From NCBI GenBank assembly GCA_029339195.1, contig JAPTJF010000211.1, positions 1 through 64,000 of the forward strand: DNA of 64,000 nucleotides, in the 5' to 3' direction. Below, piece after piece: positions 1-64,000 of the stretch (the stretch's first letter is position 1; each line of letters begins with the position of its first letter). This stretch comes from Micractinium sp. NFX-FRZ (lineage: Eukaryota; Chlorophyta; Trebouxiophyceae; Chlorellales; Chlorellaceae). The notes beneath the pieces were generated by a model. The model did no database searches, had not been told where the DNA came from, and saw only the letters and a program-made list of their open reading frames with translations. The position numbers were made by a program, and so were the translations under genes.

Positions 1-258
1 AGTGAAGCTGTTGCGCACGGCACGGTGCGCCACCGCTACTGCAAGCCGCTTTGCTGCCCCCTTGGGAACACCTATCTTGGCAGGGTCTTGCTTCATGAGG
101 AAGTGAGGACGTGGATGGCGCAGCACAGCAGAGCACAATTCGCGGCCTTGGCGTCCTTGTGGCAATTCCGCGGCACGCAGACACTTCCCCTGCAGCTGCT
201 GAACGCTGCACCAGCCCCTGCTGCGGCCCCCACTCGCCCAAAGTTCAAAAGTAGCATC
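1..258. other. Upstream flank of FtsZ gene
   Basis: No independent gene was recognised here. The FtsZ reading frame stays open upstream of the chosen start, and another in-frame ATG lies at 115, so part of this stretch (115-258) could be an N-terminal extension rather than 5' UTR. Confidence 0.5.
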
Positions 259-3200
259 ATGAGTGGTCTGGCCGCTGCGAGCCGCCAGGGGGTGTGCTCC
301 CCCCTGGCCTGCCCCCAAACGCCCATGCGGTCTTCAAGGGCCATCGCAGCAGCGCCAGTGGTGCAGCATCAGCGCCCCACCAGTGCTCCCCGGCGGGCGG
401 CTCTGCGGATCGCTGCCTCCGCTGCCCCTTCTGGCTACGGCGGCTACGGGCCACAGGGTGGTGAGTCTGAGCTCGATTGGGGATTGGTGGGGGCTGTGCC
501 GAGGCCTGGAGGCGGCTGCAGGAGCTCCCCCATGCCGCTCACCCTTTGGCCTGGTCCCTCTGCAGGCGACGCCCGCATCAAGGTCGTGGGCTGCGGCGGT
601 GGCGGCGGCAATGCCGTGAACCGCATGATCTCCAGCGGCCTGTCGGTGAGCCTCCTGCCGCCGCCGCTGCCGTCGGCAGCTGCTGCCGCGCCCGCCCCGC
701 GCCTTTCCCGCCCAACACCCGCCCCTTTCCCCTCCTCACCCCAACGCTTCCCACTTTCTCTCCTCCCTTGCAGGGCGTGGAGTTCTGGGCGGTCAACACT
801 GATGCTCAGGCGCTGGAGAACCACCAGGCGTTGAACAAGCTGCAGATCGGCTCCGCCCTGACGCGCGGCCTCGGTGCGCTCCTCGTACTGCAGCTGCCCG
901 TCTGCCTGACTGGCTGGCTGCTGATCGCCGGCGCACTGCCGCTGCCGTCTCTGTGGCCTGCGTGCTCCACAGTTTGAAAAGTGCCGGCATTTGAATGGGC
1001 CCGGATGGGAGGCGGCACGCTGCGCCAGCTGCGCCGGCTGCGCCCCACTCGAGTAACCCTCCGCCTTCCGTCGAGAGAAGTACGTCTTGTTTCACATAAT
1101 TGCTTGCGCGCACGCGCGCCCCATGCCTCCACGGCGCCTCCGTCCCAATGTGCGCGCTTCTTTTGCTGTGCAGGCACAGGCGGCGGGCCCGACCTAGGCA
1201 AGGAAGGAGGGTGCCCAGGAGAGCCACCCGTACCTCTCACCCCCCATCTCTTCCTCCACTGCTTCCTCACTTCGGTTCATGGTGTTTTTCAACTTCCTCT
1301 GCAGGCACGGGTGGCAAGCCCGAGCTGGGAGAGGAGGCTGCCCAGGAGAGCCACCAGGAGATTGCGACCGCCGTGCAGGGCGCAGACATGGTGCGCCGGC
1401 TGGGCAAGGGTGCCGCGCGGCACGCCGCCCGTGTGCAGTGGTGCACAGCACGCAGCGTGCAAAACACTGAACTGTGTCCGGCATCTGTTGGGGCCAGCAT
1501 GCATCTTTGGTACGCACAGCATGCGCCGCAAACCCCCCAGCGCTGCACCTACTCGCGTAACCTTTCGTGCAACTGGTGGGAGGCAGTGGCGCCTGGCTGC
1601 TGCCACTTCGCGCCCGCTGCCTTTGCCGCTTCTGCGCCCCCACATTAGTGCCCATCACTCTCGTCTTGCCCAGCAGCAGTCCACTCTGCTCCGTGCTGCG
1701 CTGGCTCACACGCATCTGACGTGCTTTGCATGTCACGCTGCCCACCCCCCTGCCAGGTGTTCATCACCGCCGGCATGGGCGGCGGCACCGGCACCGGCGC
1801 TGCCCCCGTGGTGGCCCGCCTGTCCAAGGACATGGGAGTCCTCACCGTGGGCGTGGTCACCTACCCCTTCTCCTTTGAGGGCCGCCGCCGCGCGCTGCAG
1901 GTGCGGTGGTAGCCGGCGGGCGCTGCAGGGACCGCGCGCAAGGGGCAGAAGTTTGCTGCCCGCGGGTGGGGGGCTGTCCCGTTTCCTTCCAGGGCCGTCG
2001 CTTCGTGCTGCAGGCGGGGGGTGTCAGGGCAGTGGGCGGGCAGGGACTGGGCAGATTGGAGAGGCGTAGCGCCTGGTTAGGCAGCCCAACAGCAGCGTGC
2101 GTGAGGGCAGAGCAGAGGTGCAGGCTGCTCTCTGAAAATTCCTCCAGAGTTCACTAAAGGTGCTATGACTTACGTGGGCACCCCGACTGCCCGACTCTGG
2201 TGTCTCCTCCCACCACCAACGGCTGCCCTGCCCTGCCCCGCCCTGCTCCCTCCTCCATCGCAGGCCACCGACGGCGTGAGGCGCTGCAAGCACGCGGGCA
2301 CCCAGACTGCGCTGCCTCCCCTCACCGGCTGCCCTGCCCTGCTCCTCTTGTTCCGCCGCAGGCCACAGACGGCATTGAGACGCTGCGCAAGAATGTGGAC
2401 ACACTGATTGTGATCCCCAACGACCGCCTGCTGGATGTGGTGGGGGAGAGCACGCCGCTGCAGGACGCCTTCCTCCTCGCCGACGACGTGCTGCGCCAGG
2501 TGGGCCTCTAGCCACGTCAGTAGGCGGGCCGTGTTGACCAGTGTGGAGGCTGCTGATACTAAATACAGTATGGAGGATGCTGATACTGCACTGCGCCTCC
2601 CGTGGGCCAACGAGCCCACGCATCTCCGAGTGTGCCGCCATGCCTCGCCTGTGGCGCCACTGCCCCCATCCTGCCCCCCTCTCAACCCTGCTTGCCCGCC
2701 CACGCCTTCCTCTCCTCTGGCACACACACACCTGGCAGCGCGTGCAAGGCATCTCCGAGTGTGCGCACCTGCCCCCATCCTGCCCCCCTCTCACCCCTGC
2801 CTGCCCGCCGCGCCTTCCCCTGCTCTGGCACACACCCGCCTGGCAGCGCGTGCAAGGCATCTCCGAGTGTGCGCACCTGCCCCCATCCTGCCCCCCTCTC
2901 ACCCCTGCCTGCCCGCCGCGCCTTCCCCTGCTCTGGCACACACACGCCTGGCAGGGCGTGCAAGGCATCTCCGACATCATCACCATCCCCGGCCTGGTCA
3001 ACGTCGACTTTGCTGACGTCAAGGCCATCATGAGCAACAGCGGCACCGCCATGCTGGGCGTGGGCGTGTCGAGCGGCAAGAACCGCGCGGAGGAGGCGGC
3101 GCTGGTGAGCATCCACTGCTAGGCCAGCGTGTGCGAGGGGTGCATGGGGAGAGGGCGGAGTGGGCGTGTGAAAGTGGCAAGAACCGCACAGAAGGGGCGG

Positions 3201-4815
3201 CGTAAGCGGGTGGGGTGCGGCCCTGCTTTGGTGCCTGCATGTTGGGAGGGAGGTGGGGTGCAGCGGGCACGTCGTGCGGTTGTGCTGCAGGTATGGAGGA
3301 GGCCACGCTGGTGCGCAGTGTCACCTACCGTCCCACTCGGAAGTCGTTAGGGCCTGAACGCTCTCTGCCCGCCCCCTGTTCTGCCCGCCCCCTGCTCCAC
3401 TTCCCCTCACCATCTCCCCCTCGCCTGCAGGCCGCCACCTGTGCGCCGCTGATTGCGCGCTCAGCTCCCTCCCTGCACCCATCGGCCCACACCCTCCCCC
3501 CACCCCCTGTGTGTGTTGCTTCCTGCCTCACCTGCAGGCCGCCACCTGTGCGCCGCTGATTGAGCGCTCAACTCCCTCCCTGCACCCATCAGCCCACCCC
3601 CTCCCCCCACCCCATGTGTGTGTTGCATCCTGCCTCGCCTGCAGGCCGCCACCTCAGCGCCGCTGATTGAGCGCTCCATCGAGCGGGCCACCGGCATTGT
3701 GTACAACATCACTGGAGGCAAGGACCTCACACTGCAGGTGGGTGGGGCCAGCGTGGGGGGGGGGAGGACCTCTCACACCAGGAGGATGACAATGCGGGTG
3801 GCAGCCGCATTGTGGGTTCCGCTTGCGTGGTGGCCGTGGGAGCACCCGGCTTGGATGTGTGGCCCTTGCTGCCAGCCTCCACCCCACTTGTTGAGGCGCA
3901 CCACAGCTGCCCTTTGCATGCGCCCCGCCCCTGCATGCCTGCCCCGCCCCACCTCCCGCCTGCCTGCACGTGCTGTGCGCATGCTGCAACCCGTCCACTT
4001 GCCTCGCACATCAAGCCTCACACACACATGCTCTGCTGCACCTGCGCCCTGTTTGTGTGCAGGAGGTGAACCGGGTGTCGGAGGTGGTGACCAGCCTGGC
4101 GGACCCCTCCGCCAACGTCATCTTTGGCGCCGTGATCGACGACCAGGTGAGGCCCGGCGCTGTGCTCCTGCTGTGCCTGCTCTGAGGCTGGCCTTGCTTG
4201 CGTGTCTGGGCTTACAGTCTGTTTGTTCGCAAAAATAAACTTGCGACACAGACTCCTGGGCAAGCGGGCGTCGCTGCGGATCATGCTCTCTTCTGCAGCG
4301 TTTGCTGTGAGGCTGCCCCCAAGAGGCAGGCGGGCAGGCAGGGCGTCCTGACAGAGTGCGCCATCGCCCCACATCCTGACAGTTCCCCCTCCCGACAGGT
4401 CCCCCTCTCCCACGCACCACACCTTACCAACTCCCCTTCCTGTCAACATGCTGTACCGCCCGTGCAGCAATTCCTGATATCGTCGCCCCCACCTGTTTCA
4501 GCCAGGCCCCAACTTCTGACCTTCACCTGCACACTGGGCTGCCCCCTGCCCCTGCAGTACGAGGGCGAGATCCACGTCACCATCATCGCCACCGGCTTCA
4601 GCCAGACGTTTGAGGAGAACCTGTGGTCTGGCGGCAAGAGCACGGTGAATAACAGCAACATGAATGGTGGCAGCAACGGCAATGGCCGTGGGGGCTATGG
4701 CCAGCAGCAGCAGCAGCAGCAGCAGCAGGCGCCGCAGCAGCAGATGGTGCCGCCGCCGGCGCTGCGCCAGCAGCAGCAAGCTCCGGCGCCCTCCAAGCGC
4801 CGCAGCTGGTGGTGA
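259..4815 (+). CDS. ftsZ: Chloroplast division protein FtsZ
   Basis: Tubulin-like GTPase that forms the division ring inside the chloroplast. Ten exons fit in length and phase: 259-460, 566-645, 774-873, 1305-1390, 1757-1900, 2362-2499, 2955-3104, 3645-3737, 4063-4146, 4558-4815, giving 444 residues. Residues 1 to about 55 are rich in Ala, Ser and Arg and look like a transit peptide. The nucleotide-binding loop GGGGGN lies near residues 78-83 and the tubulin signature GGGTGTG at 164-170; the T7 region and the [11 protein letters not shown] core follow. The C-terminal tail carries a nine-Gln run and ends KRRSWW. The start at 259 was chosen because it opens the transit peptide; ATG 115 is in frame and cannot be excluded. 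A further in-frame candidate terminal exon lies at 5395-5505. Several introns hold degenerate copies of adjacent exons. Family identity is certain; FtsZ1 versus FtsZ2 type is not resolved. Confidence 0.95.
1170..1222 (+). repeat. Exon echo of FtsZ exon 4
   Basis: This intronic stretch, with its own CAG acceptor, resembles the first about 50 bases of the real exon at 1305. It would encode [13 protein letters not shown], against [13 protein letters not shown] in the exon. Mismatches and frame loss show that it is not used as coding sequence. Confidence 0.7.
2145..2330 (+). repeat. Degenerate copies of FtsZ exon 6 start
   Basis: Two roughly 100-base units precede exon 6 (2362-2499). The copy at 2262-2320 begins CAG then GCCACCGACGGCGTGAGGCG, matching the real CAG then GCCACAGACGGCATTGAGACG. 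A weaker unit starts near 2165. A copy of the exon 5 end is also visible at about 1986-2020. Confidence 0.6.
2626..2960 (+). repeat. Tandem array (about 102-bp period) ending in FtsZ exon 7
   Basis: The motif GCAAGGCATCTCCGAGTGTG followed by CGCACCTGCCCCCATCC recurs at about 2746 and 2848, with a partial copy at 2626. The last unit leads directly into the real exon at 2955 (GTGCAAGGCATCTCCGACATC). The array is therefore made of the exon start plus the upstream intron. Confidence 0.85.
3428..3660 (+). repeat. Tandem array of FtsZ exon 8 start
   Basis: Three units begin CTGCAG and GCCGCCACCT near 3425, 3534 and 3640, a period of about 108 bp. Only the last one (exon from 3645) keeps the reading frame. 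The first two encode [15 protein letters not shown] and [15 protein letters not shown] fragments and then decay. Confidence 0.85.
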
Positions 4816-5394
4816 AGTGGCGGGCGCTTGGGCGCCTAGGAGGGGCGTGGCGTGGCGCGTGGGGTAAGGGGCACGAGGAATGCCGGGCGCGGGCGGGTGT
4901 GTCGTGTCCGTGCGTGCGGCGCTGCATGCGGGCCAGCCGCCGGGTCTGCCTGCCTGCCTGCCTGCCTGCGCTGTGGCTGCGTGATGCATCCCGGCCAGGC
5001 CCACCAAAGCCCACCCGCATATGCACCCGCCCACAGAGCAGGCAGGCAGGCAGCCCTGACCCTGGCTGCCCCGCCCAGCGCCGCCGCACTGCACACACGC
5101 CCACCCGGCCGGCCCCCCTGCCCCACCCCACGCCCACCCCGCCCTGCTGGGCTGAAAACACACGCCCTGGCCCTGGCGCCGCCCGCTGCCACTTCGCCAC
5201 CTCACGCTGCGCCAGATGCTGCCAGCCAAGGGCGTGCCGGCAGTGCCCACCCTGCACCACTGCACTACATGCATGGTTGCCATCTCTGGCCAGCCGAAAC
5301 ACACGCACACACACGTTGGCAGGCACTGCCTCCCCGCCCCCCGCCTTCCTCACCCCCCGCCCCCTCCCTTGCCCCTCCCCCATCGTCTCTGCAG

Positions 5395-5505
5395 GCCGCC
5401 CAGAGCGACATGCGTGTGGAAAACAACGGCATCCCCCCGCTCCCCAGCCAGGCACCGCGGCGCGAGACGGCCAGCGGCGGCGGCCTCTTTGGCCGCAACT
5501 GGTGA
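5395..5505 (+). other. Candidate alternative last exon of FtsZ
   Basis: A pyrimidine tract and CTGCAG precede an open stretch of 36 codons and a stop. It is in phase 0 with a consensus-like donor (ACG then GTGAAT) at 4645 inside the last annotated exon. Splicing there would replace the glutamine-rich tail by a tail containing GIPPLPSQ and ending GGGLFGRNW, for a 424-residue protein. This is inference from splice-site and frame match only. Confidence 0.5.
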
Positions 5506-6758
5506 AGGGAGCGGGTGGATTCAGCAGGGCATGCGACCTGGCGCGCTGAGCATCATGCTTGTGCAGCTTGCATCACCTCTGCCTGTGCAGCTCCTGTTGA
5601 AGCCCAGCCCAGCAGCTGCCGACAGCTCCTGCCCCTTCAGCAGACCCTGAACCCCTGGGCCGGCGCCCCCGCCTGTGCCTGGGGCAAGCAACGCCCCGGG
5701 CGGGGCGCCGGGCCCCCTCCGTTGTACGATTACCAACCCCGCCCCCCTACTCCACCCTGCCCCCCACTGTGTGTGCCCCTCCGCCCCTTCCTCCCTCTGT
5801 GTTTGCGTGGTCTTTATCTCCCCCTCTTGACTGCTGTGCCGCTCCCCTCTCCATCTCCCGACACTCTTTCCTCCCTTAAGCTCTGAGCTCTCCCTTCGTG
5901 GTTGTTTGTTCTGTGGTTGGCAATGCTCGATGACTGCAGACGCACGGCCGCCCGCCGTGCGCCTGCGCAGACACTCTTTTAACCCGCCCCCACTCCAAAA
6001 CTCGGCGCCAGCGGGGCGGGAGCGACGCCCTTACCCCCGATTGTTTCCGATGCAAGCCACGCACGCACACCCTCTCTGGCCTCCTACTAGCGCATTCACT
6101 TCAGCACCACGCCCCCTCACGTGTGAAAGAGACATGGCAAGAGCAGTGCAGACAGGTAGTGGGCTGTGCAGAGCTGGGCAAACGGAAGAGTGGGCAAGTT
6201 TGGTGCTTGCCAGCGGCCAAGACACGCACAGGTGCACCAGCAAGAGGACAGGCGCATGGCCCGGCAGTGTGGCCCCAGCCCAGCTGGATCGTTGGAAAGC
6301 ATGCGTGCCGGTTGGCAGCTGGCGGTTTGGAAAGCAGGGTGCCCGCTCCCCTCCACCTCTTTCAGCGGGTGCCCTGTGGATGCAGCACAGGGCGCTCTCA
6401 GATCCACTCCCTGAACTCAGTTTGCCCAACTGCAGTGGCAAGCCCTGATGCGGCCAACCAGGCGAGGGCAGCTAAGATGCGGGGCGCTTGCAAAGTCGAG
6501 GTTCAACGTGTGGGGAGCAGGCACAGCCGCGAGAGAGCATGCAGGGGGGCAGTCGGCGAGGGCGGGTCAGGAGCAGGCACAGCCGCGAGAGAGCATGCAG
6601 GGGGGCAGTTGGCAAAGCAGGAAATGTAGCAAGGGCCGCATGGGCGAGAAGAAGCGCGAGAGGTCAGAGTGTGAATAAAGCACGCAGTGCGGCTGGCAAG
6701 GGAGGCCAGTCATTGAGCTACCTGGCAGCACAGCCCGCTGCGGCAGGAGAAGGCACCA
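5506..6758. other. Gap between FtsZ and the 353-aa ORF
   Basis: No convincing gene was seen. The stretch holds the FtsZ 3' flank, pyrimidine-rich tracts at 5740-5880 and a short direct repeat at 6515-6609. No TGTAA motif was noticed for either neighbour. Confidence 0.5.
6515..6609. repeat. 39-bp perfect direct repeat
   Basis: The same 39 bases occur at 6515-6553 and 6571-6609, beginning GAGCAGGCACAGCCGCGAGA and ending GGGGGGCAGT. They are intergenic, with no attached gene. Confidence 0.85.
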
Positions 6759-7820
6759 TCAGTCGCGCAGGACTCGGCGCTGGTGCTTGAAGCGTTCCGT
6801 TGCCAGCACGTGCTGTTCAGCCTCCAGAACCACGTCTGCCCCTGGCTGCGCCTGCCGCGCCGCCTCCAAAGCCTCATACGCCTTGCGCCACGCTGCGCTC
6901 GCCCGCAGCCACTCCTCTCCCGCATGCGCCAGCGCCACCGCCGGCTGCTGGGCGGCAGCAGCTTGCGCTGCCTCTGCTGCCGCCTCGTGCCCCGCGGCTG
7001 CGCTGGCGTATGAGACAGCTGCGGCAGCGGCTGCCTCGGCTGCGGCTGCTCGAGCGCGGGCTGCTGCCAGAGGCGTGCTTGCCGCCACTGGCGGCCACTG
7101 GGCGGTTACGGCCGGGAGGGGGGCAACTGCTGGCGTGGGTGACTGTGGTGTGAAGCCGAGTTGGGCCATGGCTGCCAGAATCCGGTTCCAATCCACCATG
7201 TATGCCCGGAGAAAGGCATCGGTTTCGGCGGTGTGCTGTTTAACTTTCTCTAAGAACACTTTGGAGCTTTCACCAGGGATGAAGTTGGGGAGCGGCGGTG
7301 GTGGCGGGAGGTCGTCCCAGCCTGTGCTGCCGCAGCGCGCCGCCAGCCTCAGCCTGCGCCCAGGCACCGCCACCCCGGAGGTTCTTAGCACTCGCTGCGG
7401 CTGTGGGGGGGCCCAGGCTGCCAGACCGCGGGTGGCGGAGAGAGCGAGCATGGTACAAGAAGGAGCCGCGTCCCTTGCAGGCAGCCGGGGTTGCGTGCGA
7501 AAAGGTTCACAGGTGTGTTGGAGGACTGCCAGCAACTTGCACGGAAGAAGCTCTGCAGCCTTCGTAGCCCACACCGCCACCCAAGTGCGGACACTTTCCT
7601 TTCCCCATGCAGCCTCAAATTTTAGTGTGACCGGCTTGTATTTGCTGCATTCGGTCCTCCAAGGCATCTCTCTGCGGCGTATAAAGGGCTGGAGGGCCTC
7701 CAGTGGGAGCCCGGCTTCGGCGGCCCTCGACACGGCGGGAGGCACTCCGACAGGTGCGCTATGCTTCCAGCAATGCACAATGGATTCCACGAGCTCAATG
7801 TCGGCGCTCTGAGACGACAT
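6759..7820 (-). CDS. Hypothetical protein, single ORF
   Basis: An uninterrupted 353-codon frame; the function is not recognised. Residues 1-123 have balanced, protein-like composition. An internal Met at residue 124 (codon 7449-7451) begins a stretch rich in Ala, Arg and Ser that resembles an organelle transit peptide, followed by a proline run and a segment with FIPGESSKVF. The last 150 residues are an alanine-rich region predicted to be helical. Two readings are possible: one 353-residue protein, or a plastid-targeted 230-residue protein starting at 7451 with the upstream frame being an upstream exon or chance. No domain or catalytic motif was seen, and no introns are needed. Confidence 0.5.
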   Translation of the reverse strand: MSSQSADIELVESIVHCWKHSAPVGVPPAVSRAAEAGLPLEALQPFIRRREMPWRTECSKYKPVTLKFEAAWGKESVRTWVAVWATKAAELLPCKLLAVLQHTCEPFRTQPRLPARDAAPSCTMLALSATRGLAAWAPPQPQRVLRTSGVAVPGRRLRLAARCGSTGWDDLPPPPPLPNFIPGESSKVFLEKVKQHTAETDAFLRAYMVDWNRILAAMAQLGFTPQSPTPAVAPLPAVTAQWPPVAASTPLAAARARAAAAEAAAAAAVSYASAAAGHEAAAEAAQAAAAQQPAVALAHAGEEWLRASAAWRKAYEALEAARQAQPGADVVLEAEQHVLATERFKHQRRVLRD

Positions 7821-8034
7821 AAGGGCCGGCCAGGCGGCGCCTGTAGCTGCCGCCCGCCTGCCGCCTGCAGGCCCACTGCACCTGTGCCTCAGATTTCAAA
7901 TCACAGTTAGAATGGGTGCACATCTAATTGTGCGCTTACGCCATGGCTGGGCGGGGGTCCCAGCCCCATCGCAGCTGCTGGCCCTGCACTGCGAGCCCGA
8001 GGCGCTGCGAAGTGCCCCAGGCCGGCGCTGCCCC

Positions 8035-11000
8035 TCATGCTGCCTTCCAGCCCCCAAACAGGCGGACTGCGGCGCACACCCGGCCGCAACTGGGCTGCAG
8101 GCGGCACTGCTGGGAGCGGGCCTTCTTCAGCCCTGCAGCAGCAAGTGAGGTGGTCATGTGGGTGGCGTTTCTGTACGGAGTGCCACGGCCCAGCTGCCCG
8201 ACTGGTGTGACCACGCGTGCAGCTCGCCGCCTGCCAGGCAGGCACTTGCAGCGGGCACCCACCTGGCACTTTGGCATCAGCCTGCAGGCGATCCAGCTGC
8301 TCGATTCGGTCCTCTGCCGACTGTCCAGCTTGCGCGACTGCCGCCGCAGCAGCAGCAATGGCTGCCGCGTCGCCCTCCTCGCCACCGCTGGCTGCCGTTG
8401 CTGCCTGCTGCCCGCCTCCTCCTAGCGTCAGCTGCTGTCTTGCGGCACGGTGCACGCTTGCTGCAGCCCTGGCCAGCAGCTGCCGCCGGGCTGCGCTCGT
8501 CCGGGCTGAGCACCGCCTCCACCTCGTCCTCACTGTCACTGTCGCTAGCTGCTGCTGCCCGGCGCTTGGCGTTGCCCCTGCGCCTGCCCCTGGCCGTTCC
8601 CTGGACCTGGCCCTTGGCCTTGGCCCTGGGCTTGCCTTCCCCTTGGCTGGGCTTCGTGACGCGCCCGCTACTGCCCCCTGCCTTGCCTGTCCATGCCTCC
8701 ACGCCCTTGCCTTTGCTGCGTGGCGCTGCAGGAGGTTTTGTTGGTAGCAGCTCTGGCACAGTACCCCCGCACCGTCCACCCACCCAGCACCACATGTGAC
8801 ATGCAGACGTCCGTGTTGGCAACTGCCACTGTGCCCGACCCTGGCCCTCGTTGGCTGCCCCTTTCCCCGTGAACAATCACCTGCAGGGACTCGCGTCTCA
8901 CATTATACACGGCCTGCACGCTGTCATCCACGGGAGCAGCTGGGTGTGCAAGTCCACAAGGACCAACTGTCGGTCAGCCTGGGTGAGCATCATCGCGCCA
9001 CCGTTGTTTAGCCCGCAGGCCGTGGCGGCATGCAGGTTCTGGGAGGGGCACTGGGGCCCGCAAGTGAAGCCCAAGCCCCGGGCTGGGGCGCCCAGCTGCA
9101 TCGGGTGCCGTTGCCAGCATGTCCTGCATTGGCTACCGGCCGGCAGCCTCGCCGCCGCTTTGCAGCCGCTCTCCCGCTGTGCCCACAGCCCATGCACATA
9201 GCGGCCCGCAGTTGTGGCTGTCCGTGGTGGTCCACCGCCATTGCCTCCCCTTGCCCTGCTGCTGCTGCAGGCATGCCGCCCTTGCTGCGCAGCTGACCAG
9301 CTGTGGCCTACGCCTTCATGCTGGCAACCAGGCACGAGCCAGGCAGGTGAACCGCATGAAAGGCATCCCACCACTCGATCCGTCTGCCACGCAGCAGCGT
9401 CATGCCGCCTGTTACGCTTGCTCCGCCATTGCAGCGGCGCGGCAGGTCAGGACAGGGCCTGCCTCTCTGGCTGCAGGCGCTAATCCTCCCTGTTTTGCTC
9501 AGGCTTCCCTTCCCTGACCAGCCAATACTCCCTGCCCTCCACCCTCCCTAAGCTTGCTACATTGCCCACCTCTTCCCACCACCAGTGCCCGCTTAAGCCA
9601 GCGACCCACCTGCGCCTCTGCCAGCTTCTTCTCAAGGGTCTCGAGGCACAGGTGCGTCAGCACTGGCAGCGTGCACCAGCAGGCACGACTCGTTGACTAC
9701 TTCCTTGCTGCTCCTCCACTGCTGGCCACGCCAGAGGTACCGTCCCTGGTGTGCAGCTCCTGTGTTGGGGGAGGGGAGGAGATGTATGCGCGTTGTGGGG
9801 TGGGGTGTGGTTGTGTCTGGGTCGGTGGGGTGCAAGACGAACGGATGAGTGGGCAGGCTGGCGCTGGTACTTGTGATCGCCGTGCCCCGCTGGACTGCCA
9901 TCACCCCCAGTATGCCCACATACTCGCCCCAATGGTCCGCTGCTTTGGTTTGGCCTTCTGGCGGTCAGCGGCGGGGCGCTGCATGCGCTGCCAGGTGGTG
10001 AAAGCGCTGCCAACCTGCTCTGAGTGGTGCCCCGCTCTGTAGCCAGCCCAGCTTTATAGTGCTTCCCCCCTAACCAGTCTCCCGTATCCATTTGACCCCT
10101 GCCATCTCCTGCAGAGTGACTGCCTGATCGGCGGTGAGATCCACCAGGCAGCCTGTCGGGGATGGGAGTGGCCCCTCCAGCAGCTTCGGCAGCTGGGCGC
10201 TGTCGCCGCTCACCAGCAGCTCTGCAAATTGCATATGGGCAGGACACAACTGGCGTGCTCAGGTGAGGCGGCGAAGCATGCAGTGCGGCATTCTTGGGCT
10301 TCGCGCCGTGCCACCGTTGCGTGTCTCCAACCTGGTCAGCGCTGACCCTACCTGACGGTACTCGTTCTCCTGGCACCGGGGGTTCAGTTCGTTCAGCTGG
10401 GCCACTGCCTCGGTGAGTGCTGGCTCCTGGGGCACCGCTGCTGGCCACCGCTCCCGCCTGCTCTGCCTCCTCCCTGTCACGACCCACAAACGCCCCAGGC
10501 AAGCCTGCCAGCTGACCCTGCCACCCTCCTGCTGTGGTGGCGGCGGCGGCAGGGACAGCCGCAGCTGTCGCCGCCTGGGGCTGCCCCTCTCCTCTGCACT
10601 CTGCTGCCCATGCCTCCTCCTCCTCCTCCGCATTTGCGTCTCCCTCTGCACCTTCGGGCAGCTCCTCCAGCTCTGAATGGACCCGCAATTGATGCAGCAC
10701 CTTCATATCGTCGTCCATGCCCAGCCCGGTGCACGCATGCTGCTGCTGCTGCCGCTGCTGCTGCCGCTGCTGCGTCGCCTGTAGGGCATGATCCACCTGC
10801 TGCCGCGCAGCAGCCAGCTGCTTTCGCCAGAAACCCTCTGAGCGCGCTGCCTGTAGCAGCGCCCTGTTCACACGGGCGTGCACAGCAGGCTCCTCTGTGT
10901 CTGCCGCCTTCGCTGCCCACTCCTGGCACTCGTCCTCTTCTGCCGCCGCAAGCAGCGCTGCCTCCTGCGCCGCCTCTGCACCCTCATCCAGCAGCGGGGC

Positions 11001-11077
11001 ATACCGTCTGCATCACCCAGCTCGGTGCCGCCCTCCTCACCCAACGGCCCAAGCGTGCTAAATATTTCCAGCTGCAT
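8035..11077 (-). CDS. Unknown multi-exon protein, probably nuclear
   Basis: Not recognised. Convincing coding blocks on the minus strand, separated by frame breaks, suggest one gene. The start at 11077 gives MQLEIFSTLGP; after a short intron an acidic helical block follows (about 11000-10525, containing DEGAEAAQEAALLAA and MDDDMKVLHQLRVHSELEEL). Later blocks end at about 10352 (QLNELNPRCQENEYRQ), 10222-10100 (LLVSGDSAQLPKLLEG), 10006-9905 (QRTIGASMWAYWG), 9650-9611 (LTHLCLETLEKKLAEAQ) and 9395-9340 (MTLLRGRRIEWWDAF). A Cys-containing segment near 8795-8750 (TCGAGW to LCQSC) precedes a Lys/Arg-rich then Asp/Ser/Glu-rich region (8680-8500). The likely last block, 8135-8035, ends FGGWKAA. Exon boundaries are only partly resolved. 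The basic/acidic composition and the Cys pairs suggest a nuclear or DNA-associated protein, which is inference. Confidence 0.45.
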
Positions 11078-11984
11078 CTATTCGCACCTTTTACGCCGCT
11101 GGCCACTGGAAGCACTTCGCGTGTAACCTTTGCAGCCTCCCCCTGCCCTAGCCCAACAGCGCGCGCCACGCGCCTAGGGCCCATGGCGCCGGAGCGGCCT
11201 GCAGGGCGCAACAACATGTGTGCTAGAGCTGTCATTCTGCTCCTCCCGCTTTTTGACCTTCCGTGTCGTGTTCGATTCCAATGTGCAGCTGAACTGGAAC
11301 ATGGGGCTGTAGCAGCAGGCCACCCACAACACAAGGTGGGCAGCGGCAGCACCCACAGTGCAGGCTCCAGCGCTTGCCCGCAGCGGCCGCCGCCCGCCTT
11401 GCAGCGGCCCCCGCTGCTGCCCCCTGCACCACTGCATATGCTCCCCTCCTCCTTTTCTATTGTTGCTGCACAGCTTAGATGTGCCTCTGTAACAGCTGGT
11501 GCCACCAGGAGAGCCTGTAGAGGGGTGGGCAGGCGCGTTGCTGAACGAAGTTGAACCTAGTTGCTGCTTCTGTGGCGCCTGGGTCTCTGGGCAGCTGAGC
11601 TGCCTGCAATGGGTGCCAAGAGGCGATCGCAGCATGCAAGTTGCTGAATCATTTCGCCGCTGAGGGTGGCACATGTGGCATGTTCTTCGTAACCGATGTG
11701 CGGCCTTTACATCACATTATGCCCCCAGGAACCCATTGGGCAGCGCCGGGGAGAACGCTCGCATCACAAACTCGGAAACTGGGTGCTTCCTCGCCTTGAG
11801 CACCCGCGCGCATGCGCTGACCAGTGCTGTGGTTGCTGCGCAGCAGCCACAGCTTGATGCCCCACAGGTAGCGCCGTGACCGGCCATCCCGCATCGCAAC
11901 TCTGGCTTTTCGTTTGCCTGTGTGCCCTTTCGGCACCAGCCCCTGTCAAGAGCGGCTGCCGGCCGGCACATTCGGTTGGTCCAC
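11078..11984. other. Divergent intergenic region
   Basis: It separates the minus-strand unknown gene from the plus-strand coiled-coil gene. Open frames here are short, low-complexity and lack splice support. No gene, repeat array or RNA was recognised. Confidence 0.5.
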
Positions 11985-13098
11985 GATGTCCGCATTCTTC
12001 CACCGACTCTATATACTTCTATTTAGCGAGCAGACAGACGTGCACCCGCGTTCTGCGGTGCTGCCAGCAGTGGCGCAGCAGCAGCCAGCAGCCGCTCCCC
12101 GCTACTCCGCTCACGGCATGTCGCTGCAGCGCCGCAAAGGGGGCCAGCGGCTTGCGGCGGGGCCATCGCAGACGCTGCTGCGGCAGCCCACAGCCCTGCA
12201 CGCCGCCGCCGACATTTCGGAGGAGTGGTCCTCGCCGGCGGAGAAGTGCTCCTCGTCACTGCGGTCTAAATTGAACCCTGACGATCTCTTCACCGGCGCG
12301 GCATCCAATGTGCTTGGCGATTTCGTCACCACAGTGGTCAAGAAGGGCTTTTCCCTGTTCAAGGGTGGCGGGGGCGGCGGCGGCAGCGGTGACGAGGAGC
12401 GGCGCAACCAGCTGGAGATCAAGCGGGAGCAGCAGCTGCAGCAGTTGCAGCTGCAGATTGAGCAGACAGCTCTAGCGCGGAATCTGGCAGAGGGACTGCG
12501 GGTCGCACAGGACCAGGCAGCAGCCGATAGGGCGGCGCGGGAGGAGGCGGAGCAGCAGCTGGCCGTGGTGGCCGCCCAGAGTACAGAGCTGTCCACGCAG
12601 CTGGCAGCAACGCGGCATGCCCTTACGCTGGCGCTGTTGCTGCTGCAGCTGGGCTGGGTGCCCAGCTTGGCTTCTACGACCGTGTGGATGGCAAAGAGTG
12701 AGTGGCTGGTGTGTCACTCTTTGCCGCAGGCAGAGCTGCTGCCGTGGGGCAGCGCCATTGCTGGCGGTGCCTGCTCCTCTGCCGCCTGAGCTTACCCCAC
12801 CTATGCCCCCTCCCCTCCCCTCAGCCTGCCAACACATACCACCTTCTTCCCTTTTTTCCGTTGTTTCACGGTCGCAGGCACTGCTGACGCTCCCGCACCT
12901 GCTCCCGCACCTGCACCTGCTGCCGATGACGCGCAGCAGGGAGGAGCGCATGTAGGCCAGCGACCACCTGAGCGCCGCCGGCAGGAGAGTCAGCATTGGG
13001 GCAGCTCACGGCCATGGGGCAGCTCGCTGGCAGGGGGAGCAAGCAGCAAGCGGCAGACTTTGAGGCGGCTGCCAATTGCCGGTGGGCGAATTTCTTGA
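11985..13098 (+). CDS. Coiled-coil protein, unknown function
   Basis: Two exons fit: 11985-12697 (donor A then GTGAGT) and 12878-13098, phase 1, giving about 310 residues. The N-terminal 75 residues are basic and Ser/Ala-rich and could be an organelle targeting sequence. A conserved-looking block follows (LNPDDLFTGAASNVLGDFV), then a glycine run, then a heptad-rich region of about 85 residues full of Gln, Glu and Ala (ERRNQLEIKREQQLQQLQL onward), which is almost certainly a coiled coil. A hydrophobic stretch (LTLALLLLQLGWVPSL) comes just before the intron. Exon 2 encodes an Ala-Pro repeat and a basic tail. An upstream in-frame ATG at 11914 is possible. The family is not recognised. The 3' region contains a duplicated copy of the exon/intron module. 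Confidence 0.6.
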
Positions 13099-13345
13099 CA
13101 CCGCTTCAACGTGGAAGGCAGACGGTGAGTGGCTGGCTGGTGTGCCAATTTTTGCCCGGGCCAGCGGCGTCGGTGCCATGGGGCGGTGCTGGCTGTGTCT
13201 GCTCGCGTGCCTCCTGAGCTCACCCCACCTCTGCCCCCACCCCAGCCTGCGCACACACACCACCCCTTCTTCCCCTTGTTTCCCGCCGCAGGCACGGTCG
13301 CCCCTGCACCTGCATGCGGAGCAGAGAGAAGCGCTTGTCAGCTGG
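12680..13345 (+). repeat. Duplicated splice module in the coiled-coil gene
   Basis: The stretch 12690-12960 (GTGAGTGGCTGGTGTG donor, a CTCACCCCACC-type intron body, CGCAGGCAC acceptor, CACCTGCACCTG exon start) recurs at 13118-13335 with many substitutions. The first copy contains the splice sites used in the gene model; the second lies beyond the stop. Confidence 0.7.
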
Positions 13346-13710
13346 CTACCACCTGAGTGGCGCCGGCAGGGGGGGCAGGGGCCCATGGGGCAGCCTGCCG
13401 GCAGGTGGAGCGAGCAGCATGCGGCAGAAGCCGCTATGAATGCGGCAGGTATTTATATAAATGAATTGTTCCCATGTGTTTCTGCAGAAGTTGTAGTCAG
13501 ATGGTGAGTGACTGAATGACTCACTTCATTGTTATTGCCACGGGCAGAGGTCTGCCAGTATGAACAGACTAGTGAAGTGTTGCCTGTTTCTTATGCGGTA
13601 CCTGTATGTAGGCAGTGAGAGACCGTGACCTGACCTGATTTGTATTCGTCACGCCTTTCCTCACAGTTCTTTAGGCAACTTAGCTCCCACATGTTCTGTC
13701 AATCCGTTCC

Positions 13711-13715
13711 TGTAA
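13711..13715 (+). terminator. TGTAA poly(A) motif, coiled-coil gene
   Basis: TGTAA lies about 610 bases after the stop at 13098, in a less GC-rich stretch. TGTAA is the usual nuclear poly(A) signal of green algae. Confidence 0.5.
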
Positions 13716-13831
13716 TTCAAATTGTGGCTCAACGTGCCAAGAAGCAGCACGGGGGAATATTGGCAGGCGCCACCAGGCGGCCAGCGCGGGCAGCCACCCC
13801 TTCCGCCACAGTCCTGGCAAGTCAGTGGTGG

Positions 13832-13836
13832 TTACA
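13832..13836 (-). terminator. TGTAA poly(A) motif, chlorophyll synthase
   Basis: TTACA on the plus strand reads TGTAA on the minus strand, about 310 bases after the stop at 14149. It faces the motif at 13711, as expected for a convergent pair. Confidence 0.55.
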
Positions 13837-14148
13837 AATCAGCCTGTTTGCATGTCATGAGGAAAACAAGTTCCAGCCGGGCGTGGGGGCTGTGCAATAG
13901 GGCAGCGGGACCAAATTAACACAGGCAGGCACCAAACTAAAAGCAAAAGTGAATGGTTGGAGCGGGGAGAGTGCAGCAGCAGGGAGGGAGGGAGCAAAGC
14001 ATGTGGCAATGGAGGGGGCGGGGCGAGGCATCAGAGGGACAGCAAGGCGCGCCGGCCCCCGGTGGGATACTTCGTGCAAGCACAGCGTCAGCCAACTCAG
14101 TGGAGTTGAGCGGGCACCGGCTGCGCAGAGGGTGTAGCGGGAGCCGGC

Positions 14149-17100
14149 TCAGAGGCCGAGGAGGGAGCCGACGCTGCTTGCGAGCTCTGCTGCCTGCGCC
14201 GCGCCCTCCCCGCTGTTGTGCGCCCCAATCGCCAGGCCGGTGGTGAGCAGGCCGAACACCAAGAAGGGCTGCACGAGGCCGGGCCAGGACGGGCGGGGGA
14301 GGAGCAGGCAGGGGAGTGGGGAGGGTGAGGCAATGGACGGAGAACAGGGGGGAGCAGGCATGGGCCGGCAAGGGGTGAGGGGAGGAGAAGGGAGGAGCGG
14401 GGGCGGGGATGGAGGGTGTGGCGGCGGCGGCCAAGTGGCAGAGGTACAAGCGCAACTGAGCGGCTAGTGCTGGTGCTTGGCGCATGCCGCAAGGGGGCAG
14501 GGCAGCACACACACAAACGTGCGCACGCGCACACCTGCCACCCTCCTCAACACGGCACACAGCAGCGAGTGTGCAAGCAGGCTCCCTTGGCAGTCAGGGC
14601 CCCGCTTCCCCCGCCCTCACCCGCACTGCTCACCACGCACAGAAGGGAGCCGCCCCAGCACCACGTGAGTGCATCAATGCGATGCGCTGATGTGTGGCAC
14701 TTGAGGCCGCAGGGTCCCGGCCACTCACCCACTTCCCGTGCTCCTCAACAGCACGATTGGAACCCCAACTGCAGACCCTAACCCTAAACCCTAATGCTAT
14801 CCGGCTTTTGTTAGCATGTCAAGCAGCGCACCTGCGCGGATGCCTGGTACTTGACGTCGTTGGCCACGGGGTCGGGCAGGAAGTACTTGTACTGCGCGTA
14901 GATCTGCGGTACAAGTTGGGGCCAGAGGGGAGGCAGCACACGAGGGTTGCTGGCCACGGAATGGGGCGCGCAGCAATTGTACAGCGCCTAGGTCTAGGGC
15001 ACGCAGCGGGTGGGAGGGGAGGCAGTACACTGCATCACTGGCCACGGGGTCGGGCAGGAAGCACTTGCCCAGGCACAAGGGGATCTCGGGCCCCACCCCG
15101 GGGCCAGCCTCACCTAGCCCGACACCCAGTTCCAGCTGACCACTCCCACGCCCAAGGCCAAGCCTTTCTGCTCCTTCGCTCCGCAAACCCGCTGCCTTGT
15201 GAGTCTGAGAACACTCGCAGCCCTCCCCGAACCGGCCCCCGGCCCCGGAGCTTGCCTGCGGCAGGATGAGTCCCAGCAGCACAGCGCCGTAGATGGGCTC
15301 ATTCAGCCCAAAGGCCAGGTAGGCGGCCACGCCCAGCTGCAGCGACAGAACATCGGCAAAAGGGAAAAGACGGGGGAAGTCAGGTGGAGAGTGGGAGGGA
15401 GGAGAGAGGCTCTTCCAGCCCAAAGGCCGGTCCGGCAGCCACTCCCAGCTGCACAGGGGGAGGGAAGCAACGGGGCGGGCAGGGGAGGAGGGCGGGCAGC
15501 CAGGCGGGGGCCCAGGGGGGCGGGCAGCCAGGGCAGGGCAGGCAGGACACGGCGAAGGGCAGGAGGCGGGCACCAGTCGACCATGCATTCCGGCAGCGCG
15601 GGCGAACCTGCGTGGCGTCGATGGATGCCACGCAGATCCACTTGGCGGTCTCCACGCCAAAGGCAACAGGCAGCGACTGCAGGCCCATCGCGCGGTCGCC
15701 TGCGGCAGGGAGCGGGGGGCGGCGGGGAAAGAGAGGGGGTCGGGGCGAGCAGGGGTGGGGCAGCCAAGCCAGCGGGGCGAAGGGGTCGGAAGTGCTGTGG
15801 CGGGCTGACTGGCAGGAAGGCTGGGTGGTGCGCAGGCGGGCAGGCGGGCAGGCATGCCGCCTGTCACGCTCCGCCGCCCCATTCCCGCTTCCCCCATGCG
15901 TTCCCATTTCCAATGCTCCCACTTCCCTGCCCCCACTCCCTTCCAATGCAGGTCCTTCGGTCTCCTGCTGCCCACAGCCCAACGCACCCACAGCTCCCTC
16001 CTGTGAGAGCACCCGCAGACCCAGCACACCTCTAGGCGCCAACCCCGTCTTGACTTGCGAGTCGATGGCACCCGCCACTGTCCGCGCCCACCCACCCACC
16101 CCATCACCGCCCTCCCATTGTCCATGTTTCGGTGCCCTTCCCCCTCCCTCCCTCCCTCCCTCCCTCCTTCAACGCCAGCCCCCATTGTGTTTTGATAAAC
16201 CCACCCTCGATGGACTTGAAGTCGTTGACAATGGCGATGCCCAGGCCGGCAATGGAGTAGAGCACGGTCAGCACCATGACATCCAGGGTCAGCGTGCCAA
16301 ACAGCGCCTGCCAGCCGCAAGGCAGGGGTCAAGGGGGGCGGATAGTGAGGCAGGGTGTGGGTAGCCAGGACGGTCAGCATTTGAAACACACATCCCACGG
16401 GCCACGAGCCGGCGTGCCCATCCACCCACCCACTGCTCATGCAGCGGAAGACGAACAGGCACTGGCGCAACTGGGCTGCCACCGCTTGCCAGCCCAACCG
16501 GGGCCCCCACCCATCCAGCTGGCAGCCGGCCAAGCACGCACCTGGCCGGCCCACCAGGGCAGAGCAATGTAGGAGCTGCCCAGCGCATAGTTGCCCGCCC
16601 ATCCGCTCTGCTTGAGCTTCAGCGGCGGCGCTGCACAGTGGCGGGGGCGGGGCGGGGGAAAGCGGAAGGGTGAGTGGGGAGGTGCGGCGCTGGTGGGCGG
16701 GCGGCGGTGGAGCGACGGGAGCCCAATGAATAACAGCTGGGATGGTTGCCACCAGCCCGGCTCACGCTTGAGATGGCGCTGCCGAGCCTCCGGGCTGAGC
16801 GGGACACCACGGCATGCACTCACACTCAGCATGCACAGCAGCGCTCAGCATGCACAGCAGGAGGTCAGGAGCGAACCAGGGAGGGCCTGCGCTTGCTGGC
16901 CACACACAGGCAGGCGCGCGCGCCCGCACAGAAACAAGAGGCACGAGGGACAGAGGGGCTGAGGGACGGAGTAGCGGATGTGCGAGACGACGGGGTGGCG
17001 GCGCCGTGGGCAGCCTGAGGTGCAAGAGGGGCTCCTGTGTGCCGCCCTACACTGTCCCTGATGCTGGCGCACCGGGGCAGGGCACACAACCACTTCAGCC

Positions 17101-19954
17101 GCTCTCACTCTACTCAGACTAGTACCAGTGCCTGAGCACTCACCAGAGTAGATGTGTGAGATGAGGGGGCCACCAAGCCAGCCCGTAAAACCCGGCGCAT
17201 TGGAGCAGAGCACAGAGGTACTGAAACCTCTCCCAATCTAAGAACATCCAATGCCGCTGCCCACTCGCGCATTGGAGCAAAGCACAGACGTACCGAAACC
17301 TCTCCCAACCTAACTACATCCAATACTGCTGCCCACTCGTGCACAGCACAGAAGAATTACATATCCCAACCTAACTACATCCAATACTGCCTGCCCCTCA
17401 CCAGAATAGATGTAGGAGACAAAGGAGCCACCCAGGGCCAGCACAGTCATGATGGGGAAGTCGTGGCCTGGGGAGATGGGGAGGCAGGTGGGGAGGCGGG
17501 GAGGCAGGTGAGGCAGGTGGGGAGGCAGGTGGGGAGGTGAGGCAGGTGGGGAGGTGAGGCGGATGGAGAGGCGGATGTGGAAGCAGGTGGGGAGGCAGGT
17601 GGGGAGGCGGGCGGGGTGGATGAGTAGAGCGCAGGGCGGCCTGGGCAGCTGAGGACCGTGGGCGTGCCCCTGTGCTCATTCCCGACTGCTCTTTCTCGCT
17701 GTGAGCTCCCACGCCGCCCACCTCCCACCGCCCTCCTGCCACCACACACACTCATGTAACCCACCCCCCCGTCCTCACCCGCCCACTGGTCCAGGATGAA
17801 GGCCACCCCAATGCCTCCCAGCAGCAGCGCCCAGATCTGGGCCTTCACCTCTCCCTCACTGATCGCGCCTGCAGCAGCAGTGACAGTGTGATGCAGGTGC
17901 GGTGGTGAAAAGGAATCGCACCGACAGACTGGTGGCTGTGAGGAGTGGGCGGCGCCCACACCTGGGCCTTTCCCCCCGCCGACGGCGCCTGCACCCCACG
18001 AGCGGGCGGCAGGCGAGGGCCAGGGCCAGGGGCGGGCGGGCAGCCTGAAGCAAGTGGGCGACGAGAGGGCACAGCGGTGCGGCGGTCATCCTGCGCCCCC
18101 GCCTGCCGGCTGCCGCTGCTCTGCTCCTCCAGAAAGTGCAGGCATGGGTTAGGGTGAATCGGCAAGGGGGCGGGGCGGGGCCCCTTGGACTCCCCAGCTG
18201 CCGCCAGCCCTCCCGTTGCCCCGCGCCACTGCCCAACCCCAGCCCGGCCAGGCACCCACCCGAGGGGATGGGGCGGTAAGGCTCGTTGATGGCGTCAATC
18301 TCCCGGTCATACCAGTCGTTGATGGTCTAAATGAAGGCCGGGAAGGACAGAAAGAGTGGGTTCAATGGAAAAGAGGGAACAGAGTGAGCACACCAACACT
18401 GCGGCCCTACCAGCGGCTGGTGATTTGGGGGAAAGGGAGAGACCAATGACTGAAGAAAGAAGGGTTTGAGCAACAACAAGGGGGGCTGCGAGATGCTGTG
18501 GAGCACACGTACTGTCACATCTCTGCACCTGGCTCCCCACAGCCCCGCACTCGAGGCACAGCCCCTTCACCCAGATCGGCACCTGAGTGTAGCCGGTCAG
18601 CAGGGGCCCCGACATGGTCATGCACAGCAGGCTCTTGGCCACGTTGTCGGGCGTCCACTCAAAGTGGCCCGAGGCGGCGGCACCGCACAGCACGCCTGCA
18701 GAGGCGAGCGCACACGGGAAGCAGGGGCGTACGGGAAGCAGAAAAGAGCACAGTTGGGCACACTGTGGAGCTGGGCCTGCTACTAGAGACCGGCCTGCTG
18801 CTTTCTCAAAAGTTTTTTCAAGTAGCTCGAGGCGGCGCCAGCGGACAGCACGCCTGCAGGTCCCAGGAACAGGCGGTGGTCGGCACGCAAGGGCAGCGTG
18901 GAAGCGCCATTCTGCCCACTCCACGACGTTCTGTGCGCCCTCCCCCCCCCCCCCGGACAACCCACCCCAGATGAGTGGGCTTTATCAGCTGCCCTTGATA
19001 TCCCGCTGTGCCTGCCCGCCTCACCCCCGCTCTGTGCCTGGCCTCCTCACCCTCCCTCCCCCCCTGCCCACACCATCCTGCGACTGCTCCCCTCCCTGCC
19101 CACCCTCCTGTGACTGCCCACCCCTCCCCTGCCCACCCTGCCCACGCACCCCAGATGAGCGGGATCCACGTGACGGGCTTCATCAGCTGCAGCCGGATCT
19201 TCCAAATGTTCGTCTCCGTGCTGGCGCCCTTCATGCCCAGCAGCTGCAGGGGCAGAGGCGTGAAGGAGAGCATGCAGGGCGGGGCGTTGATACACACGGG
19301 TGCAGGCCAATGCACCGCATTGGGCCGTGACCCAGTGGCCACATGCCTTGATCTGCCGTTGCTAGCAAGTGGGCGGCAGTGCACCTCCACCGAGTTGCCA
19401 CAGGAGCCCAATACACTTGAGATGGGGGGACTGCCGCGTAAGCAGCACACACACAGACGCGTGTGCAGCACCCACGCACGGCACACAAGTGCTTCCCCTC
19501 CCAACCCCTCCACAGTGCGGTGTGCCACTCCCCAGGCTTGCCTGCGCATTGCCCTTCACACCCAGGAACACCTCCTGCTCCTTGCCCTTCTTGTCGGTCT
19601 TCTGCGCCATGGCCACGGGGCGCAGGCCTGCCGAGAAGGAATGGAAAGGGGCGGCAGCAGCGCCGGCACGGTGGCTCAGACACGCAAGAGGCAGGCGGGC
19701 AGGCGGCGGCGGTGGCGGCGGCAGCTGCCCGGCCGGCCTTACACTGCGGCTGGCGCCACACAGTCCCCTCACACTAGCCTTCCAGTGATTGGGTGCCCAG
19801 CTGCGGGGTGGGCAAGGGCTGACACGGCAAAGCTCTCACCCCTGATGAGCTCCAGGGGCCTGCAGGGGCGCGCAGCCAGCGCTTTGCCAGCAATGCGGGT
19901 GCGGGAGCCCAGGGCTGCAATGCTCGCCCCGGGGGCGAGGGTGAGCTGCGCCAT
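14149..19954 (-). CDS. chlG: Chlorophyll synthase, chloroplast
   Basis: UbiA-family prenyltransferase of the thylakoid or envelope that attaches the phytyl (or geranylgeranyl) chain to chlorophyllide, the last step of chlorophyll synthesis. Thirteen exons agree in length and phase: 19954-19840, 19627-19542, 19243-19150, 18695-18583, 18326-18260, 17868-17779, 17467-17402, 16630-16542, 16307-16205, 15699-15608, 15336-15256, 14903-14832, 14268-14149, giving 395 residues, close to plant enzymes. A transit peptide occupies about 1-50. The first Asp-rich motif is NDWYDREIDAINEP (139-152), the second NDFKSIEGDRA (268-278), each expected to bind Mg-prenyl diphosphate. Hydrophobic helices fill the rest, and the C-terminal core is PFLVFGLLTTGLAIGA. 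Introns after 19542 and 15256 use GC donors (GCAAGC). Five exons have degenerate intronic echoes. It is divergent from the gene at 20237. Confidence 0.97.
14776..14794. repeat. Interstitial telomere-like repeat
   Basis: CCCTAACCCTAAACCCTAA lies in the last intron of chlorophyll synthase. It matches the plant/Chlorella-type telomere unit CCCTAAA over almost three repeats. Confidence 0.8.
14925..15085 (-). repeat. Echoes of chlorophyll synthase exon 12
   Basis: Two degenerate copies lie upstream of exon 14903-14832. The copy at 15035-15085 would read GKCFLPDPVASDAVYC, against YKYFLPDPVANDVKYQ in the exon. The copy at 14925-14995 keeps only scattered identity around the acceptor. Confidence 0.75.
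15405..15460 (-). repeat. Echo of chlorophyll synthase exon 11
   Basis: It would encode VQLGVAAGPAFGLEEPLSS, against LGVAAYLAFGLNEPIYG in exon 15336-15256. It is a decayed copy of the exon start with its CAG acceptor, located upstream of the real exon. Confidence 0.8.
17140..17395 (-). repeat. Donor-side echo and tandem repeats, chlorophyll synthase exon 7
   Basis: At 17140-17195 a copy of the exon end would read GWLGGPLISHIYSG followed by GTGAG, against LALGGSFVSYIYSG plus GTGAG at 17402. Between the two lie three imperfect repeats of CCCAACCTAACTACATCCAA and flanks (17225-17390). Confidence 0.8.
18785..19000 (-). repeat. Echoes of chlorophyll synthase exons 3 and 4
   Basis: At 18785-18850 a copy of the exon 4 start would encode GVLSAGAASSYLKK, against GVLCGAAASGHFEW. 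At 18955-19000 a copy of the exon 3 end would read GQLIKPTHLG with frame loss, against LQLMKPVTWIPLIWG. One intron thus carries echoes of both flanking exons. Confidence 0.8.
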
Positions 19955-20236
19955 TCTGCCGCGCTGAAAACCTTTTATGCGAGGGAAGCGAGGCTGGGGC
20001 TGGGGCTGCTGCTGTAAGGTCCCTGGACAAGCAGGCGTTGGGTGCTGCAACGGGAGGTGCTCTCGGGCAAGTGAGTTCACTGCAACCTTACCCCATCCCG
20101 CCACGTATCGCCAGGTAGGCAGGCAGCCTTGAAATTGTTTCCGGCAGCAGTTGGCCCCAAGTACGTGCTTTAATCCGAGGAGACGTAGGAAAAAAGCGCA
20201 GGCGTGCGGACCTCGGGAGCTGGAACTGCGGGCAAC
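19955..20236. promoter_or_regulatory. Bidirectional promoter region, chlG / TA-protein gene
   Basis: Only 282 bases separate the divergent start codons of chlorophyll synthase (19954) and the gene at 20237, so both core promoters must lie here unless they overlap the genes. No defined TATA box was identified. Confidence 0.5.
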
Positions 20237-22440
20237 ATGGGGGAGCCCGCAGTGCAGCCTCAAGAGACGACCAAGACGAAGCGGGTGAGCGGTGTTGTCG
20301 CAGGGTGCCGGCCGCCCGCTGCCGCCACCAGCTGGTTGCCGCCGCCGCCTCGTTGCCGCCACTGCCCGACTTCGGCCGTCACAGCTCCCTCCCTGCTACC
20401 CGCACTTTGCAGCGCGGCTCCATTCACGACCACATCATGCAGCTGGAGCCTCTCACAGACCGAATGCTGCGCTGGCTGCCCGAGTGGGTGCGAGACGTGG
20501 TGCAGGTGTGACTCATTGTTTCTGAAAACGGTCGTCAGCCCGCTTGGCCTGGCCTGCTGCCCCAGCCAGCTAATCACCCAGCAGGTGCAGCAGCCTGGGG
20601 GCAGCCCTGTGCCCCTTCCCAACATGCGTTCATGGCTGTGCTTCCCCAGTCTTTGTGCTGACTGGTTTGCATGCTGCCGTGCCTCACATGTTGTGAACCA
20701 CCTTTTAACGGCTGGTGACCTGCCGCCCTGGGCCCCTGCTGCTGCCTGAACACCATCAGATCTCCGCACCTTCTGCCTCCGCTTGCAGGACCGCCGGCGC
20801 CACCTGCTGTACGTGGAGCGGCAGATGCAGCGGCGGCTGGTGAACGAGTTCCGGGCGCAAGTGAGGGAGCTGGAGCCGGTGCTGCGCACGCGCGGGCGCA
20901 TGTGCGTGGGGCCGGGCTGCCTCTTGCAACAGTGTGCAAGGTTGTTTTATGCAAGGCTGAGTGTGCAATGGTCAAGTAGGCGGCATGGAGCGGGTGCTTT
21001 GGTGCTGCGCACATGCGGCGTGCTGGAGGGCTCCTGGGGCTGGGGGGCTTGGCGTGCTGTGTGCGCTCTGGTTGCGCAGCGCCCACCACCACTGCAGGCC
21101 CGCCTTCCCGTGGACGCCCCGGACCGCCCCTTCACCCCAAGCAGGCTCCCACGCGCGGTCCGAATGCGCACTAGTGTGCTTGCCCACTGCATATCCTCTC
21201 CCCACGCGTTGGGCAGCGCGCCGGTGGAGGATGTGGCTCGGAGCTTGCGGGAGTGGGCTGACGCGTGTGTATCGTTGCCTGAATGCTGCCGCCTCACGTC
21301 ACTTCACTCCACTGCAGGGTGGGCGAGGTGCTGATTGAGACGGTGACGGGGAGCGGGGGCACGGAGATGACGTATGCAGACATCGTGTCTCAAAGCCTGA
21401 AGCACACTGGTGGGTGACGCTGGTTGGTGGGCTAGGGAAGCAGGGGTGGGTCTGCGAAGCGTGCAGGATTCTGAAGCACCAAAGGAGGGGGTGGCCAGGC
21501 GGCTCACAAAGCGGAGGTGGGCAGGCTGCAGGACAGGGGGGCAGGCAGGTAGGAGGCAGCAGGATGGAGCATGCATGCAGGGAGGGCGGCACAGAGCGTG
21601 CAGGGCAGGTTGGGGTGGGGCGGGGGTGGCGGCTCACAACCTCCACACACGCCTTTGCCTGCCGACGTCCTCTGCCCACGCCCGCCCTTGCTGCGGCGTG
21701 AACAACCTCCTGCTAGGTTGCACTGTCAGCTGCGCTGACCCGCCTCCCCTCTCCGTCCACACACACACACACACATGCACACATGCACACATGCACACCC
21801 CCTGCAGTGGCCGATCGCCTTCCGGTGCATGAGCTGGTCACCACGCTCGACCCGCTGCTCACCCCCTTCATCTCCCCCTTTGTGGGTGAGCAGCCAGCCT
21901 GGGGTTGATGCTGCTGTGGCACGCCTGGGGCAGCTGCGGTGGGTCTGGCATGTGGCTCGCCTGGGGCAGCAGCTGCTGTGGTCTGGCATGTGGTGAACCT
22001 GGGGGCCCTGCTGTGGTCTGGCACGCGGTACGCCCAGGGGGCTGCTACTCATCTGGCACAGCCGACACCGACTTGCTCATGCGCCAGTGGCCAGTGCTGC
22101 TCGTGCAGTCAGAGTGGCTCGCCAACACAGAAGCAAGCGCTTGCAGATGTGGTCAGGCCCGCCCCACCATTGGCACGGCACGCCATCAAAACAATCTCAT
22201 CAGGAGCAGGCTCAGACTTGCGTGCATGCGTGCATGTGCGCCTCCTCTCTCACATGTGATGCTGCAGATGGCATCAAGGAGCCAATCAACGAGAAAGCGG
22301 AGGAGATCAAGGAGACGCTGGTCACCGGGTTTGTGGCCACAGCGGCAGCCGGCGTGGCCACGGGAATGGTGGCTGGCTACCTCATGGGACGCTTCCTCCC
22401 CCGGGGCGGCGGCGGCGGCGGCGGCGGCGGCAGGCGGTAG
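20237..22440 (+). CDS. Possible tail-anchored membrane protein, unknown
   Basis: Six exons fit: 20237-20284, 20413-20505, 20789-20901, 21318-21409, 21808-21885, 22268-22440, giving 198 residues. Residues 17-100 look soluble and helical (MQLEPLTDRMLRWLPEWVRD, then an Arg/Gln-rich helix). Residues 142-157 are charged (DGIKEPINEKAEEIKE). A single hydrophobic segment at about 159-182 is rich in Gly and Ala and resembles a glycine zipper. It is followed by only 16 residues, RFLPR, a run of nine Gly, then RR. One C-terminal membrane helix with a short basic tail is the pattern of tail-anchored proteins of plastid or mitochondrial outer membranes, which is inference. No signal peptide was seen and the family is not recognised. 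It is divergent from chlorophyll synthase. Confidence 0.75.
21900..22060. repeat. Short imperfect tandem repeats in intron
   Basis: Units containing CCTGGGGCAGC and TGGTCTGGCATGTGG repeat about four times in the last intron of the 198-residue protein gene. Confidence 0.6.
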
Positions 22441-23726
22441 CGGCGGCGGCGCGCCGCCAGCGTGGAAACTATATGAATTTGTATACATTATTGTGACTTC
22501 TTGCACCTGCTCATCTTTCTTCTTGTTAACACCGCGACCTTACACACCCTCCATCCTGTCGGCTTTGCCATGCTGAGGCTTCCCCACACTTGCATTGCCT
22601 CCACCCCCACCCTGCATCCCTGCGCTGCCATTGCTCCTCAGTACTGCTCCCCGGGCCCCTTCTCTCTTTACTCGGCACCTGCCCACTGCCCTCCCATGCA
22701 TGCTTCCTACACCCCCTTATGCAGCCCACTTGATGCAACTGTTCACATTTTCTGAAGGTGATTAAGAAGTCTTGCCACCCGCCTGCATGCACTGTGGGTC
22801 CCCCCAGCCGCCTGCCCAACCAGCTTGCCGCTGATCGCTTGCAGGTGGCCCAGCAAACGGACCCATTGCAGCAGGGCGTGGCTTGGCGGCCCAGTGATTG
22901 GCCGGCATGCAGGCAGAGCTTCTTCCTGCCTCCTTTCCCAGGCAGCGGGGGCAGGGCTCTGTGCATGCTTGCAGGAAGTTCAAATGGGTACTGTAGTAAC
23001 GGTTGCAGACAGGTGCTCTGAAGGGATGCCGGGACACTGACCAAGAAGGGGGCTTCATAAAAGGACAGAAGGGAAGGGAGCCAGGCGTGGCAAGAAGAAC
23101 AAGTGGACCAGCGGGCAACGGACGTGGTAACAGCAAAGACCCTGCAAGTGAGCGAGCGAGGTGCGGCTTGCAAGCAGCGGTGGTTCAGCGTCAGGGTAGG
23201 CATTGCGAGGGAAACGGGGAGGGGCGGCAAGAGCGGCGGGGCGGCAAAATGGCGGGGGGCGGCGGCTTGGGTCAACGTCTGCAGCTGGAAAAGCAGGGAT
23301 GAATGGATGGGGATGCGCCGAACAAAGGGCGGGGGAAGCACGGCAGCAGCTGGCGGCAGTCAGCAGGGACAGGGGCAGTAGCAGCAGGGGGGGAGTCGGG
23401 ACAGCAAGGGAGAGCAGCAGACAGCAAGGGATGTGCAGTGTGCAGTAGCGGAGTGCAGATGTTGTACAGTACCATACAAGTCGCCAGGGTGGCCTGGCAG
23501 CCAGGGTCAAAATTCAAACTGGACTGGACAGCTGGACAGCTGTCGGCAAGAGGCAGTCGGGGAGGCCAGGTCAGCAGCTGCTGATCCCGTCCACTGGCGG
23601 CCTGGCATTAGCTCCTATCACAAGGGTACTTGGACAGAAGCGCAGTCAGCTGCATGCCAGGGCAGCATGGACGGGGAGACAAAGAGGCGCGGGTCGGGAT
23701 GGCGCAAGCGGGCAGACCACGGGCGG
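22441..23726. other. Convergent gap, no gene seen
   Basis: It lies between the 198-residue protein gene (+) and the deacetylase-like gene (-). Open frames on both strands are low-complexity. No clear TGTAA near either stop, repeat array or RNA was found. Confidence 0.5.
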
Positions 23727-26700
23727 TCAGCGTGAGCCCCGGCCGGCACCTGTCGTGCGCTGTTGCATGCTGTGTGCAGCAGCAGCACGCACAGCGAGCT
23801 GACCACAGCGTAGCGCCCTGCCTGCTTGCCCTGCCTGCCCCCCAGCCACCCGCTCCCGCTGCATGCTCCCTCAGGCCCCCCTTCCAGATGCCGGCAGTCG
23901 ATCAACCCGCACTCACATTTGTGTTGTTGGGCGCCGCCTCAAGCCATGCCACGTACTGGGCATACGTCAGGCTCCACGTGTTGGGCTGGGCGTGCGCCTG
24001 GCAGCAGGCAGATTTTGGGTGGCACAGGTGGGATGGTGGTTATGAGGGACGTGTGTGTAGCCAGTGGGTCGGACAGCGGGCGTGGGTGTTAGATGCAGGT
24101 CGCATCGGTTCATCTCGGCGGTGTGGGTGCAGTTGCAGCGGCAGCGCACGAACTCGGCCAGCGCCAGTGCAGGCGCAGTGGCGGTACAGGCCCAGTGCGG
24201 ACACAGGTGCAGTGGCGGTACAGGCCCACTGCAGGTACAGGTGCAGTGGCAGTACAGGTGCAGCACAGCTGGCGGTACAGGCCCACTGCAGATGGCGGTA
24301 CAGGTGCAGTACAGGTGCAGTACAGGTGGCGGCCTCACCCAGCGCAGGAATTCGACCACGTCGGCGCGGTGCTCGCTGCGGCAGGAGAGGAAGGAAGACG
24401 GGGGGGCATGGTGAGGTACTTGAGCCTGTGGACTGCGCACGTGATGAGGTGCACAAGCAAGCAGGGCGGCAGCGGCAGCGGCAGAGGGACTGCGCAGCAG
24501 CAAGCAGGCAGGCAGCAGGCAGGCAGCATGCGCAGCGGCGAGATAGCAGTGCCCAGCCAGCGAGCCGCCTCACGCATTATTGATCCATCGAATGTGCCCC
24601 AGGATCGGCACTGGCACCCCCGAGCAGCGCTTGCGCTCGAAATCGGCTTGCAGCCTCTGCAGGGCGGCACAGCAGCGGGGGCAGAGGGGGTGCGCCAGCC
24701 AGGTGGGGTGGGTGGGTGGGTGGAGAGGACGAACCAGTGTGGAGAAGAGGCCCGAGGGGTGCCGGCGTCAGACAGACAGCCTGGGTGGGTGGAGTGGACG
24801 CAGCAGTGTGAAAAGGAGGCCACGTGTCAGACCGCTTCGATGTGTGACGATGCACAGCACTGTGCACAGCACTGGCGCGTCTGTGCATCAACTGTGGGCA
24901 TCCCAGCCACACAGCCCTCTGTCCCTCCCTCCCCTCTGGCCTACCACTATGTATTGCCACACTACTGGGATATTGCCCCAAAGTCAATCACCTGCAGAAT
25001 GGACATCCCCGGCACCGGCATCGGGTCGGTCCGCTTCAGGCCCCCCGGCAGCTTGTAGGCCGGAACCTCCCTGCAAGGGGACGGGGGAGCGGCGGGTTGG
25101 GCGGAAAGATGAGCAGGCACGCGCTGCACCAGCAGCAGCAGCCCCTGCACAAGTTCCATTTTGTCGACCCACTGTTGCTGCTGTGAAGCCCTTCCCGCCC
25201 ACCAGACGGCTGGGCCACTCCAGCCGTTTGTTGTGCCCACCAAGCCAAACCTAGCACCCCACAGTTCATCTTTGGGCGCTGGCACTGGCACCATTTCCAC
25301 CGCCCACCACCCAACCCCTGCCACCCCAGAAGCATAGGGCGCTGGCACTGCAACCTCCACTCCCACCACCCACTGCACCCGCCCACCCCACCCACCAAAT
25401 GGGCAGGCCACTCCAGGTGTGCGGCGCGTCGTTGCGGGCACGCTGCAGGTGGAATCCGCGGTCCAAGGCGCCCCCCTGCTGGGTGTAGTGCCGCTCGGGG
25501 TGGCTGGAATCGTACCTGCAGGCAGGCAGCAGTGGCCAGCAACAAGGCGCGTGCTTGTTTGGGCCTACAGTATGGTTTTATGAAACGAATTAAACTTGCG
25601 ACACAGGCACATGGGGAGCAGTCTGGGTCCCAAGGCGCCCTCGCTTATACTCAATGCATGCACTACACGTGTTCACTCTCTGCCCCTCTGTCTTTGGGTG
25701 CAAAGCTCGACTCACTTGAACCCCAGGTCAGCCAGCACCCGCCCTATGAGCTCGTTTGTCCGGAAGCCGGGCGCACGGAAGCCCACCACGGCCCTGCAGG
25801 CAGGCGGGACAGAAGGGGCCGGGCAGCAGGGGCGTTGTGAGGGGGACCGGATGGGAGGAGTGTGCCCACGCCGGTAAGGCCGCGGCAGCCTGACGCGCAC
25901 ATGACGATTCCCCCTTGCTGCTGTGGCCGAGCTTGCATGGGTCCTGTTGAACTTTAAGTGTGCACTGTAAATGAGCGAGCAATGGCTGCACCACGCTCAG
26001 CCCCGCGTGCGCACTCACTCACCCTGCCGGTATGCTGCAATTGTCCACCAGCCATTCCCTCTGCCCGCCGATCTCCTCTGCCAGCTCATCATAGCCCAGC
26101 TGCATCCAAGTGTCGTCAGGATGGTGCATCGTGTGCACAGACAGCTCGTGACCTGCGGCAGTAAATGGGGGGTGAGGGTGCGGTGGGAGGGTAAGGGAAG
26201 GTGCGCACAGCATGCGCTGTGTGGTTGGGCCGCCCGGCATCAGCTAGAGGCGGTAGAGTGCAGCCAGGCCTCAGCTTAGCGCAGGGCTCACGCATAATGG
26301 GGCACATGCCCTGCCCACCAGCCAGCAGGCCGGCAGGCCGGCAGGCCGGCAGGCAGCGATGCCAACAGCTCGGCCAGGGGCCCCTCGCACCTCGCTTGTG
26401 CGCCGCCTGCGTGATGTTGCACTCCCCAGTTGGCCTGCCACCGTGGCAGCACGACGTGAACCTGCGAGGTGCCAGGGAGCCAGGTCAGCCCAGACATGGG
26501 ACTATGCTGGATGGGCGGGATCCTGCGGGGTTGCGGGCGGCTTGCGCGTGCCGTGTGTGCCGCCAGCTCAGAAGAGTGCAGCCCCAGCATGCCTGCCCGT
26601 CTGCCCCCCAAGATGGAGCGCCCTTCACACGGGCCGTCGCCTCCCGGCCACCTCACCATGTCATGGGCATGCGGCAGCCGTTTGCGTTGCGCACCCCGGA

Positions 26701-27211
26701 CGCCACAATCGTGCGCCGGTAGGCCACCTCCCACGGCCAAATCGTGGCGCCGCCGTCGAGCGAAAACCTGCACCGGCAGCGGCAGTGCAAATGGAGCTCT
26801 CCGTTAAGCACAGGAGGGTGCAGCAGGTTGGAGCCGAGACATCGGAGCTGTTGCGCGTGGTATTGATGAGCAATTTCTATGTTCAATTCTTTTGTGGATC
26901 TGTTTTTATGGTGCTGCCTGCCAGGCGCAGCCTTCTGCCCGCCCCGTCCCCAGCAGGCCAGCTCACAAAATGATGTTTGGCGTGTCTGGGCAGTGCTGCC
27001 TGCGCCCGTGGCCAACCGGCGGCACCCGCAGCCACTGCATGCTGATCATGCCGGCGCCGCAGCGGCAGGACATGCGGTCTGCCAGCAGCGCCAGGAGCAC
27101 GGTCAGCAGCAGCGCGGCGGCTGCCAGGAGCACGCGCCGCCGCTGCCGCTGGCACTCGCCCGCCTGATCCTTTACACACGGCGCCTCCTCAGGGCCGCCC
27201 ACCGCCGTCAT
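23727..27211 (-). CDS. Polysaccharide deacetylase-like membrane protein
   Basis: CE4-type (NodB fold) relative of chitin deacetylases. Eleven exons fit: 27211-26967, 26767-26657, 26461-26391, 26152-26023, 25793-25716, 25515-25396, 25070-24992, 24656-24574, 24375-24339, 23997-23917, 23798-23727, giving 368 residues. An N-terminal hydrophobic helix at 27-44 preceded by QRQRRR suggests a type II anchor with a lumenal or extracellular domain. Motif 1 is NIILFSLDGG (79-88), where active enzymes have TFDD; the second Asp is Gly here. Motif 2 is VHTMHH (148-153) and motif 3 is FRAPGFR (191-197). YDSSHPERHY and WEVPAYKLPGG follow as in the family. An in-frame ATG at 27385 could extend the N-terminus. 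The fold is confident; activity is doubtful because of motif 1. Chlorella-type walls contain amino sugar, which makes a wall role plausible. Confidence 0.85.
24140..24335. repeat. Minisatellite in deacetylase-like intron
   Basis: Units of the type CAGGTGCAGTGGCGGTA and CAGGCCCACTGCAG repeat at least eight times with variable order. It lies in the intron between exons 24375-24339 and 23997-23917, ending a few bases before the donor. Confidence 0.85.
25195..25235 (-). repeat. Donor-side echo of exon 6, deacetylase-like gene
   Basis: It would encode WSGPAVW followed by GTGGG, against WSGLPIW plus GTGGG at the end of exon 25515-25396. It lies downstream of the exon in transcript order. Confidence 0.65.
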
Positions 27212-28118
27212 GTTGCAGCAGTCCCCTGTGTTCTGCTGCACTGCCGGCTCCTGCACAGGGGCGCAGCAGCAGGGACCAGGCACTGTGAAGAGGGCTTGCC
27301 TGTGCGTCGCGCCGCCGCCGGGCGGCGGGTCGGCAAGGCGGTGCTCTTCCCAAGGACTGCTCTGCAGCCGCGCCCACAAGTGCAAGCAAGCGTTTCACAC
27401 CGCCCGCAGCGGTATGCATGGCGCGCGGGCCACAATTGCGAGCACAGAGGTGGCTCAGGCATGGTGGGAGCCGGGCCTCACTCGCCTGCCCAGGCGCCCA
27501 AGCCCCGCCTCCCGCCTCCTCAGAGGCGACAGCGTCTTGGGCGGGCCGTCCGCACACCAGTTATGCTGTCCGGCTGGGATTCGCGCCCTACTGAAATACA
27601 GTCCTCCCCCCCGAAGCGCCCGATGCTTAAAGCTTCACAACCCCCTGATTTGAGTTCAAATGCGATCTCAGACGACAGGGAGAACCGCTGGACGAACCGC
27701 TGGACGCGGAATGATCGCCGCATGCGTGTAGAGGCCGGCTAGGGTTTTGGGGGTATCCCCACCTGCGACAAACAGGGTGCGCAGCTCCCTTTGATAAGCA
27801 CTTCAACCAGCTGGCCTTGTCCAATCCATTGCTGCCCTGCTCTGCACCTAACACACAACGAAAAATAGCCGCCCTGGAAGCCGGGCCTATTCTTTCTGAA
27901 CTTATTCATGTGCTGCGCTCAGGCGTTGCAGGCAGCAGGCGGGCGGCGGGCGGGCGCAGGCCGCCACTGAAATAATCAAGAGCCGGGAGGGAAAAAGGGG
28001 GGAGGGTGGAGCCGAATAAAAGGGCCACAGAAGCAGGCGGACACGGAAAGAATCAGGGACGCAGTGTGTGCATGGGGGAGGAGCAGCGTGTGACCCTGCC
28101 AGCTGTGCTGGGGCGGCT
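27212..28118. other. Gap between two minus-strand genes
   Basis: It holds the promoter of the deacetylase-like gene and the 3' flank of the glycine-cleavage T gene. If the ATG at 27385 is used, 27212-27385 is coding. Nothing else was recognised. Confidence 0.5.
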
Positions 28119-31100
28119 TCAGGGCTTGTGGTAGTGGGTGGGCACAAAGGGCATCTTGGTGACGGTGGCGTCGTTCATCTTGCCGCGCACGTTGACCTTG
28201 AGGGCGGTGCCAGCCTTGGCCACCGCCTTCTCCACGTAGCTGCGGGGGTGGGGGGGTGGGGGGGGGACATGAGGGCGTGCAAGGTTCAGCAAAGCTCGCC
28301 GCCCCAACACCGCCTAGACAGAGCGGCCCAATCCCTCCTCTCTCCCCACCCTCCCTCCCCCCACTGGCATGGGCATGGTTGCCTTCAGGCCGGTCTCAAC
28401 CCTTGTCCAGGCCCCTACCTCTGCCTTATCCTCTTTGTGTCCCTCACCCCATGGACATGTTCCTCTGGAACCCCCACACCCCCCCACCCCTCCTCCCAGC
28501 CTGTTCAGGCCCATATTGCCTCTGCTTTCCCTCGACCCATGGAGATGTTCTAGCTGAACCCTCCACCCACCCACCTCCACCCCCCACACCCCCACCCACC
28601 CACCCCTCATCCCAGCATGACCATGCCCCGTTTGCCTCTGCCTGCTGTTTCCCTCACCCCATGGAGATGTTCTTCTTGAGGCAGGGGCTGAAGGCGCCGC
28701 TGGTGATGGTGCCCACCTTGGTCTGGCCGTCGGCGCTGAAGATCTGCACGCACAATGACATTAACAGGTGGAAGTGGCAAGCATGCTCCGTCAGTGGGTG
28801 TGCCGGCAAGGAGAGGGCGCAGGCAAGGGTGGGTGGGTGGGCGGGTGCGAGCCCTGGCCTGATCGTCGGCACTGCAAGAATCTGCAGGGCGGCGTGGTCA
28901 CATCACATGCCCAAGGTCACATGACGACGACCGCATGGCAATGGTGCGCTGATTAGATACCACGTGTGGGGTGTGCGCACTGGTTGGCTGCAGCTTGCGT
29001 GGATAAGGGGCCAGAAAGGCGCTGGCCAAAACAAGCAGCGCACCATTGACACAGGCCTGTCACCCTTCTCACTCCACATGTCTAATCCCACCGGGCTGCA
29101 CGGGTGCCAGGCAGGGCGGCAGGGCACCACGGCAGCCCTCCTCCCCAGCCTCTTCAGAGGCCCAGCAGCACACAGCAGTGCCCCGCCCGCCGCCTGCCCC
29201 GGCCCCCACACTCCCTGACAGCAACACGCGCGTGCACACCTCGCAGTGCTGCCGGGCGGGTGCGCCGGTGGTGACAAAGCCGACGCGGCGGGAGGCCACG
29301 CCGTCGGTCAGCTGCTGCTTCACGACCTGCGCTCAGAGGGGGAGGGAAGGGATGGAGAGGGGAAGAAAGAAAGGGAGGCGGGAAGGTGATGAGGTAGGCT
29401 GTAGTGTGTGAGGGACGCAGGCCGCCGGCAAGCTCCTGCCTCACGCCCTGCGCGCACCCGTACAAGCAGCACCAGCAAGCACCCACCCCGCCCCTTTACT
29501 AAACAAGATGCACGCCTCGCGCCGCCGCTTGCCCACCCGTGCACCGCCCTCCGCCCAGCCACTATCCACAGGAACACAGGGGGGAATACAAAGAAGACAG
29601 CCACCCACCCCACCTCTCCTCCCAGGAAGTCGAACGCCTCGCGCCGCCGCTTGCCCACCGTCCAGGCCAGCCCCGCCTCGATGGGGGTGATGTCCTCGTT
29701 CAGGTCGTTGCCTGCATGTTGACCAAGCGGGAGGCATCTCCGTAAATGCAGGGAAGCACAGAGGTGGCCAGGCCCGCCCCAATGGGGGTGATGCCCTCCC
29801 TCGGTCAGGTCGTTGCCTGGAGGGTTGAAAGGGGAACGCGAGGGACAGCAAAATCAGTGAAGCACGCGAGAGCCGGTTAGCCAAGGTGGCCCGCCGTGCA
29901 ATGGGGGTGATGTCCTCGTTCAGGTCGTTGCCTGCATGTTGACGAAACCAAGCGGGAGGCATCTCCGTAATGCAGGGAAAGCACAGCGGTGGCCAGGCCC
30001 GCCTCAATGGGGGTGATGCCCTCCCTCATTCAGGTCGTTGCCTGGAGGGTTGAAAGGGGAACGCGAGGGACAACAAAATCAGTGAAGCACGCGGGGGCCG
30101 GAGAGCCAAGGTGGCTAGCCCTGCAGTGGGCGTGATGCCCTCCTTCAGGTCGTTGCCTGGAGAGTCGTAAAAGAGAGCGAGCGGACAACAAGGTTAATCA
30201 ATGTTAATCAATGCAGGAGGCACACAGGGGGGTTGAGGTGGCCAGCCCCGCACTGGGAGGTGATGCCCTCGGTCACGCCACTGCTTGCCTGGGGAGCAGC
30301 AAGCAACAACAAGCGGAACAGGAAGGTGATGCAAAGGGGAATCGGGAGCCGAGGTGCCCAGCCGGCCTCGATCGGCGCAACCTGTGCCCATACTTACGAC
30401 GCACTAAAAGGCGCCAGCCACACCGGCGCCAACAACACATAGCACACAGCGCTCACCGTACAGGCACAGGCTGGCCTCCAGGCGCAGCGAGGCACACCCC
30501 CAGTGCCCATACAATGTAGACGCCGCATACAGTAATGTTATGAATGCCAACACAACACTCACGATACAGGCAGAGGCCTGCCTCGAGGTGGAGCGAGTCG
30601 CGGGGGCCCAAGGCGGGCAAGCAGCGCCCGTACACAGCAAGACTCCGTACACGGAAAGAGCACAGGAGAGCTCACCGTACAGGCAGAGGCCTGCCTCGAG
30701 GCGCAGCGAGTCGCGGGGGCCGAGGCCGCACAGGCGCACGCGCTCGTCGCCGGTCAGCGCCTCTGCCAGCTCCACGGCCTGCGAGTTGGGGATGGACAGC
30801 TCAAAGCCGTCCTCGCCGGTGTACCTGCAGAGCGGTTAGGAAAGCATGCAACACGGTTGAATGGTGGCAATGCAGTGTGGTTGAAGAGCGAAGGCAGAGT
30901 TGGGGATGGACAGCTCGAAGCCGTCCTCGCCGGTGTACCTGCAGCAGAGCGTGCGGTTGAGAAAACACAAGGCATGGTTCGGTGGTGTGCTTGCAGTGGT
31001 TGAAGAGCGAAGGCAGAGGTGGGGGTGGGCAGATCCAAGCCGTCCTCGCCGGTGTACCTGCAGAGCGGTAGAACGGCACACGCTAAGGTGGTGTGCTTGC

Positions 31101-34095
31101 AGTGTGATCCTACTAGCGTACAGGACGGGCACGGAATGCGAGCCCGCCCTCTTGGTGAGCGTGAGAAGCAGGGCAGCCCCTTCACACCTTCAGGCAGCGC
31201 ACGCCATCCACTCAATTGCAGGCAAGGGATAAGGAATGACACTGCGCTCGCTCGCTCGCTCACCCGGTGCGGGTGAGGAAGCAGGGGACGCCCTTGATGT
31301 CGAGCTTCAGGAAGTTGGAGAAGTAGACCTTGTCCAGGTCCTGCTGCACGAATTGCTGCAACAGAAGAAACACAGAGAGGAAGGGGTAGAAAGGGTGAGC
31401 CAGAGGAGTAGAACTTGCTCAGGTCCTGCTTCACAAGTTGCTGCCCGGAAGAAGGCGGGAAGGGACGGAAGGGAGGACAGTTGGAGCAACAGGGAGGGGT
31501 GCAGTCCCTTGTCCAGGTCCTGCCTTCACAATCTGCTGCAAGGATGGGAAGGAGGGAGGGAGGGAGGGGACTTGCAGAAGGTGGGGCAACCAGTGGAGCA
31601 CACCCTGTCCAGACCCTGCTTCACACACTGCTGCGAGGACGGGAGGAGTCCGCAAGTAGTGAAGCAGCACACCATACCCGACTGGTGCTCCCCCATCCCC
31701 CACCCCTGCCAGCCCCGCCCTTGGGGCGCACCTGCCGCGACCCCACCCGCGTCGGGGGCCCCGCACCAGCCTGCCACATACACGCCCCCATCAGATGCCG
31801 CAGCAGCACCTCCACGGCCTTACTCCCCTGCACCAGCGTGCCACATACACACAGCCAATTGCCGCCGCCACCCGCAGCTCCCAGTGCCAAGCAGGCAGCC
31901 CACCTGCAGCACGCCCACGGCCTTGGGCCCCTGCAGCGCCAGCAGCGAGCGGTCGTCGTGAAGGATCATGTCCACCTGCCCGCCCTTGGCCTGCGGTGGG
32001 GGGGAGGGGAGACGGTAAGAGAGGTTGCGAAGGAGGGAGGGAGGGAGGGAGGGAGGGAGGGAGGGAGGGAGGGGGGGGAGGAGGGAGGGAGGGATCATGT
32101 CCAAATGCCCGCGCTTGGCCTGCAGGGGGGAGGGGGAAGAGGCAGCCAGGTGGAGGAACAGGGGTGAAGCAGGGAAGGGATGTGTCACCCTGCCACCTCC
32201 TCAAACCCCCTGCCTTGCCTATTGCCCGTTGGGCCAGCCTGCCCAGCACGTCGTTGACCACGAGGTGCTTGCCCAGGAACGCCCACCCTCCGCCCCATTC
32301 CGCCAGCACAGCCCTCCTGATGCATGCACCCCTCACACCTTGTAAGCCGCCAGGTGCTTGCCAAGGTGCGCGAGGTCCTTCTCGCGGCAGCCGGCATTCA
32401 CCACAATGTATAGCTCATCGGCAGCCACCTTGGTCACCACTGCACACAGCAGGGTGGCAGCACACACAAGCACACATAGAGCCACAGCCCGACTGTCAGC
32501 GCTGTGGGTGACATGTGCCGACCCAGTGTGCCACTTTTGAGTCGGCATGGGTGGTGCGTGCAGGCAGAGCTCATTGGCGGCCACCTTGGCGGCCACCACT
32601 GCACAGGGCACACAGAGAGCACACAGAGAGCGCACGGCGCAGCGGGTAGCACGTATGCATACACAGTCTGCCAATGAGCAACGCCAACATTGATGCTGTC
32701 GTCCACCGCCAGCCCAAGCTGAGAATATGTTGAGAATAACATCTGTGCATGCAGGCGCAGCGGCATACGCCACGTCTCGATCACCGCTGCTGCGGCCCCC
32801 ATGCCTGCGTGGGATCCAACACACCCACCCGTGTCGTCGATGATGCCGCCCTTCTCGTTGGTGAACACCGACAGGGTGCCCGTGCCGTCGGCCAGCGCAG
32901 CAATGTCGCCCACCACTAGGCCCTCCAGGAAGGGGATGGCGTCCTTGCCCTGTGGGTGGGCAGTCGGCACGCAGCATGTGAGGTGAGGAGGTGCAAACGT
33001 CTCGTGATAGGACAGTTGGAAAGAAGGAGAGTTAGGCTCTCCCACCACGAGGCCCTCCAGCCCTCGAGGCATCACCCCAGCCATCACCCCTCGTCCAACC
33101 ACACGCCACCAGCGCACCTTGAGGGTCAGGCCGCACATGTGCGACACGTCAAACAGGGAGGCGGAGGAGCGGCACCAGAGGGTGGAGTCGATGATCGAAT
33201 CCTGCAGTGCAGCAACCGCAGCAGAACAGTTTTGGGCAAGGGCAGACAGTGCATGAGCATTGGAATGGGTGCTTGACGATGCTGTATAAGTCATGTTCGC
33301 GCCCGCCAGCGGCCACGGGAGCGCGGCCTTTGGGAGAACAGCACTCGGCCAGGGTGTGGCGCCGTGCACGTGGGTGCAGGGCTGCCGCTGGCCCGACACC
33401 AGGTGCTTCCAGGCCGTCTTGGAGCCCTATACTCAGCCCTTCATGCAGCCCAAACCGGTCTCTGCCTGCTGTCGGCTGCACGCTGTGCCTGCCGGGCCCT
33501 GCTCTGCCCGCTTGCCTTGTACTGAATCGGCATGCTCCACCCCGCAAAGGGCACCATCTTGGCTGCAAGAAGAAAGAAGAGGGGTAAGGAAGAAATGCAA
33601 ACAAGTCTAACATGATTTGATGGTGGGGACAAAAAGATGAAGATGCAGGTGAAGAGGGAGGCGGGCGGGGTGGCCGCAGCGAGGGGAGGGGAACCAAGGC
33701 GGTGACGCCAGGGCAGCACAGTGGCGGGGAGTTGCCGAGCACGCAGGAAGGGAGAGGCTGCGCAGATGTCGGCAAGATGCAACGGGCGTGCTTGGATGTC
33801 ATTCTGCAGCCCAGGTGAGGCGTGCCGAGGCTGAGTAATGTTTTGTGGGACTCCCCACCCAAACCCCCAGCCTGCCGCCCGCCCACCCCGCCGCCGCACC
33901 TCCATTGGCAACGTGGAAGTCATACAGCGGCGTCTTCAGCAGACTGGCGTCATCCGCAAAGCCGCGACGCAGAGAGAAGCCGGCAGCGGCGCAGGCGTTG
34001 GTGAGGCCCGAGGTGGAGGAGGAGATGGCGGACACCTCGCTGCCGGCCTGCCGGCCCAGGGCCCGCAGCAGGGTGACAGCAGCCTGGCCCCTCAT
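28119..34095 (-). CDS. gcvT: Aminomethyltransferase, glycine cleavage T protein
   Basis: Tetrahydrofolate-dependent T subunit of the mitochondrial glycine decarboxylase complex; it releases ammonia from the lipoyl-bound aminomethyl group and makes 5,10-methylene-THF, needed for photorespiration. Twelve exons fit exactly: 34095-33900, 33562-33516, 33201-33118, 32949-32829, 32439-32339, 31990-31904, 31355-31264, 30824-30676, 29711-29614, 29326-29240, 28743-28658, 28239-28119, giving 422 residues, close to the plant enzyme. Residues 1 to about 45 are Arg/Ser/Ala-rich (mitochondrial presequence). Family blocks in order include [68 protein letters not shown] and a C-terminal domain ending THYHKP. 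The intron after 33516 has a GC donor. Introns carry the densest set of exon echoes in the window. It is divergent from the PAM68-like gene. Confidence 0.97.
28441..28556 (-). repeat. Donor-side echoes of gcvT exon 11
   Basis: CACCCCATGGACATGTTCCTC at 28446 and GACCCATGGAGATGTTCTAG at 28534 resemble the exon end CACCCCATGGAGATGTTCTT at 28655. Pyrimidine-rich flanks are also repeated. The real donor belongs to the first copy in transcript order. Confidence 0.75.
29405..29455 (-). repeat. Acceptor-side echo of gcvT exon 10
   Basis: It would encode [12 protein letters not shown], against [13 protein letters not shown] in exon 29326-29240, with a preserved GCGCAG acceptor. Confidence 0.7.
29680..30300 (-). 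repeat. Tandem array of gcvT exon 9 start (about 110-bp units)
   Basis: Besides the real exon (29711-29614), copies of its start with the acceptor (plus-strand form GGGGGTGATG, CCCTC or TCCTC, CAGGTCGTTGCCTG) occur near 29785, 29905, 30010, 30130 and 30250. Intervening intron sequence (GGGGAACGCGAGGGACAGCA, AAATCAGTGAAGCACGCG) is repeated with them. Only the unit furthest 3' in the transcript continues into a full exon; the others have lost frame through indels. Confidence 0.92.
30449..30600 (-). repeat. Donor-side echoes of gcvT exon 8
   Basis: Two copies of the exon end (plus-strand CACCGTACAGGCACAGGCTG near 30456 and CACGATACAGGCAGAGGCCT near 30560) resemble the real CACCGTACAGGCAGAGGCCT at 30673. 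They would encode [15 protein letters not shown] peptides followed by a donor. Confidence 0.85.
30893..31070 (-). repeat. Acceptor-side echoes of gcvT exon 8
   Basis: Two copies of the exon start with the acceptor (plus-strand CCGTCCTCGCCGGTGTACCT then GCAG) lie at about 30893-30945 and 31015-31065, almost identical to 30785-30830. They would encode [14 protein letters not shown] and [12 protein letters not shown], so the first is still nearly intact. Confidence 0.9.
31395..31640 (-). repeat. Acceptor-side echoes of gcvT exon 7
   Basis: Three copies, about 105 bp apart (31400-31445, 31500-31545, 31600-31640), resemble the exon start. The first would encode [14 protein letters not shown], against [14 protein letters not shown] starting one codon upstream of the exon; the others are weaker. 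Confidence 0.85.
31740..31870 (-). repeat. Donor-side echo of gcvT exon 6
   Basis: The segment near 31795-31830 would encode GSKAVEVLL, against GPKAVGVLQ at the end of exon 31990-31904. The motif CCTGCCACATACAC is also duplicated in the same stretch. Confidence 0.65.
32031..32094. repeat. (GGGA)n polypurine tract
   Basis: A nearly perfect run of about 16 GGGA/AGGG units lies in a gcvT intron, next to an acceptor-side echo at 32091-32126. Such tracts can form triplex or G-quadruplex DNA. A shorter GGGA run lies at 31550-31570. Confidence 0.9.
32091..32126 (-). repeat. Acceptor-side echo of gcvT exon 6
   Basis: Plus-strand GGATCATGTCCAAATGCCCG continues into CGCTTGGCCTGCAGG, against the real exon start GGATCATGTCCACCTGCCCG at 31963. 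It would encode AKRGHLDMI, against AKGGQVDMI. Confidence 0.85.
32232..32290 (-). repeat. Donor-side echo of gcvT exon 5
   Basis: It would encode [11 protein letters not shown], against [11 protein letters not shown] at the end of exon 32439-32339. Confidence 0.7.
32550..32605 (-). repeat. Acceptor-side echo of gcvT exon 5
   Basis: It would encode [13 protein letters not shown], against [12 protein letters not shown] in the real exon, with the same TGCAG acceptor. Confidence 0.8.
33035..33080 (-). repeat. Acceptor-side echo of gcvT exon 4
   Basis: It would encode [12 protein letters not shown], against [11 protein letters not shown] in exon 32949-32829. Confidence 0.75.
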
Positions 34096-34381
34096 GGTCG
34101 ATGTTGGTGATCGCAAAATGCGCGATGCAGGTGGCCAGCGGCCAAGCAAAACACCCACCTCTTGAACCCAGCATTCGAAGCAGGGTGAGCCATCCGGCTG
34201 GGTGAGACGGATAGGCGCAAAGCACTGGCTTGGTACTGCGCTCTATTCCTTGGGTAGGCCCTCCATCTTGTATTTTCTATCAAGAGCAGCGCCGCTCGCT
34301 CCAAAGCTTCGCCCCCACATCCAGCCACAGCCTCCCGCCATCCAGGCACGCGCATCCCATCCCGCTCGGCTGCCAAACAGT
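34096..34381. promoter_or_regulatory. Bidirectional promoter region, gcvT / PAM68-like
   Basis: 286 bases between divergent start codons. A TATTTTCTAT stretch at about 34270-34280 is the only AT-rich patch. It links a photorespiratory gene and a photosystem II assembly gene. Confidence 0.5.
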
Positions 34382-35935
34382 ATGCAGACTTGCATGGCGC
34401 CGTGCGGCACCGCCCGGTTGGGGGCGGCGGCGCCAGCGGCAACGGCGGGCGCGCGACCGCGCGCAGCAGTGCTGGTGACAGCGCAGCAGAAGGGGTTCAG
34501 CGGCGGCTCGGGGCAGAAGTTGCCCAAGCAGGTCAAGGTGGGAAGCTTCCCCCTGGCGCCTGCAGCTGTTTGTGTCTCATTGCATGGCAGCGCAGCCAGC
34601 CAGCGGGCGGCGGGGCAGAGGGAGTCTGGCTGGGACGCAGGCGCACTTTGCATGTGCAAGTACAGAGGGAGAGAGAGAGCTTGCTTAGGGAGCAGGCCGA
34701 GCAGCCAGGCCCAGCATTGTGTGCCTGCCTGCTCCCACCTGCCGGTTTACGCAGCGCCATTGCAGACGCGCAACACCCGCAGCTTGCATCCCCTGCATTG
34801 TCTTGTGCACCGCAGCGTCGCGCCGCCCTGCCCCGCCGGCTGCTCACCCTCTGCCCCGCCCTGCACTCCTGCACCTCCCTCCCTCCCTGCCAACAACAAG
34901 CAGAAGAGCAAGCGCGGCAAGGTGGCCTCCCGCCCCTCCCCCAAGCTCACTTTGGAGCAGCTGCAAGCGGAGCAGGCATCGTATGAGGCAGCGGCGCGCC
35001 AGCAGCAAGCGGGCACGACGGGGGCTCAGCCCCCTTCCCCTGCAGCAGCAGCAGCAGATGACAGCGACGAGGAGATCTACTTGGCGCCCAGCAGCAGCAG
35101 CAGCAGTACCAGCGGGCGGAGCGTGGAATACGGCAGTACGGCGGCGGTACCGGAGGTGGTGACGGACCGCATGCTGAAGCGGGTGATCCTGTTCATGGGG
35201 GCGCCTGTCTTCACCGGCATCATGCTCTTCCCCTTCTTCTACTGGCTCAAGGTGGGGGGGCGAGGCAAGGGGGGGAGGGAAGGCAGGAGGGAGAGAGGCA
35301 GATGGGGAGGGAGGGTGGGCAGGAGGGAGAGAGGCATAGGGGGAGGGAGCGCAGGATGGCGGGAGGAAGGGAGGAACCCCAACGCTTAAGCTCCCGTTCC
35401 GCCCTCGTCGCCTTTCTGCCCCCCCCCCCCCCGCCCCCACCCACCGGGCCCTGCCTGTTTTATATCACCGTGTTTGTTCTTCCTTGTGGCATGCAGATCC
35501 AGCAGGAGGTGGACCTGCCCAACTGGGTGGCCTATGTCGCCTCCTCCCTTACCTTTGGTGGCGGCCTGCTGGGCATCTCGTACGGCATCATGTCGGGTGG
35601 GTGGGCCCCCCTGTGCTGCCTGCTTCTCGGTCGCAGCACGCTGTCTGCGTGTTCATCCCAGACTGTCCGAAATTGAAATAGGTGCTCTGTTGACTGCTGT
35701 GCATTCTCGGATGGCGTCGTAACCTGTGCGATGCCTGCTCCTGCTGCTGCCCCTCTCGATGGTTGCCGCAGCCCGTTTTTGCCCCCGCTGACCTTCTCCC
35801 CCTCCCCCCCGCCTGCCCTGCCCTGCCCTGCCCGCTGCAGCCAGCTGGGATGTGCGGCGTGAGGGCAGCCTGCTGGGGTGGACCGAGTTCCAGGCAAACG
35901 TGCCGCTGCTCATGGACCGCTTCCGCCGCAAGTGA
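34382..35935 (+). CDS. PAM68-like photosystem II assembly protein
   Basis: Thylakoid membrane protein of the PAM68 family (DUF3464), which helps insert or assemble CP47-containing photosystem II intermediates. Four exons fit: 34382-34537, 34904-35251, 35497-35596, 35841-35935, giving 232 residues. The N-terminal 40 residues form a transit peptide. Residues 53-90 are basic (KSKRGKVASRPSPKL), then comes an acidic Ser-rich linker (DDSDEEIYLAPSSSSSS). Two membrane helices lie at about 145-165 (RVILFMGAPVFTGIMLFPFF) and 178-200. The family signature SASWDxxREGSLLG is present here as MSASWDVRREGSLLG across the last junction. A second Met at 34394 may be the start. The family assignment rests on the C-terminal motif and the topology. 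A TGTAA motif lies about 160 bases after the stop. Confidence 0.9.
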
Positions 35936-36095
35936 ACAGCGCATGCTGGGCGGCCCCGGCAGCTGGCGGCTGGCACTGACAGCTGGCACAACCCTCCAGA
36001 GCTCCACACAAGTGCTGTGCGCGTGTTGTGTGCGTGCACCGCTTCTGCAACAAAAAGACTTATCAGTTGTTGTGCTCTGAGCAGACATGCTGTTG

Positions 36096-36100
36096 TGTAA
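36096..36100 (+). terminator. TGTAA poly(A) motif, PAM68-like gene
   Basis: TGTAA lies 161 bases after the stop codon at 35935, in the range usual for green-algal transcripts. Confidence 0.6.
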
Positions 36101-36514
36101 GTGTGTCACAGCAGACCAGCAGCGGCGCAGGCAGGGGCATTGCCAGGTGCTGGCATGCGGGGAGTAATGGCAAGCTTGAGGGGTGATGTGATGGGTGTTG
36201 AAAAGATGCCAGTGAGGGAGCACCAGATTATGGCGGTGCACCAGATTATGGCTTGTGGGCTTGCTGCTGTGCCAGGCGGTCTGTCCGGCACATTGAAGAT
36301 AAGGAGAGAAGAAGAAGAGCAAGGGGCCGCCCGCTGCCATGAGTCGGGGAAAACAGCGGGTGGGTGGGTGGGTGGGCCCACCCCTCCGCTGGCTACCAGT
36401 CCTGCCACCGTGCCCCGCTGGCCCTTGCTTCGCAGCCGTCAGCCACTCCACGCTTTTTGGTGCTTCCGCACACGCACACAGACGCACGCAGGATGCGCAA
36501 CCAAGTGAGAGCGG

Positions 36515-36519
36515 TTACA
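36515..36519 (-). terminator. Possible TGTAA motif, acyl-CoA synthetase
   Basis: TTACA on the plus strand lies about 950 bases past the stop at 37472. The distance is long, so assignment is weak. Confidence 0.25.
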
Positions 36520-37471
36520 AATAAACATACAGGGTGGAGGAAGACAGGGGGCAGGGCAGTGTTGAGGGTGGGCCGCCTGCTGCGCAGGCAAGCAAGCCAG
36601 GCAAGGAATGTGGTGGGCCAGACGGACGCTGGGTACAGGGTGAGGGGTGGCAGACAGGGGTATGTGCGGGTGTAAAGCGGTGTGTCTTTTCAATGCAGCT
36701 GTGGCTTGATTGTGTGCGAGAGAGAGAGAGAGAGAGAGAACCTCTTGGCGTGACAACCGGGAAGGGAGTCGTGGGTTTGCAGTGCCAAAAGGGGGGAGGG
36801 GCGGGGGGAGGGTACACAACGCCAGCGCGGGTAGCACAGCTGTCCGGTGAGATGACTGGGCGCTTAGGCGCGCTGGATGGGCCGTTAGCTCACAACGGAT
36901 GCGGGTATGGCAGTGGGTGGGCAAGCAAGTGGGGACAAGTGGGAGGAGCAAGCAAGCGGGGGAAAAGCAGTGTCGTATCTCTTCCAGCAGGGCTGCAGCA
37001 GAGACGAAAATCAATCGAGCGTTGGTATTCAATCGCCCAACCAGCCAGCACTTGGCACGTGGCTGACGGTGGCAGGGAAGGTGGAGGGAGTGGGGTGGTG
37101 GGACGGTGGTTCGGGATGGTGGGAGGGGTGGGGTGGTAGGACGGTGGTTAACCGGTGGTTAGGGAAGGTGGGTCGGGAGGGGTGGAGTGGGGCAAAGGTG
37201 GGAGGGCGCTTGCCTGGGCGGCAAGAGCATACTTGAAGTGATCAGATGACATCGGGGAGGGGGAAGAAAGAGCGTGGTTGCAGCGGGTGGCAGGCCAGCA
37301 AGGGTGTAGAGTGTCAGAAGGGGCAGGCTCCTGTTACTTCGGGCGACCGGGCAACAGAGGGGCCTGGGCCAGAAGCAGAGCCCCGGCGCGGCACACAGCC
37401 GCCCGTAAGCATGCAGCAACAGGTGCTGACGGCGCAAGGGCGTGGGGAACACAGGCGCCGGCACAGCACGC

Positions 37472-40400
37472 TCAGCGCGGCGCCGGCGCCAGGCCCAGCT
37501 CAGCAATGGCCATCTCCCGCATCTTGTACTTCTGCGGTACAGCGGCAACACAGGGCAGTACAGTGAGTACGCAGTGGTCACCCCCTGCCTGCATCTGGTG
37601 CTTCTACGCTGTAGAGTGAGGGCGGGCAGGCAGCACGACAGAGCAAGGACGGTCCCTCTGGTTGGACCACCGATTAGCCCGGCATGCCAGCAGAGCCAAG
37701 GGGCTGGGCAAGGGCTGGGCGGGCAGCGGCGGCAGGGCAAAGGGCCAGCAACACAGCAGAGGCAGCAGAGGCAGGGCAGGAGCAGGGGCAGGGGTGGGTG
37801 GGCAGGGGCAGCAGGGGCAGAGGCAAGGCAGACAGGGGCGGGGATGGGTAGGAAGGAGCAGCAGAAGCAGCAGAGGCAGGGGCAATAAATGGGCAGGCAG
37901 GCGCCGCAGAGGAAGAGATGGGCAGGGGCAGGGCAAAGGGGCAGCAACACAGCACAAGCGGCAGAGGCAGGTATGGGCAGAGGCACGAGGCAGGGGTGCC
38001 ACAACGACGTGCCTGCGGCTTGCCGGAGATGGTCAGCGGGTAGCTGTCCACAAACTTCCAATAGCGGGGGACCTGCCGGGGGTTGGGTTGGGTGGGCAGG
38101 TGGGTGAGCAAGCGTGAGGCATTGCCACTACAACACCGCATGGCTTGGACGGTGGGTGGCTGGGTGGGTGAGCAAGCCAGCGTGCGGCACTACGACTGCC
38201 CAGTGCCTGCCCACCTTGTAGCGGGGCCACCTGCCCCTTGCACCACCGGCCCCCCGACCCACCGCCTGCCCAGCTCCCTGCCCACCTTGTAGCGGGCCAC
38301 CTGCCCCTTGCACCACTCCCGCAGCTCCGCGCGCTTCACTCCCTCAAACCCGTCCCTGCGGGCAGGCGGGCAGGCAGAAGAGAGCAAAAAGTGAATCGGC
38401 AGGGAGGGGCAGAGTGGCTTGAGAGGCCAGCACTTTGTCGCTGCTCCGCTCGCCCCAGGCCCTCAACACACGCCCATGGCAGGTGGACAGCAGAGGAGGG
38501 TAAGTAGGCGGGCGAGCGAGGGGTGAGGAGGGGCGGAAGGAAGGCAGGCGGCCTGCAAAAACCAGCTGCCCAGCAGCCACCCGGCAGCCGCCTCGTGCTC
38601 ACCAGCGTACCGCCCACCCTGCCAGCTCAGCACCACCTCACCGCCCACCCTGCCAGCTCAGCGCCACCTCACCGCCCACCTGAGCTTGATCCATGCGCAC
38701 AGCACCTCGCCGTACCGCTGGCTGGGCACGCCAAACACCTGCACGTCTGCCACGGCGGGGTGGCCGTGCAGGAACTCCTCCACCTCCCTGCAGAGAGAAG
38801 GGTTCAGTGCGTGGTAAGGGTGAGGGGGCAACATGTGGGTGTGCCTGCCACAGCCGGGTGGTCATGGAGGAGCTCCCCTGCCTCCCTGCACCACACAGGA
38901 GGAAGGTTGGGTGTGTGCGGTGCGTGCTGGGGTTGAGGGCTTGTGCCTGCCATCGACGAAGGTCCTCCACCCCCGCGGCACCCAGGTGCCGTCAAGCTAG
39001 GCGCCTCAACTGCACACCAAACACTTGCAAACAACTAGCACCATAAACCACCATAACCGACAGCACCCATCATGGATGTCCTCGTCCTCCACACATCCCG
39101 GGCAGCTCCCGTCCCTTCATCACCCCGGGCCCACTGCATGCCCGCCTGGAATTGACCCGCACATCTGTGCACGTGGCCAAAGCGCACAACAACAAGCAGC
39201 CGTGCCGGCAGCGCTCACCGCGGGTACATGTTCTCCTCCTGCCCCCCCCCTCCAGGTGACCACAGCGCATCACAGCAGCGGGCATGCCGCACAGGTGCTC
39301 ACCGCGGGTAGATGTTCTCCCCCCCCCAGATGACCATGTCCTTGATCCTCCCCACCACGTTGCAGTACCCCTGCCCATCAATGGTGGCCAGGTCACCCGT
39401 GTGCATCCACCCCTCCTGCACACAAAGGGAGAACAGATGGGTGAGGGTGGGAGGAGAGGTGGGGTAGGCAGGCGAGGGATGCAGGGAGGCCCAGCCATGC
39501 TGTCCCGCACGCACACTCACACACACACACCTGGGCGCAATAGGCGGGCCGTCGTGGCCGCATCCTCGCGCACAATTGCAGTACCATCGCACTGCCACAC
39601 ACGCATCACCCCTCGATGCGCTGCAGCCCCGGCACCCTGCACACACAAAGCGCACCCACACCCACACAGTCGCACCTGGTCAATGACGGCCGCCGTGGCC
39701 GCATCGTCACCCCAGTACCCCCGCATCACACTGTAGCCACGCACACACAGCTCTCCCACCTGCACCACGGTGGGAGTGGCGGCAGCAGGGTGGCAGTTAG
39801 GAAGGATGGGGTCAGTGGCACACAGTCGGCAGGCAGCGGCACGGAGGGTGGCAGTTAATAAGGACGGGGTCAGCGGCACACGATGGGCAGGCAGCAGCAG
39901 TGAGGGCGGCAGTTGACAACGACAGGGTCGGCGGCGGGGACGGCTCGACAGAGAGGGGCACTGCCAGTTGCCACGCCCGGCGGCTGCCCCCCACCCCCCA
40001 CCCCGCCCCCTTACACACAAAACAGGCAAGCTGGGCAGTAGGCCCAGGCCTGAGAGCAGGCTCTGCCACACATTAACAGTCACAGCCACTCACCGCGCCC
40101 AGCGGCAGCGTGCGCCCGTTCCCCGGGTCGATCACTTTGGCCTCGAGGTGGGGGTGGATGCGGCCCACTGTGGACACGCGGCGATCCACCGGGTCTGCAG
40201 GGGGAGGCAGAGAGATAGAGATTGTCAGACCAACCCACCGTTTCGCTCGAAACTGGAGGGACGATGGGGGAAGGCACCAGGCGCGTGCAGGCAAGCAGGC
40301 GGGCGGGCACAGGGCCACGCAGGGACCCCGCGGCAGAGAGGCCTGCGGCCCGCCCACCCGACGTGCAGCCACAATGCGCGCGCACCCACCGTCTGCGCCA

Positions 40401-43400
40401 GTCTGGAAGGAGACGGGGGAGGTCTCGGTCATGCCGTAACAGATGGTCACGTCACTCATGTGCATCTCGGTGCGCACCTGCAGGGCAGGTCGGGAGGAGG
40501 AAAGGTAACGGAGGCAAAGAGGAGAGGGAGGGTGAAGGGCGAGGCAGTGATCAAAGGGCCAGGCGTGCTGCACAGGTGGGCTACAAGGCGGCTTTAAAGG
40601 GCAGGGGAGGCTGCAGAAACCTGGAGATGAGGTGCGTGATTACTTGATGCAGAGGAGGCCAGAGGCGGCAGCACCATGCATTCCTGCCACGCTTGTTTGC
40701 GGAGCTCCAGCAACACACCGTCCTGCTGGTACCCATGCCACTGGAAGGGAAACCGGGGCAACAGCAAGACACCCGCAATGTTCACAGTCAACCCGCCCCA
40801 CCTTCTTCATGACTTCCACAGGGCAGGTGGACCCTGCCATCACGCCGGTGCGCAGGCTGTCCAGGCGGTACTGCTTGAAGCTGCAATAAAAAGAGGGTGG
40901 GTGGGAGGTTTGGCTGAGTGCGTCTGGACGAGCAGCGATAAGGTGGGGGCCGCAGTCTGTCCCCAGCACACGCGCCTGCAAGCGCCCCCACGGGCCACGC
41001 CCCACGTGGCACGACTGCTCCCTCACTTGGGCAGCACCAGCTTACTCAGCGACACTTAGTGCTGGGACGCTGCTGCCTCCCGCGCAGCAATCAACAGGAC
41101 ATGGTTCAGTTCAAACCAACTCACTTGGGCAGCGCCAGCTCAGCGATGAACATGGTGGGCACGCCGTAGAGCGAGGTGCAGCGCTCGGAGGACACCGCCG
41201 CCAGCGTGGCCTCGGGGAAGAAGGATTCTGCCGGGGTGGTGAGAAACAGGGGGGGGGAGTGTTGCAATTGTTGGTGAGAAACAGCGGGGGGGAGTGTTGC
41301 AGTTGTTGGCGAGAAAGTCGACCCAAATGACTTTGCTCCCACTCACCCCACCCACCCACCCACGCACCAGCAGGGGACCCCAGGCTGCTTCCAGCAAAGC
41401 AACTCAGCCAGCAAGGCTAGCCAATCAACAAGCAACAGTGCATCACCTGCAGGGTAGACCATGGCCGCGCCCGAGGTGACGCACGCCGTGTTGCCAATCA
41501 CCATCCCGAAGCAGTGATAGAGCGGCACAGGGATGCACACCCTGCAGCACAGAAAGGGGTGGTGCGGGGGTGGCTGATTTGATGGGGCAAGCGTCCAGTG
41601 GTGCCCAGTGACTTCAAGAGACAAGTGTGTCCATTTGGTCCCCAGTGACTTGATTATGTGAGGAAGCTGGGCAGCCACGCGGCCATCCCACGGCAATGCT
41701 GCCAGCACGCCTGTAGTAAATCAGTAAGCGCCAGTGTGCCCAGCGGCGCTCCCCTATGCCTACCTGTCGGCCTCTGTGTATCGGCAGGTGCGGGCGATGA
41801 AGAGGCCGTTGTTGAGTATGTTGCGGTGGCTCAGGGTGGCCGCCTTGGGCCGGCCCGTGGTGCCTGCCATGACAGGGGGGCAGGGACGACAATGGGAAGC
41901 GATGAGGTGACGTGGGATGAGTTGAGGAGGGCGGGGAGTGATACGACGTGAGCCGGGTTGAGGTGAGATGAGATGAGATGGGGTCTGTGCCCCGGAGTGT
42001 AAGCCAGCCCTGGCGCTGTCGCGGGCGGGGCGGCAACAAGCCGCCGCGGCCGCAGCCGGTGCGAACCACACGGCACTGCTCGACCTCACGACACTGCTCG
42101 TGTAAACCAGTGACACTATGGTACCGTCTACCCAGCCGTGGCACCACAGCAGCACCGCCACATCACCCACCCGCTCACACACCTGACGTGTACTGGAGGC
42201 TGAGGGGGCCGTCGGGCAGCAGCTGCTGACCAGCATGCCACGTCAGCACCGCCACATCAGCACTGCCATGTCAGCATCCCACCCGCCCACCTGACGTGTA
42301 CTGGATGTTGATTGGGTCGTCCGGCAGCAGCTGCGCTTCCCGCTGCCGCAGCTGCGCCTCCAGCTCCGGTGCGGCGCCGCCCGCCAGCAGCGCCTGCCAG
42401 CTCAGGTAGCCTGTGAGGCATGAAGGGTGGGGGCAGGACAGAGGGCAGGAGTGTCAGGGCAGCAGGCAGGTTGGGAGAGGCGGATTGGAGGCTGCCCGCC
42501 AGTAGCGCCTGCCAGCTCAGGTAGCCTGTGAGGCATGAAGGGTGGGGGCAGGACAGAGGGCAGGAGTGTCAAGGCCTTGAGCAGGTGCAGAGAGCGCAGC
42601 CAGAAAGGGGGCAGGCAGCGGCCCCCGGGCACGAGGGATGGGCGGCTTCGGGCAGGCTGGGGGAGGGCAACAGATGCATGTATCGGAGAACAGGGGTGCC
42701 AGGCCATGCAGGGTGTGTGAACAAGCCCAGCCAGGCCAGGCGTCCCCGTGTGGCGCGGTTATACGCCCCCACCCAGCGCCAGCCTCTACCGCCCACCACC
42801 AGCCACCCCTCAGGGCAGCCGCCCTGCCCCACCCGCCCGCCTGCCCACCCACCTTCCGGCGCGGCGCCGTCGTCGCCCTCACCCTCGCCTGCGCCCAGCA
42901 CCACGCGATGCCGCAGCTGCGGCGCCTGCTCTGCCACCTCGCTGCTACCTGCCATCTCCAGAAACTCGGTCCCTCCCCGCAGCCCCGGCGCAAGCACCAG
43001 GGTGGTGACGCCTGATTGGGCCAGAGCATACGCCAGCTCAGCAGCCCGGTAGGCGGGGTTGATGTTGACCTGGCGCCAGACAGGGTGGAGCCGTACAGGG
43101 GGCAGGGTTAAACCAGGAGACACTGAGCGATCCTGCGTGCCGCCAGCTCAGCAGCCCGGTAGGCGGGGGTTGATGCTGATCTGGCGCCGGGGTGACAAGT
43201 AGTCTACTCGCACTGAGTTTTGGCCATGCGCGAGGGCATGGGGAACCAGCCCCAAGACACATCCTCTGCCCTCCCCCACCGGGAGGCCGCCCAGGAAGGC
43301 ACCCCGCCCCTGGTGGTGCGGCCCCTCCCACGCCCCGCCTCACCAGAATGGCCCCCACTTTGGCTGTTGCAAACTGCAGCACCACCCATTCCACCCGGTT

Positions 43401-44700
43401 GGGTGCCCAGATGCCCACACGGTCCTCCTTCTGCGGTGGGAGGACGGGAGTGGGCCACAAGGCGCACGCATTCATGACCAAAACACACACAGCAAGAGTT
43501 TCCTGACAGCAGTGGTTGGGAGCCCAGATGCCAACGCGGTCCTCCTTCTGCCGGGGGTGGGGGTGGGGCACACGGCCATATAGTATCAGCCACACGAGCA
43601 TCCACACAGCAAGAGTCTCCGGATCACTGCAGCTGGCAGCCCACGCTGCAGAGCCCACGCGGTTCTCCTCCTGCATCTACACGCCCCTCAATCACTCCAC
43701 TTGCTGGCACACATCCGCATTCTCTTTCACCATACACCACAGTTGCACTCCAGGCTCACCTGCACCCCGAGCGCCAGCAGGCCGCGCGCCGCCGCCTCCA
43801 CCTGCAGGTGGAAAGCGCGCCAGCTCAGCCGCACGCCCTGGTGCAGGCTGACCACAGCGTCGCTGTCGGGGTAGCTCTGCACGAACGTTTGGTGACAGGG
43901 GGCAGGCAGGGGGGTGTTGTTTATGTTGAGCTGTACACCAGGACAAGGTGCAGTTGTCAGGGTGGCGCTGCAAGGCCGGGGCAGGGCACAGGGTGCGAGT
44001 GCAGAGTGCAGTGTGCAGGGCAACTGCACGCCGGCCTGGGGCAGCTGCCGCCCTTGATCACACAAGCCCTTGATCACACGAGCTGCACGCTGCAGCTGCA
44101 GCCGTTTGCTGACACCCCTGGCCGCTGCTGCCTGACACGCCCGCTCACCCGCACGGTGCGGTCTAGGCACTGCCCCAGCGTCTCTTCAAGTTGGGGCACA
44201 TCTGTGGCGCCCTTCACGTGCGAAAGGCCCTGCCCTTCATGCTGCTGATGCTGCGCTGGCGGCGCCGGGCTGCTGGGCAGCACTGCAGGCGATGGGGGGG
44301 GCAAGGGAGGGCAGGGGCACAGCACACATCGACTGAGCACCGTCGTGCGCAGCTACTGGGGGCAGGATGAGCTGGGCAGAAGCTCTGGGAAGCCATTTTA
44401 GGGCACCGGGACACAGTGGCACTCGGGCAATTGCCGGGGCCGTGCACCCTCCACAGCCACGCCCAACTGTCATTCTGGCGGGCTCCAGGCCAACGCATCA
44501 AACTGCTCACCTGAGCTCCTGAGGCGGGGCAGTACTGTGTCCTGCTGCCTGCTTGAGCCAGACGCCTGTGGCACCGCCACACCCCTCCGCCTGCTGCTGC
44601 TGCTGGCACCGGGGGTGGTGCCGGCGAGCGGGGGTGGCGCCGGCCGCGGTGCCGCCGCCGCCGCCGCGGAGGGCAGCTGCTGCTGCCAGGCGCGGAGCAT
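37472..44700 (-). CDS. Acyl-CoA synthetase, ACSF2-type
   Basis: AMP-forming ligase that activates a fatty acid through an acyl-adenylate to acyl-CoA; closest in type to mitochondrial ACSF2 (medium-chain). Eighteen exons fit: 44700-44511, 44282-44149, 43876-43760, 43430-43344, 43069-42853, 42410-42291, 41863-41764, 41541-41447, 41227-41125, 40880-40802, 40477-40390, 40194-40094, 39759-39676, 39415-39303, 38787-38680, 38355-38286, 38072-38013, 37531-37472, giving 641 residues. The N-terminus (about 1-65) is Arg/Ala/Ser-rich, like an organelle presequence. The phosphate loop YTSGTTGRPK lies near 286-295, YGMTETSP near 428-435, HTGDLA near 510-515, [17 protein letters not shown] near 526-542, and the catalytic Lys of LTISGK at about 620. 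The last intron seems to use a GC donor (GCACGT). Many introns carry exon echoes. Substrate chain length cannot be read from sequence. Confidence 0.95.
38205..38260 (-). repeat. Donor-side echo of acyl-CoA synthetase exon 16
   Basis: Plus-strand CCCACCTTGTAGCGGGGCCA, continuing CCTGCCCCTTGCACCAC, repeats the real exon end at 38281-38320 with a one-base insertion. It would otherwise encode [10 protein letters not shown] plus donor. Confidence 0.9.
38840..38900 (-). repeat. Acceptor-side echo of acyl-CoA synthetase exon 15
   Basis: It would encode [15 protein letters not shown], against [15 protein letters not shown] in exon 38787-38680. Confidence 0.85.
39215..39245 (-). repeat. Donor-side echo of acyl-CoA synthetase exon 14
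   Basis: It would encode EENMYPR plus GTGAGC, against GENIYPR plus GTGAGC at 39303. Confidence 0.75.
39535..39605 (-). repeat. Donor-side echo of acyl-CoA synthetase exon 13
   Basis: It would encode [11 protein letters not shown], against [11 protein letters not shown] in exon 39759-39676. It lies downstream of the exon. Confidence 0.65.
41020..41060 (-). repeat. Donor-side echo of acyl-CoA synthetase exon 9
   Basis: It would encode SKLVLPK plus GTGAG, against AELALPK plus GTGAG at 41125. Confidence 0.75.
42180..42240 (-). repeat. Donor-side echo of acyl-CoA synthetase exon 6
   Basis: It would encode [16 protein letters not shown] followed by a GTGTG donor, against [16 protein letters not shown] at 42291. 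The copy keeps an open frame and a possible donor. Confidence 0.85.
42379..42571 (-). repeat. Near-identical duplication across exon 6 acceptor
   Basis: Bases 42379-42456 and 42494-42571 match over 78 positions with one difference by eye, an offset of 115 bp. The unit contains the exon start (42379-42410), its acceptor and 46 bases of intron. It is the youngest-looking echo in the window. Confidence 0.95.
43135..43200 (-). repeat. Acceptor-side echo of acyl-CoA synthetase exon 5
   Basis: Plus-strand CCAGCTCAGCAGCCCGGTAG, continuing GCGGGGGTTGATGCTGATCT, repeats the real exon start (43033-43072) with an extra G that breaks the frame. Confidence 0.9.
43505..43685 (-). repeat. Acceptor-side echoes of acyl-CoA synthetase exon 4
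   Basis: Two copies would encode [14 protein letters not shown] (43505-43555) and [13 protein letters not shown] (43630-43680), against [14 protein letters not shown] in exon 43430-43344. Confidence 0.9.
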
Positions 44701-46062
44701 GCCCGCGAGTGATCCTTGATGCGCCTGGTACGCAAGAAGACGTGCACCCAGTTCCCAAGGGCTGTTGGCCCGGGCAGCGGGGTCGCTTCAAACTTCGAGC
44801 GCCGTTTCCAGCAGGCAGCGCTGCTTACTGATAAGATTGCGAACTACTCGATCATGGGCAGGGTGCAAGCGACCGGATGAAGGGTCCGTGAAACCCTTTC
44901 GCAGCAGGCCACTCACACCCAGGCGGCGCAGAGGCGGCTTCGTAACAATCTCGTTGCTTCCTGGTGTTTCTTTTGACCTAGATTTGGGTTCTGGGAATCA
45001 CATGCCTCCAGAATGTTGCACAGACGGTAAGGAGCCTCACAACCCTGGGGCGCCGGCCTCTGCTCCTTGCCTCCCATGGAGCTGGTTTGGATGTCGGCGG
45101 GGCTGGTCTCAGGACCCCAGTACCAGCAGCGGCGGCGCAGCAGGCCACCAACCACCGGCGCTGTGGTTGACGGAGGCAACGCCGCACTAACGAGGTGCGC
45201 TGGTGGTCCATCGCCTGCCCCGTGCACTGTGGGGCGGTCCTGTAGGCAGGTCTGTCAGGGTACATAGCATCAGGCCTACCCTGGCAGTGGCCAGCTAGCC
45301 AGCCGGGTGAATGCCCGCCTTGGCATGTGCCAGCCCTCCTTTCCGCTGGCGGCAAAGTTGGCGTTGGTTGGGCAGCAGCGCAAATGCAGGGCTGGGAATG
45401 CACGGCAGTGGGGGATGCACAAGGCGGGCACGCTGCCTTCAACAATGAGCAGCGGACACCCAGGATGGGAACAGATAATCAGCAAGGACTGTGCCCTGGC
45501 ATGAGGGTCGGGAGGCATGCCCTTTGGCCTCCCCCTGCCCTGCTCGCTGCCTGGCATGGCACTGCCCACACTCTTGGGAAAAAGAGCAGAGTTGAGTTGA
45601 GGTCCTTTGGAGTGCGGAGCAAGGACGCATCAGCGGGAGGGGCAAGGTGGTTGGCTGGTGGGCAGCGGCGCAGGAGGCGCAAGGCTCAGCAGCGGGGTGC
45701 AGTGTTGCAAGGATGGGGCGGCAGTGGGGGGAGTGTTCTGTTGGGAGGGCATTGATGCAGTGGATCAGTCTGGGTATTGACAGAGTAGGAGCTTGGAGAG
45801 AACTGGGTTCCCTGGGGCGGTCAGCTAGCTGCTGCCGGTGCGTTGGCAGCAGCACAGCGTGCGTCGGGCAGTCTGGCAGCAGCACAGCGTGCGTGGCGTG
45901 GGAGAGCGCTTGCGCACTGCGGCCTCTGCTTTCTCGCGCGCCGTACTTTCCGCGGGATTTGTTAGCATGAGAATCAACTGGGCGTCCAAGCCGCTGTAAC
46001 CCGACGGGGACTGTCCAACCGCTCCGGGGAGTTGCGGGGGTTGCGCACCCTAGCCAGCCCAG
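44701..46062. other. Divergent intergenic region
   Basis: It lies between the acyl-CoA synthetase (-) and the second deacetylase-like gene (+). No convincing exon was seen. A short direct repeat, GGCAGCAGCACAGCGTGCGT, occurs at about 45846 and 45871. Promoters of both neighbours are expected here. Confidence 0.5.
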
Positions 46063-49000
46063 ATGGTCCGATCGGAGTCCACGTTGCTTCTGTTGACGCT
46101 GGTAGCTTCCGCGGCAACAGGTAAAGTCTCCGCGTCTGATCGCTGTGGCATGTGCTTTGCTGGCGGCACCTGCCCAGGGGCGCCGACAGTCTGCCGGCCG
46201 GCGGCAACTTCATGTTGGCAATGAAGTTGAATTACTGTTGACGTCAACCGCACTATTGTGCCATGATGTGCTTGCAGCCTCCGGAAAGCTCCCACGGTGG
46301 TATAACTGCAGCTGTGCCGCTGGCGCACAGGCGGGCAACACAACCGGCTGCGTCTGCCCCGCCACCGTACCGCCAGGGGGCCTCCCGCCCAGCGACACCC
46401 CACAGTTTATACTGTTCACGGTAGGCATGGACAGGCGCTTGCCAAGCTTCCACCAACCGGCTTGGCATGATGAGGGGTTCCCTGGCATTGCGGCATTTGT
46501 CTGGTTGTCGCTCATGTGTGCAGATTGTGTGCGTGGTGGGAGGGCAAATGGGCAGGCATGTGGAGAAAGGGGGGGCTGCCAGTGGGCCCGCCCCCAACCC
46601 TCCTGTGGCACACAACATCACCCCATCTTGCCCCTCCCCGCCCCCCCCTGTGGTACACAACAGTGACCCTGCTCCCCCCGTCTCCCTCCCACCTACTGCA
46701 GCATGACGATGCCATCACCCCCGCTGCCGAGGCCGCGTTCCGGGCCATCCTTGACGGCCGGCGCAGCCTGGACGGCTGCACAGCCACCGCCACTCTGTTC
46801 ACGCTGGCGAGAGGGACAGGTGGGGCGCTGCCTGGCGCCGCCTGGCGCCACCTGGTGCCTCTGGGATCCAAACCTAATGCTGCAGACCTGCGGGGCTGCA
46901 AGCCTAATGGCAAGGGCGCTGCCGCTGCTAGCTATTTCACCATCACGATTGACCTCCTGAATGCACCCCTGCCTGCTTGCTGACTGTGCAGACTGTGCGC
47001 TGCTGCGGGGGCTGCACCGGGATGGCTACGAATTGGCCTCTCACTCGCTATCACACCAGAAGGCAAGCGGGGGGGCAGGCATGGCTGATGCACGTTTCAC
47101 CTTGACTGATGACAACAACTTGCTGAACAACTGTAGGTGCGGGCCTCTGTGCGCCCCCTGCCTGCCTGCGTGCCTGCCTGCCTGCTGTGACGAGCGCCCC
47201 AACCGACAGGTGTGCTCACTTCCATCCGCTGCCTCACCCGCTCCACCTTCTGCAGATGAACGGCTGGAGCCGGGCGGAGGTTGAGGCAGAGGTGGTTGGC
47301 GGGCGGGCCGCCCTGGCCAGCAAGTGCAATGTGTCGGAGTCGGACATCGTGGGGTGGCGGCAGCCCTACCTCATGGCATCGCCCACCGTGCGAGAGGTGA
47401 GCGGGGGGAGGGGCTGGGCAGCTGCTTCGCCTGCCGCACTCCCAAACGGCTCTAGGGCACCGCGCCAATGCTTCCTGGAGCCAACAGTCCGCGTGCCCCC
47501 CACGCTCCCTCCTCCTCGCCCCCTTCCCGGCGTCCCCCCCCCCACCCACACACACACCCACAGGTGCTGCTGGAGGCGGGCTTCCTGTATGACAGCACAC
47601 TGCTGGAGGATCCCGAGGGCGGGTCGGTGTCCCGCGGCATGGGCGCCCGCCTGTGGCCCTACTCCCTGCGGGATGGCATCCCACAGAACTGCGAGAGGTG
47701 AGAGTGAGCCTGGGTTGGCGGTGCACCATGCTGTTGCACCGGCGTGCAACAATCTGTTGGTCGAGTCTGTTGTGTGCCTGTTGGACGTGCCAATTGGGCG
47801 CCACCGCAGTTTCTCCTCCCTGATCCCTCGCAGGTGGGCGCCTTACCAAGATTGCACCGAGGCGGAGCGCTACCCAGGGCTCTTCGAGGTGCCAGGTGGG
47901 CAAGCCGCCCCCCCAGCCTGGTGGGGCGCCACGCTGTGCCATGCTGTGCCTGCGCCCCCTCAGCTCCCTGGCGCTCTCGCTGTGTTCCCTCCATACCCCC
48001 AGCCTTATTGTAACACCCGTATTACTTGCCTGTCCCCGAGCTACTGCTCACATGACACCACCCTGTACTGGCCACTTTGATTCATACCATCCCCCCGCTC
48101 CCCCGCCGGAGGCCTTGCCCCTGCCTCCCGTCCGCGCCCCGCACCATCCGCCGCCCTACTTGGTCCCAGTTTCTCTGCCACCTGCCCCTGACCCCTTCAC
48201 CCCTGCCCACCCCTCCTGCCACCCGCAGTCTGGGACCTCTCCCCCACGGGCCTGTTCTCTGCCGACCCCGCCGACCGCAGCGGGCGCAGCATGTACGAGG
48301 TGCTGAAAGCGGCGTTTGACGCCGCCTACTCTGGCAACCGCGCGCCGCTGCCCATCTACGTGCACAGCTCCTTCTTCACTCCCGAGGGGGTGCAGGCCAT
48401 GCAGCGATTTGCAGGTGAGAGGCAGGCCGTGGGACAGGGGTGGACAGGGGCCATAGCAGTGGAGCTGACCAGTGTGGCCGGCCGGGGTGGCTGGTGCCGG
48501 GCTCGAAAGGCTGCTTTGCTTCCCTAGTGCCTCAATCTTGGAGCTCCGCCCTAGCCCGCATGCTCACATAGGCGTGCGCCACCCACCCCGGCTGCACTGC
48601 AGACTATGCTCTGAGCCAGCCCCACAGTTACTTTGTGACGATGCGGCAGGCTGTGGCGTGGATGCAGAATCCCGTGCCTGCGTCGCAGCTGACGCCCGCT
48701 GCGCTGGCGTGCGGCAACCCCGGCGGGGTGCCCACCACAGCAGCTGGCGCAGGCGTGCCTGCCGCTGGGCCGCCTCCGGTGGGCGCTCCTACAGCTAGCC
48801 CAGGCCCTTCAGCAGCCGCAGGGATTTTGGCCTCTGCGCCTCTCTTGACGGGAGCAGCCGGCGGGCAGCCGGCGGCTGGGGGTGGGCAGGGCAGCGCCGC
48901 GCCTCCGCCCCAGGCAGGCCTGGCGGCACCTGCCAGCGCTGCCGCTGCCCTTCCGACGCAGGGTCAGCACGATGCCGCCGCAGCATTTGCCATCATGGCA

Positions 49001-50167
49001 GCGGCGGAGGAGGGGGCGCAGGCGCAGGCGCGTGAAGCAACAGGTGGCGGCTCCGGAGCCAACCTGGCGGCAATTTTGGGTGAGTGCCCAATGTGCTGGT
49101 ATTATGAAATTGTAGTGCTGGGCAGTAGATGCCATGCCTGGGCTGCTTGGCGCTGCCTGTGCCTCACATGTTGCGGGCAGGCAAGACCTCCGGGGCCTGC
49201 GCCCAGCCAAGTCCCAACGATCTGCCCCCAGCATCTCGACCTTCTTGCCTGCCCTCTGCCTGCCTGGCGCATCCATCCCACCGGGAGGCTGCCGGTTGTT
49301 GGCTGGCCACTGAGGCACCAGATTCACTTGTGCTGACACTAAATGCTGCATCATCCTGACTTATTACTGCTCCGCACTGCCCGTGCTGCGGTACAGGCGG
49401 CGCACTGGGTGGGGCCGCTGCCGTAGCCGTGCTGGCGGCCGTGGTGGCAGTGGCTGTGCGGCGCAGGCAGCGGAGAGCGGCGGTGGAGGCGGCCCTGGCG
49501 GCGAGCAGCGCCCAGCGCTCGGCCTATGCCACCCACCTATACGCCACGCACATGCTGCAGCCAGGTGGGCAGGCACTTGCTTGGTTGTTGACCAAAGCAC
49601 GCTGTGGTTGCCAGCAGGAGCGTGCAGCGGTGGCCGGTGGCTGGGCAGCGCGTGCCAGTCGCCGGCTCTGCCTGCTGGCCTCTCATGCCCAAGTTACACA
49701 CAGTTGACAAAGGCTCCATGGGCCTGTGACTGCCCCTGCCCTCTGATTGGCCCTGCAGGTGCGACAGCCCACATTGCGTATGGCAAGGGCCTGAAGGACC
49801 GATTCGAGCTGACGGAAGTGGTAGAGCAATCAGGTGGGAGGGCAGCTTGCATGGTAAAGCGGGTTGTGTTTCATGGAATGCGGCGCTACATGCACCGGGG
49901 CTAGTCTTATCAGTGATTAGAAAGGTGCCGTGGCTTGCCCGTGGTGCCAGCAGTCGGGTTGGTTGGCCCGCCTGCCACACGGCATGATGTTGCCGCGAAT
50001 TGGAATGGCGCATCTGGCATTAGTTCTTTGTGATGAGTAATTTTCGTTGCCTTCGACTCTGCTGCTGCCAAGCTCATGTGTGACCGACGCAACGCGCTGC
50101 CCCCCGGCTGCTCGCAGGCACCCCCGATGGCAGCGCCCGCCGCCGCGTCCCGACAGCCTTCAACTGA
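46063..50167 (+). CDS. Polysaccharide (chitin) deacetylase-like membrane protein
   Basis: CE4-type hydrolase expected to remove acetyl groups from chitin-like wall polymers. Twelve exons fit: 46063-46120, 46278-46420, 46702-46819, 46992-47062, 47256-47396, 47564-47697, 47834-47895, 48229-48414, 48603-49079, 49397-49564, 49759-49833, 50118-50167, giving 560 residues. A signal peptide covers about 1-19 (STLLLLTLVASAA). A Cys-rich segment follows (YNCSCAAG to GCVCPATV). Metal and catalytic motifs look intact: FTHDDA (66-71), HSLSH (124-128) and WRQPY (164-168). YDSTLLEDPEGG, VWDLS and YVHSSFF match family positions. An Ala/Pro/Gly-rich linker leads to one membrane helix at about 466-484, then RRRQRR and a cytosolic tail, so it is a type I protein. 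The intron after 47062 uses a GC donor. It contrasts with the copy at 23727-27211, which has the opposite topology and an altered motif 1. Confidence 0.92.
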
Positions 50168-50471
50168 TGCAAGCACCCGGGGGGAGGCCTAGGGCAGGGC
50201 AGCCATGTAGGCAATGTAACAACACCCTCTGCACGTTGACCGAAATTGACAAGCAGAACAGCCCGCACGATGATAGGCAAGCTGCAGATGGGAGGGGTGC
50301 TGCTGGCGGCTGATGCGGCGAGGTACATGGCCTGTACTTTGTCCGAATGTGTCTGCTCGCCGAGGCTCTAGAAACACGACGGCACCGGGTCCCTGCAACT
50401 TCAACCTTGCCACATCGCTTTGGTAGCACCACCAGGCAGTCGCCCGCTCCCTTCCAACCCTCCGGAAAGAG
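50168..50471. promoter_or_regulatory. 3' end / promoter region before NHL gene
   Basis: Only 304 bases separate the deacetylase-like stop from the NHL gene start, both on the plus strand. It holds the TGTAA signal of the first gene and must contain the promoter of the second. Confidence 0.5.
50215..50219 (+). terminator. TGTAA poly(A) motif, deacetylase-like gene
   Basis: TGTAA lies 48 bases after the stop at 50167, preceding the next gene start at 50472. Confidence 0.65.
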
Positions 50472-53440
50472 ATGCGGCGGTCGTTTGCTCTGCGGGCGGC
50501 GCTGAGCGCGCTGCTGCTGGCGGCACTGTGCCATCACACAGCAGCCGCCGAGTGCGATGAGGCATCCGCAGCTGCAGGCAAGCCTGGGCGGCAGATTTTT
50601 GTGGTTCCTGCTGCCCGCTGCCGCCGCCACCGCTGCCGCCGCAAGCGTGCCTCTCACCACCTGCGCCCCTCCGGCACCCCCTGCAGGCTCCTGCGCGGCC
50701 GACGGCTCCGACCTGCCCCAAGAACGGACGCTGAGCCCTGGCGCCAAGTTCAAGGTGTGTTGATGGAGCGGGGGCCCTGGGCGGCCGGGCGAGGTGGCCT
50801 GGGAACCAGTGCCGGCAGGGGGTGTGCACAGACACTTCTGTGCTGCCTGCTGGCACTGGACGCATATGCCCACCCACACGGAAGACCTCCCGCCAGTGCC
50901 CGCATGTGTGCCCTCATATCCTGCCTGTAATATGTCGCGTGCACCAACCATCTCAGATTCATGCCCGCCACGGCAAGCACTGCACCGCTCTGCGCTGCGT
51001 GCACCCTTGCCCCGGCCATGCACAATCACAGCAACCGACACGGCAAGCTTGCTTGGTCTTCCTGTTCACTGCCTTCTGCAGTTCAAACATAAGCGGATCC
51101 ACAACCTGTTTCTGCGTACGCTGCGCTTGACAAAATGCATGTTATCACTAATCCCCACTGGCTTGCAACTGCAGCTAGAACGCAAAGTTTGAGCAGAAGT
51201 GAGCTTTTGGGTTTAGGATTAGGGTTGTAACCAATAAAACCCTAAAACCCTCGAGGGCGCGACCTATTTCTGCGTGCTCTGACGTGTCTGGACTCTTGCT
51301 CAACCACCCACGTTGCTGCAGTTTGAGCGCAAGTGGATCCGCGACTTTGAGGGCGCGGTGCTGGCCCTGGACCCCAGCGGCGGCTATGCCTACCTGCTGG
51401 AAAAGGAGCGCCAGCGGGTGCAGGCCTTCACCTCGGAGGACGGTGAGCGCCTGCATGCCAGTCACAAGTGGATTGCACGCTGGTGCAAGTTGACTGCAAG
51501 GGGTTGCTTGCCTGGGTGTTGTGGGCAACGCACGGGGCCCTTGACAGGCGCACATGTGGGCATGTGCGTGTGTTGCGGGCTGCGTTTGCCTGCTGGAGAA
51601 GGAGCACCGGCGGGTGCAGGCCTTCACCTCGGAGGACAGACAGCCTCCCCCGGTGCACTTTGGTATATTTACGTAGCGCAAGCGGCCAAGGATGCAGTGC
51701 CGGCGGGGGCAGGGCAGTGGCGGGACCTGCAGCATGCAGGCCTGCGGTGTGGGTGAGCGCCAGATGGAGACGCGCTGTCTATGCAAGGGATCCGTGCATG
51801 CACGCCGCAGCCCGCTGCCCCGCCTGCCTGCCGCCGCCCTCTGCCCTCACACCACCACGCCGCCCCTCTGCACTATCCCATCGTGCAGGCAAGTACATTC
51901 TGTCCTGGGGCAAGCAGGGCAGCGGGGAGGGCGAGACGCTGGTGGAGCCTCGGGACCTGGCTGCTGGGGATGACGGCTCAGTCTACATTGTGGACAAGGT
52001 AAGAGTAACCATGGGCACTGATTGAAACAGCCCATCCAGCGTAGGTCTGAGTTTGTAGTCACTGCTTGCGAGTTGGCGGGTTTGGGTGCACGACGCCTCC
52101 GTCTGCATTGTGCACAAGGGTGACAATAACCCTGGGCACTTGTTGCTGTGCCAAATCACCCCATGATCGCCCTGGCAATCCTTTGCAGTGTGCTGGTGCG
52201 GGGGTAGCTGGGGTGCGGCGTCGCCCTTCAGTACCGGGCGGGCTCTGTCCTCCTATTCTTAACGCCCCCTTGCTACTCCGCCCGAAATGCAATGTGTTGC
52301 CCCCGTGCAGTGCCAAATCAAGAAGTTTGAGCCCGGCACCGGCGACGTGCTGAAGACGTGGGGCACCTGCGGCAGCGGCGAGGGCGAGGTGAGGGGCGAA
52401 CTGCTTGCCTAGAGCGGGCATGTGTCTGTGCTGGCGCGTCGGTGCGCCAGCGCGGGCGCAAGCTGGGGTGGGGCGGCGCCCGGGCCGCTGCCCCTGCTGC
52501 GCATGCTCTCTGCTGCGCTGGCTCGCAACCGTGCATCTCCGCCAGGCGGCCCCACCCTTCCCCTGCCTCATGACGCTCCCTCGCCCCTTGCTTGACGCGT
52601 CCCCTCCCCCCACACAGTTTGTCGACCCCACCGCCATTGCGGCCGACCGCTTTGAGCGCTGGCTTTACGTGCTGGACGCGGGCGCCAAGCGGGTGCTCAA
52701 GGTGGACCCGGAGGGGCAGCTGCTGGCCAGCTGGACCGCTGCTGAGCTGGCGGGCGGCGTGGGCATTGCGGTGGGCGCCGACGGCGGCGTCTACGTGGCG
52801 GATGCCTCCTCGTCTTCCGTGCACAAGTACGACCCCAAGGGCAACCTGATCAAGAGCTTTGGCAGCAAGGGCAGCGGCGAGGGGCAGGTGCGCGGAGTCA
52901 ACCGAGGAGGGGGGCTGCTCTCAGGGGGCGTGCTGGGCGGGGGAGGGAATGCAAGCGACCGACGGCCAGCTAGCTGATCAAGAGCAAGAGCTCTGGTGGG
53001 AGTCGAGGGCAGCGGCAAGGGGCAAGCGCACAGCTGCAGCTGAGGAGCCCCAGGGTGCATGCCCCACCACCGCTGCACTACACATGCGCGCCGCCACCCC
53101 TGCAAGCCTCCCTGCCTCGGAACCATGCCACCCATCCTCCTCATACCTCTCCCACACCCATGCATGCCCTGCTTTGCTGCCCTGCCTGCAGTTTGAGTCG
53201 GTTGCGGGCATCACGGCGGACACGGAGAACAACGTGTTTGTTCTGGACTCGTCCCTGGGCCGCGTCCAGGTGTTCACCGAGGAGGGTGCCTACCTGACTT
53301 ACCTGGGCGCCAAGGGCAGCGGCGAGGGCGAGCTGGCACGCCCCACCTGGGTGGAAACCAACAACCTGGGGGATGTGGTGTTTGTGGTTGACGATGGGAA
53401 GTTCATCAAGAAGTTTGCGCTGGAGCGTGAGGAGGCGTGA
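50472..53440 (+). CDS. Secreted NHL-repeat beta-propeller protein
   Basis: Seven exons fit: 50472-50577, 50687-50754, 51322-51442, 51889-51998, 52311-52388, 52618-52887, 53192-53440, giving 333 residues. A signal peptide lies at about 1-25 (LRAALSALLLAALCHHTAAA). The rest is a series of NHL-type blades of about 45 residues, each with a strand such as GGYAYLLEKERQRVQAF, GSVYIVDKCQIKKF, RWLYVLDAGAKRVLKV, GVYVADASSSSVHKY and NNVFVLDSSLGRVQVF, and linkers of the form WGKQGSGEGE. Six blades are plausible. NHL propellers bind proteins or polymers; some are peptidylglycine-processing lyases, but no catalytic motif was seen, so no reaction is assigned. The first intron uses a GC donor (GCAAGC). Echoes of exons 3, 4, 5 and 6 are found in introns. 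Confidence 0.88.
51070..51115 (+). repeat. Acceptor-side echo of NHL gene exon 3
   Basis: CTGCAG followed by TTCAAACATAAGCGGATCCA would encode FKHKRIHNLF, against FERKWIRDFE in the exon from 51322. Confidence 0.8.
51205..51250. repeat. Inverted telomere-like motifs
   Basis: TTTTGGGTTTAGGATTAGGG at 51205-51224 and AAAACCCTAAAACCC at 51236-51250 form an inverted pair with an 11-base loop. It lies between the exon 3 echo (51070-51115) and the real exon (51322). Confidence 0.8.
51583..51645 (+). repeat. Donor-side echo of NHL gene exon 3
   Basis: It would encode CLLEKEHRRVQAFTSED, against YLLEKERQRVQAFTSED at the end of exon 51322-51442. The donor is lost: GACAGA replaces GACGGTGAG. Confidence 0.95.
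52080..52165 (+). repeat. Echoes of NHL gene exons 4 and 5
   Basis: CGACGCCTCCGTCTGCATTG, continuing TGCACAAGG, copies the exon 4 end (GACGGCTCAGTCTACATTG at about 51972), followed by a similar downstream tail. TGTGCCAAATCA at 52149 copies the exon 5 start at 52309. Confidence 0.8.
52975..53035 (+). repeat. Donor-side echo of NHL gene exon 6
   Basis: TGATCAAGAGCAAGAGCTCTGG and GGGCAGCGGCAAGGGGCAAG copy the exon end TGATCAAGAGCTTTGGCAGC, GGGCAGCGGCGAGGGGCAGG at 52847-52888. Confidence 0.8.
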
Positions 53441-53573
53441 CAGCAAGAAGAGGAGCAAGGAAGATAGGGCGCGGCAGGGCGCAGGAGGGTGTGGCGACCC
53501 CGCTTTGCCCGCCCCCCGCCCCGCCATGCCCACGCCACACACGGCGCCCCACCACACTGTCCAACCAATCCTG

Positions 53574-53578
53574 TGTAA
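53574..53578 (+). terminator. TGTAA poly(A) motif, NHL gene
   Basis: TGTAA lies 134 bases after the stop; a second TGTAA follows at 53719-53723. Confidence 0.6.
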
Positions 53579-53873
53579 CCAACCAACCAAACTGCGCACC
53601 GCCCTGGGCCGGGTGCACTGCTCGCCTGTTCAGCCGCCATTCCGTTTCGCTTTCATTCCCTACCATTACACGTCCTCCCGCTTACCATTTACCCCTTCGC
53701 TGCAATCGGTGTTTCTCGTGTAACCAGGCCTGTCCACACACCGTGCGCCCTTCAAGGCAAACCGTCAGGAGACAGGCAGGCACAGCGCGGGTCCGACAAC
53801 GCCGCCAGGCCCCGCTGCTCCCGCCTTTAGCAGGCTCAGGAATCCCACGACCATTTCTCGGCAGTACAGGCAT

Positions 53874-53878
53874 TTACA
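53874..53878 (-). terminator. TGTAA poly(A) motif, NEDD1-like gene
   Basis: TTACA on the plus strand, 179 bases after the minus-strand stop at 54057, in a local AT-rich patch. Confidence 0.6.
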
Positions 53879-54056
53879 TTGTACTTCATTCAGGTCAGAG
53901 AGGGGGGGGTGACGTCAGGGCGTGCGCCCCAGCGCACGCCTCATGCCCTTGGGCAGGGAGGCACAATCATACAGGACGCACTGTTGTGCTGCTGCTGCAG
54001 GGGTCAAGCGCAAGGCCGCATGGCTGGGCAGCGGGTCCTGGCCAGGAACTAATCAG

Positions 54057-57000
54057 TTAGAGCCAGAGGAAGTCCTCACGGCGGGTGGTGAGGGCTGCCA
54101 GCTGGCGGCGCAGGGCCGCCACCTCACCGCTGAGCGCCTCGTTGCGCTCCAGCACCTGCCCCACCAGCTGCCCCATGGCTGCCTGCTGCGCCTGCAAGGT
54201 GGGCGGGGAGGCGGAGGGAAAGGGCTCAGAATGTGATGGGAAGCGAGCCGGAAGCGCAAGAAAGCAACCAGCAAGTCCCCACAAATGCCGTGTGTGCCAC
54301 ACCTGGCATGCTGCCCTGCCCCAAGGCCCTACTACATAAGAACCACTGCATTCAGGCTGCCGCTTGCCACGTGCTGCTTGCCCCGTACTGCTGCTTGCAA
54401 GCTGCCTGCACCACACACACGGCACCTGCATTGTGCGGGTCACATCATGCTGCCTGCCTGCCCCGCTTGCCTGGAACTGGGTGATCATGTCGAGGTGCAT
54501 GGCCAGCAGGTCGTCCCGCAGCGCCTGCTGCGCATCCACAGCATGCCCAGCAGTGCCTGGCGCCGGCGCAGCACTCGGCTCGCCCGCCACCTGGCACACG
54601 CCCGACACAGCGGTGGCCCAGGCCGCGCCGCTGCAGCCAAGCACCTCGGCGCTGCGCTGCGCCGCTGCAAAACTGAAGTCACCGGAGGTGCCTGCTGCTG
54701 CTGGCGTTCGCTGCTGCTGCTGCTGCTGCTGTGCTGCTGCTGCTGCTGGCGCCTGGAAGGCCGCTGGGCTGGCGGCGTCCCCCGAGGGCAGGGCGCCAAT
54801 GGACCACGGTTGCTGGAAGCCGCCAGAGGCAGTGGGGGCCAGGCTGGCAGGTGCCACATCTGCATCTGCCACTGCCGCCGCCTTGATCTTGCGGGCGCCT
54901 GCCAGCCCCGCCTCCTCAGCTGCTGCTGCTGCTGTGGTGGCGGAGCCTGCAAACTGGCCCATGTGCTGCTGCTGCTGCTGCCGCTCCTGCTGCTGCCTGC
55001 TGGCGACCGAGGGCGGTGCCACAGCCGGCGACGGCAACGGCAGCGGCAGGTTCTCTGCAAAAGAAGGCGACGCCTGCACTGCCGGGTACATCTCCTGGTC
55101 ACCTGCTGGCGGCAGCGGCGAAGCTAGCCCTGGCAGCATGCACCGCTCCGCCGCTGCAAAACTGCTGCTAAAGCCGCGGCCGCTGCTGCCAAAGTTTGGA
55201 GAGCGCTCCCCCAGCACGCTGCGCTGCTGGCGGGAGGCGGGCGCTGCCGCTGGCGCTGCCGCGGCGGCCATGCCGGGCAGCGGGCTGATACACAGCTCAG
55301 GCGCGGTGCCGCTGCTGTGACTGCGATCCACGCCTGCCAAGCTGCCGTTGCTGAGCGGGCTGATGTCCAGCGGCAGGGGCGGCGCCGGCGCAGCCAGACC
55401 CGCCTGCCTGGCGCTGTGTGCTGCTGCCAGGGCGGCCTGACGCCCTGCGGGCGGCGCCACCAGAGGGGTAACATCCAGCGCCAGCGGGGCAGCTGCCAGC
55501 AGCTCCAGCGGCGACTCTGGAACCGCTGCTGAGGTGGCCGCAGCAGTTGCTGTGCTCATGCCGCGGCCTGCGCCACCAAGCGCACTGAGAGGAGTGATGC
55601 TCAGCTGCTGCAGGCGCTGGTCTGCCTCCCGGACATCAATGTCAGACACACCCGGCTGCCGCTGGGTGGCCGCAGGGGTGATATCGCCGCTCGCGGCAAC
55701 TGCTGGTGCACGCCCATAGCGCGGCGCCACCCCCATCAGCGGCGTGACAGCCAGCGGGGCAAAGGTGCTGGGAGGCGCAGCTGCTGGTGTGGCTGCAGCG
55801 GGGCGCGGCGGGGGCGGCGCCGCCGTATTGCCAGCTGCGCCGCCTGCTGCCTGTGCGCTGTGGCTCCTCTGCAGCAAGGGTGCTGCTGCTGCCGCTGCGG
55901 TTGCTGCGCCTGTTGCCTCCCCGCCTCCTGGGGTGGCAGCACGAGAGGCTGGAGCCGACACAGAAGCGCGGCGGTCGGCTGCACCTACAAGAGACAGGGT
56001 GTGTGCATAACCAGTGAGCATGCTTGCCAATCAGAAACTTGCTGTGCAGATCGAGGCAGCAAGAACACGGGCTGCCTCCTGAAATAGAAGCTTATTGCTG
56101 TGCAGAGCGAGCGCCAACAGGTGTCAGCGGGCCGGCAAATGGACATCATCACAACAAGTGCACGGCTCAGCACAGCAGCACTGGCTGTGGCAGTGGCAAG
56201 CAAGCTACACGACTGGCTCCCTCGCTCACCTGATGCTGGCGCTGCCACCCCCGCTCCGCTGCCTGCTGCCATGGTGCCTGCCGCAGGCGTGGCCCCCCGA
56301 GCTGCGGGGATGCGCGAGCCAATGGAGGCAGCCGCCGCTACAGAGGGTGCAGCTGCTTCCAAAGAGGCAGCTTGAGATGGTGCCACGCCTGCTGCAGGCT
56401 GGCTGCTTTGCGGGGCAGGGGCACCCGTGGCGGCAGCTGCTCCGGGGGCGGCACGGTGCCGTGCGCCCAGAGTGGTGTAGCGGTGCTGCCAGTGCAGCCC
56501 GGTGACTGGCTGGCCGTCAGGAAAGCGGATGGAGTGCAGCGGCTGGCGTGTGTTGCGGGGGTCGTACAGTCGCACAACGCCGTCTGCATAGCACAGCATA
56601 GCGCAGCACAGAGCAACTGAGCCTGGCAGCCCCAGTGAAAGCAGCAAGCAGCCAGGATGGCCAAGTAGCAGGCCAGAGAAAGGGCGGCAGTGCAGCCGTC
56701 GGCGCGCCACCTCACACCATTCCACCTGATGCCTCTGACAAGTGGCCCCCCGGTCGGCACAACACCCCAGCTGCTGCCAGCCCTGCACCCTTGCTGTGCC
56801 TGCACCCAGCAGCCTACCACCTGCCCTGCAACGAGCTGTGGCTGCCTGCCCTGCACACCTGCTGTGCCCACCCCCAGCAGCGTGTGGTCCTCCTTCACCA
56901 TCAGCGCAGTAGCGGGAGCCCCCACAGAGATGGCAGCTACGCGGCCAGGCCCGGCATTGCGGTCCTGAGCAGGGTTGGTAGGCAGGTGGGCGAGCAGGAG

Positions 57001-58452
57001 GGCGGGCAGGTGGGTGGGCGACTGGGCGGGCAGGCAGGGCCTTTGGAGGGGTCGGAACGCAGGCAGGATGGCAAGTCCAGAAATGCAGCAGCGCATGGCA
57101 AACCATCACCAGTGCAGAAACGACAGCCCGCAGCAGCCCCGCATGCTGTCCCCCCTATCCCCCCTCCCACAAACAGGCGGACCAGGGACTCACCTGCAGG
57201 CACACGCGGCCGTCACCGCCCGCGCTGTACAGCCAGCCTGGGCGCAGCGGCACAAAGTTGAGGGCGTTCACCCTCTGCCCGCCGTGGCTGCCAGCGTACT
57301 CCTCAATCAGCCTGCGGGTGGGTGCATCCCACACCACCACACCGCCGCGCTCACTGCCGGCAGCCACTGCGGCGTCGCCGCACGCGGCAAGCGCCAGGCA
57401 GGTCCGCGCAGAACTGTCTGTGCCCGGGGGCTGCAGCGGCAGCGAGCTGGCCCCGGGTTTGTGAGGGTTGGGGTACAGCACCACGCTGCCGCTGCTGCTG
57501 CAGGCAGGGCACGGGGCGCGCACCGCAACAGCAAGTCAGCCTGGCAAGCAGCCTTGTGGGGCAGTCGTAAATGTGCGCACTCAAAGCACTCGAAGGGGCC
57601 AGCTGTAGTGGTCTGCCCAGCGCGTGTTGCAGATCAAGCGGCAGATCATCTCTGCTGTGCTGCTGCTGCTGCTGCTGCTGCTGCACATACACTACTGTTG
57701 CACCCGCTGCGGCTGCACATCCTGCTGGTGTTTGGGGCAGGAGTCGCTCACCTGGCCACCGCCAGGAATTTGTCCTCATGCTGGTACTCCACCGCCGTCA
57801 CGCCTCCCACGTGGCCGCCCAGGGACGACATCGTCTGCATGAAACACATCAGGGCAGGCAGGCGGCAGGCAGGCGGGCCAGCAGTTGTTGAGGGCAAGGG
57901 ACACAGCGCAAGCTGGGCTGGGCACGCTCAGGACAGGCTGTTGCTGTGACGCAACACGACAGGTGCTGCCAGCTTGAGGGTGCGGACATGCACACGACGG
58001 TGTGGTCAACAGCCGGCCTCGCGCGCCCTGCACGGTGCAGCCAGCCGCACAACATGTGCAGCACCCACCTTGGTCTGCATGTCGTGGATGTACACGCTGC
58101 CGTTGTCTGAGCCGGCTGCGAGGCGCTTGGAGCCGCTGGACCAAGAGAGCGAGGTGATGGCGCCGTAGGCAGAGGGCGGCGTGCCGTCGCGCGGCAGCAC
58201 ACACATCACCTGCCCGGTGGAATAGAGCAGCTGGATAGTGCCGTCGGCAGCGCCCGCCGCCACCACCTTGTTGTTGCGGTTCCAACGCGCATCCGTGAAG
58301 TGCGCGCCGTGCGTGACCAGCACCTCGCTGAACTGCAGCGCGCCGCCGGTGCCGGCGGGGGCGTCGGGCGGCAGCGGCGGGCGGCGGAGCAGGTGCAGGC
58401 TAGCGCCGGAGGCTGCCACAAAGCTGTCGGCGGGGTACTCGGCCCGAGACAT
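54057..58452 (-). CDS. NEDD1/GCP-WD-like WD40 protein
   Basis: Likely recruits the gamma-tubulin complex to microtubule-organising sites. Seven exons fit: 58452-58069, 57834-57752, 57497-57194, 56964-56859, 56583-56230, 55984-54471, 54191-54057, giving 959 residues. Residues 1 to about 330 are WD40-type blades (GAADGTIQLLYSTGQVMCVL, LAAGSDNGSVYIHDMQTK, AAGSERGGVVVWDAPTRRLI, GLHW after DGVVRLYDPRNTRQPLHSI). A long Ala/Pro/Ser-rich, Gln-rich region of about 500 residues follows, encoded mostly by one 1.5-kb exon. The C-terminus is helical: LRDDLLAMHLDMITQFQ then ERNEALSGEVAALRRQL, the arrangement that binds gamma-tubulin in NEDD1. The intron before the last exon has a GC donor (GCAAGC). The NEDD1 call rests on WD40 domain plus C-terminal helix; another WD40 scaffold is possible. 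Confidence 0.8.
56775..56860 (-). repeat. Donor-side echo of NEDD1-like exon 4
   Basis: The plus-strand stretch CCTGCACCCTTGCTGTGCCT, continuing GCACCCAGCAGCC, copies CCTGCACACCTGCTGTGCCC, ACCCCCAGCAGCG at the exon end. It would encode LLGAGTA, against LLGVGTA. Confidence 0.8.
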
Positions 58453-60037
58453 GGCACCGTCCGCCCCGAGGGGCTGTTCTGGCCGCCTGGCTGCGCCTGA
58501 CTGCCCCGAAGCGGGGCGACAGCTCCTTCAACCTCCGTTCAACCTCCCGAGGCGAGTGTGACAGCTGCCGCGCCGTGCAGCTGCAGCGTGAATGCTATGC
58601 AGCAGCGCCGAGCAGAACTGGGCTGCTAACATTCAATGTGGAACGCACCGTGGCCGGCCCAAGGCCAAGCTGGCATCTTGTGCCAAAGTTCTTGAGCTTG
58701 GTTTACACCCTGAGCAAACGTTATGAGCAGCTGCATTGGGTATAGAAGCGGGCATATTATGTTAGCGAGGAGCCAGTTGTCCAGCGACCTCCACAGGCCC
58801 CGTTCCGAAGCTAAAGTGCGGCTGCCCGCACAGCCCTCCTCAGTGCCATTGGCTTGTGACACATCGCCGTGTACATCATCCTGGAACGGACGGGAGCAGC
58901 GCTGCCGTCGCCCAGGCCACCTGCACCTGCTTCCCGCTGGAGCCGCGCCGCCTTGCGCCGGGCGCTTGTGCGACGGCATGCCCAAGGCCCGGCCTCCACC
59001 CAGCCACTTGCCTTTCAAGCTATCCTTGCCACGCTTTGCAGCAAGTTTTGTGTCTTGCGCTTTGACCCACACTTCAGCAGAATTGCGCGATACTGCAGCT
59101 TCCAAGAGCCTGGTGTATAAACCCGGTACGGTTACGGCGGGCCACTGGTGCGGGGCACCTCCGCCCCGCAACCAGACAACAGTTTGCTGCCACCAACGAG
59201 TGTGCAGCATGCCTTCATGCAGCACAACGCTCTGCAAGAAATCGCCATCCACCCTTGAGTGTTGTCTTACCTTGAAAGTAGACTTGTGGCGGGTACAACA
59301 GCAGGGGTAGCCGCTTGCCTTTCTGCCGCCGGTATCACCACAGCAGCTCCCACAACATTAACACCGGCCGGCCGCTGCCCTCAGCTTGATCACGACCAAT
59401 CCTCCCGAGGAATGCAGAGCTTGTTGCCTGTTTGCACCAAAGGATGCCTGGCACCACCAACTGGCCACCTGGCTGGCACTCGGGCTTGAGGGCGCCCTAG
59501 GCGATCACCCGCCCGAACATCGCCAGGCAACATTGTAATCGTGCGATCCAACCCCTCCCGATACACCCTCCTTCGAAACCCAGTGACCGCGAGGATGGAG
59601 GTCCACGGCCCGGCAGTCCCGCGGCCTGACAGCCCTCCTTTCAAGTAGGGGCTCACCTGTGAATTGCCCAGCGTTGCGGCAAGGACGAACACGCGGCCAA
59701 TTTGGCAGGCGGGAGCAGCGGGCACTCTCCACTGGCTGAGGTGGTGTGAGGCTGAGGGCGGAGCTGGGGGCGCTCAGAAGTTCTCACACGCCGAACAAGC
59801 GTGTGTGGAGGCTGGTATGGAGCACGGAGGGCTGCAGGAGGAAGGCCCCTCGCCCAGGTGCGTGTCCGCACCCAACTGCACACATTTATATTGCTTCGTC
59901 TCATGTTATTGCGAGATGTGCCGCCGGCATGCGGAAAGCTTGTTGCAGCCCCTCCCATTATTCCAGCGGTCCGGGCGCCCGGCCCGGCGCCCAACCCAAG
60001 TTGCTGCGCCTGGTTTGGTTTGTAAGCACCATGGATC
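58453..60037. other. Divergent intergenic region, NEDD1-like / AP2
   Basis: Overlapping open frames exist on both strands at 58626-59310 (208 and 195 codons), but neither shows a recognisable domain or splice support. A TGTATAAACCC patch at about 59113 could be a core promoter on the plus strand. Confidence 0.45.
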
Positions 60038-60389
60038 ATGATTCCAGCCACGGTTCAGGCTTGCCGGCCGTGCACCGGCTGTGCATGCCTTGGGCCTGCA
60101 CCATGCTGCCCGCACCATGCTGGCTGCGTGTGGCCGGGGTTGCCTGCCCCATGGCCTCTGCGCCGAATTGCAGTCCCACGGCTTATTTGTCGAGGATTGA
60201 CACCATGGGGCGGACCCCACACATACACTCAATGCACACTGGCATCCACTCTCCTGTGGCCGCGACTGCTCGTTCCGGTACCCCTTACGGTACTCTGCCC
60301 ACACACCTCCCCTGCCTGCAGAAGCGGCACACCCAACCAGACAGCAGCAGCGACAGCAAGTTCGCTTGGCACAGGAGAGCACGTGCATG

Positions 60390-60420
<31 letters not shown>

Positions 60421-62983
60421 GCAGGCGCCGGACGACCCCGGCCCCGGCCCAAGCTCTGCCGCTCTGGATGTCCCCTGCCAGTCCCTCGTCGCCCCGCCAA
60501 CGACTGCCCGCACCCAGCCAGCTGGAGCAGCTGCCCCTGCGCCCGCGCCTCCAGGCAATCACGCCTCTGCGATGGCGTTGCAAGCGGGCGCCGCTGCCGC
60601 CGCCGGGGGTGGCAGCAGGTCGCTGGAGACGCGGGGAGGGCGTGATGGCGGCACGCACTTGCGGCGCCCGGCCAGCATGCGGTCCCTCCAGCTGGAGCCA
60701 GCCTCGGAGAGGCGGCAGCAGCAGGGCACAGCAGGCAGCGCCAGGTGTGCGGGCGGGTGGGGTGAGTGGGTGCCGGTCTTGGTCATCGTCGTGCCAGCCT
60801 GGCAGCTGCTCCTGCTTTGTTGCCGCCCGCCTTGGAGCAAAGCTCCGTGGAGCCCTACGTGGCTTGTGCCCTCCCCAAATTGGACGTGACGCCTTTGCAC
60901 CTCCCCCCTCACCCCTGCAGCCCCGCCGGAGCGCTGCGCCCCCCTGCAGCGCCCGCCTCCAGCAGCGCTGCTGCGCCCGCCCCTGCGGGCGTGCCCCGCG
61001 CTCCTGGCGGGGGCGCCGATCCGCCGCCGGCGCCACCAGTGGGCGGCCGCACCAGCGCCACCGGCGGGGGCCCCTCCCGCTACCGAGGCGTCGTCTGGCA
61101 CAAGAGCAACAGCAAGTGGGAGGCGCGGATATATGAGAGCGGCAAGCAGCGGTTCCTGGGGTACTTCACCTCGGAGGACGCTGCTGCACGGGCATATGAT
61201 GAGCAAGCGGGTGGGTGTGGGTGCCAGGTGGTGCGGGTGTGGGGGCTGGCGGGGCGTGTTCTGTTCTCTTCTTGTTCTGCCGCTGCTTGTTCTGCCGCTG
61301 GGCCTGCTGGGTCCAGCTTGGATGTTGGGGCTGCTACGGGTTTGGCTTGCCAGCTGGTGCTGGCAGAAGCGCATGAGCGGGGTGGGCGGGAGAGTGGGGC
61401 AACGTACATGCAGGTAGGGGCCTGCTGTGTTTGTGGTTGGAAACGGGCACGGCGAGCGGCGCCCGCGCGCTTAGCTCCTTTGGGTTGCTGACAACACGCA
61501 GGCAGTTGCCTGCCCTTTGATCACCTCCCATCCGCCTGCCTGCCCTCCGAACCTCTCCCATCACACCTGCAGTGCGGCTGCACGGCACTGTCAGCAAGCT
61601 CAACTTCCCAGGCGAGCATTCGGCGGCCATGCCGCCAGGTGGCGTGACCAGACACGGCAGCGGCGCTAGCACCCCGCCCAAGCCTCCGCCCATCAACAGC
61701 GGCAGCACGCCCCAGGATGGCATGGGCGTCGCCGCGGGGGCGCAGGGAGCTCAGCAGGCACTCTCACATGCAGCCGAAGGCGGCCAGGAGGCCCCTCCCC
61801 CGGGTGCAACGGCCGCCGCGCCGCGCCGCGCCAGCGGGCGCGCTTCCAGCAGCCGGGCGGCCGCCGTCTCAGCAGCGGCGGCAGCGGCGCCGCAGCAGCC
61901 GCGTGTGCAGCCCATCAAAGGCTCCTCCCGCTTCAGAGGGGTCAGCTGGAACAGCAACTGCGGCAAGTGGCGTGCCCAGGTAGGCGCACCGCGGGGTGTC
62001 GGAATGTCGTGGTGTTGTGGTCGTTTCTCGCGCACCGGTTTTATAAGAAACCCTCGCCCTGGTTGGTAGTTGGTTGACGGTTTTGAGCACGCGCTGGGAC
62101 AGTTGCACTGCTCGCCGCCCGCCTCCTGCTTTGCCGCTGCCCTCTGTTCCCTGCTCCAGCACTTCAGCAGTTGCTGGGTTGGTGAAGCATATGGGTGCCT
62201 GCCCGCGCTCCCTGCCTGTGTGGCCCCCACACACCGCCTGTGTTGGTCCCGCAGCTCTTCGAAGGGCAGCAGGGCGGATCACGTTGGCTGCTGACCCCTT
62301 CTCTCGACTGCCTGCGCGCCTGCTCCTCGCTTTCTTCGACTCACGTATGCACATGCATCCATACGTCCCTCTCTCTTGGCATGCTGGTACCGCAGGTCTG
62401 GAAGGGCAGCGAGGTGCACCATGTGGGATACTTTGAGGTGGAAGCGGACGCCGCCCGGGCATACGATGAAGCGGTGCTGCGCATCCGGTGAGCTTGCAGG
62501 CTGAGGGTGAGGGTGGGTGCAGAGTAGTTGCCAGGTCAGCCGGGAACCCGGGGAAAGCGGCCGGCAGTGGCTAGGGCCTGTTCGGCGGTGATCGGCGGGC
62601 GCTGCCCGGGCACGTTACATGGCGATACCTTTGCTTCCGACCAGTGGGCGCCAGCTGGCGCCAGCTGACGACGGGATCGCATTGGCCTGACGGCAGGGGT
62701 GAAGCGGGGTGCTGTACAGAGGCTGAAGGGCCGCTGTGTCGCATCTGGAGATGCTGCATGGCGCGCCTTCTGCCAAACTGCCGCTGCCGCCGCTGCCGCT
62801 CCCTTGTTGCCTGCCACAGGGGCCCAGGCGCGCCAACCAACTTCCCCAGCAGCAACTACCCGCCAGGCGCGGTGGGGCCTGAGATCAGGCAGGCGCCCAA
62901 GGGCCAGCAGCAGCGGCAGACGCCGCCCCCGCAGCGGCAGCGCCGGTCGCAGACGCCGCCCCAGCCGCGGCAGCAGCAGCAGG

Positions 62984-63055
<72 letters not shown>

Positions 63056-63777
63056 TGATGCAGGCGCAGCAGCATACTGTGCCCCAGCAGCAGGAGCAGC
63101 CGCCGCCGCAGCAGCAGCAGCAGCATGCCCAGCAGCAGCCGGCCTTGCTGGAGGAGGAGAGCTTGGTCCCTTTGCTGGGCAGTCGGGCTGCCGGCAGCAG
63201 TGGGCCCGCAGGCCAGGCGGCCGCGGCGGCTGGGGCGGCGGCAGGGGACGGCAGCGGCGGCAGCTCGGCTTACACCGGGGTCTGTTGGGACCCAAGGCGC
63301 TCCGGATGGCTGGCAGAGCTGTGGGACGGCCAGCAGCACAAGTGAGCTGAAGTGACTGGGTTGAGCTGCCTGCACTGATTCACCAGACGCTGCGGTTGAT
63401 GCCGCATGCGGCAGCGCTGTGCGCAAGCGGGCGCCCGCTCCGCTCTCGGCGAGACTGCACGATGCGTGCGCCTGGTAACGCTGTGCCGTGTGTGCCTCGC
63501 CCGGTGCACCTGCCCCTTAGCCCAAGCCTGTGCACACCTGGCACCCCCTTTCCTGCGCCCCCGCCCTCACCTTGACCGCTGCCGCTTGCTTGAAATGCTG
63601 ATCTTGTGCTGCTCTTGTGCAGAGAGCTGGGCGTGCTCCCTGGAACTATAATCCCTATAGGGTTTTAGGCGGTTTCAGATAAACATAAACTCTAATCCCT
63701 TTGCAGAGAGCTCGGTGTCTTCCCCGGGGAGACAGATGCAGCGAGGGCCTACGACCTGGCCTGCCTGGCACGCCAAG
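60038..63777 (+). CDS. AP2-domain transcription factor, three AP2 domains (3' incomplete)
   Basis: DNA-binding regulator of the plant-type AP2 family. Exons that fit: (start uncertain)-60744, 60921-61210, 61573-61979, 62396-62487, 62820-63341, 63707-63777; about 530 residues from the first in-frame ATG at 60038, but the N-terminal 100 residues are doubtful. A Gln run ([12 protein letters not shown]) lies at about 60380-60425. AP2 domain 1 spans exons 2-3 (SRYRGVVWHKSNSKWEARI to GTVSKLNFPGEH), domain 2 spans exons 3-5 (SSRFRGVSWNSNCGKWRAQ to GAPTNFPSSNY). A 23-Gln run comes next, then domain 3 (SSAYTGVCWDPRRSGW to ARAYDLACLARQG), cut by the window end or continued unspliced, since the frame after 63777 stays open to the end. 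The order of YRG, WEARI and AARAYD elements is typical. Its role in this alga is unknown. Confidence 0.85.
62250..62290 (+). repeat. Acceptor-side echo of AP2 gene exon 4
   Basis: CCGCAG then CTCTTCGAAGGGCAGCAGGG, against the real CCGCAG then GTCTGGAAGGGCAGCGAGG at 62396; similar bases continue for about 20 more positions. Confidence 0.75.
62986..63054 (+). repeat. (CAG)23 coding repeat
   Basis: Twenty-three uninterrupted CAG codons encode polyglutamine between AP2 domains 2 and 3. Pure CAG, with no CAA interruption, is expected to be length-variable. Confidence 0.97.
63620..63706 (+). repeat. Echo of AP2 gene exon 6 with telomere-like spacer
   Basis: TGCAGAGAGCTGGGCGTGCT, continuing CCCTGG, at 63618 copies the exon start TGCAGAGAGCTCGGTGTCTT, CCCCGG at 63702. 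The spacer between contains GGGTTTTAGG and TCTAATCCC, which resemble telomere repeats. Confidence 0.85.
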
Positions 63778-64000
63778 GTGCGCCGCTGCACTATCTACTT
63801 GTAGCTTCAGCGCTCCATGTTGCTGCGCTTGCTCCAGCAAGCCTGCAGCCACGGCCACTCGCGCCGCTGCCATGGTGCCTCTGCAGCAGCAGCTTGTCGC
63901 AGCAGCAGCAGCAGCGGCGCCCGTCGCCTGCACACCCACCCGTCTGTGCACCCGGCTGTCCACTCCCCCTCCCGCTGCGTTCCTGTGCATGCCGCCGCCG
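63778..64000. other. Right edge: intron or read-through of AP2 gene
   Basis: The AP2 reading frame remains open from 63778 to the window end, including a five-Gln stretch, and a GTGCGC donor at 63778 is also possible. The sequence does not decide between the two. Confidence 0.5.

Follow-up and report, generated by a model that had tools for sequence, protein, structure and literature searches.

Exon sequence repeated within an intron is familiar from mutually exclusive exons, which arise by exon duplication. In a potato RdRp gene, a tandem duplication spans the border of an intron and an exon and an 83-bp duplication lies within the first intron, and the excerpted account (PMC4974935) reports the activation of a cryptic donor, with a new intron and exon as the outcome. 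Small tandem duplications interact with splice sites also in the system of intron creation covered in an excerpt of a review (PMC3443670). In rice, natural tandem-duplication insertions originate from nicks or breaks (Vaughn and Bennetzen 2014, as summarised in an excerpt of PMC7407515), and introners contribute intron sequence genome-wide by placing one element in many genes (PMC9860276, excerpt).

For a 64,000-nucleotide stretch of the green alga Micractinium sp. NFX-FRZ (the window), a sequence-only reading had claimed more than 35 copies of exon edges, here called echoes, in the introns beside their own exons. Genes were predicted with a self-trained splice/coding HMM (donor AG/GTGAG, acceptor TGCAG/G; 599 introns in 304 kb), and these ab initio models underlie all predicted junction positions and the putative junction, intron, and intergenic classes. 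Pfam families were matched by all seven of the window proteins submitted (of 11), the deacetylase over part of the profile only; no Rfam families and no tRNAs were found in the window. Each junction was queried with 12 nt of intron and up to 60 nt of exon, aligned against its own intron, and introns of other blocks (swapped introns), length-matched where possible, served as controls. At a score of at least 28, the intron itself held a copy for 38 of the 207 exon-intron junctions in the window, compared with 10 of 4140 swapped-intron controls, in agreement with the number claimed. The echoes at this threshold are spread over 8 of 11 gene models, two of the eight being supported by a single match each (score 30); the earlier count was at least nine of twelve.

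The excess was also present beyond the window. In the first 304 kb, at a score of at least 40, 25 acceptors and 25 donors, each out of 587, were echoed, compared with 0 of 5870 controls for either class, and in a 40-kb hold-out scanned with the frozen model, 9 of 117 junctions had an echo at a score of at least 30, compared with 0 of 2340 controls. Outside the window, 58 of 903 junctions had an echo at a score of at least 28, which makes the window about threefold richer than the remainder. Exon-edge copies within their own introns are confirmed as a real phenomenon, weaker but clear outside the window, in a sample amounting to 0.5% of the genome.

The FtsZ gene (forward strand) has an 80% identical echo at 1163 to 1228 (lag 131), comprising intron tail, TGCAG, and exon start, of the acceptor at ~1305, and donor echoes at 1978 to 2014 (score 34; donor ~1901) and 3157 to 3202 (donor ~3105), the latter of which has lost its GT. 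It also contains two ladders, one at 2654 to 2974 (~3 copies, period 108 to 109, 94% identical) that takes in the first 20 nt of the exon starting at ~2955 and one at 3419 to 3676 (2.4 copies, period 107, 93% identical) that repeats TGCAG and the start of the exon at ~3645; two copies of the latter were called micro-exons by the gene finder. A UbiA-family gene (reverse strand) carries echoes at 15039 to 15067 (97%, lag 178), from the exon with its acceptor at ~14903, at 15408 to 15453 (83%, lag 112; acceptor ~15336), and at 18820 to 18859 (88%, lag 158; acceptor ~18695).

The GcvT gene (reverse strand) has donor echoes at 28436 to 28469 (score 48; donor ~28657) and 29480 to 29537 (79%, lag 122; donor ~29613) and a multicopy exon-start ladder at 29665 to 30296 (lags 101, 220, 326, and 445; acceptor ~29711), of which 47 nt are real exon. 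The exon ending at ~30675 is echoed on both sides, by two donor-side copies within 30441 to 30608 (30441 to 30491 and 30558 to 30608; lags 218 and 113) and by two acceptor-side copies within 30897 to 31069 (lags 114 and 233) that repeat CTGCAG/GTACACCGGCGAGG. The peptide GTACACCGGCGAGG is present once in six orthologous proteins, and the echo peptide is absent from them. A ladder at 31403 to 31648, decayed to 70% identity (lags from 85 upwards), derives from the exon with its acceptor at ~31355, and an echo at 32089 to 32135 (84%, lag 129) from the acceptor at ~31990. Donor-side echoes in an AMP-binding gene lie at 38193 to 38246 (93%, lag 70) and 42144 to 42226 (80%, lag 108; junction ~42290). 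Acceptor-side echoes, likewise on the reverse strand, were identified at 42491 to 42594 (96% over 85 nt, lag 115; junction ~42410), where the intron part is kept too, at 43141 to 43188 (94%, lag 110 to 111; junction ~43069), where intron-side homology stops after 8 nt, and at 43514 to 43674 (71%, lag 117; junction ~43430). An NHL gene (forward strand) has a donor-side echo without its GT at 51589 to 51637 (94%, lag 196) from the exon ending at ~51443, and a WD40-like gene (reverse strand) has an echo at 56780 to 56813 (score 43) of the donor at ~56858. In an AP2-like gene (forward strand), already among the eight, GCAG/AGAGCT ends at the acceptor 63706, and its echo (63620 to 63645; lag 84) was found by eye at 63622, below the scan threshold; the position given earlier as the end of the pattern is therefore a true acceptor.

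The copies are local and tandem in arrangement. Lags of 25 to 419 yielded 188 merged events, under a stricter complexity filter by which some long true ladders were lost (for example, those at 2654, with lag 109, and 42376, with lag 115), whereas an equal number of distant lags (3000 to 3394) yielded none, and one of 30 self-matches in the window lay at least 3 kb apart. Lags of 70 to 145, the same as in the clear tandem cases, were found for 71 of 90 echoes. Among the well-preserved intronic pairs, some are matched along the entire unit (88/88, 67/68, and 103/103), and ladders recur at 107 to 109; these are adjacent, directly oriented repeats of a whole unit, as expected of tandem duplication, whereas older junction cases keep only a part. 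The lags, ladders, and whole-unit matches support the earlier proposal that tandem duplications have arisen locally at various times. The earlier description of introns as filled with such copies goes too far: a detectable event at lags of 75 to 300 was found in 73 of 587 introns, and the duplication units detected account for about 6.5 to 7.0% of intron length.

Mutually exclusive exon duplication and the algal echoes both repeat exon sequence in introns, but 88 of 90 echoes repeat one exon edge and one splice site (exon part, 5 to 62 nt, from a query of at most 70 nt); a modelled exon was spanned whole in the other two, both 27-nt exon models, whereas in mutually exclusive exons an entire exon is repeated together with its two splice sites. 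Introners (PMC9860276, excerpt) and the alga share genome-scale addition of intron sequence, but each algal copy is private to its exon: at a score of at least 40, 50 of 1174 junctions matched their own intron and 0 of 11740 pairings matched another. Unlike the single RdRp gene in the excerpted potato account (PMC4974935), where a new intron and exon arose, the alga has many cases in the sampled genome, and the copy is absorbed into an existing intron. Size range, tandem or partly tandem copies, and a local source are common to the rice insertions (PMC7407515, excerpt) and the alga; the alga differs in its fossils at exon borders, its preference for 90 to 134 bp in the junction class, and its shortage between genes. 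The earlier statement that no named system matches is wrong in part, since a junction-spanning tandem duplication is already known from the excerpted potato account; of the density seen here, no account was found among the matches listed, where no title or abstract opening concerned genome-wide exon echoes in introns.

The echoes show no visible coding constraint in frame or codon-position pattern. In 41 alignments, some of them from one ladder, mismatches in the exon part amounted to 8.4, 9.2, and 13.9% at codon positions 1, 2, and 3, and 11 of 11 indels were not multiples of 3. The decoy AG was retained in 22 of 24 cases (0.72 to 0.81 in neutral simulation) and the decoy GT in 11 of 17, so that there is no clear purging or upkeep of decoy splice sites. 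Intron-side homology beyond the aligned core (score of at least 10) was detected in 36 of 90 echoes, compared with 3 to 5% of control pairings. Among echoes at lags of 70 to 145, it was present in 9 of 19 that were at least 90% identical (79 to 94% under simulated neutral decay), in 8 of 15 at 82 to 90% identity (59 to 74% simulated), and in 4 of 12 below 82% (41 to 59% simulated); larger intron rearrangements, or copying without the intron flank, may be needed to explain these low values. In simulation, the detection horizon is roughly 0.1 neutral substitutions per site, and the mean age of detected cases is 0.07 to 0.10.

The sequence-only reading had treated junctions as special and exons as the objects copied, which was not borne out. 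Under a crude room model, which assumes no less than 15 nt to either side of a junction, rates at lags of 75 to 145 were 0.48 per 1000 positions for intron-only and 0.65 for junction-crossing duplications, and tiled self-similarity was 4.99% at junctions and 5.05% deep within introns. The similar rates suggest that exons are not targeted, and junction-targeted copying was rejected on this ground, with the exceptions given below. In successive 15-bp bins, intron-only and junction rates were 0.14 and 0.11, 0.09 and 0.10, 0.08 and 0.10, and 0.07 and 0.09 for lags of 30 to 89 and 0.07 and 0.21, 0.22 and 0.22, 0.09 and 0.12, and 0.03 and 0.03 for lags of 90 to 149. The junction rate in bin 90 to 104 is thus three times the intron-only rate, whose largest room-corrected bin is 105 to 119; junction rates are raised at 90 to 134 and fall from 135 on. 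Above 150, junction rates were 0.01 to 0.02, and intron-only rates of 0 to 0.12 (0 to 2 events per bin) were not clearly below those at shorter lags. Below 75, there were 9 junction and 38 intron-only events at rates of 0.31 and 0.33; geometry accounts for the few short lags at junctions, which could be mistaken for a splicing constraint. Self-similarity was 2.78% in intron tiles lying no more than 30 nt from an exon; this lower value, the junction excess in bin 90 to 104, the rates above 150, and the low intron-side homology described above count against the explanation favoured below.

Exon-internal repeats, counted with a relaxed complexity filter, were in frame in 42 of 44 cases, a near-exclusive survival that protein selection predicts, and 19 of 80 intron-only repeats were in frame. 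Most of the 23 exon-exon events listed resemble low-complexity coding repeats, and exon-exon events were excluded from the rates. Between genes (52.7 kb in 56 segments), 3 events were seen at lags of 75 to 145, compared with 19.4 expected, and 3 at lags of 30 to 74, compared with 15.3 expected. The intergenic-to-intron rate ratio of 0.18 (bootstrap, 0.08 to 0.35) corresponds to a five- to sixfold shortage, which counts against a uniform neutral process unless intergenic DNA is strongly constrained.

Most probably, ordinary small tandem duplication, combined with purifying selection, left the echoes as its fossils. Tandem duplications of ~30 to 130 bp, mostly 90 to 134 bp at junctions, would keep arising in genes, and the lag structure and ladders show head-to-tail copying of stretches that lie within an intron or span its border with an exon. 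In the border-spanning case, splicing at the copy adjoining the rest of the exon would leave the mRNA the same and the other copy would become intron, a step supported by the GcvT orthologues without the extra peptide. This alone would place the echoes of acceptors upstream and those of donors downstream, as only exon-proximal splicing keeps the mRNA. The placement noted earlier is thus real (copies on the other side of the exon were found for 3 of 530 acceptors and 3 of 530 donors in the first 304 kb, at a score of at least 40) and follows from which splice site keeps the protein. The echo then decays without visible coding constraint, while the exon copy would be held by selection; because of this selection, the exon half remains recognisable longest, and the process looks exon centred. 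The net outcome would be slow intron growth, and the intron lengthening, decoy splice sites, and later decay proposed earlier are supported. By analogy, the duplications would most likely originate where staggered breaks or nicks undergo error-prone repair. The duplication looks accidental and harmless, without purpose, and frequent enough for intron lengthening.

The intergenic rarity could instead be mechanistic if a mutational process tied to gene bodies, through transcription or R-loop nicks or through introns, made products with a preferred size of ~110 bp. The ratio of 0.18, the position of several of the nine listed intergenic or mixed cases at gene ends (L016 18228, L018 4682 and 4807, and L026 7103), the junction rates raised at 90 to 134, and the intron-only maximum at 105 to 119 all fit such a process. 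However, selection could act alike on short intergenic stretches with promoters and untranslated regions, the fall above 135 is confined to the junction class, and the models are ab initio and drawn from 0.5% of the genome; we consider this process unlikely, and equally so its extension to a main engine of intron growth that spares intergenic DNA and supplies decoys as raw material for isoforms. For part of the echoes, theta-type end joining with fill-in, which would leave a short exon-edge copy and an unrelated spacer, is a tentative possibility. Echoes of 94 to 97% identity that have almost lost or wholly lack intron-side homology (several, among them 43031/43141, 51393/51589, and 14861/15039) and the retention of such homology in fewer of the echoes at least 90% identical than simulated point to it, as do rice non-tandem insertions sourced within 200 bp of the break (PMC7407515, excerpt); against it, lags are mostly tandem-like, residual homology persists in 36 of the 90, and two of the three echoes just named have lags of 178 to 196, as expected after loss of an intermediate copy.

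It is very improbable that the echoes are retained for function as decoy or regulatory splice sites: AG is well kept, and the gene finder took some GcvT and FtsZ decoys as exons, but AG retention is near the neutral expectation, GT fares worse, frame and codon pattern look unconstrained, and the GcvT echo peptide is missing from the six orthologous proteins. We give hardly any credence to the echoes being introns newly made by tandem duplication of exon segments (the Rogers model). Donor and acceptor flanks were alike in register (score of at least 14) in 5 of 587 introns, compared with 0 of 1735 controls, but these five, with alignments judged by eye, are echo ladders with copies called micro-exons; no intron creation was recognised among the 587 introns, unlike in the system of the excerpted review (PMC3443670). 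An assembly artefact, suggested by unit sizes close to short-read lengths, has a negligible probability, as the copies diverge by 3 to 33%, carry indels, and form ladders, and a genome-wide search with one echo block matched its own locus only.

Exon-border duplication offers a transposon-free way to longer introns, and intron growth, the birth of decoy splice sites, and their decay are measurable within one small genome. The echoes are also a warning for annotation, since an ab initio gene finder called GcvT echoes exons. Confirmation of the preferred size and of the shortage between genes would implicate a specific process of repair or one linked to transcription.

The genome sampled comprises 66.07 Mb in 838 contigs; the window covers 64 kb of its contig C211 (JAPTJF010000211.1), 240 kb from 13 other contigs, picked by contig number before inspection, completed a first sample of 304 kb, and a hold-out of 40 kb came from two further contigs, giving 344 kb, or 0.5% of the genome. 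Genes were modeled ab initio, from DNA alone, by a self-trained splice and coding HMM, which yielded 599 introns (median, 238 nt), a median exon of 102 nt, the donor AG|GTGAG, and the acceptor TGCAG|G. Of the 11 window proteins, seven were submitted to Pfam and all seven had a match; those recognized were FtsZ, UbiA, polysaccharide deacetylase (partial), GcvT, PAM68, AMP-binding, and an NHL-type propeller.

The sequence-only reading had proposed that introns carry copies of their own flanking exon edges, and this was borne out. Such echoes (partial copies of an exon edge and its splice site inside the adjoining intron) are real: when 12 nt of intron and up to 60 nt of exon were aligned to the intron of the same junction, 50 of 1174 junctions matched at a score of at least 40, compared with 0 of 11740 swapped-intron controls. 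At score cutoffs with 0.17 to 0.21% false hits, 49/536 acceptors and 47/536 donors matched their own intron. At a score of at least 28, matches were found at 38/207 junctions in the window (controls, 10/4140) and at 58/903 in the remainder of the first sample; at a score of at least 30, the hold-out gave 9/117 (controls, 0/2340). The echo density of the window is thus ~3 times that of the remaining sample, and GcvT is its echo-richest gene (12 of 26 junctions). Wrong-side matches were rare (3/530 and 3/530). A scan of lags, the distances between two copies, detected 188 local events after merging and nothing at the control lags. Events at lags of 75 to 300 were present in 73 of the 587 introns of the first sample, and of its 54 genes that had at least two introns, 29 showed an exon-touching echo under a strict filter.

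The echoes are tandem duplications. The copies lie in direct orientation, with lags of 70 to 145 in 71 of 90 echoes, and some form ladders of several copies, as in FtsZ (period, 107 to 109) and on both sides of one GcvT exon (lags, 114/233 and 113/218). Among the well-preserved intronic pairs, some are alike along the entire unit. In many of the junction echoes, similarity breaks off sharply on the exon side and fades on the intron side. The similarity extends into the intron side with a score of at least 10 in 36/90 echoes versus 3 to 5% of controls.

The exon-centered picture of the earlier reading was largely not supported, and junctions do not appear to be special targets of duplication. 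Tiled self-similarity (score of at least 40; at most 0.09% for random places as the control) was 4.99% at junctions and 5.05% in deep intron, with 2.78% in intron tiles at most 30 nt from an exon, 3.69% in exons, and 0.77% in DNA between genes. Room-corrected rates per 1000 positions were 0.48 for intron-only (n = 27) and 0.65 for junction-touching (n = 69) events at lags of 75 to 145, and 0.33 (n = 38) and 0.31 (n = 9), respectively, at lags of 30 to 74. The exon-centered look arises largely from geometry, selection on exons, and the longer readability of the exon half. Selection on exons is visible in the in-frame bias of repeats (wholly exonic, 42/44; intron-only, 19/80). Acceptor echoes lie upstream and donor echoes downstream because only exon-proximal splicing keeps the message unchanged.

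Once formed, echoes decay freely. In 41 alignments, a few of which share one ladder, the first, second, and third codon positions showed 45/535, 49/532, and 73/526 mismatches, respectively, and 11 of 11 echo indels broke the frame; the third-position surplus agrees with synonymous change in the real exon. The decoy AG was retained in 22/24 echoes (neutral simulation, 0.72 to 0.81) and GT in 11/17, and these counts gave no convincing sign of purging or upkeep of the decoys. Comparison of donor and acceptor flanks in register revealed similarity in 5/587 introns versus 0/1735 controls. A new-intron origin of these five was not supported, as the alignments were judged by eye to show echo ladders with miscalled micro-exons in every case, and intron creation was not recognized among the 587 introns.

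Three observations do not fit plain neutral duplication. Among echoes at least 90% identical (lags, 70 to 145), intron-side homology was kept in 9/19, compared with 79 to 94% in a neutral-decay simulation that included small indels; this could possibly reflect larger intron rearrangements or a templated fill-in that left out the intron flank. Junction-class rates peak at 90 to 134 bp and drop from 135 bp on, with some doubled lags near 210 to 240. The intron-only class has its top bin at 105 to 119 (12 events), and its rates above 150 bp, with 0 to 2 events per bin, are not clearly lower. Between genes, 3 events were observed versus 19.4 expected at lags of 75 to 145 (P = 5.5e-6) and 3 versus 15.3 at lags of 30 to 74 (P = 1.7e-4), a bootstrapped ratio of 0.18 (0.08 to 0.35). 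This shortage, seen in 52.7 kb of short intergenic segments, may be due to selection.

The HMM models were themselves fooled by echoes: relative to six orthologues, that of GcvT has an additional YTGEDGFEL and an insert of 43 residues, and it omits one stretch present in these proteins. GcvT adjoins PAM68 in the window (28119 to 35935). The nearest named proteins of both come from Micractinium and Chlorella (68 to 74% identity for the best five named for GcvT; 61 to 74% for the best seven for PAM68), and adjacent locus numbers in Micractinium tetrahymenae (ABPG75_009402/009403) and Chlorella ohadii (COHA_003193/003194) indicate that this gene order is probably conserved. On these grounds, the source was taken to be an alga of the Chlorellaceae type. 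There are also two deacetylase-like gene models. The one at 23272 to 27211 matches Pfam polysaccharide deacetylase and contains a minisatellite of 17- to 57-bp units (e.g., CAGGCGCAGTGGCGGTA) at 24145 to 24332; NHL repeats occur in the one at 46548 to 53440, whose deacetylase portion reflects our own reading rather than a Pfam match. A small gene model of doubtful validity has a weak direct repeat (67%; lag, 427) at its end, at 12684 to 13428. Outside the window, five exon matches in the joined block L020+L021 (7115 to 11671; lags, 2575 to 2783; 73 to 92%) represent a tandem duplication of a gene part ~2.7 kb long, and block L008+L009 has a similar lone match at lag 2787. Block L030 (10735 to 10881) holds a strong exon-internal, in-frame repeat with a period of 63 bp, a coding minisatellite.

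Added together, the intronic and junction events with lags no greater than 145 have a summed lag of 12.9 kb, or 7.0% of intron length (11.9 kb when overlap-free with one unit per event). The mean intron length in our models is 278 versus 207 in the first column of a table in PMC6972661, taken as C. vulgaris; because the two values were obtained by different methods, the difference is no more than suggestive. Published work describes related processes: in potato, tandem duplication of an intron end and exon start produced a new intron (PMC4974935); duplication of AGGT segments is reviewed as an intron source (PMC3443670); and rice insertions of 10 to 1000 bp are summarized as tandem duplications from break repair (PMC7407515). 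No report of echoes at such density was found in open-licence papers among the matches listed. We consider the observation well supported and its cause mostly ordinary; the interest of the echoes lies in their density, in the preferred size range of junction-class events, and in their shortage between genes.
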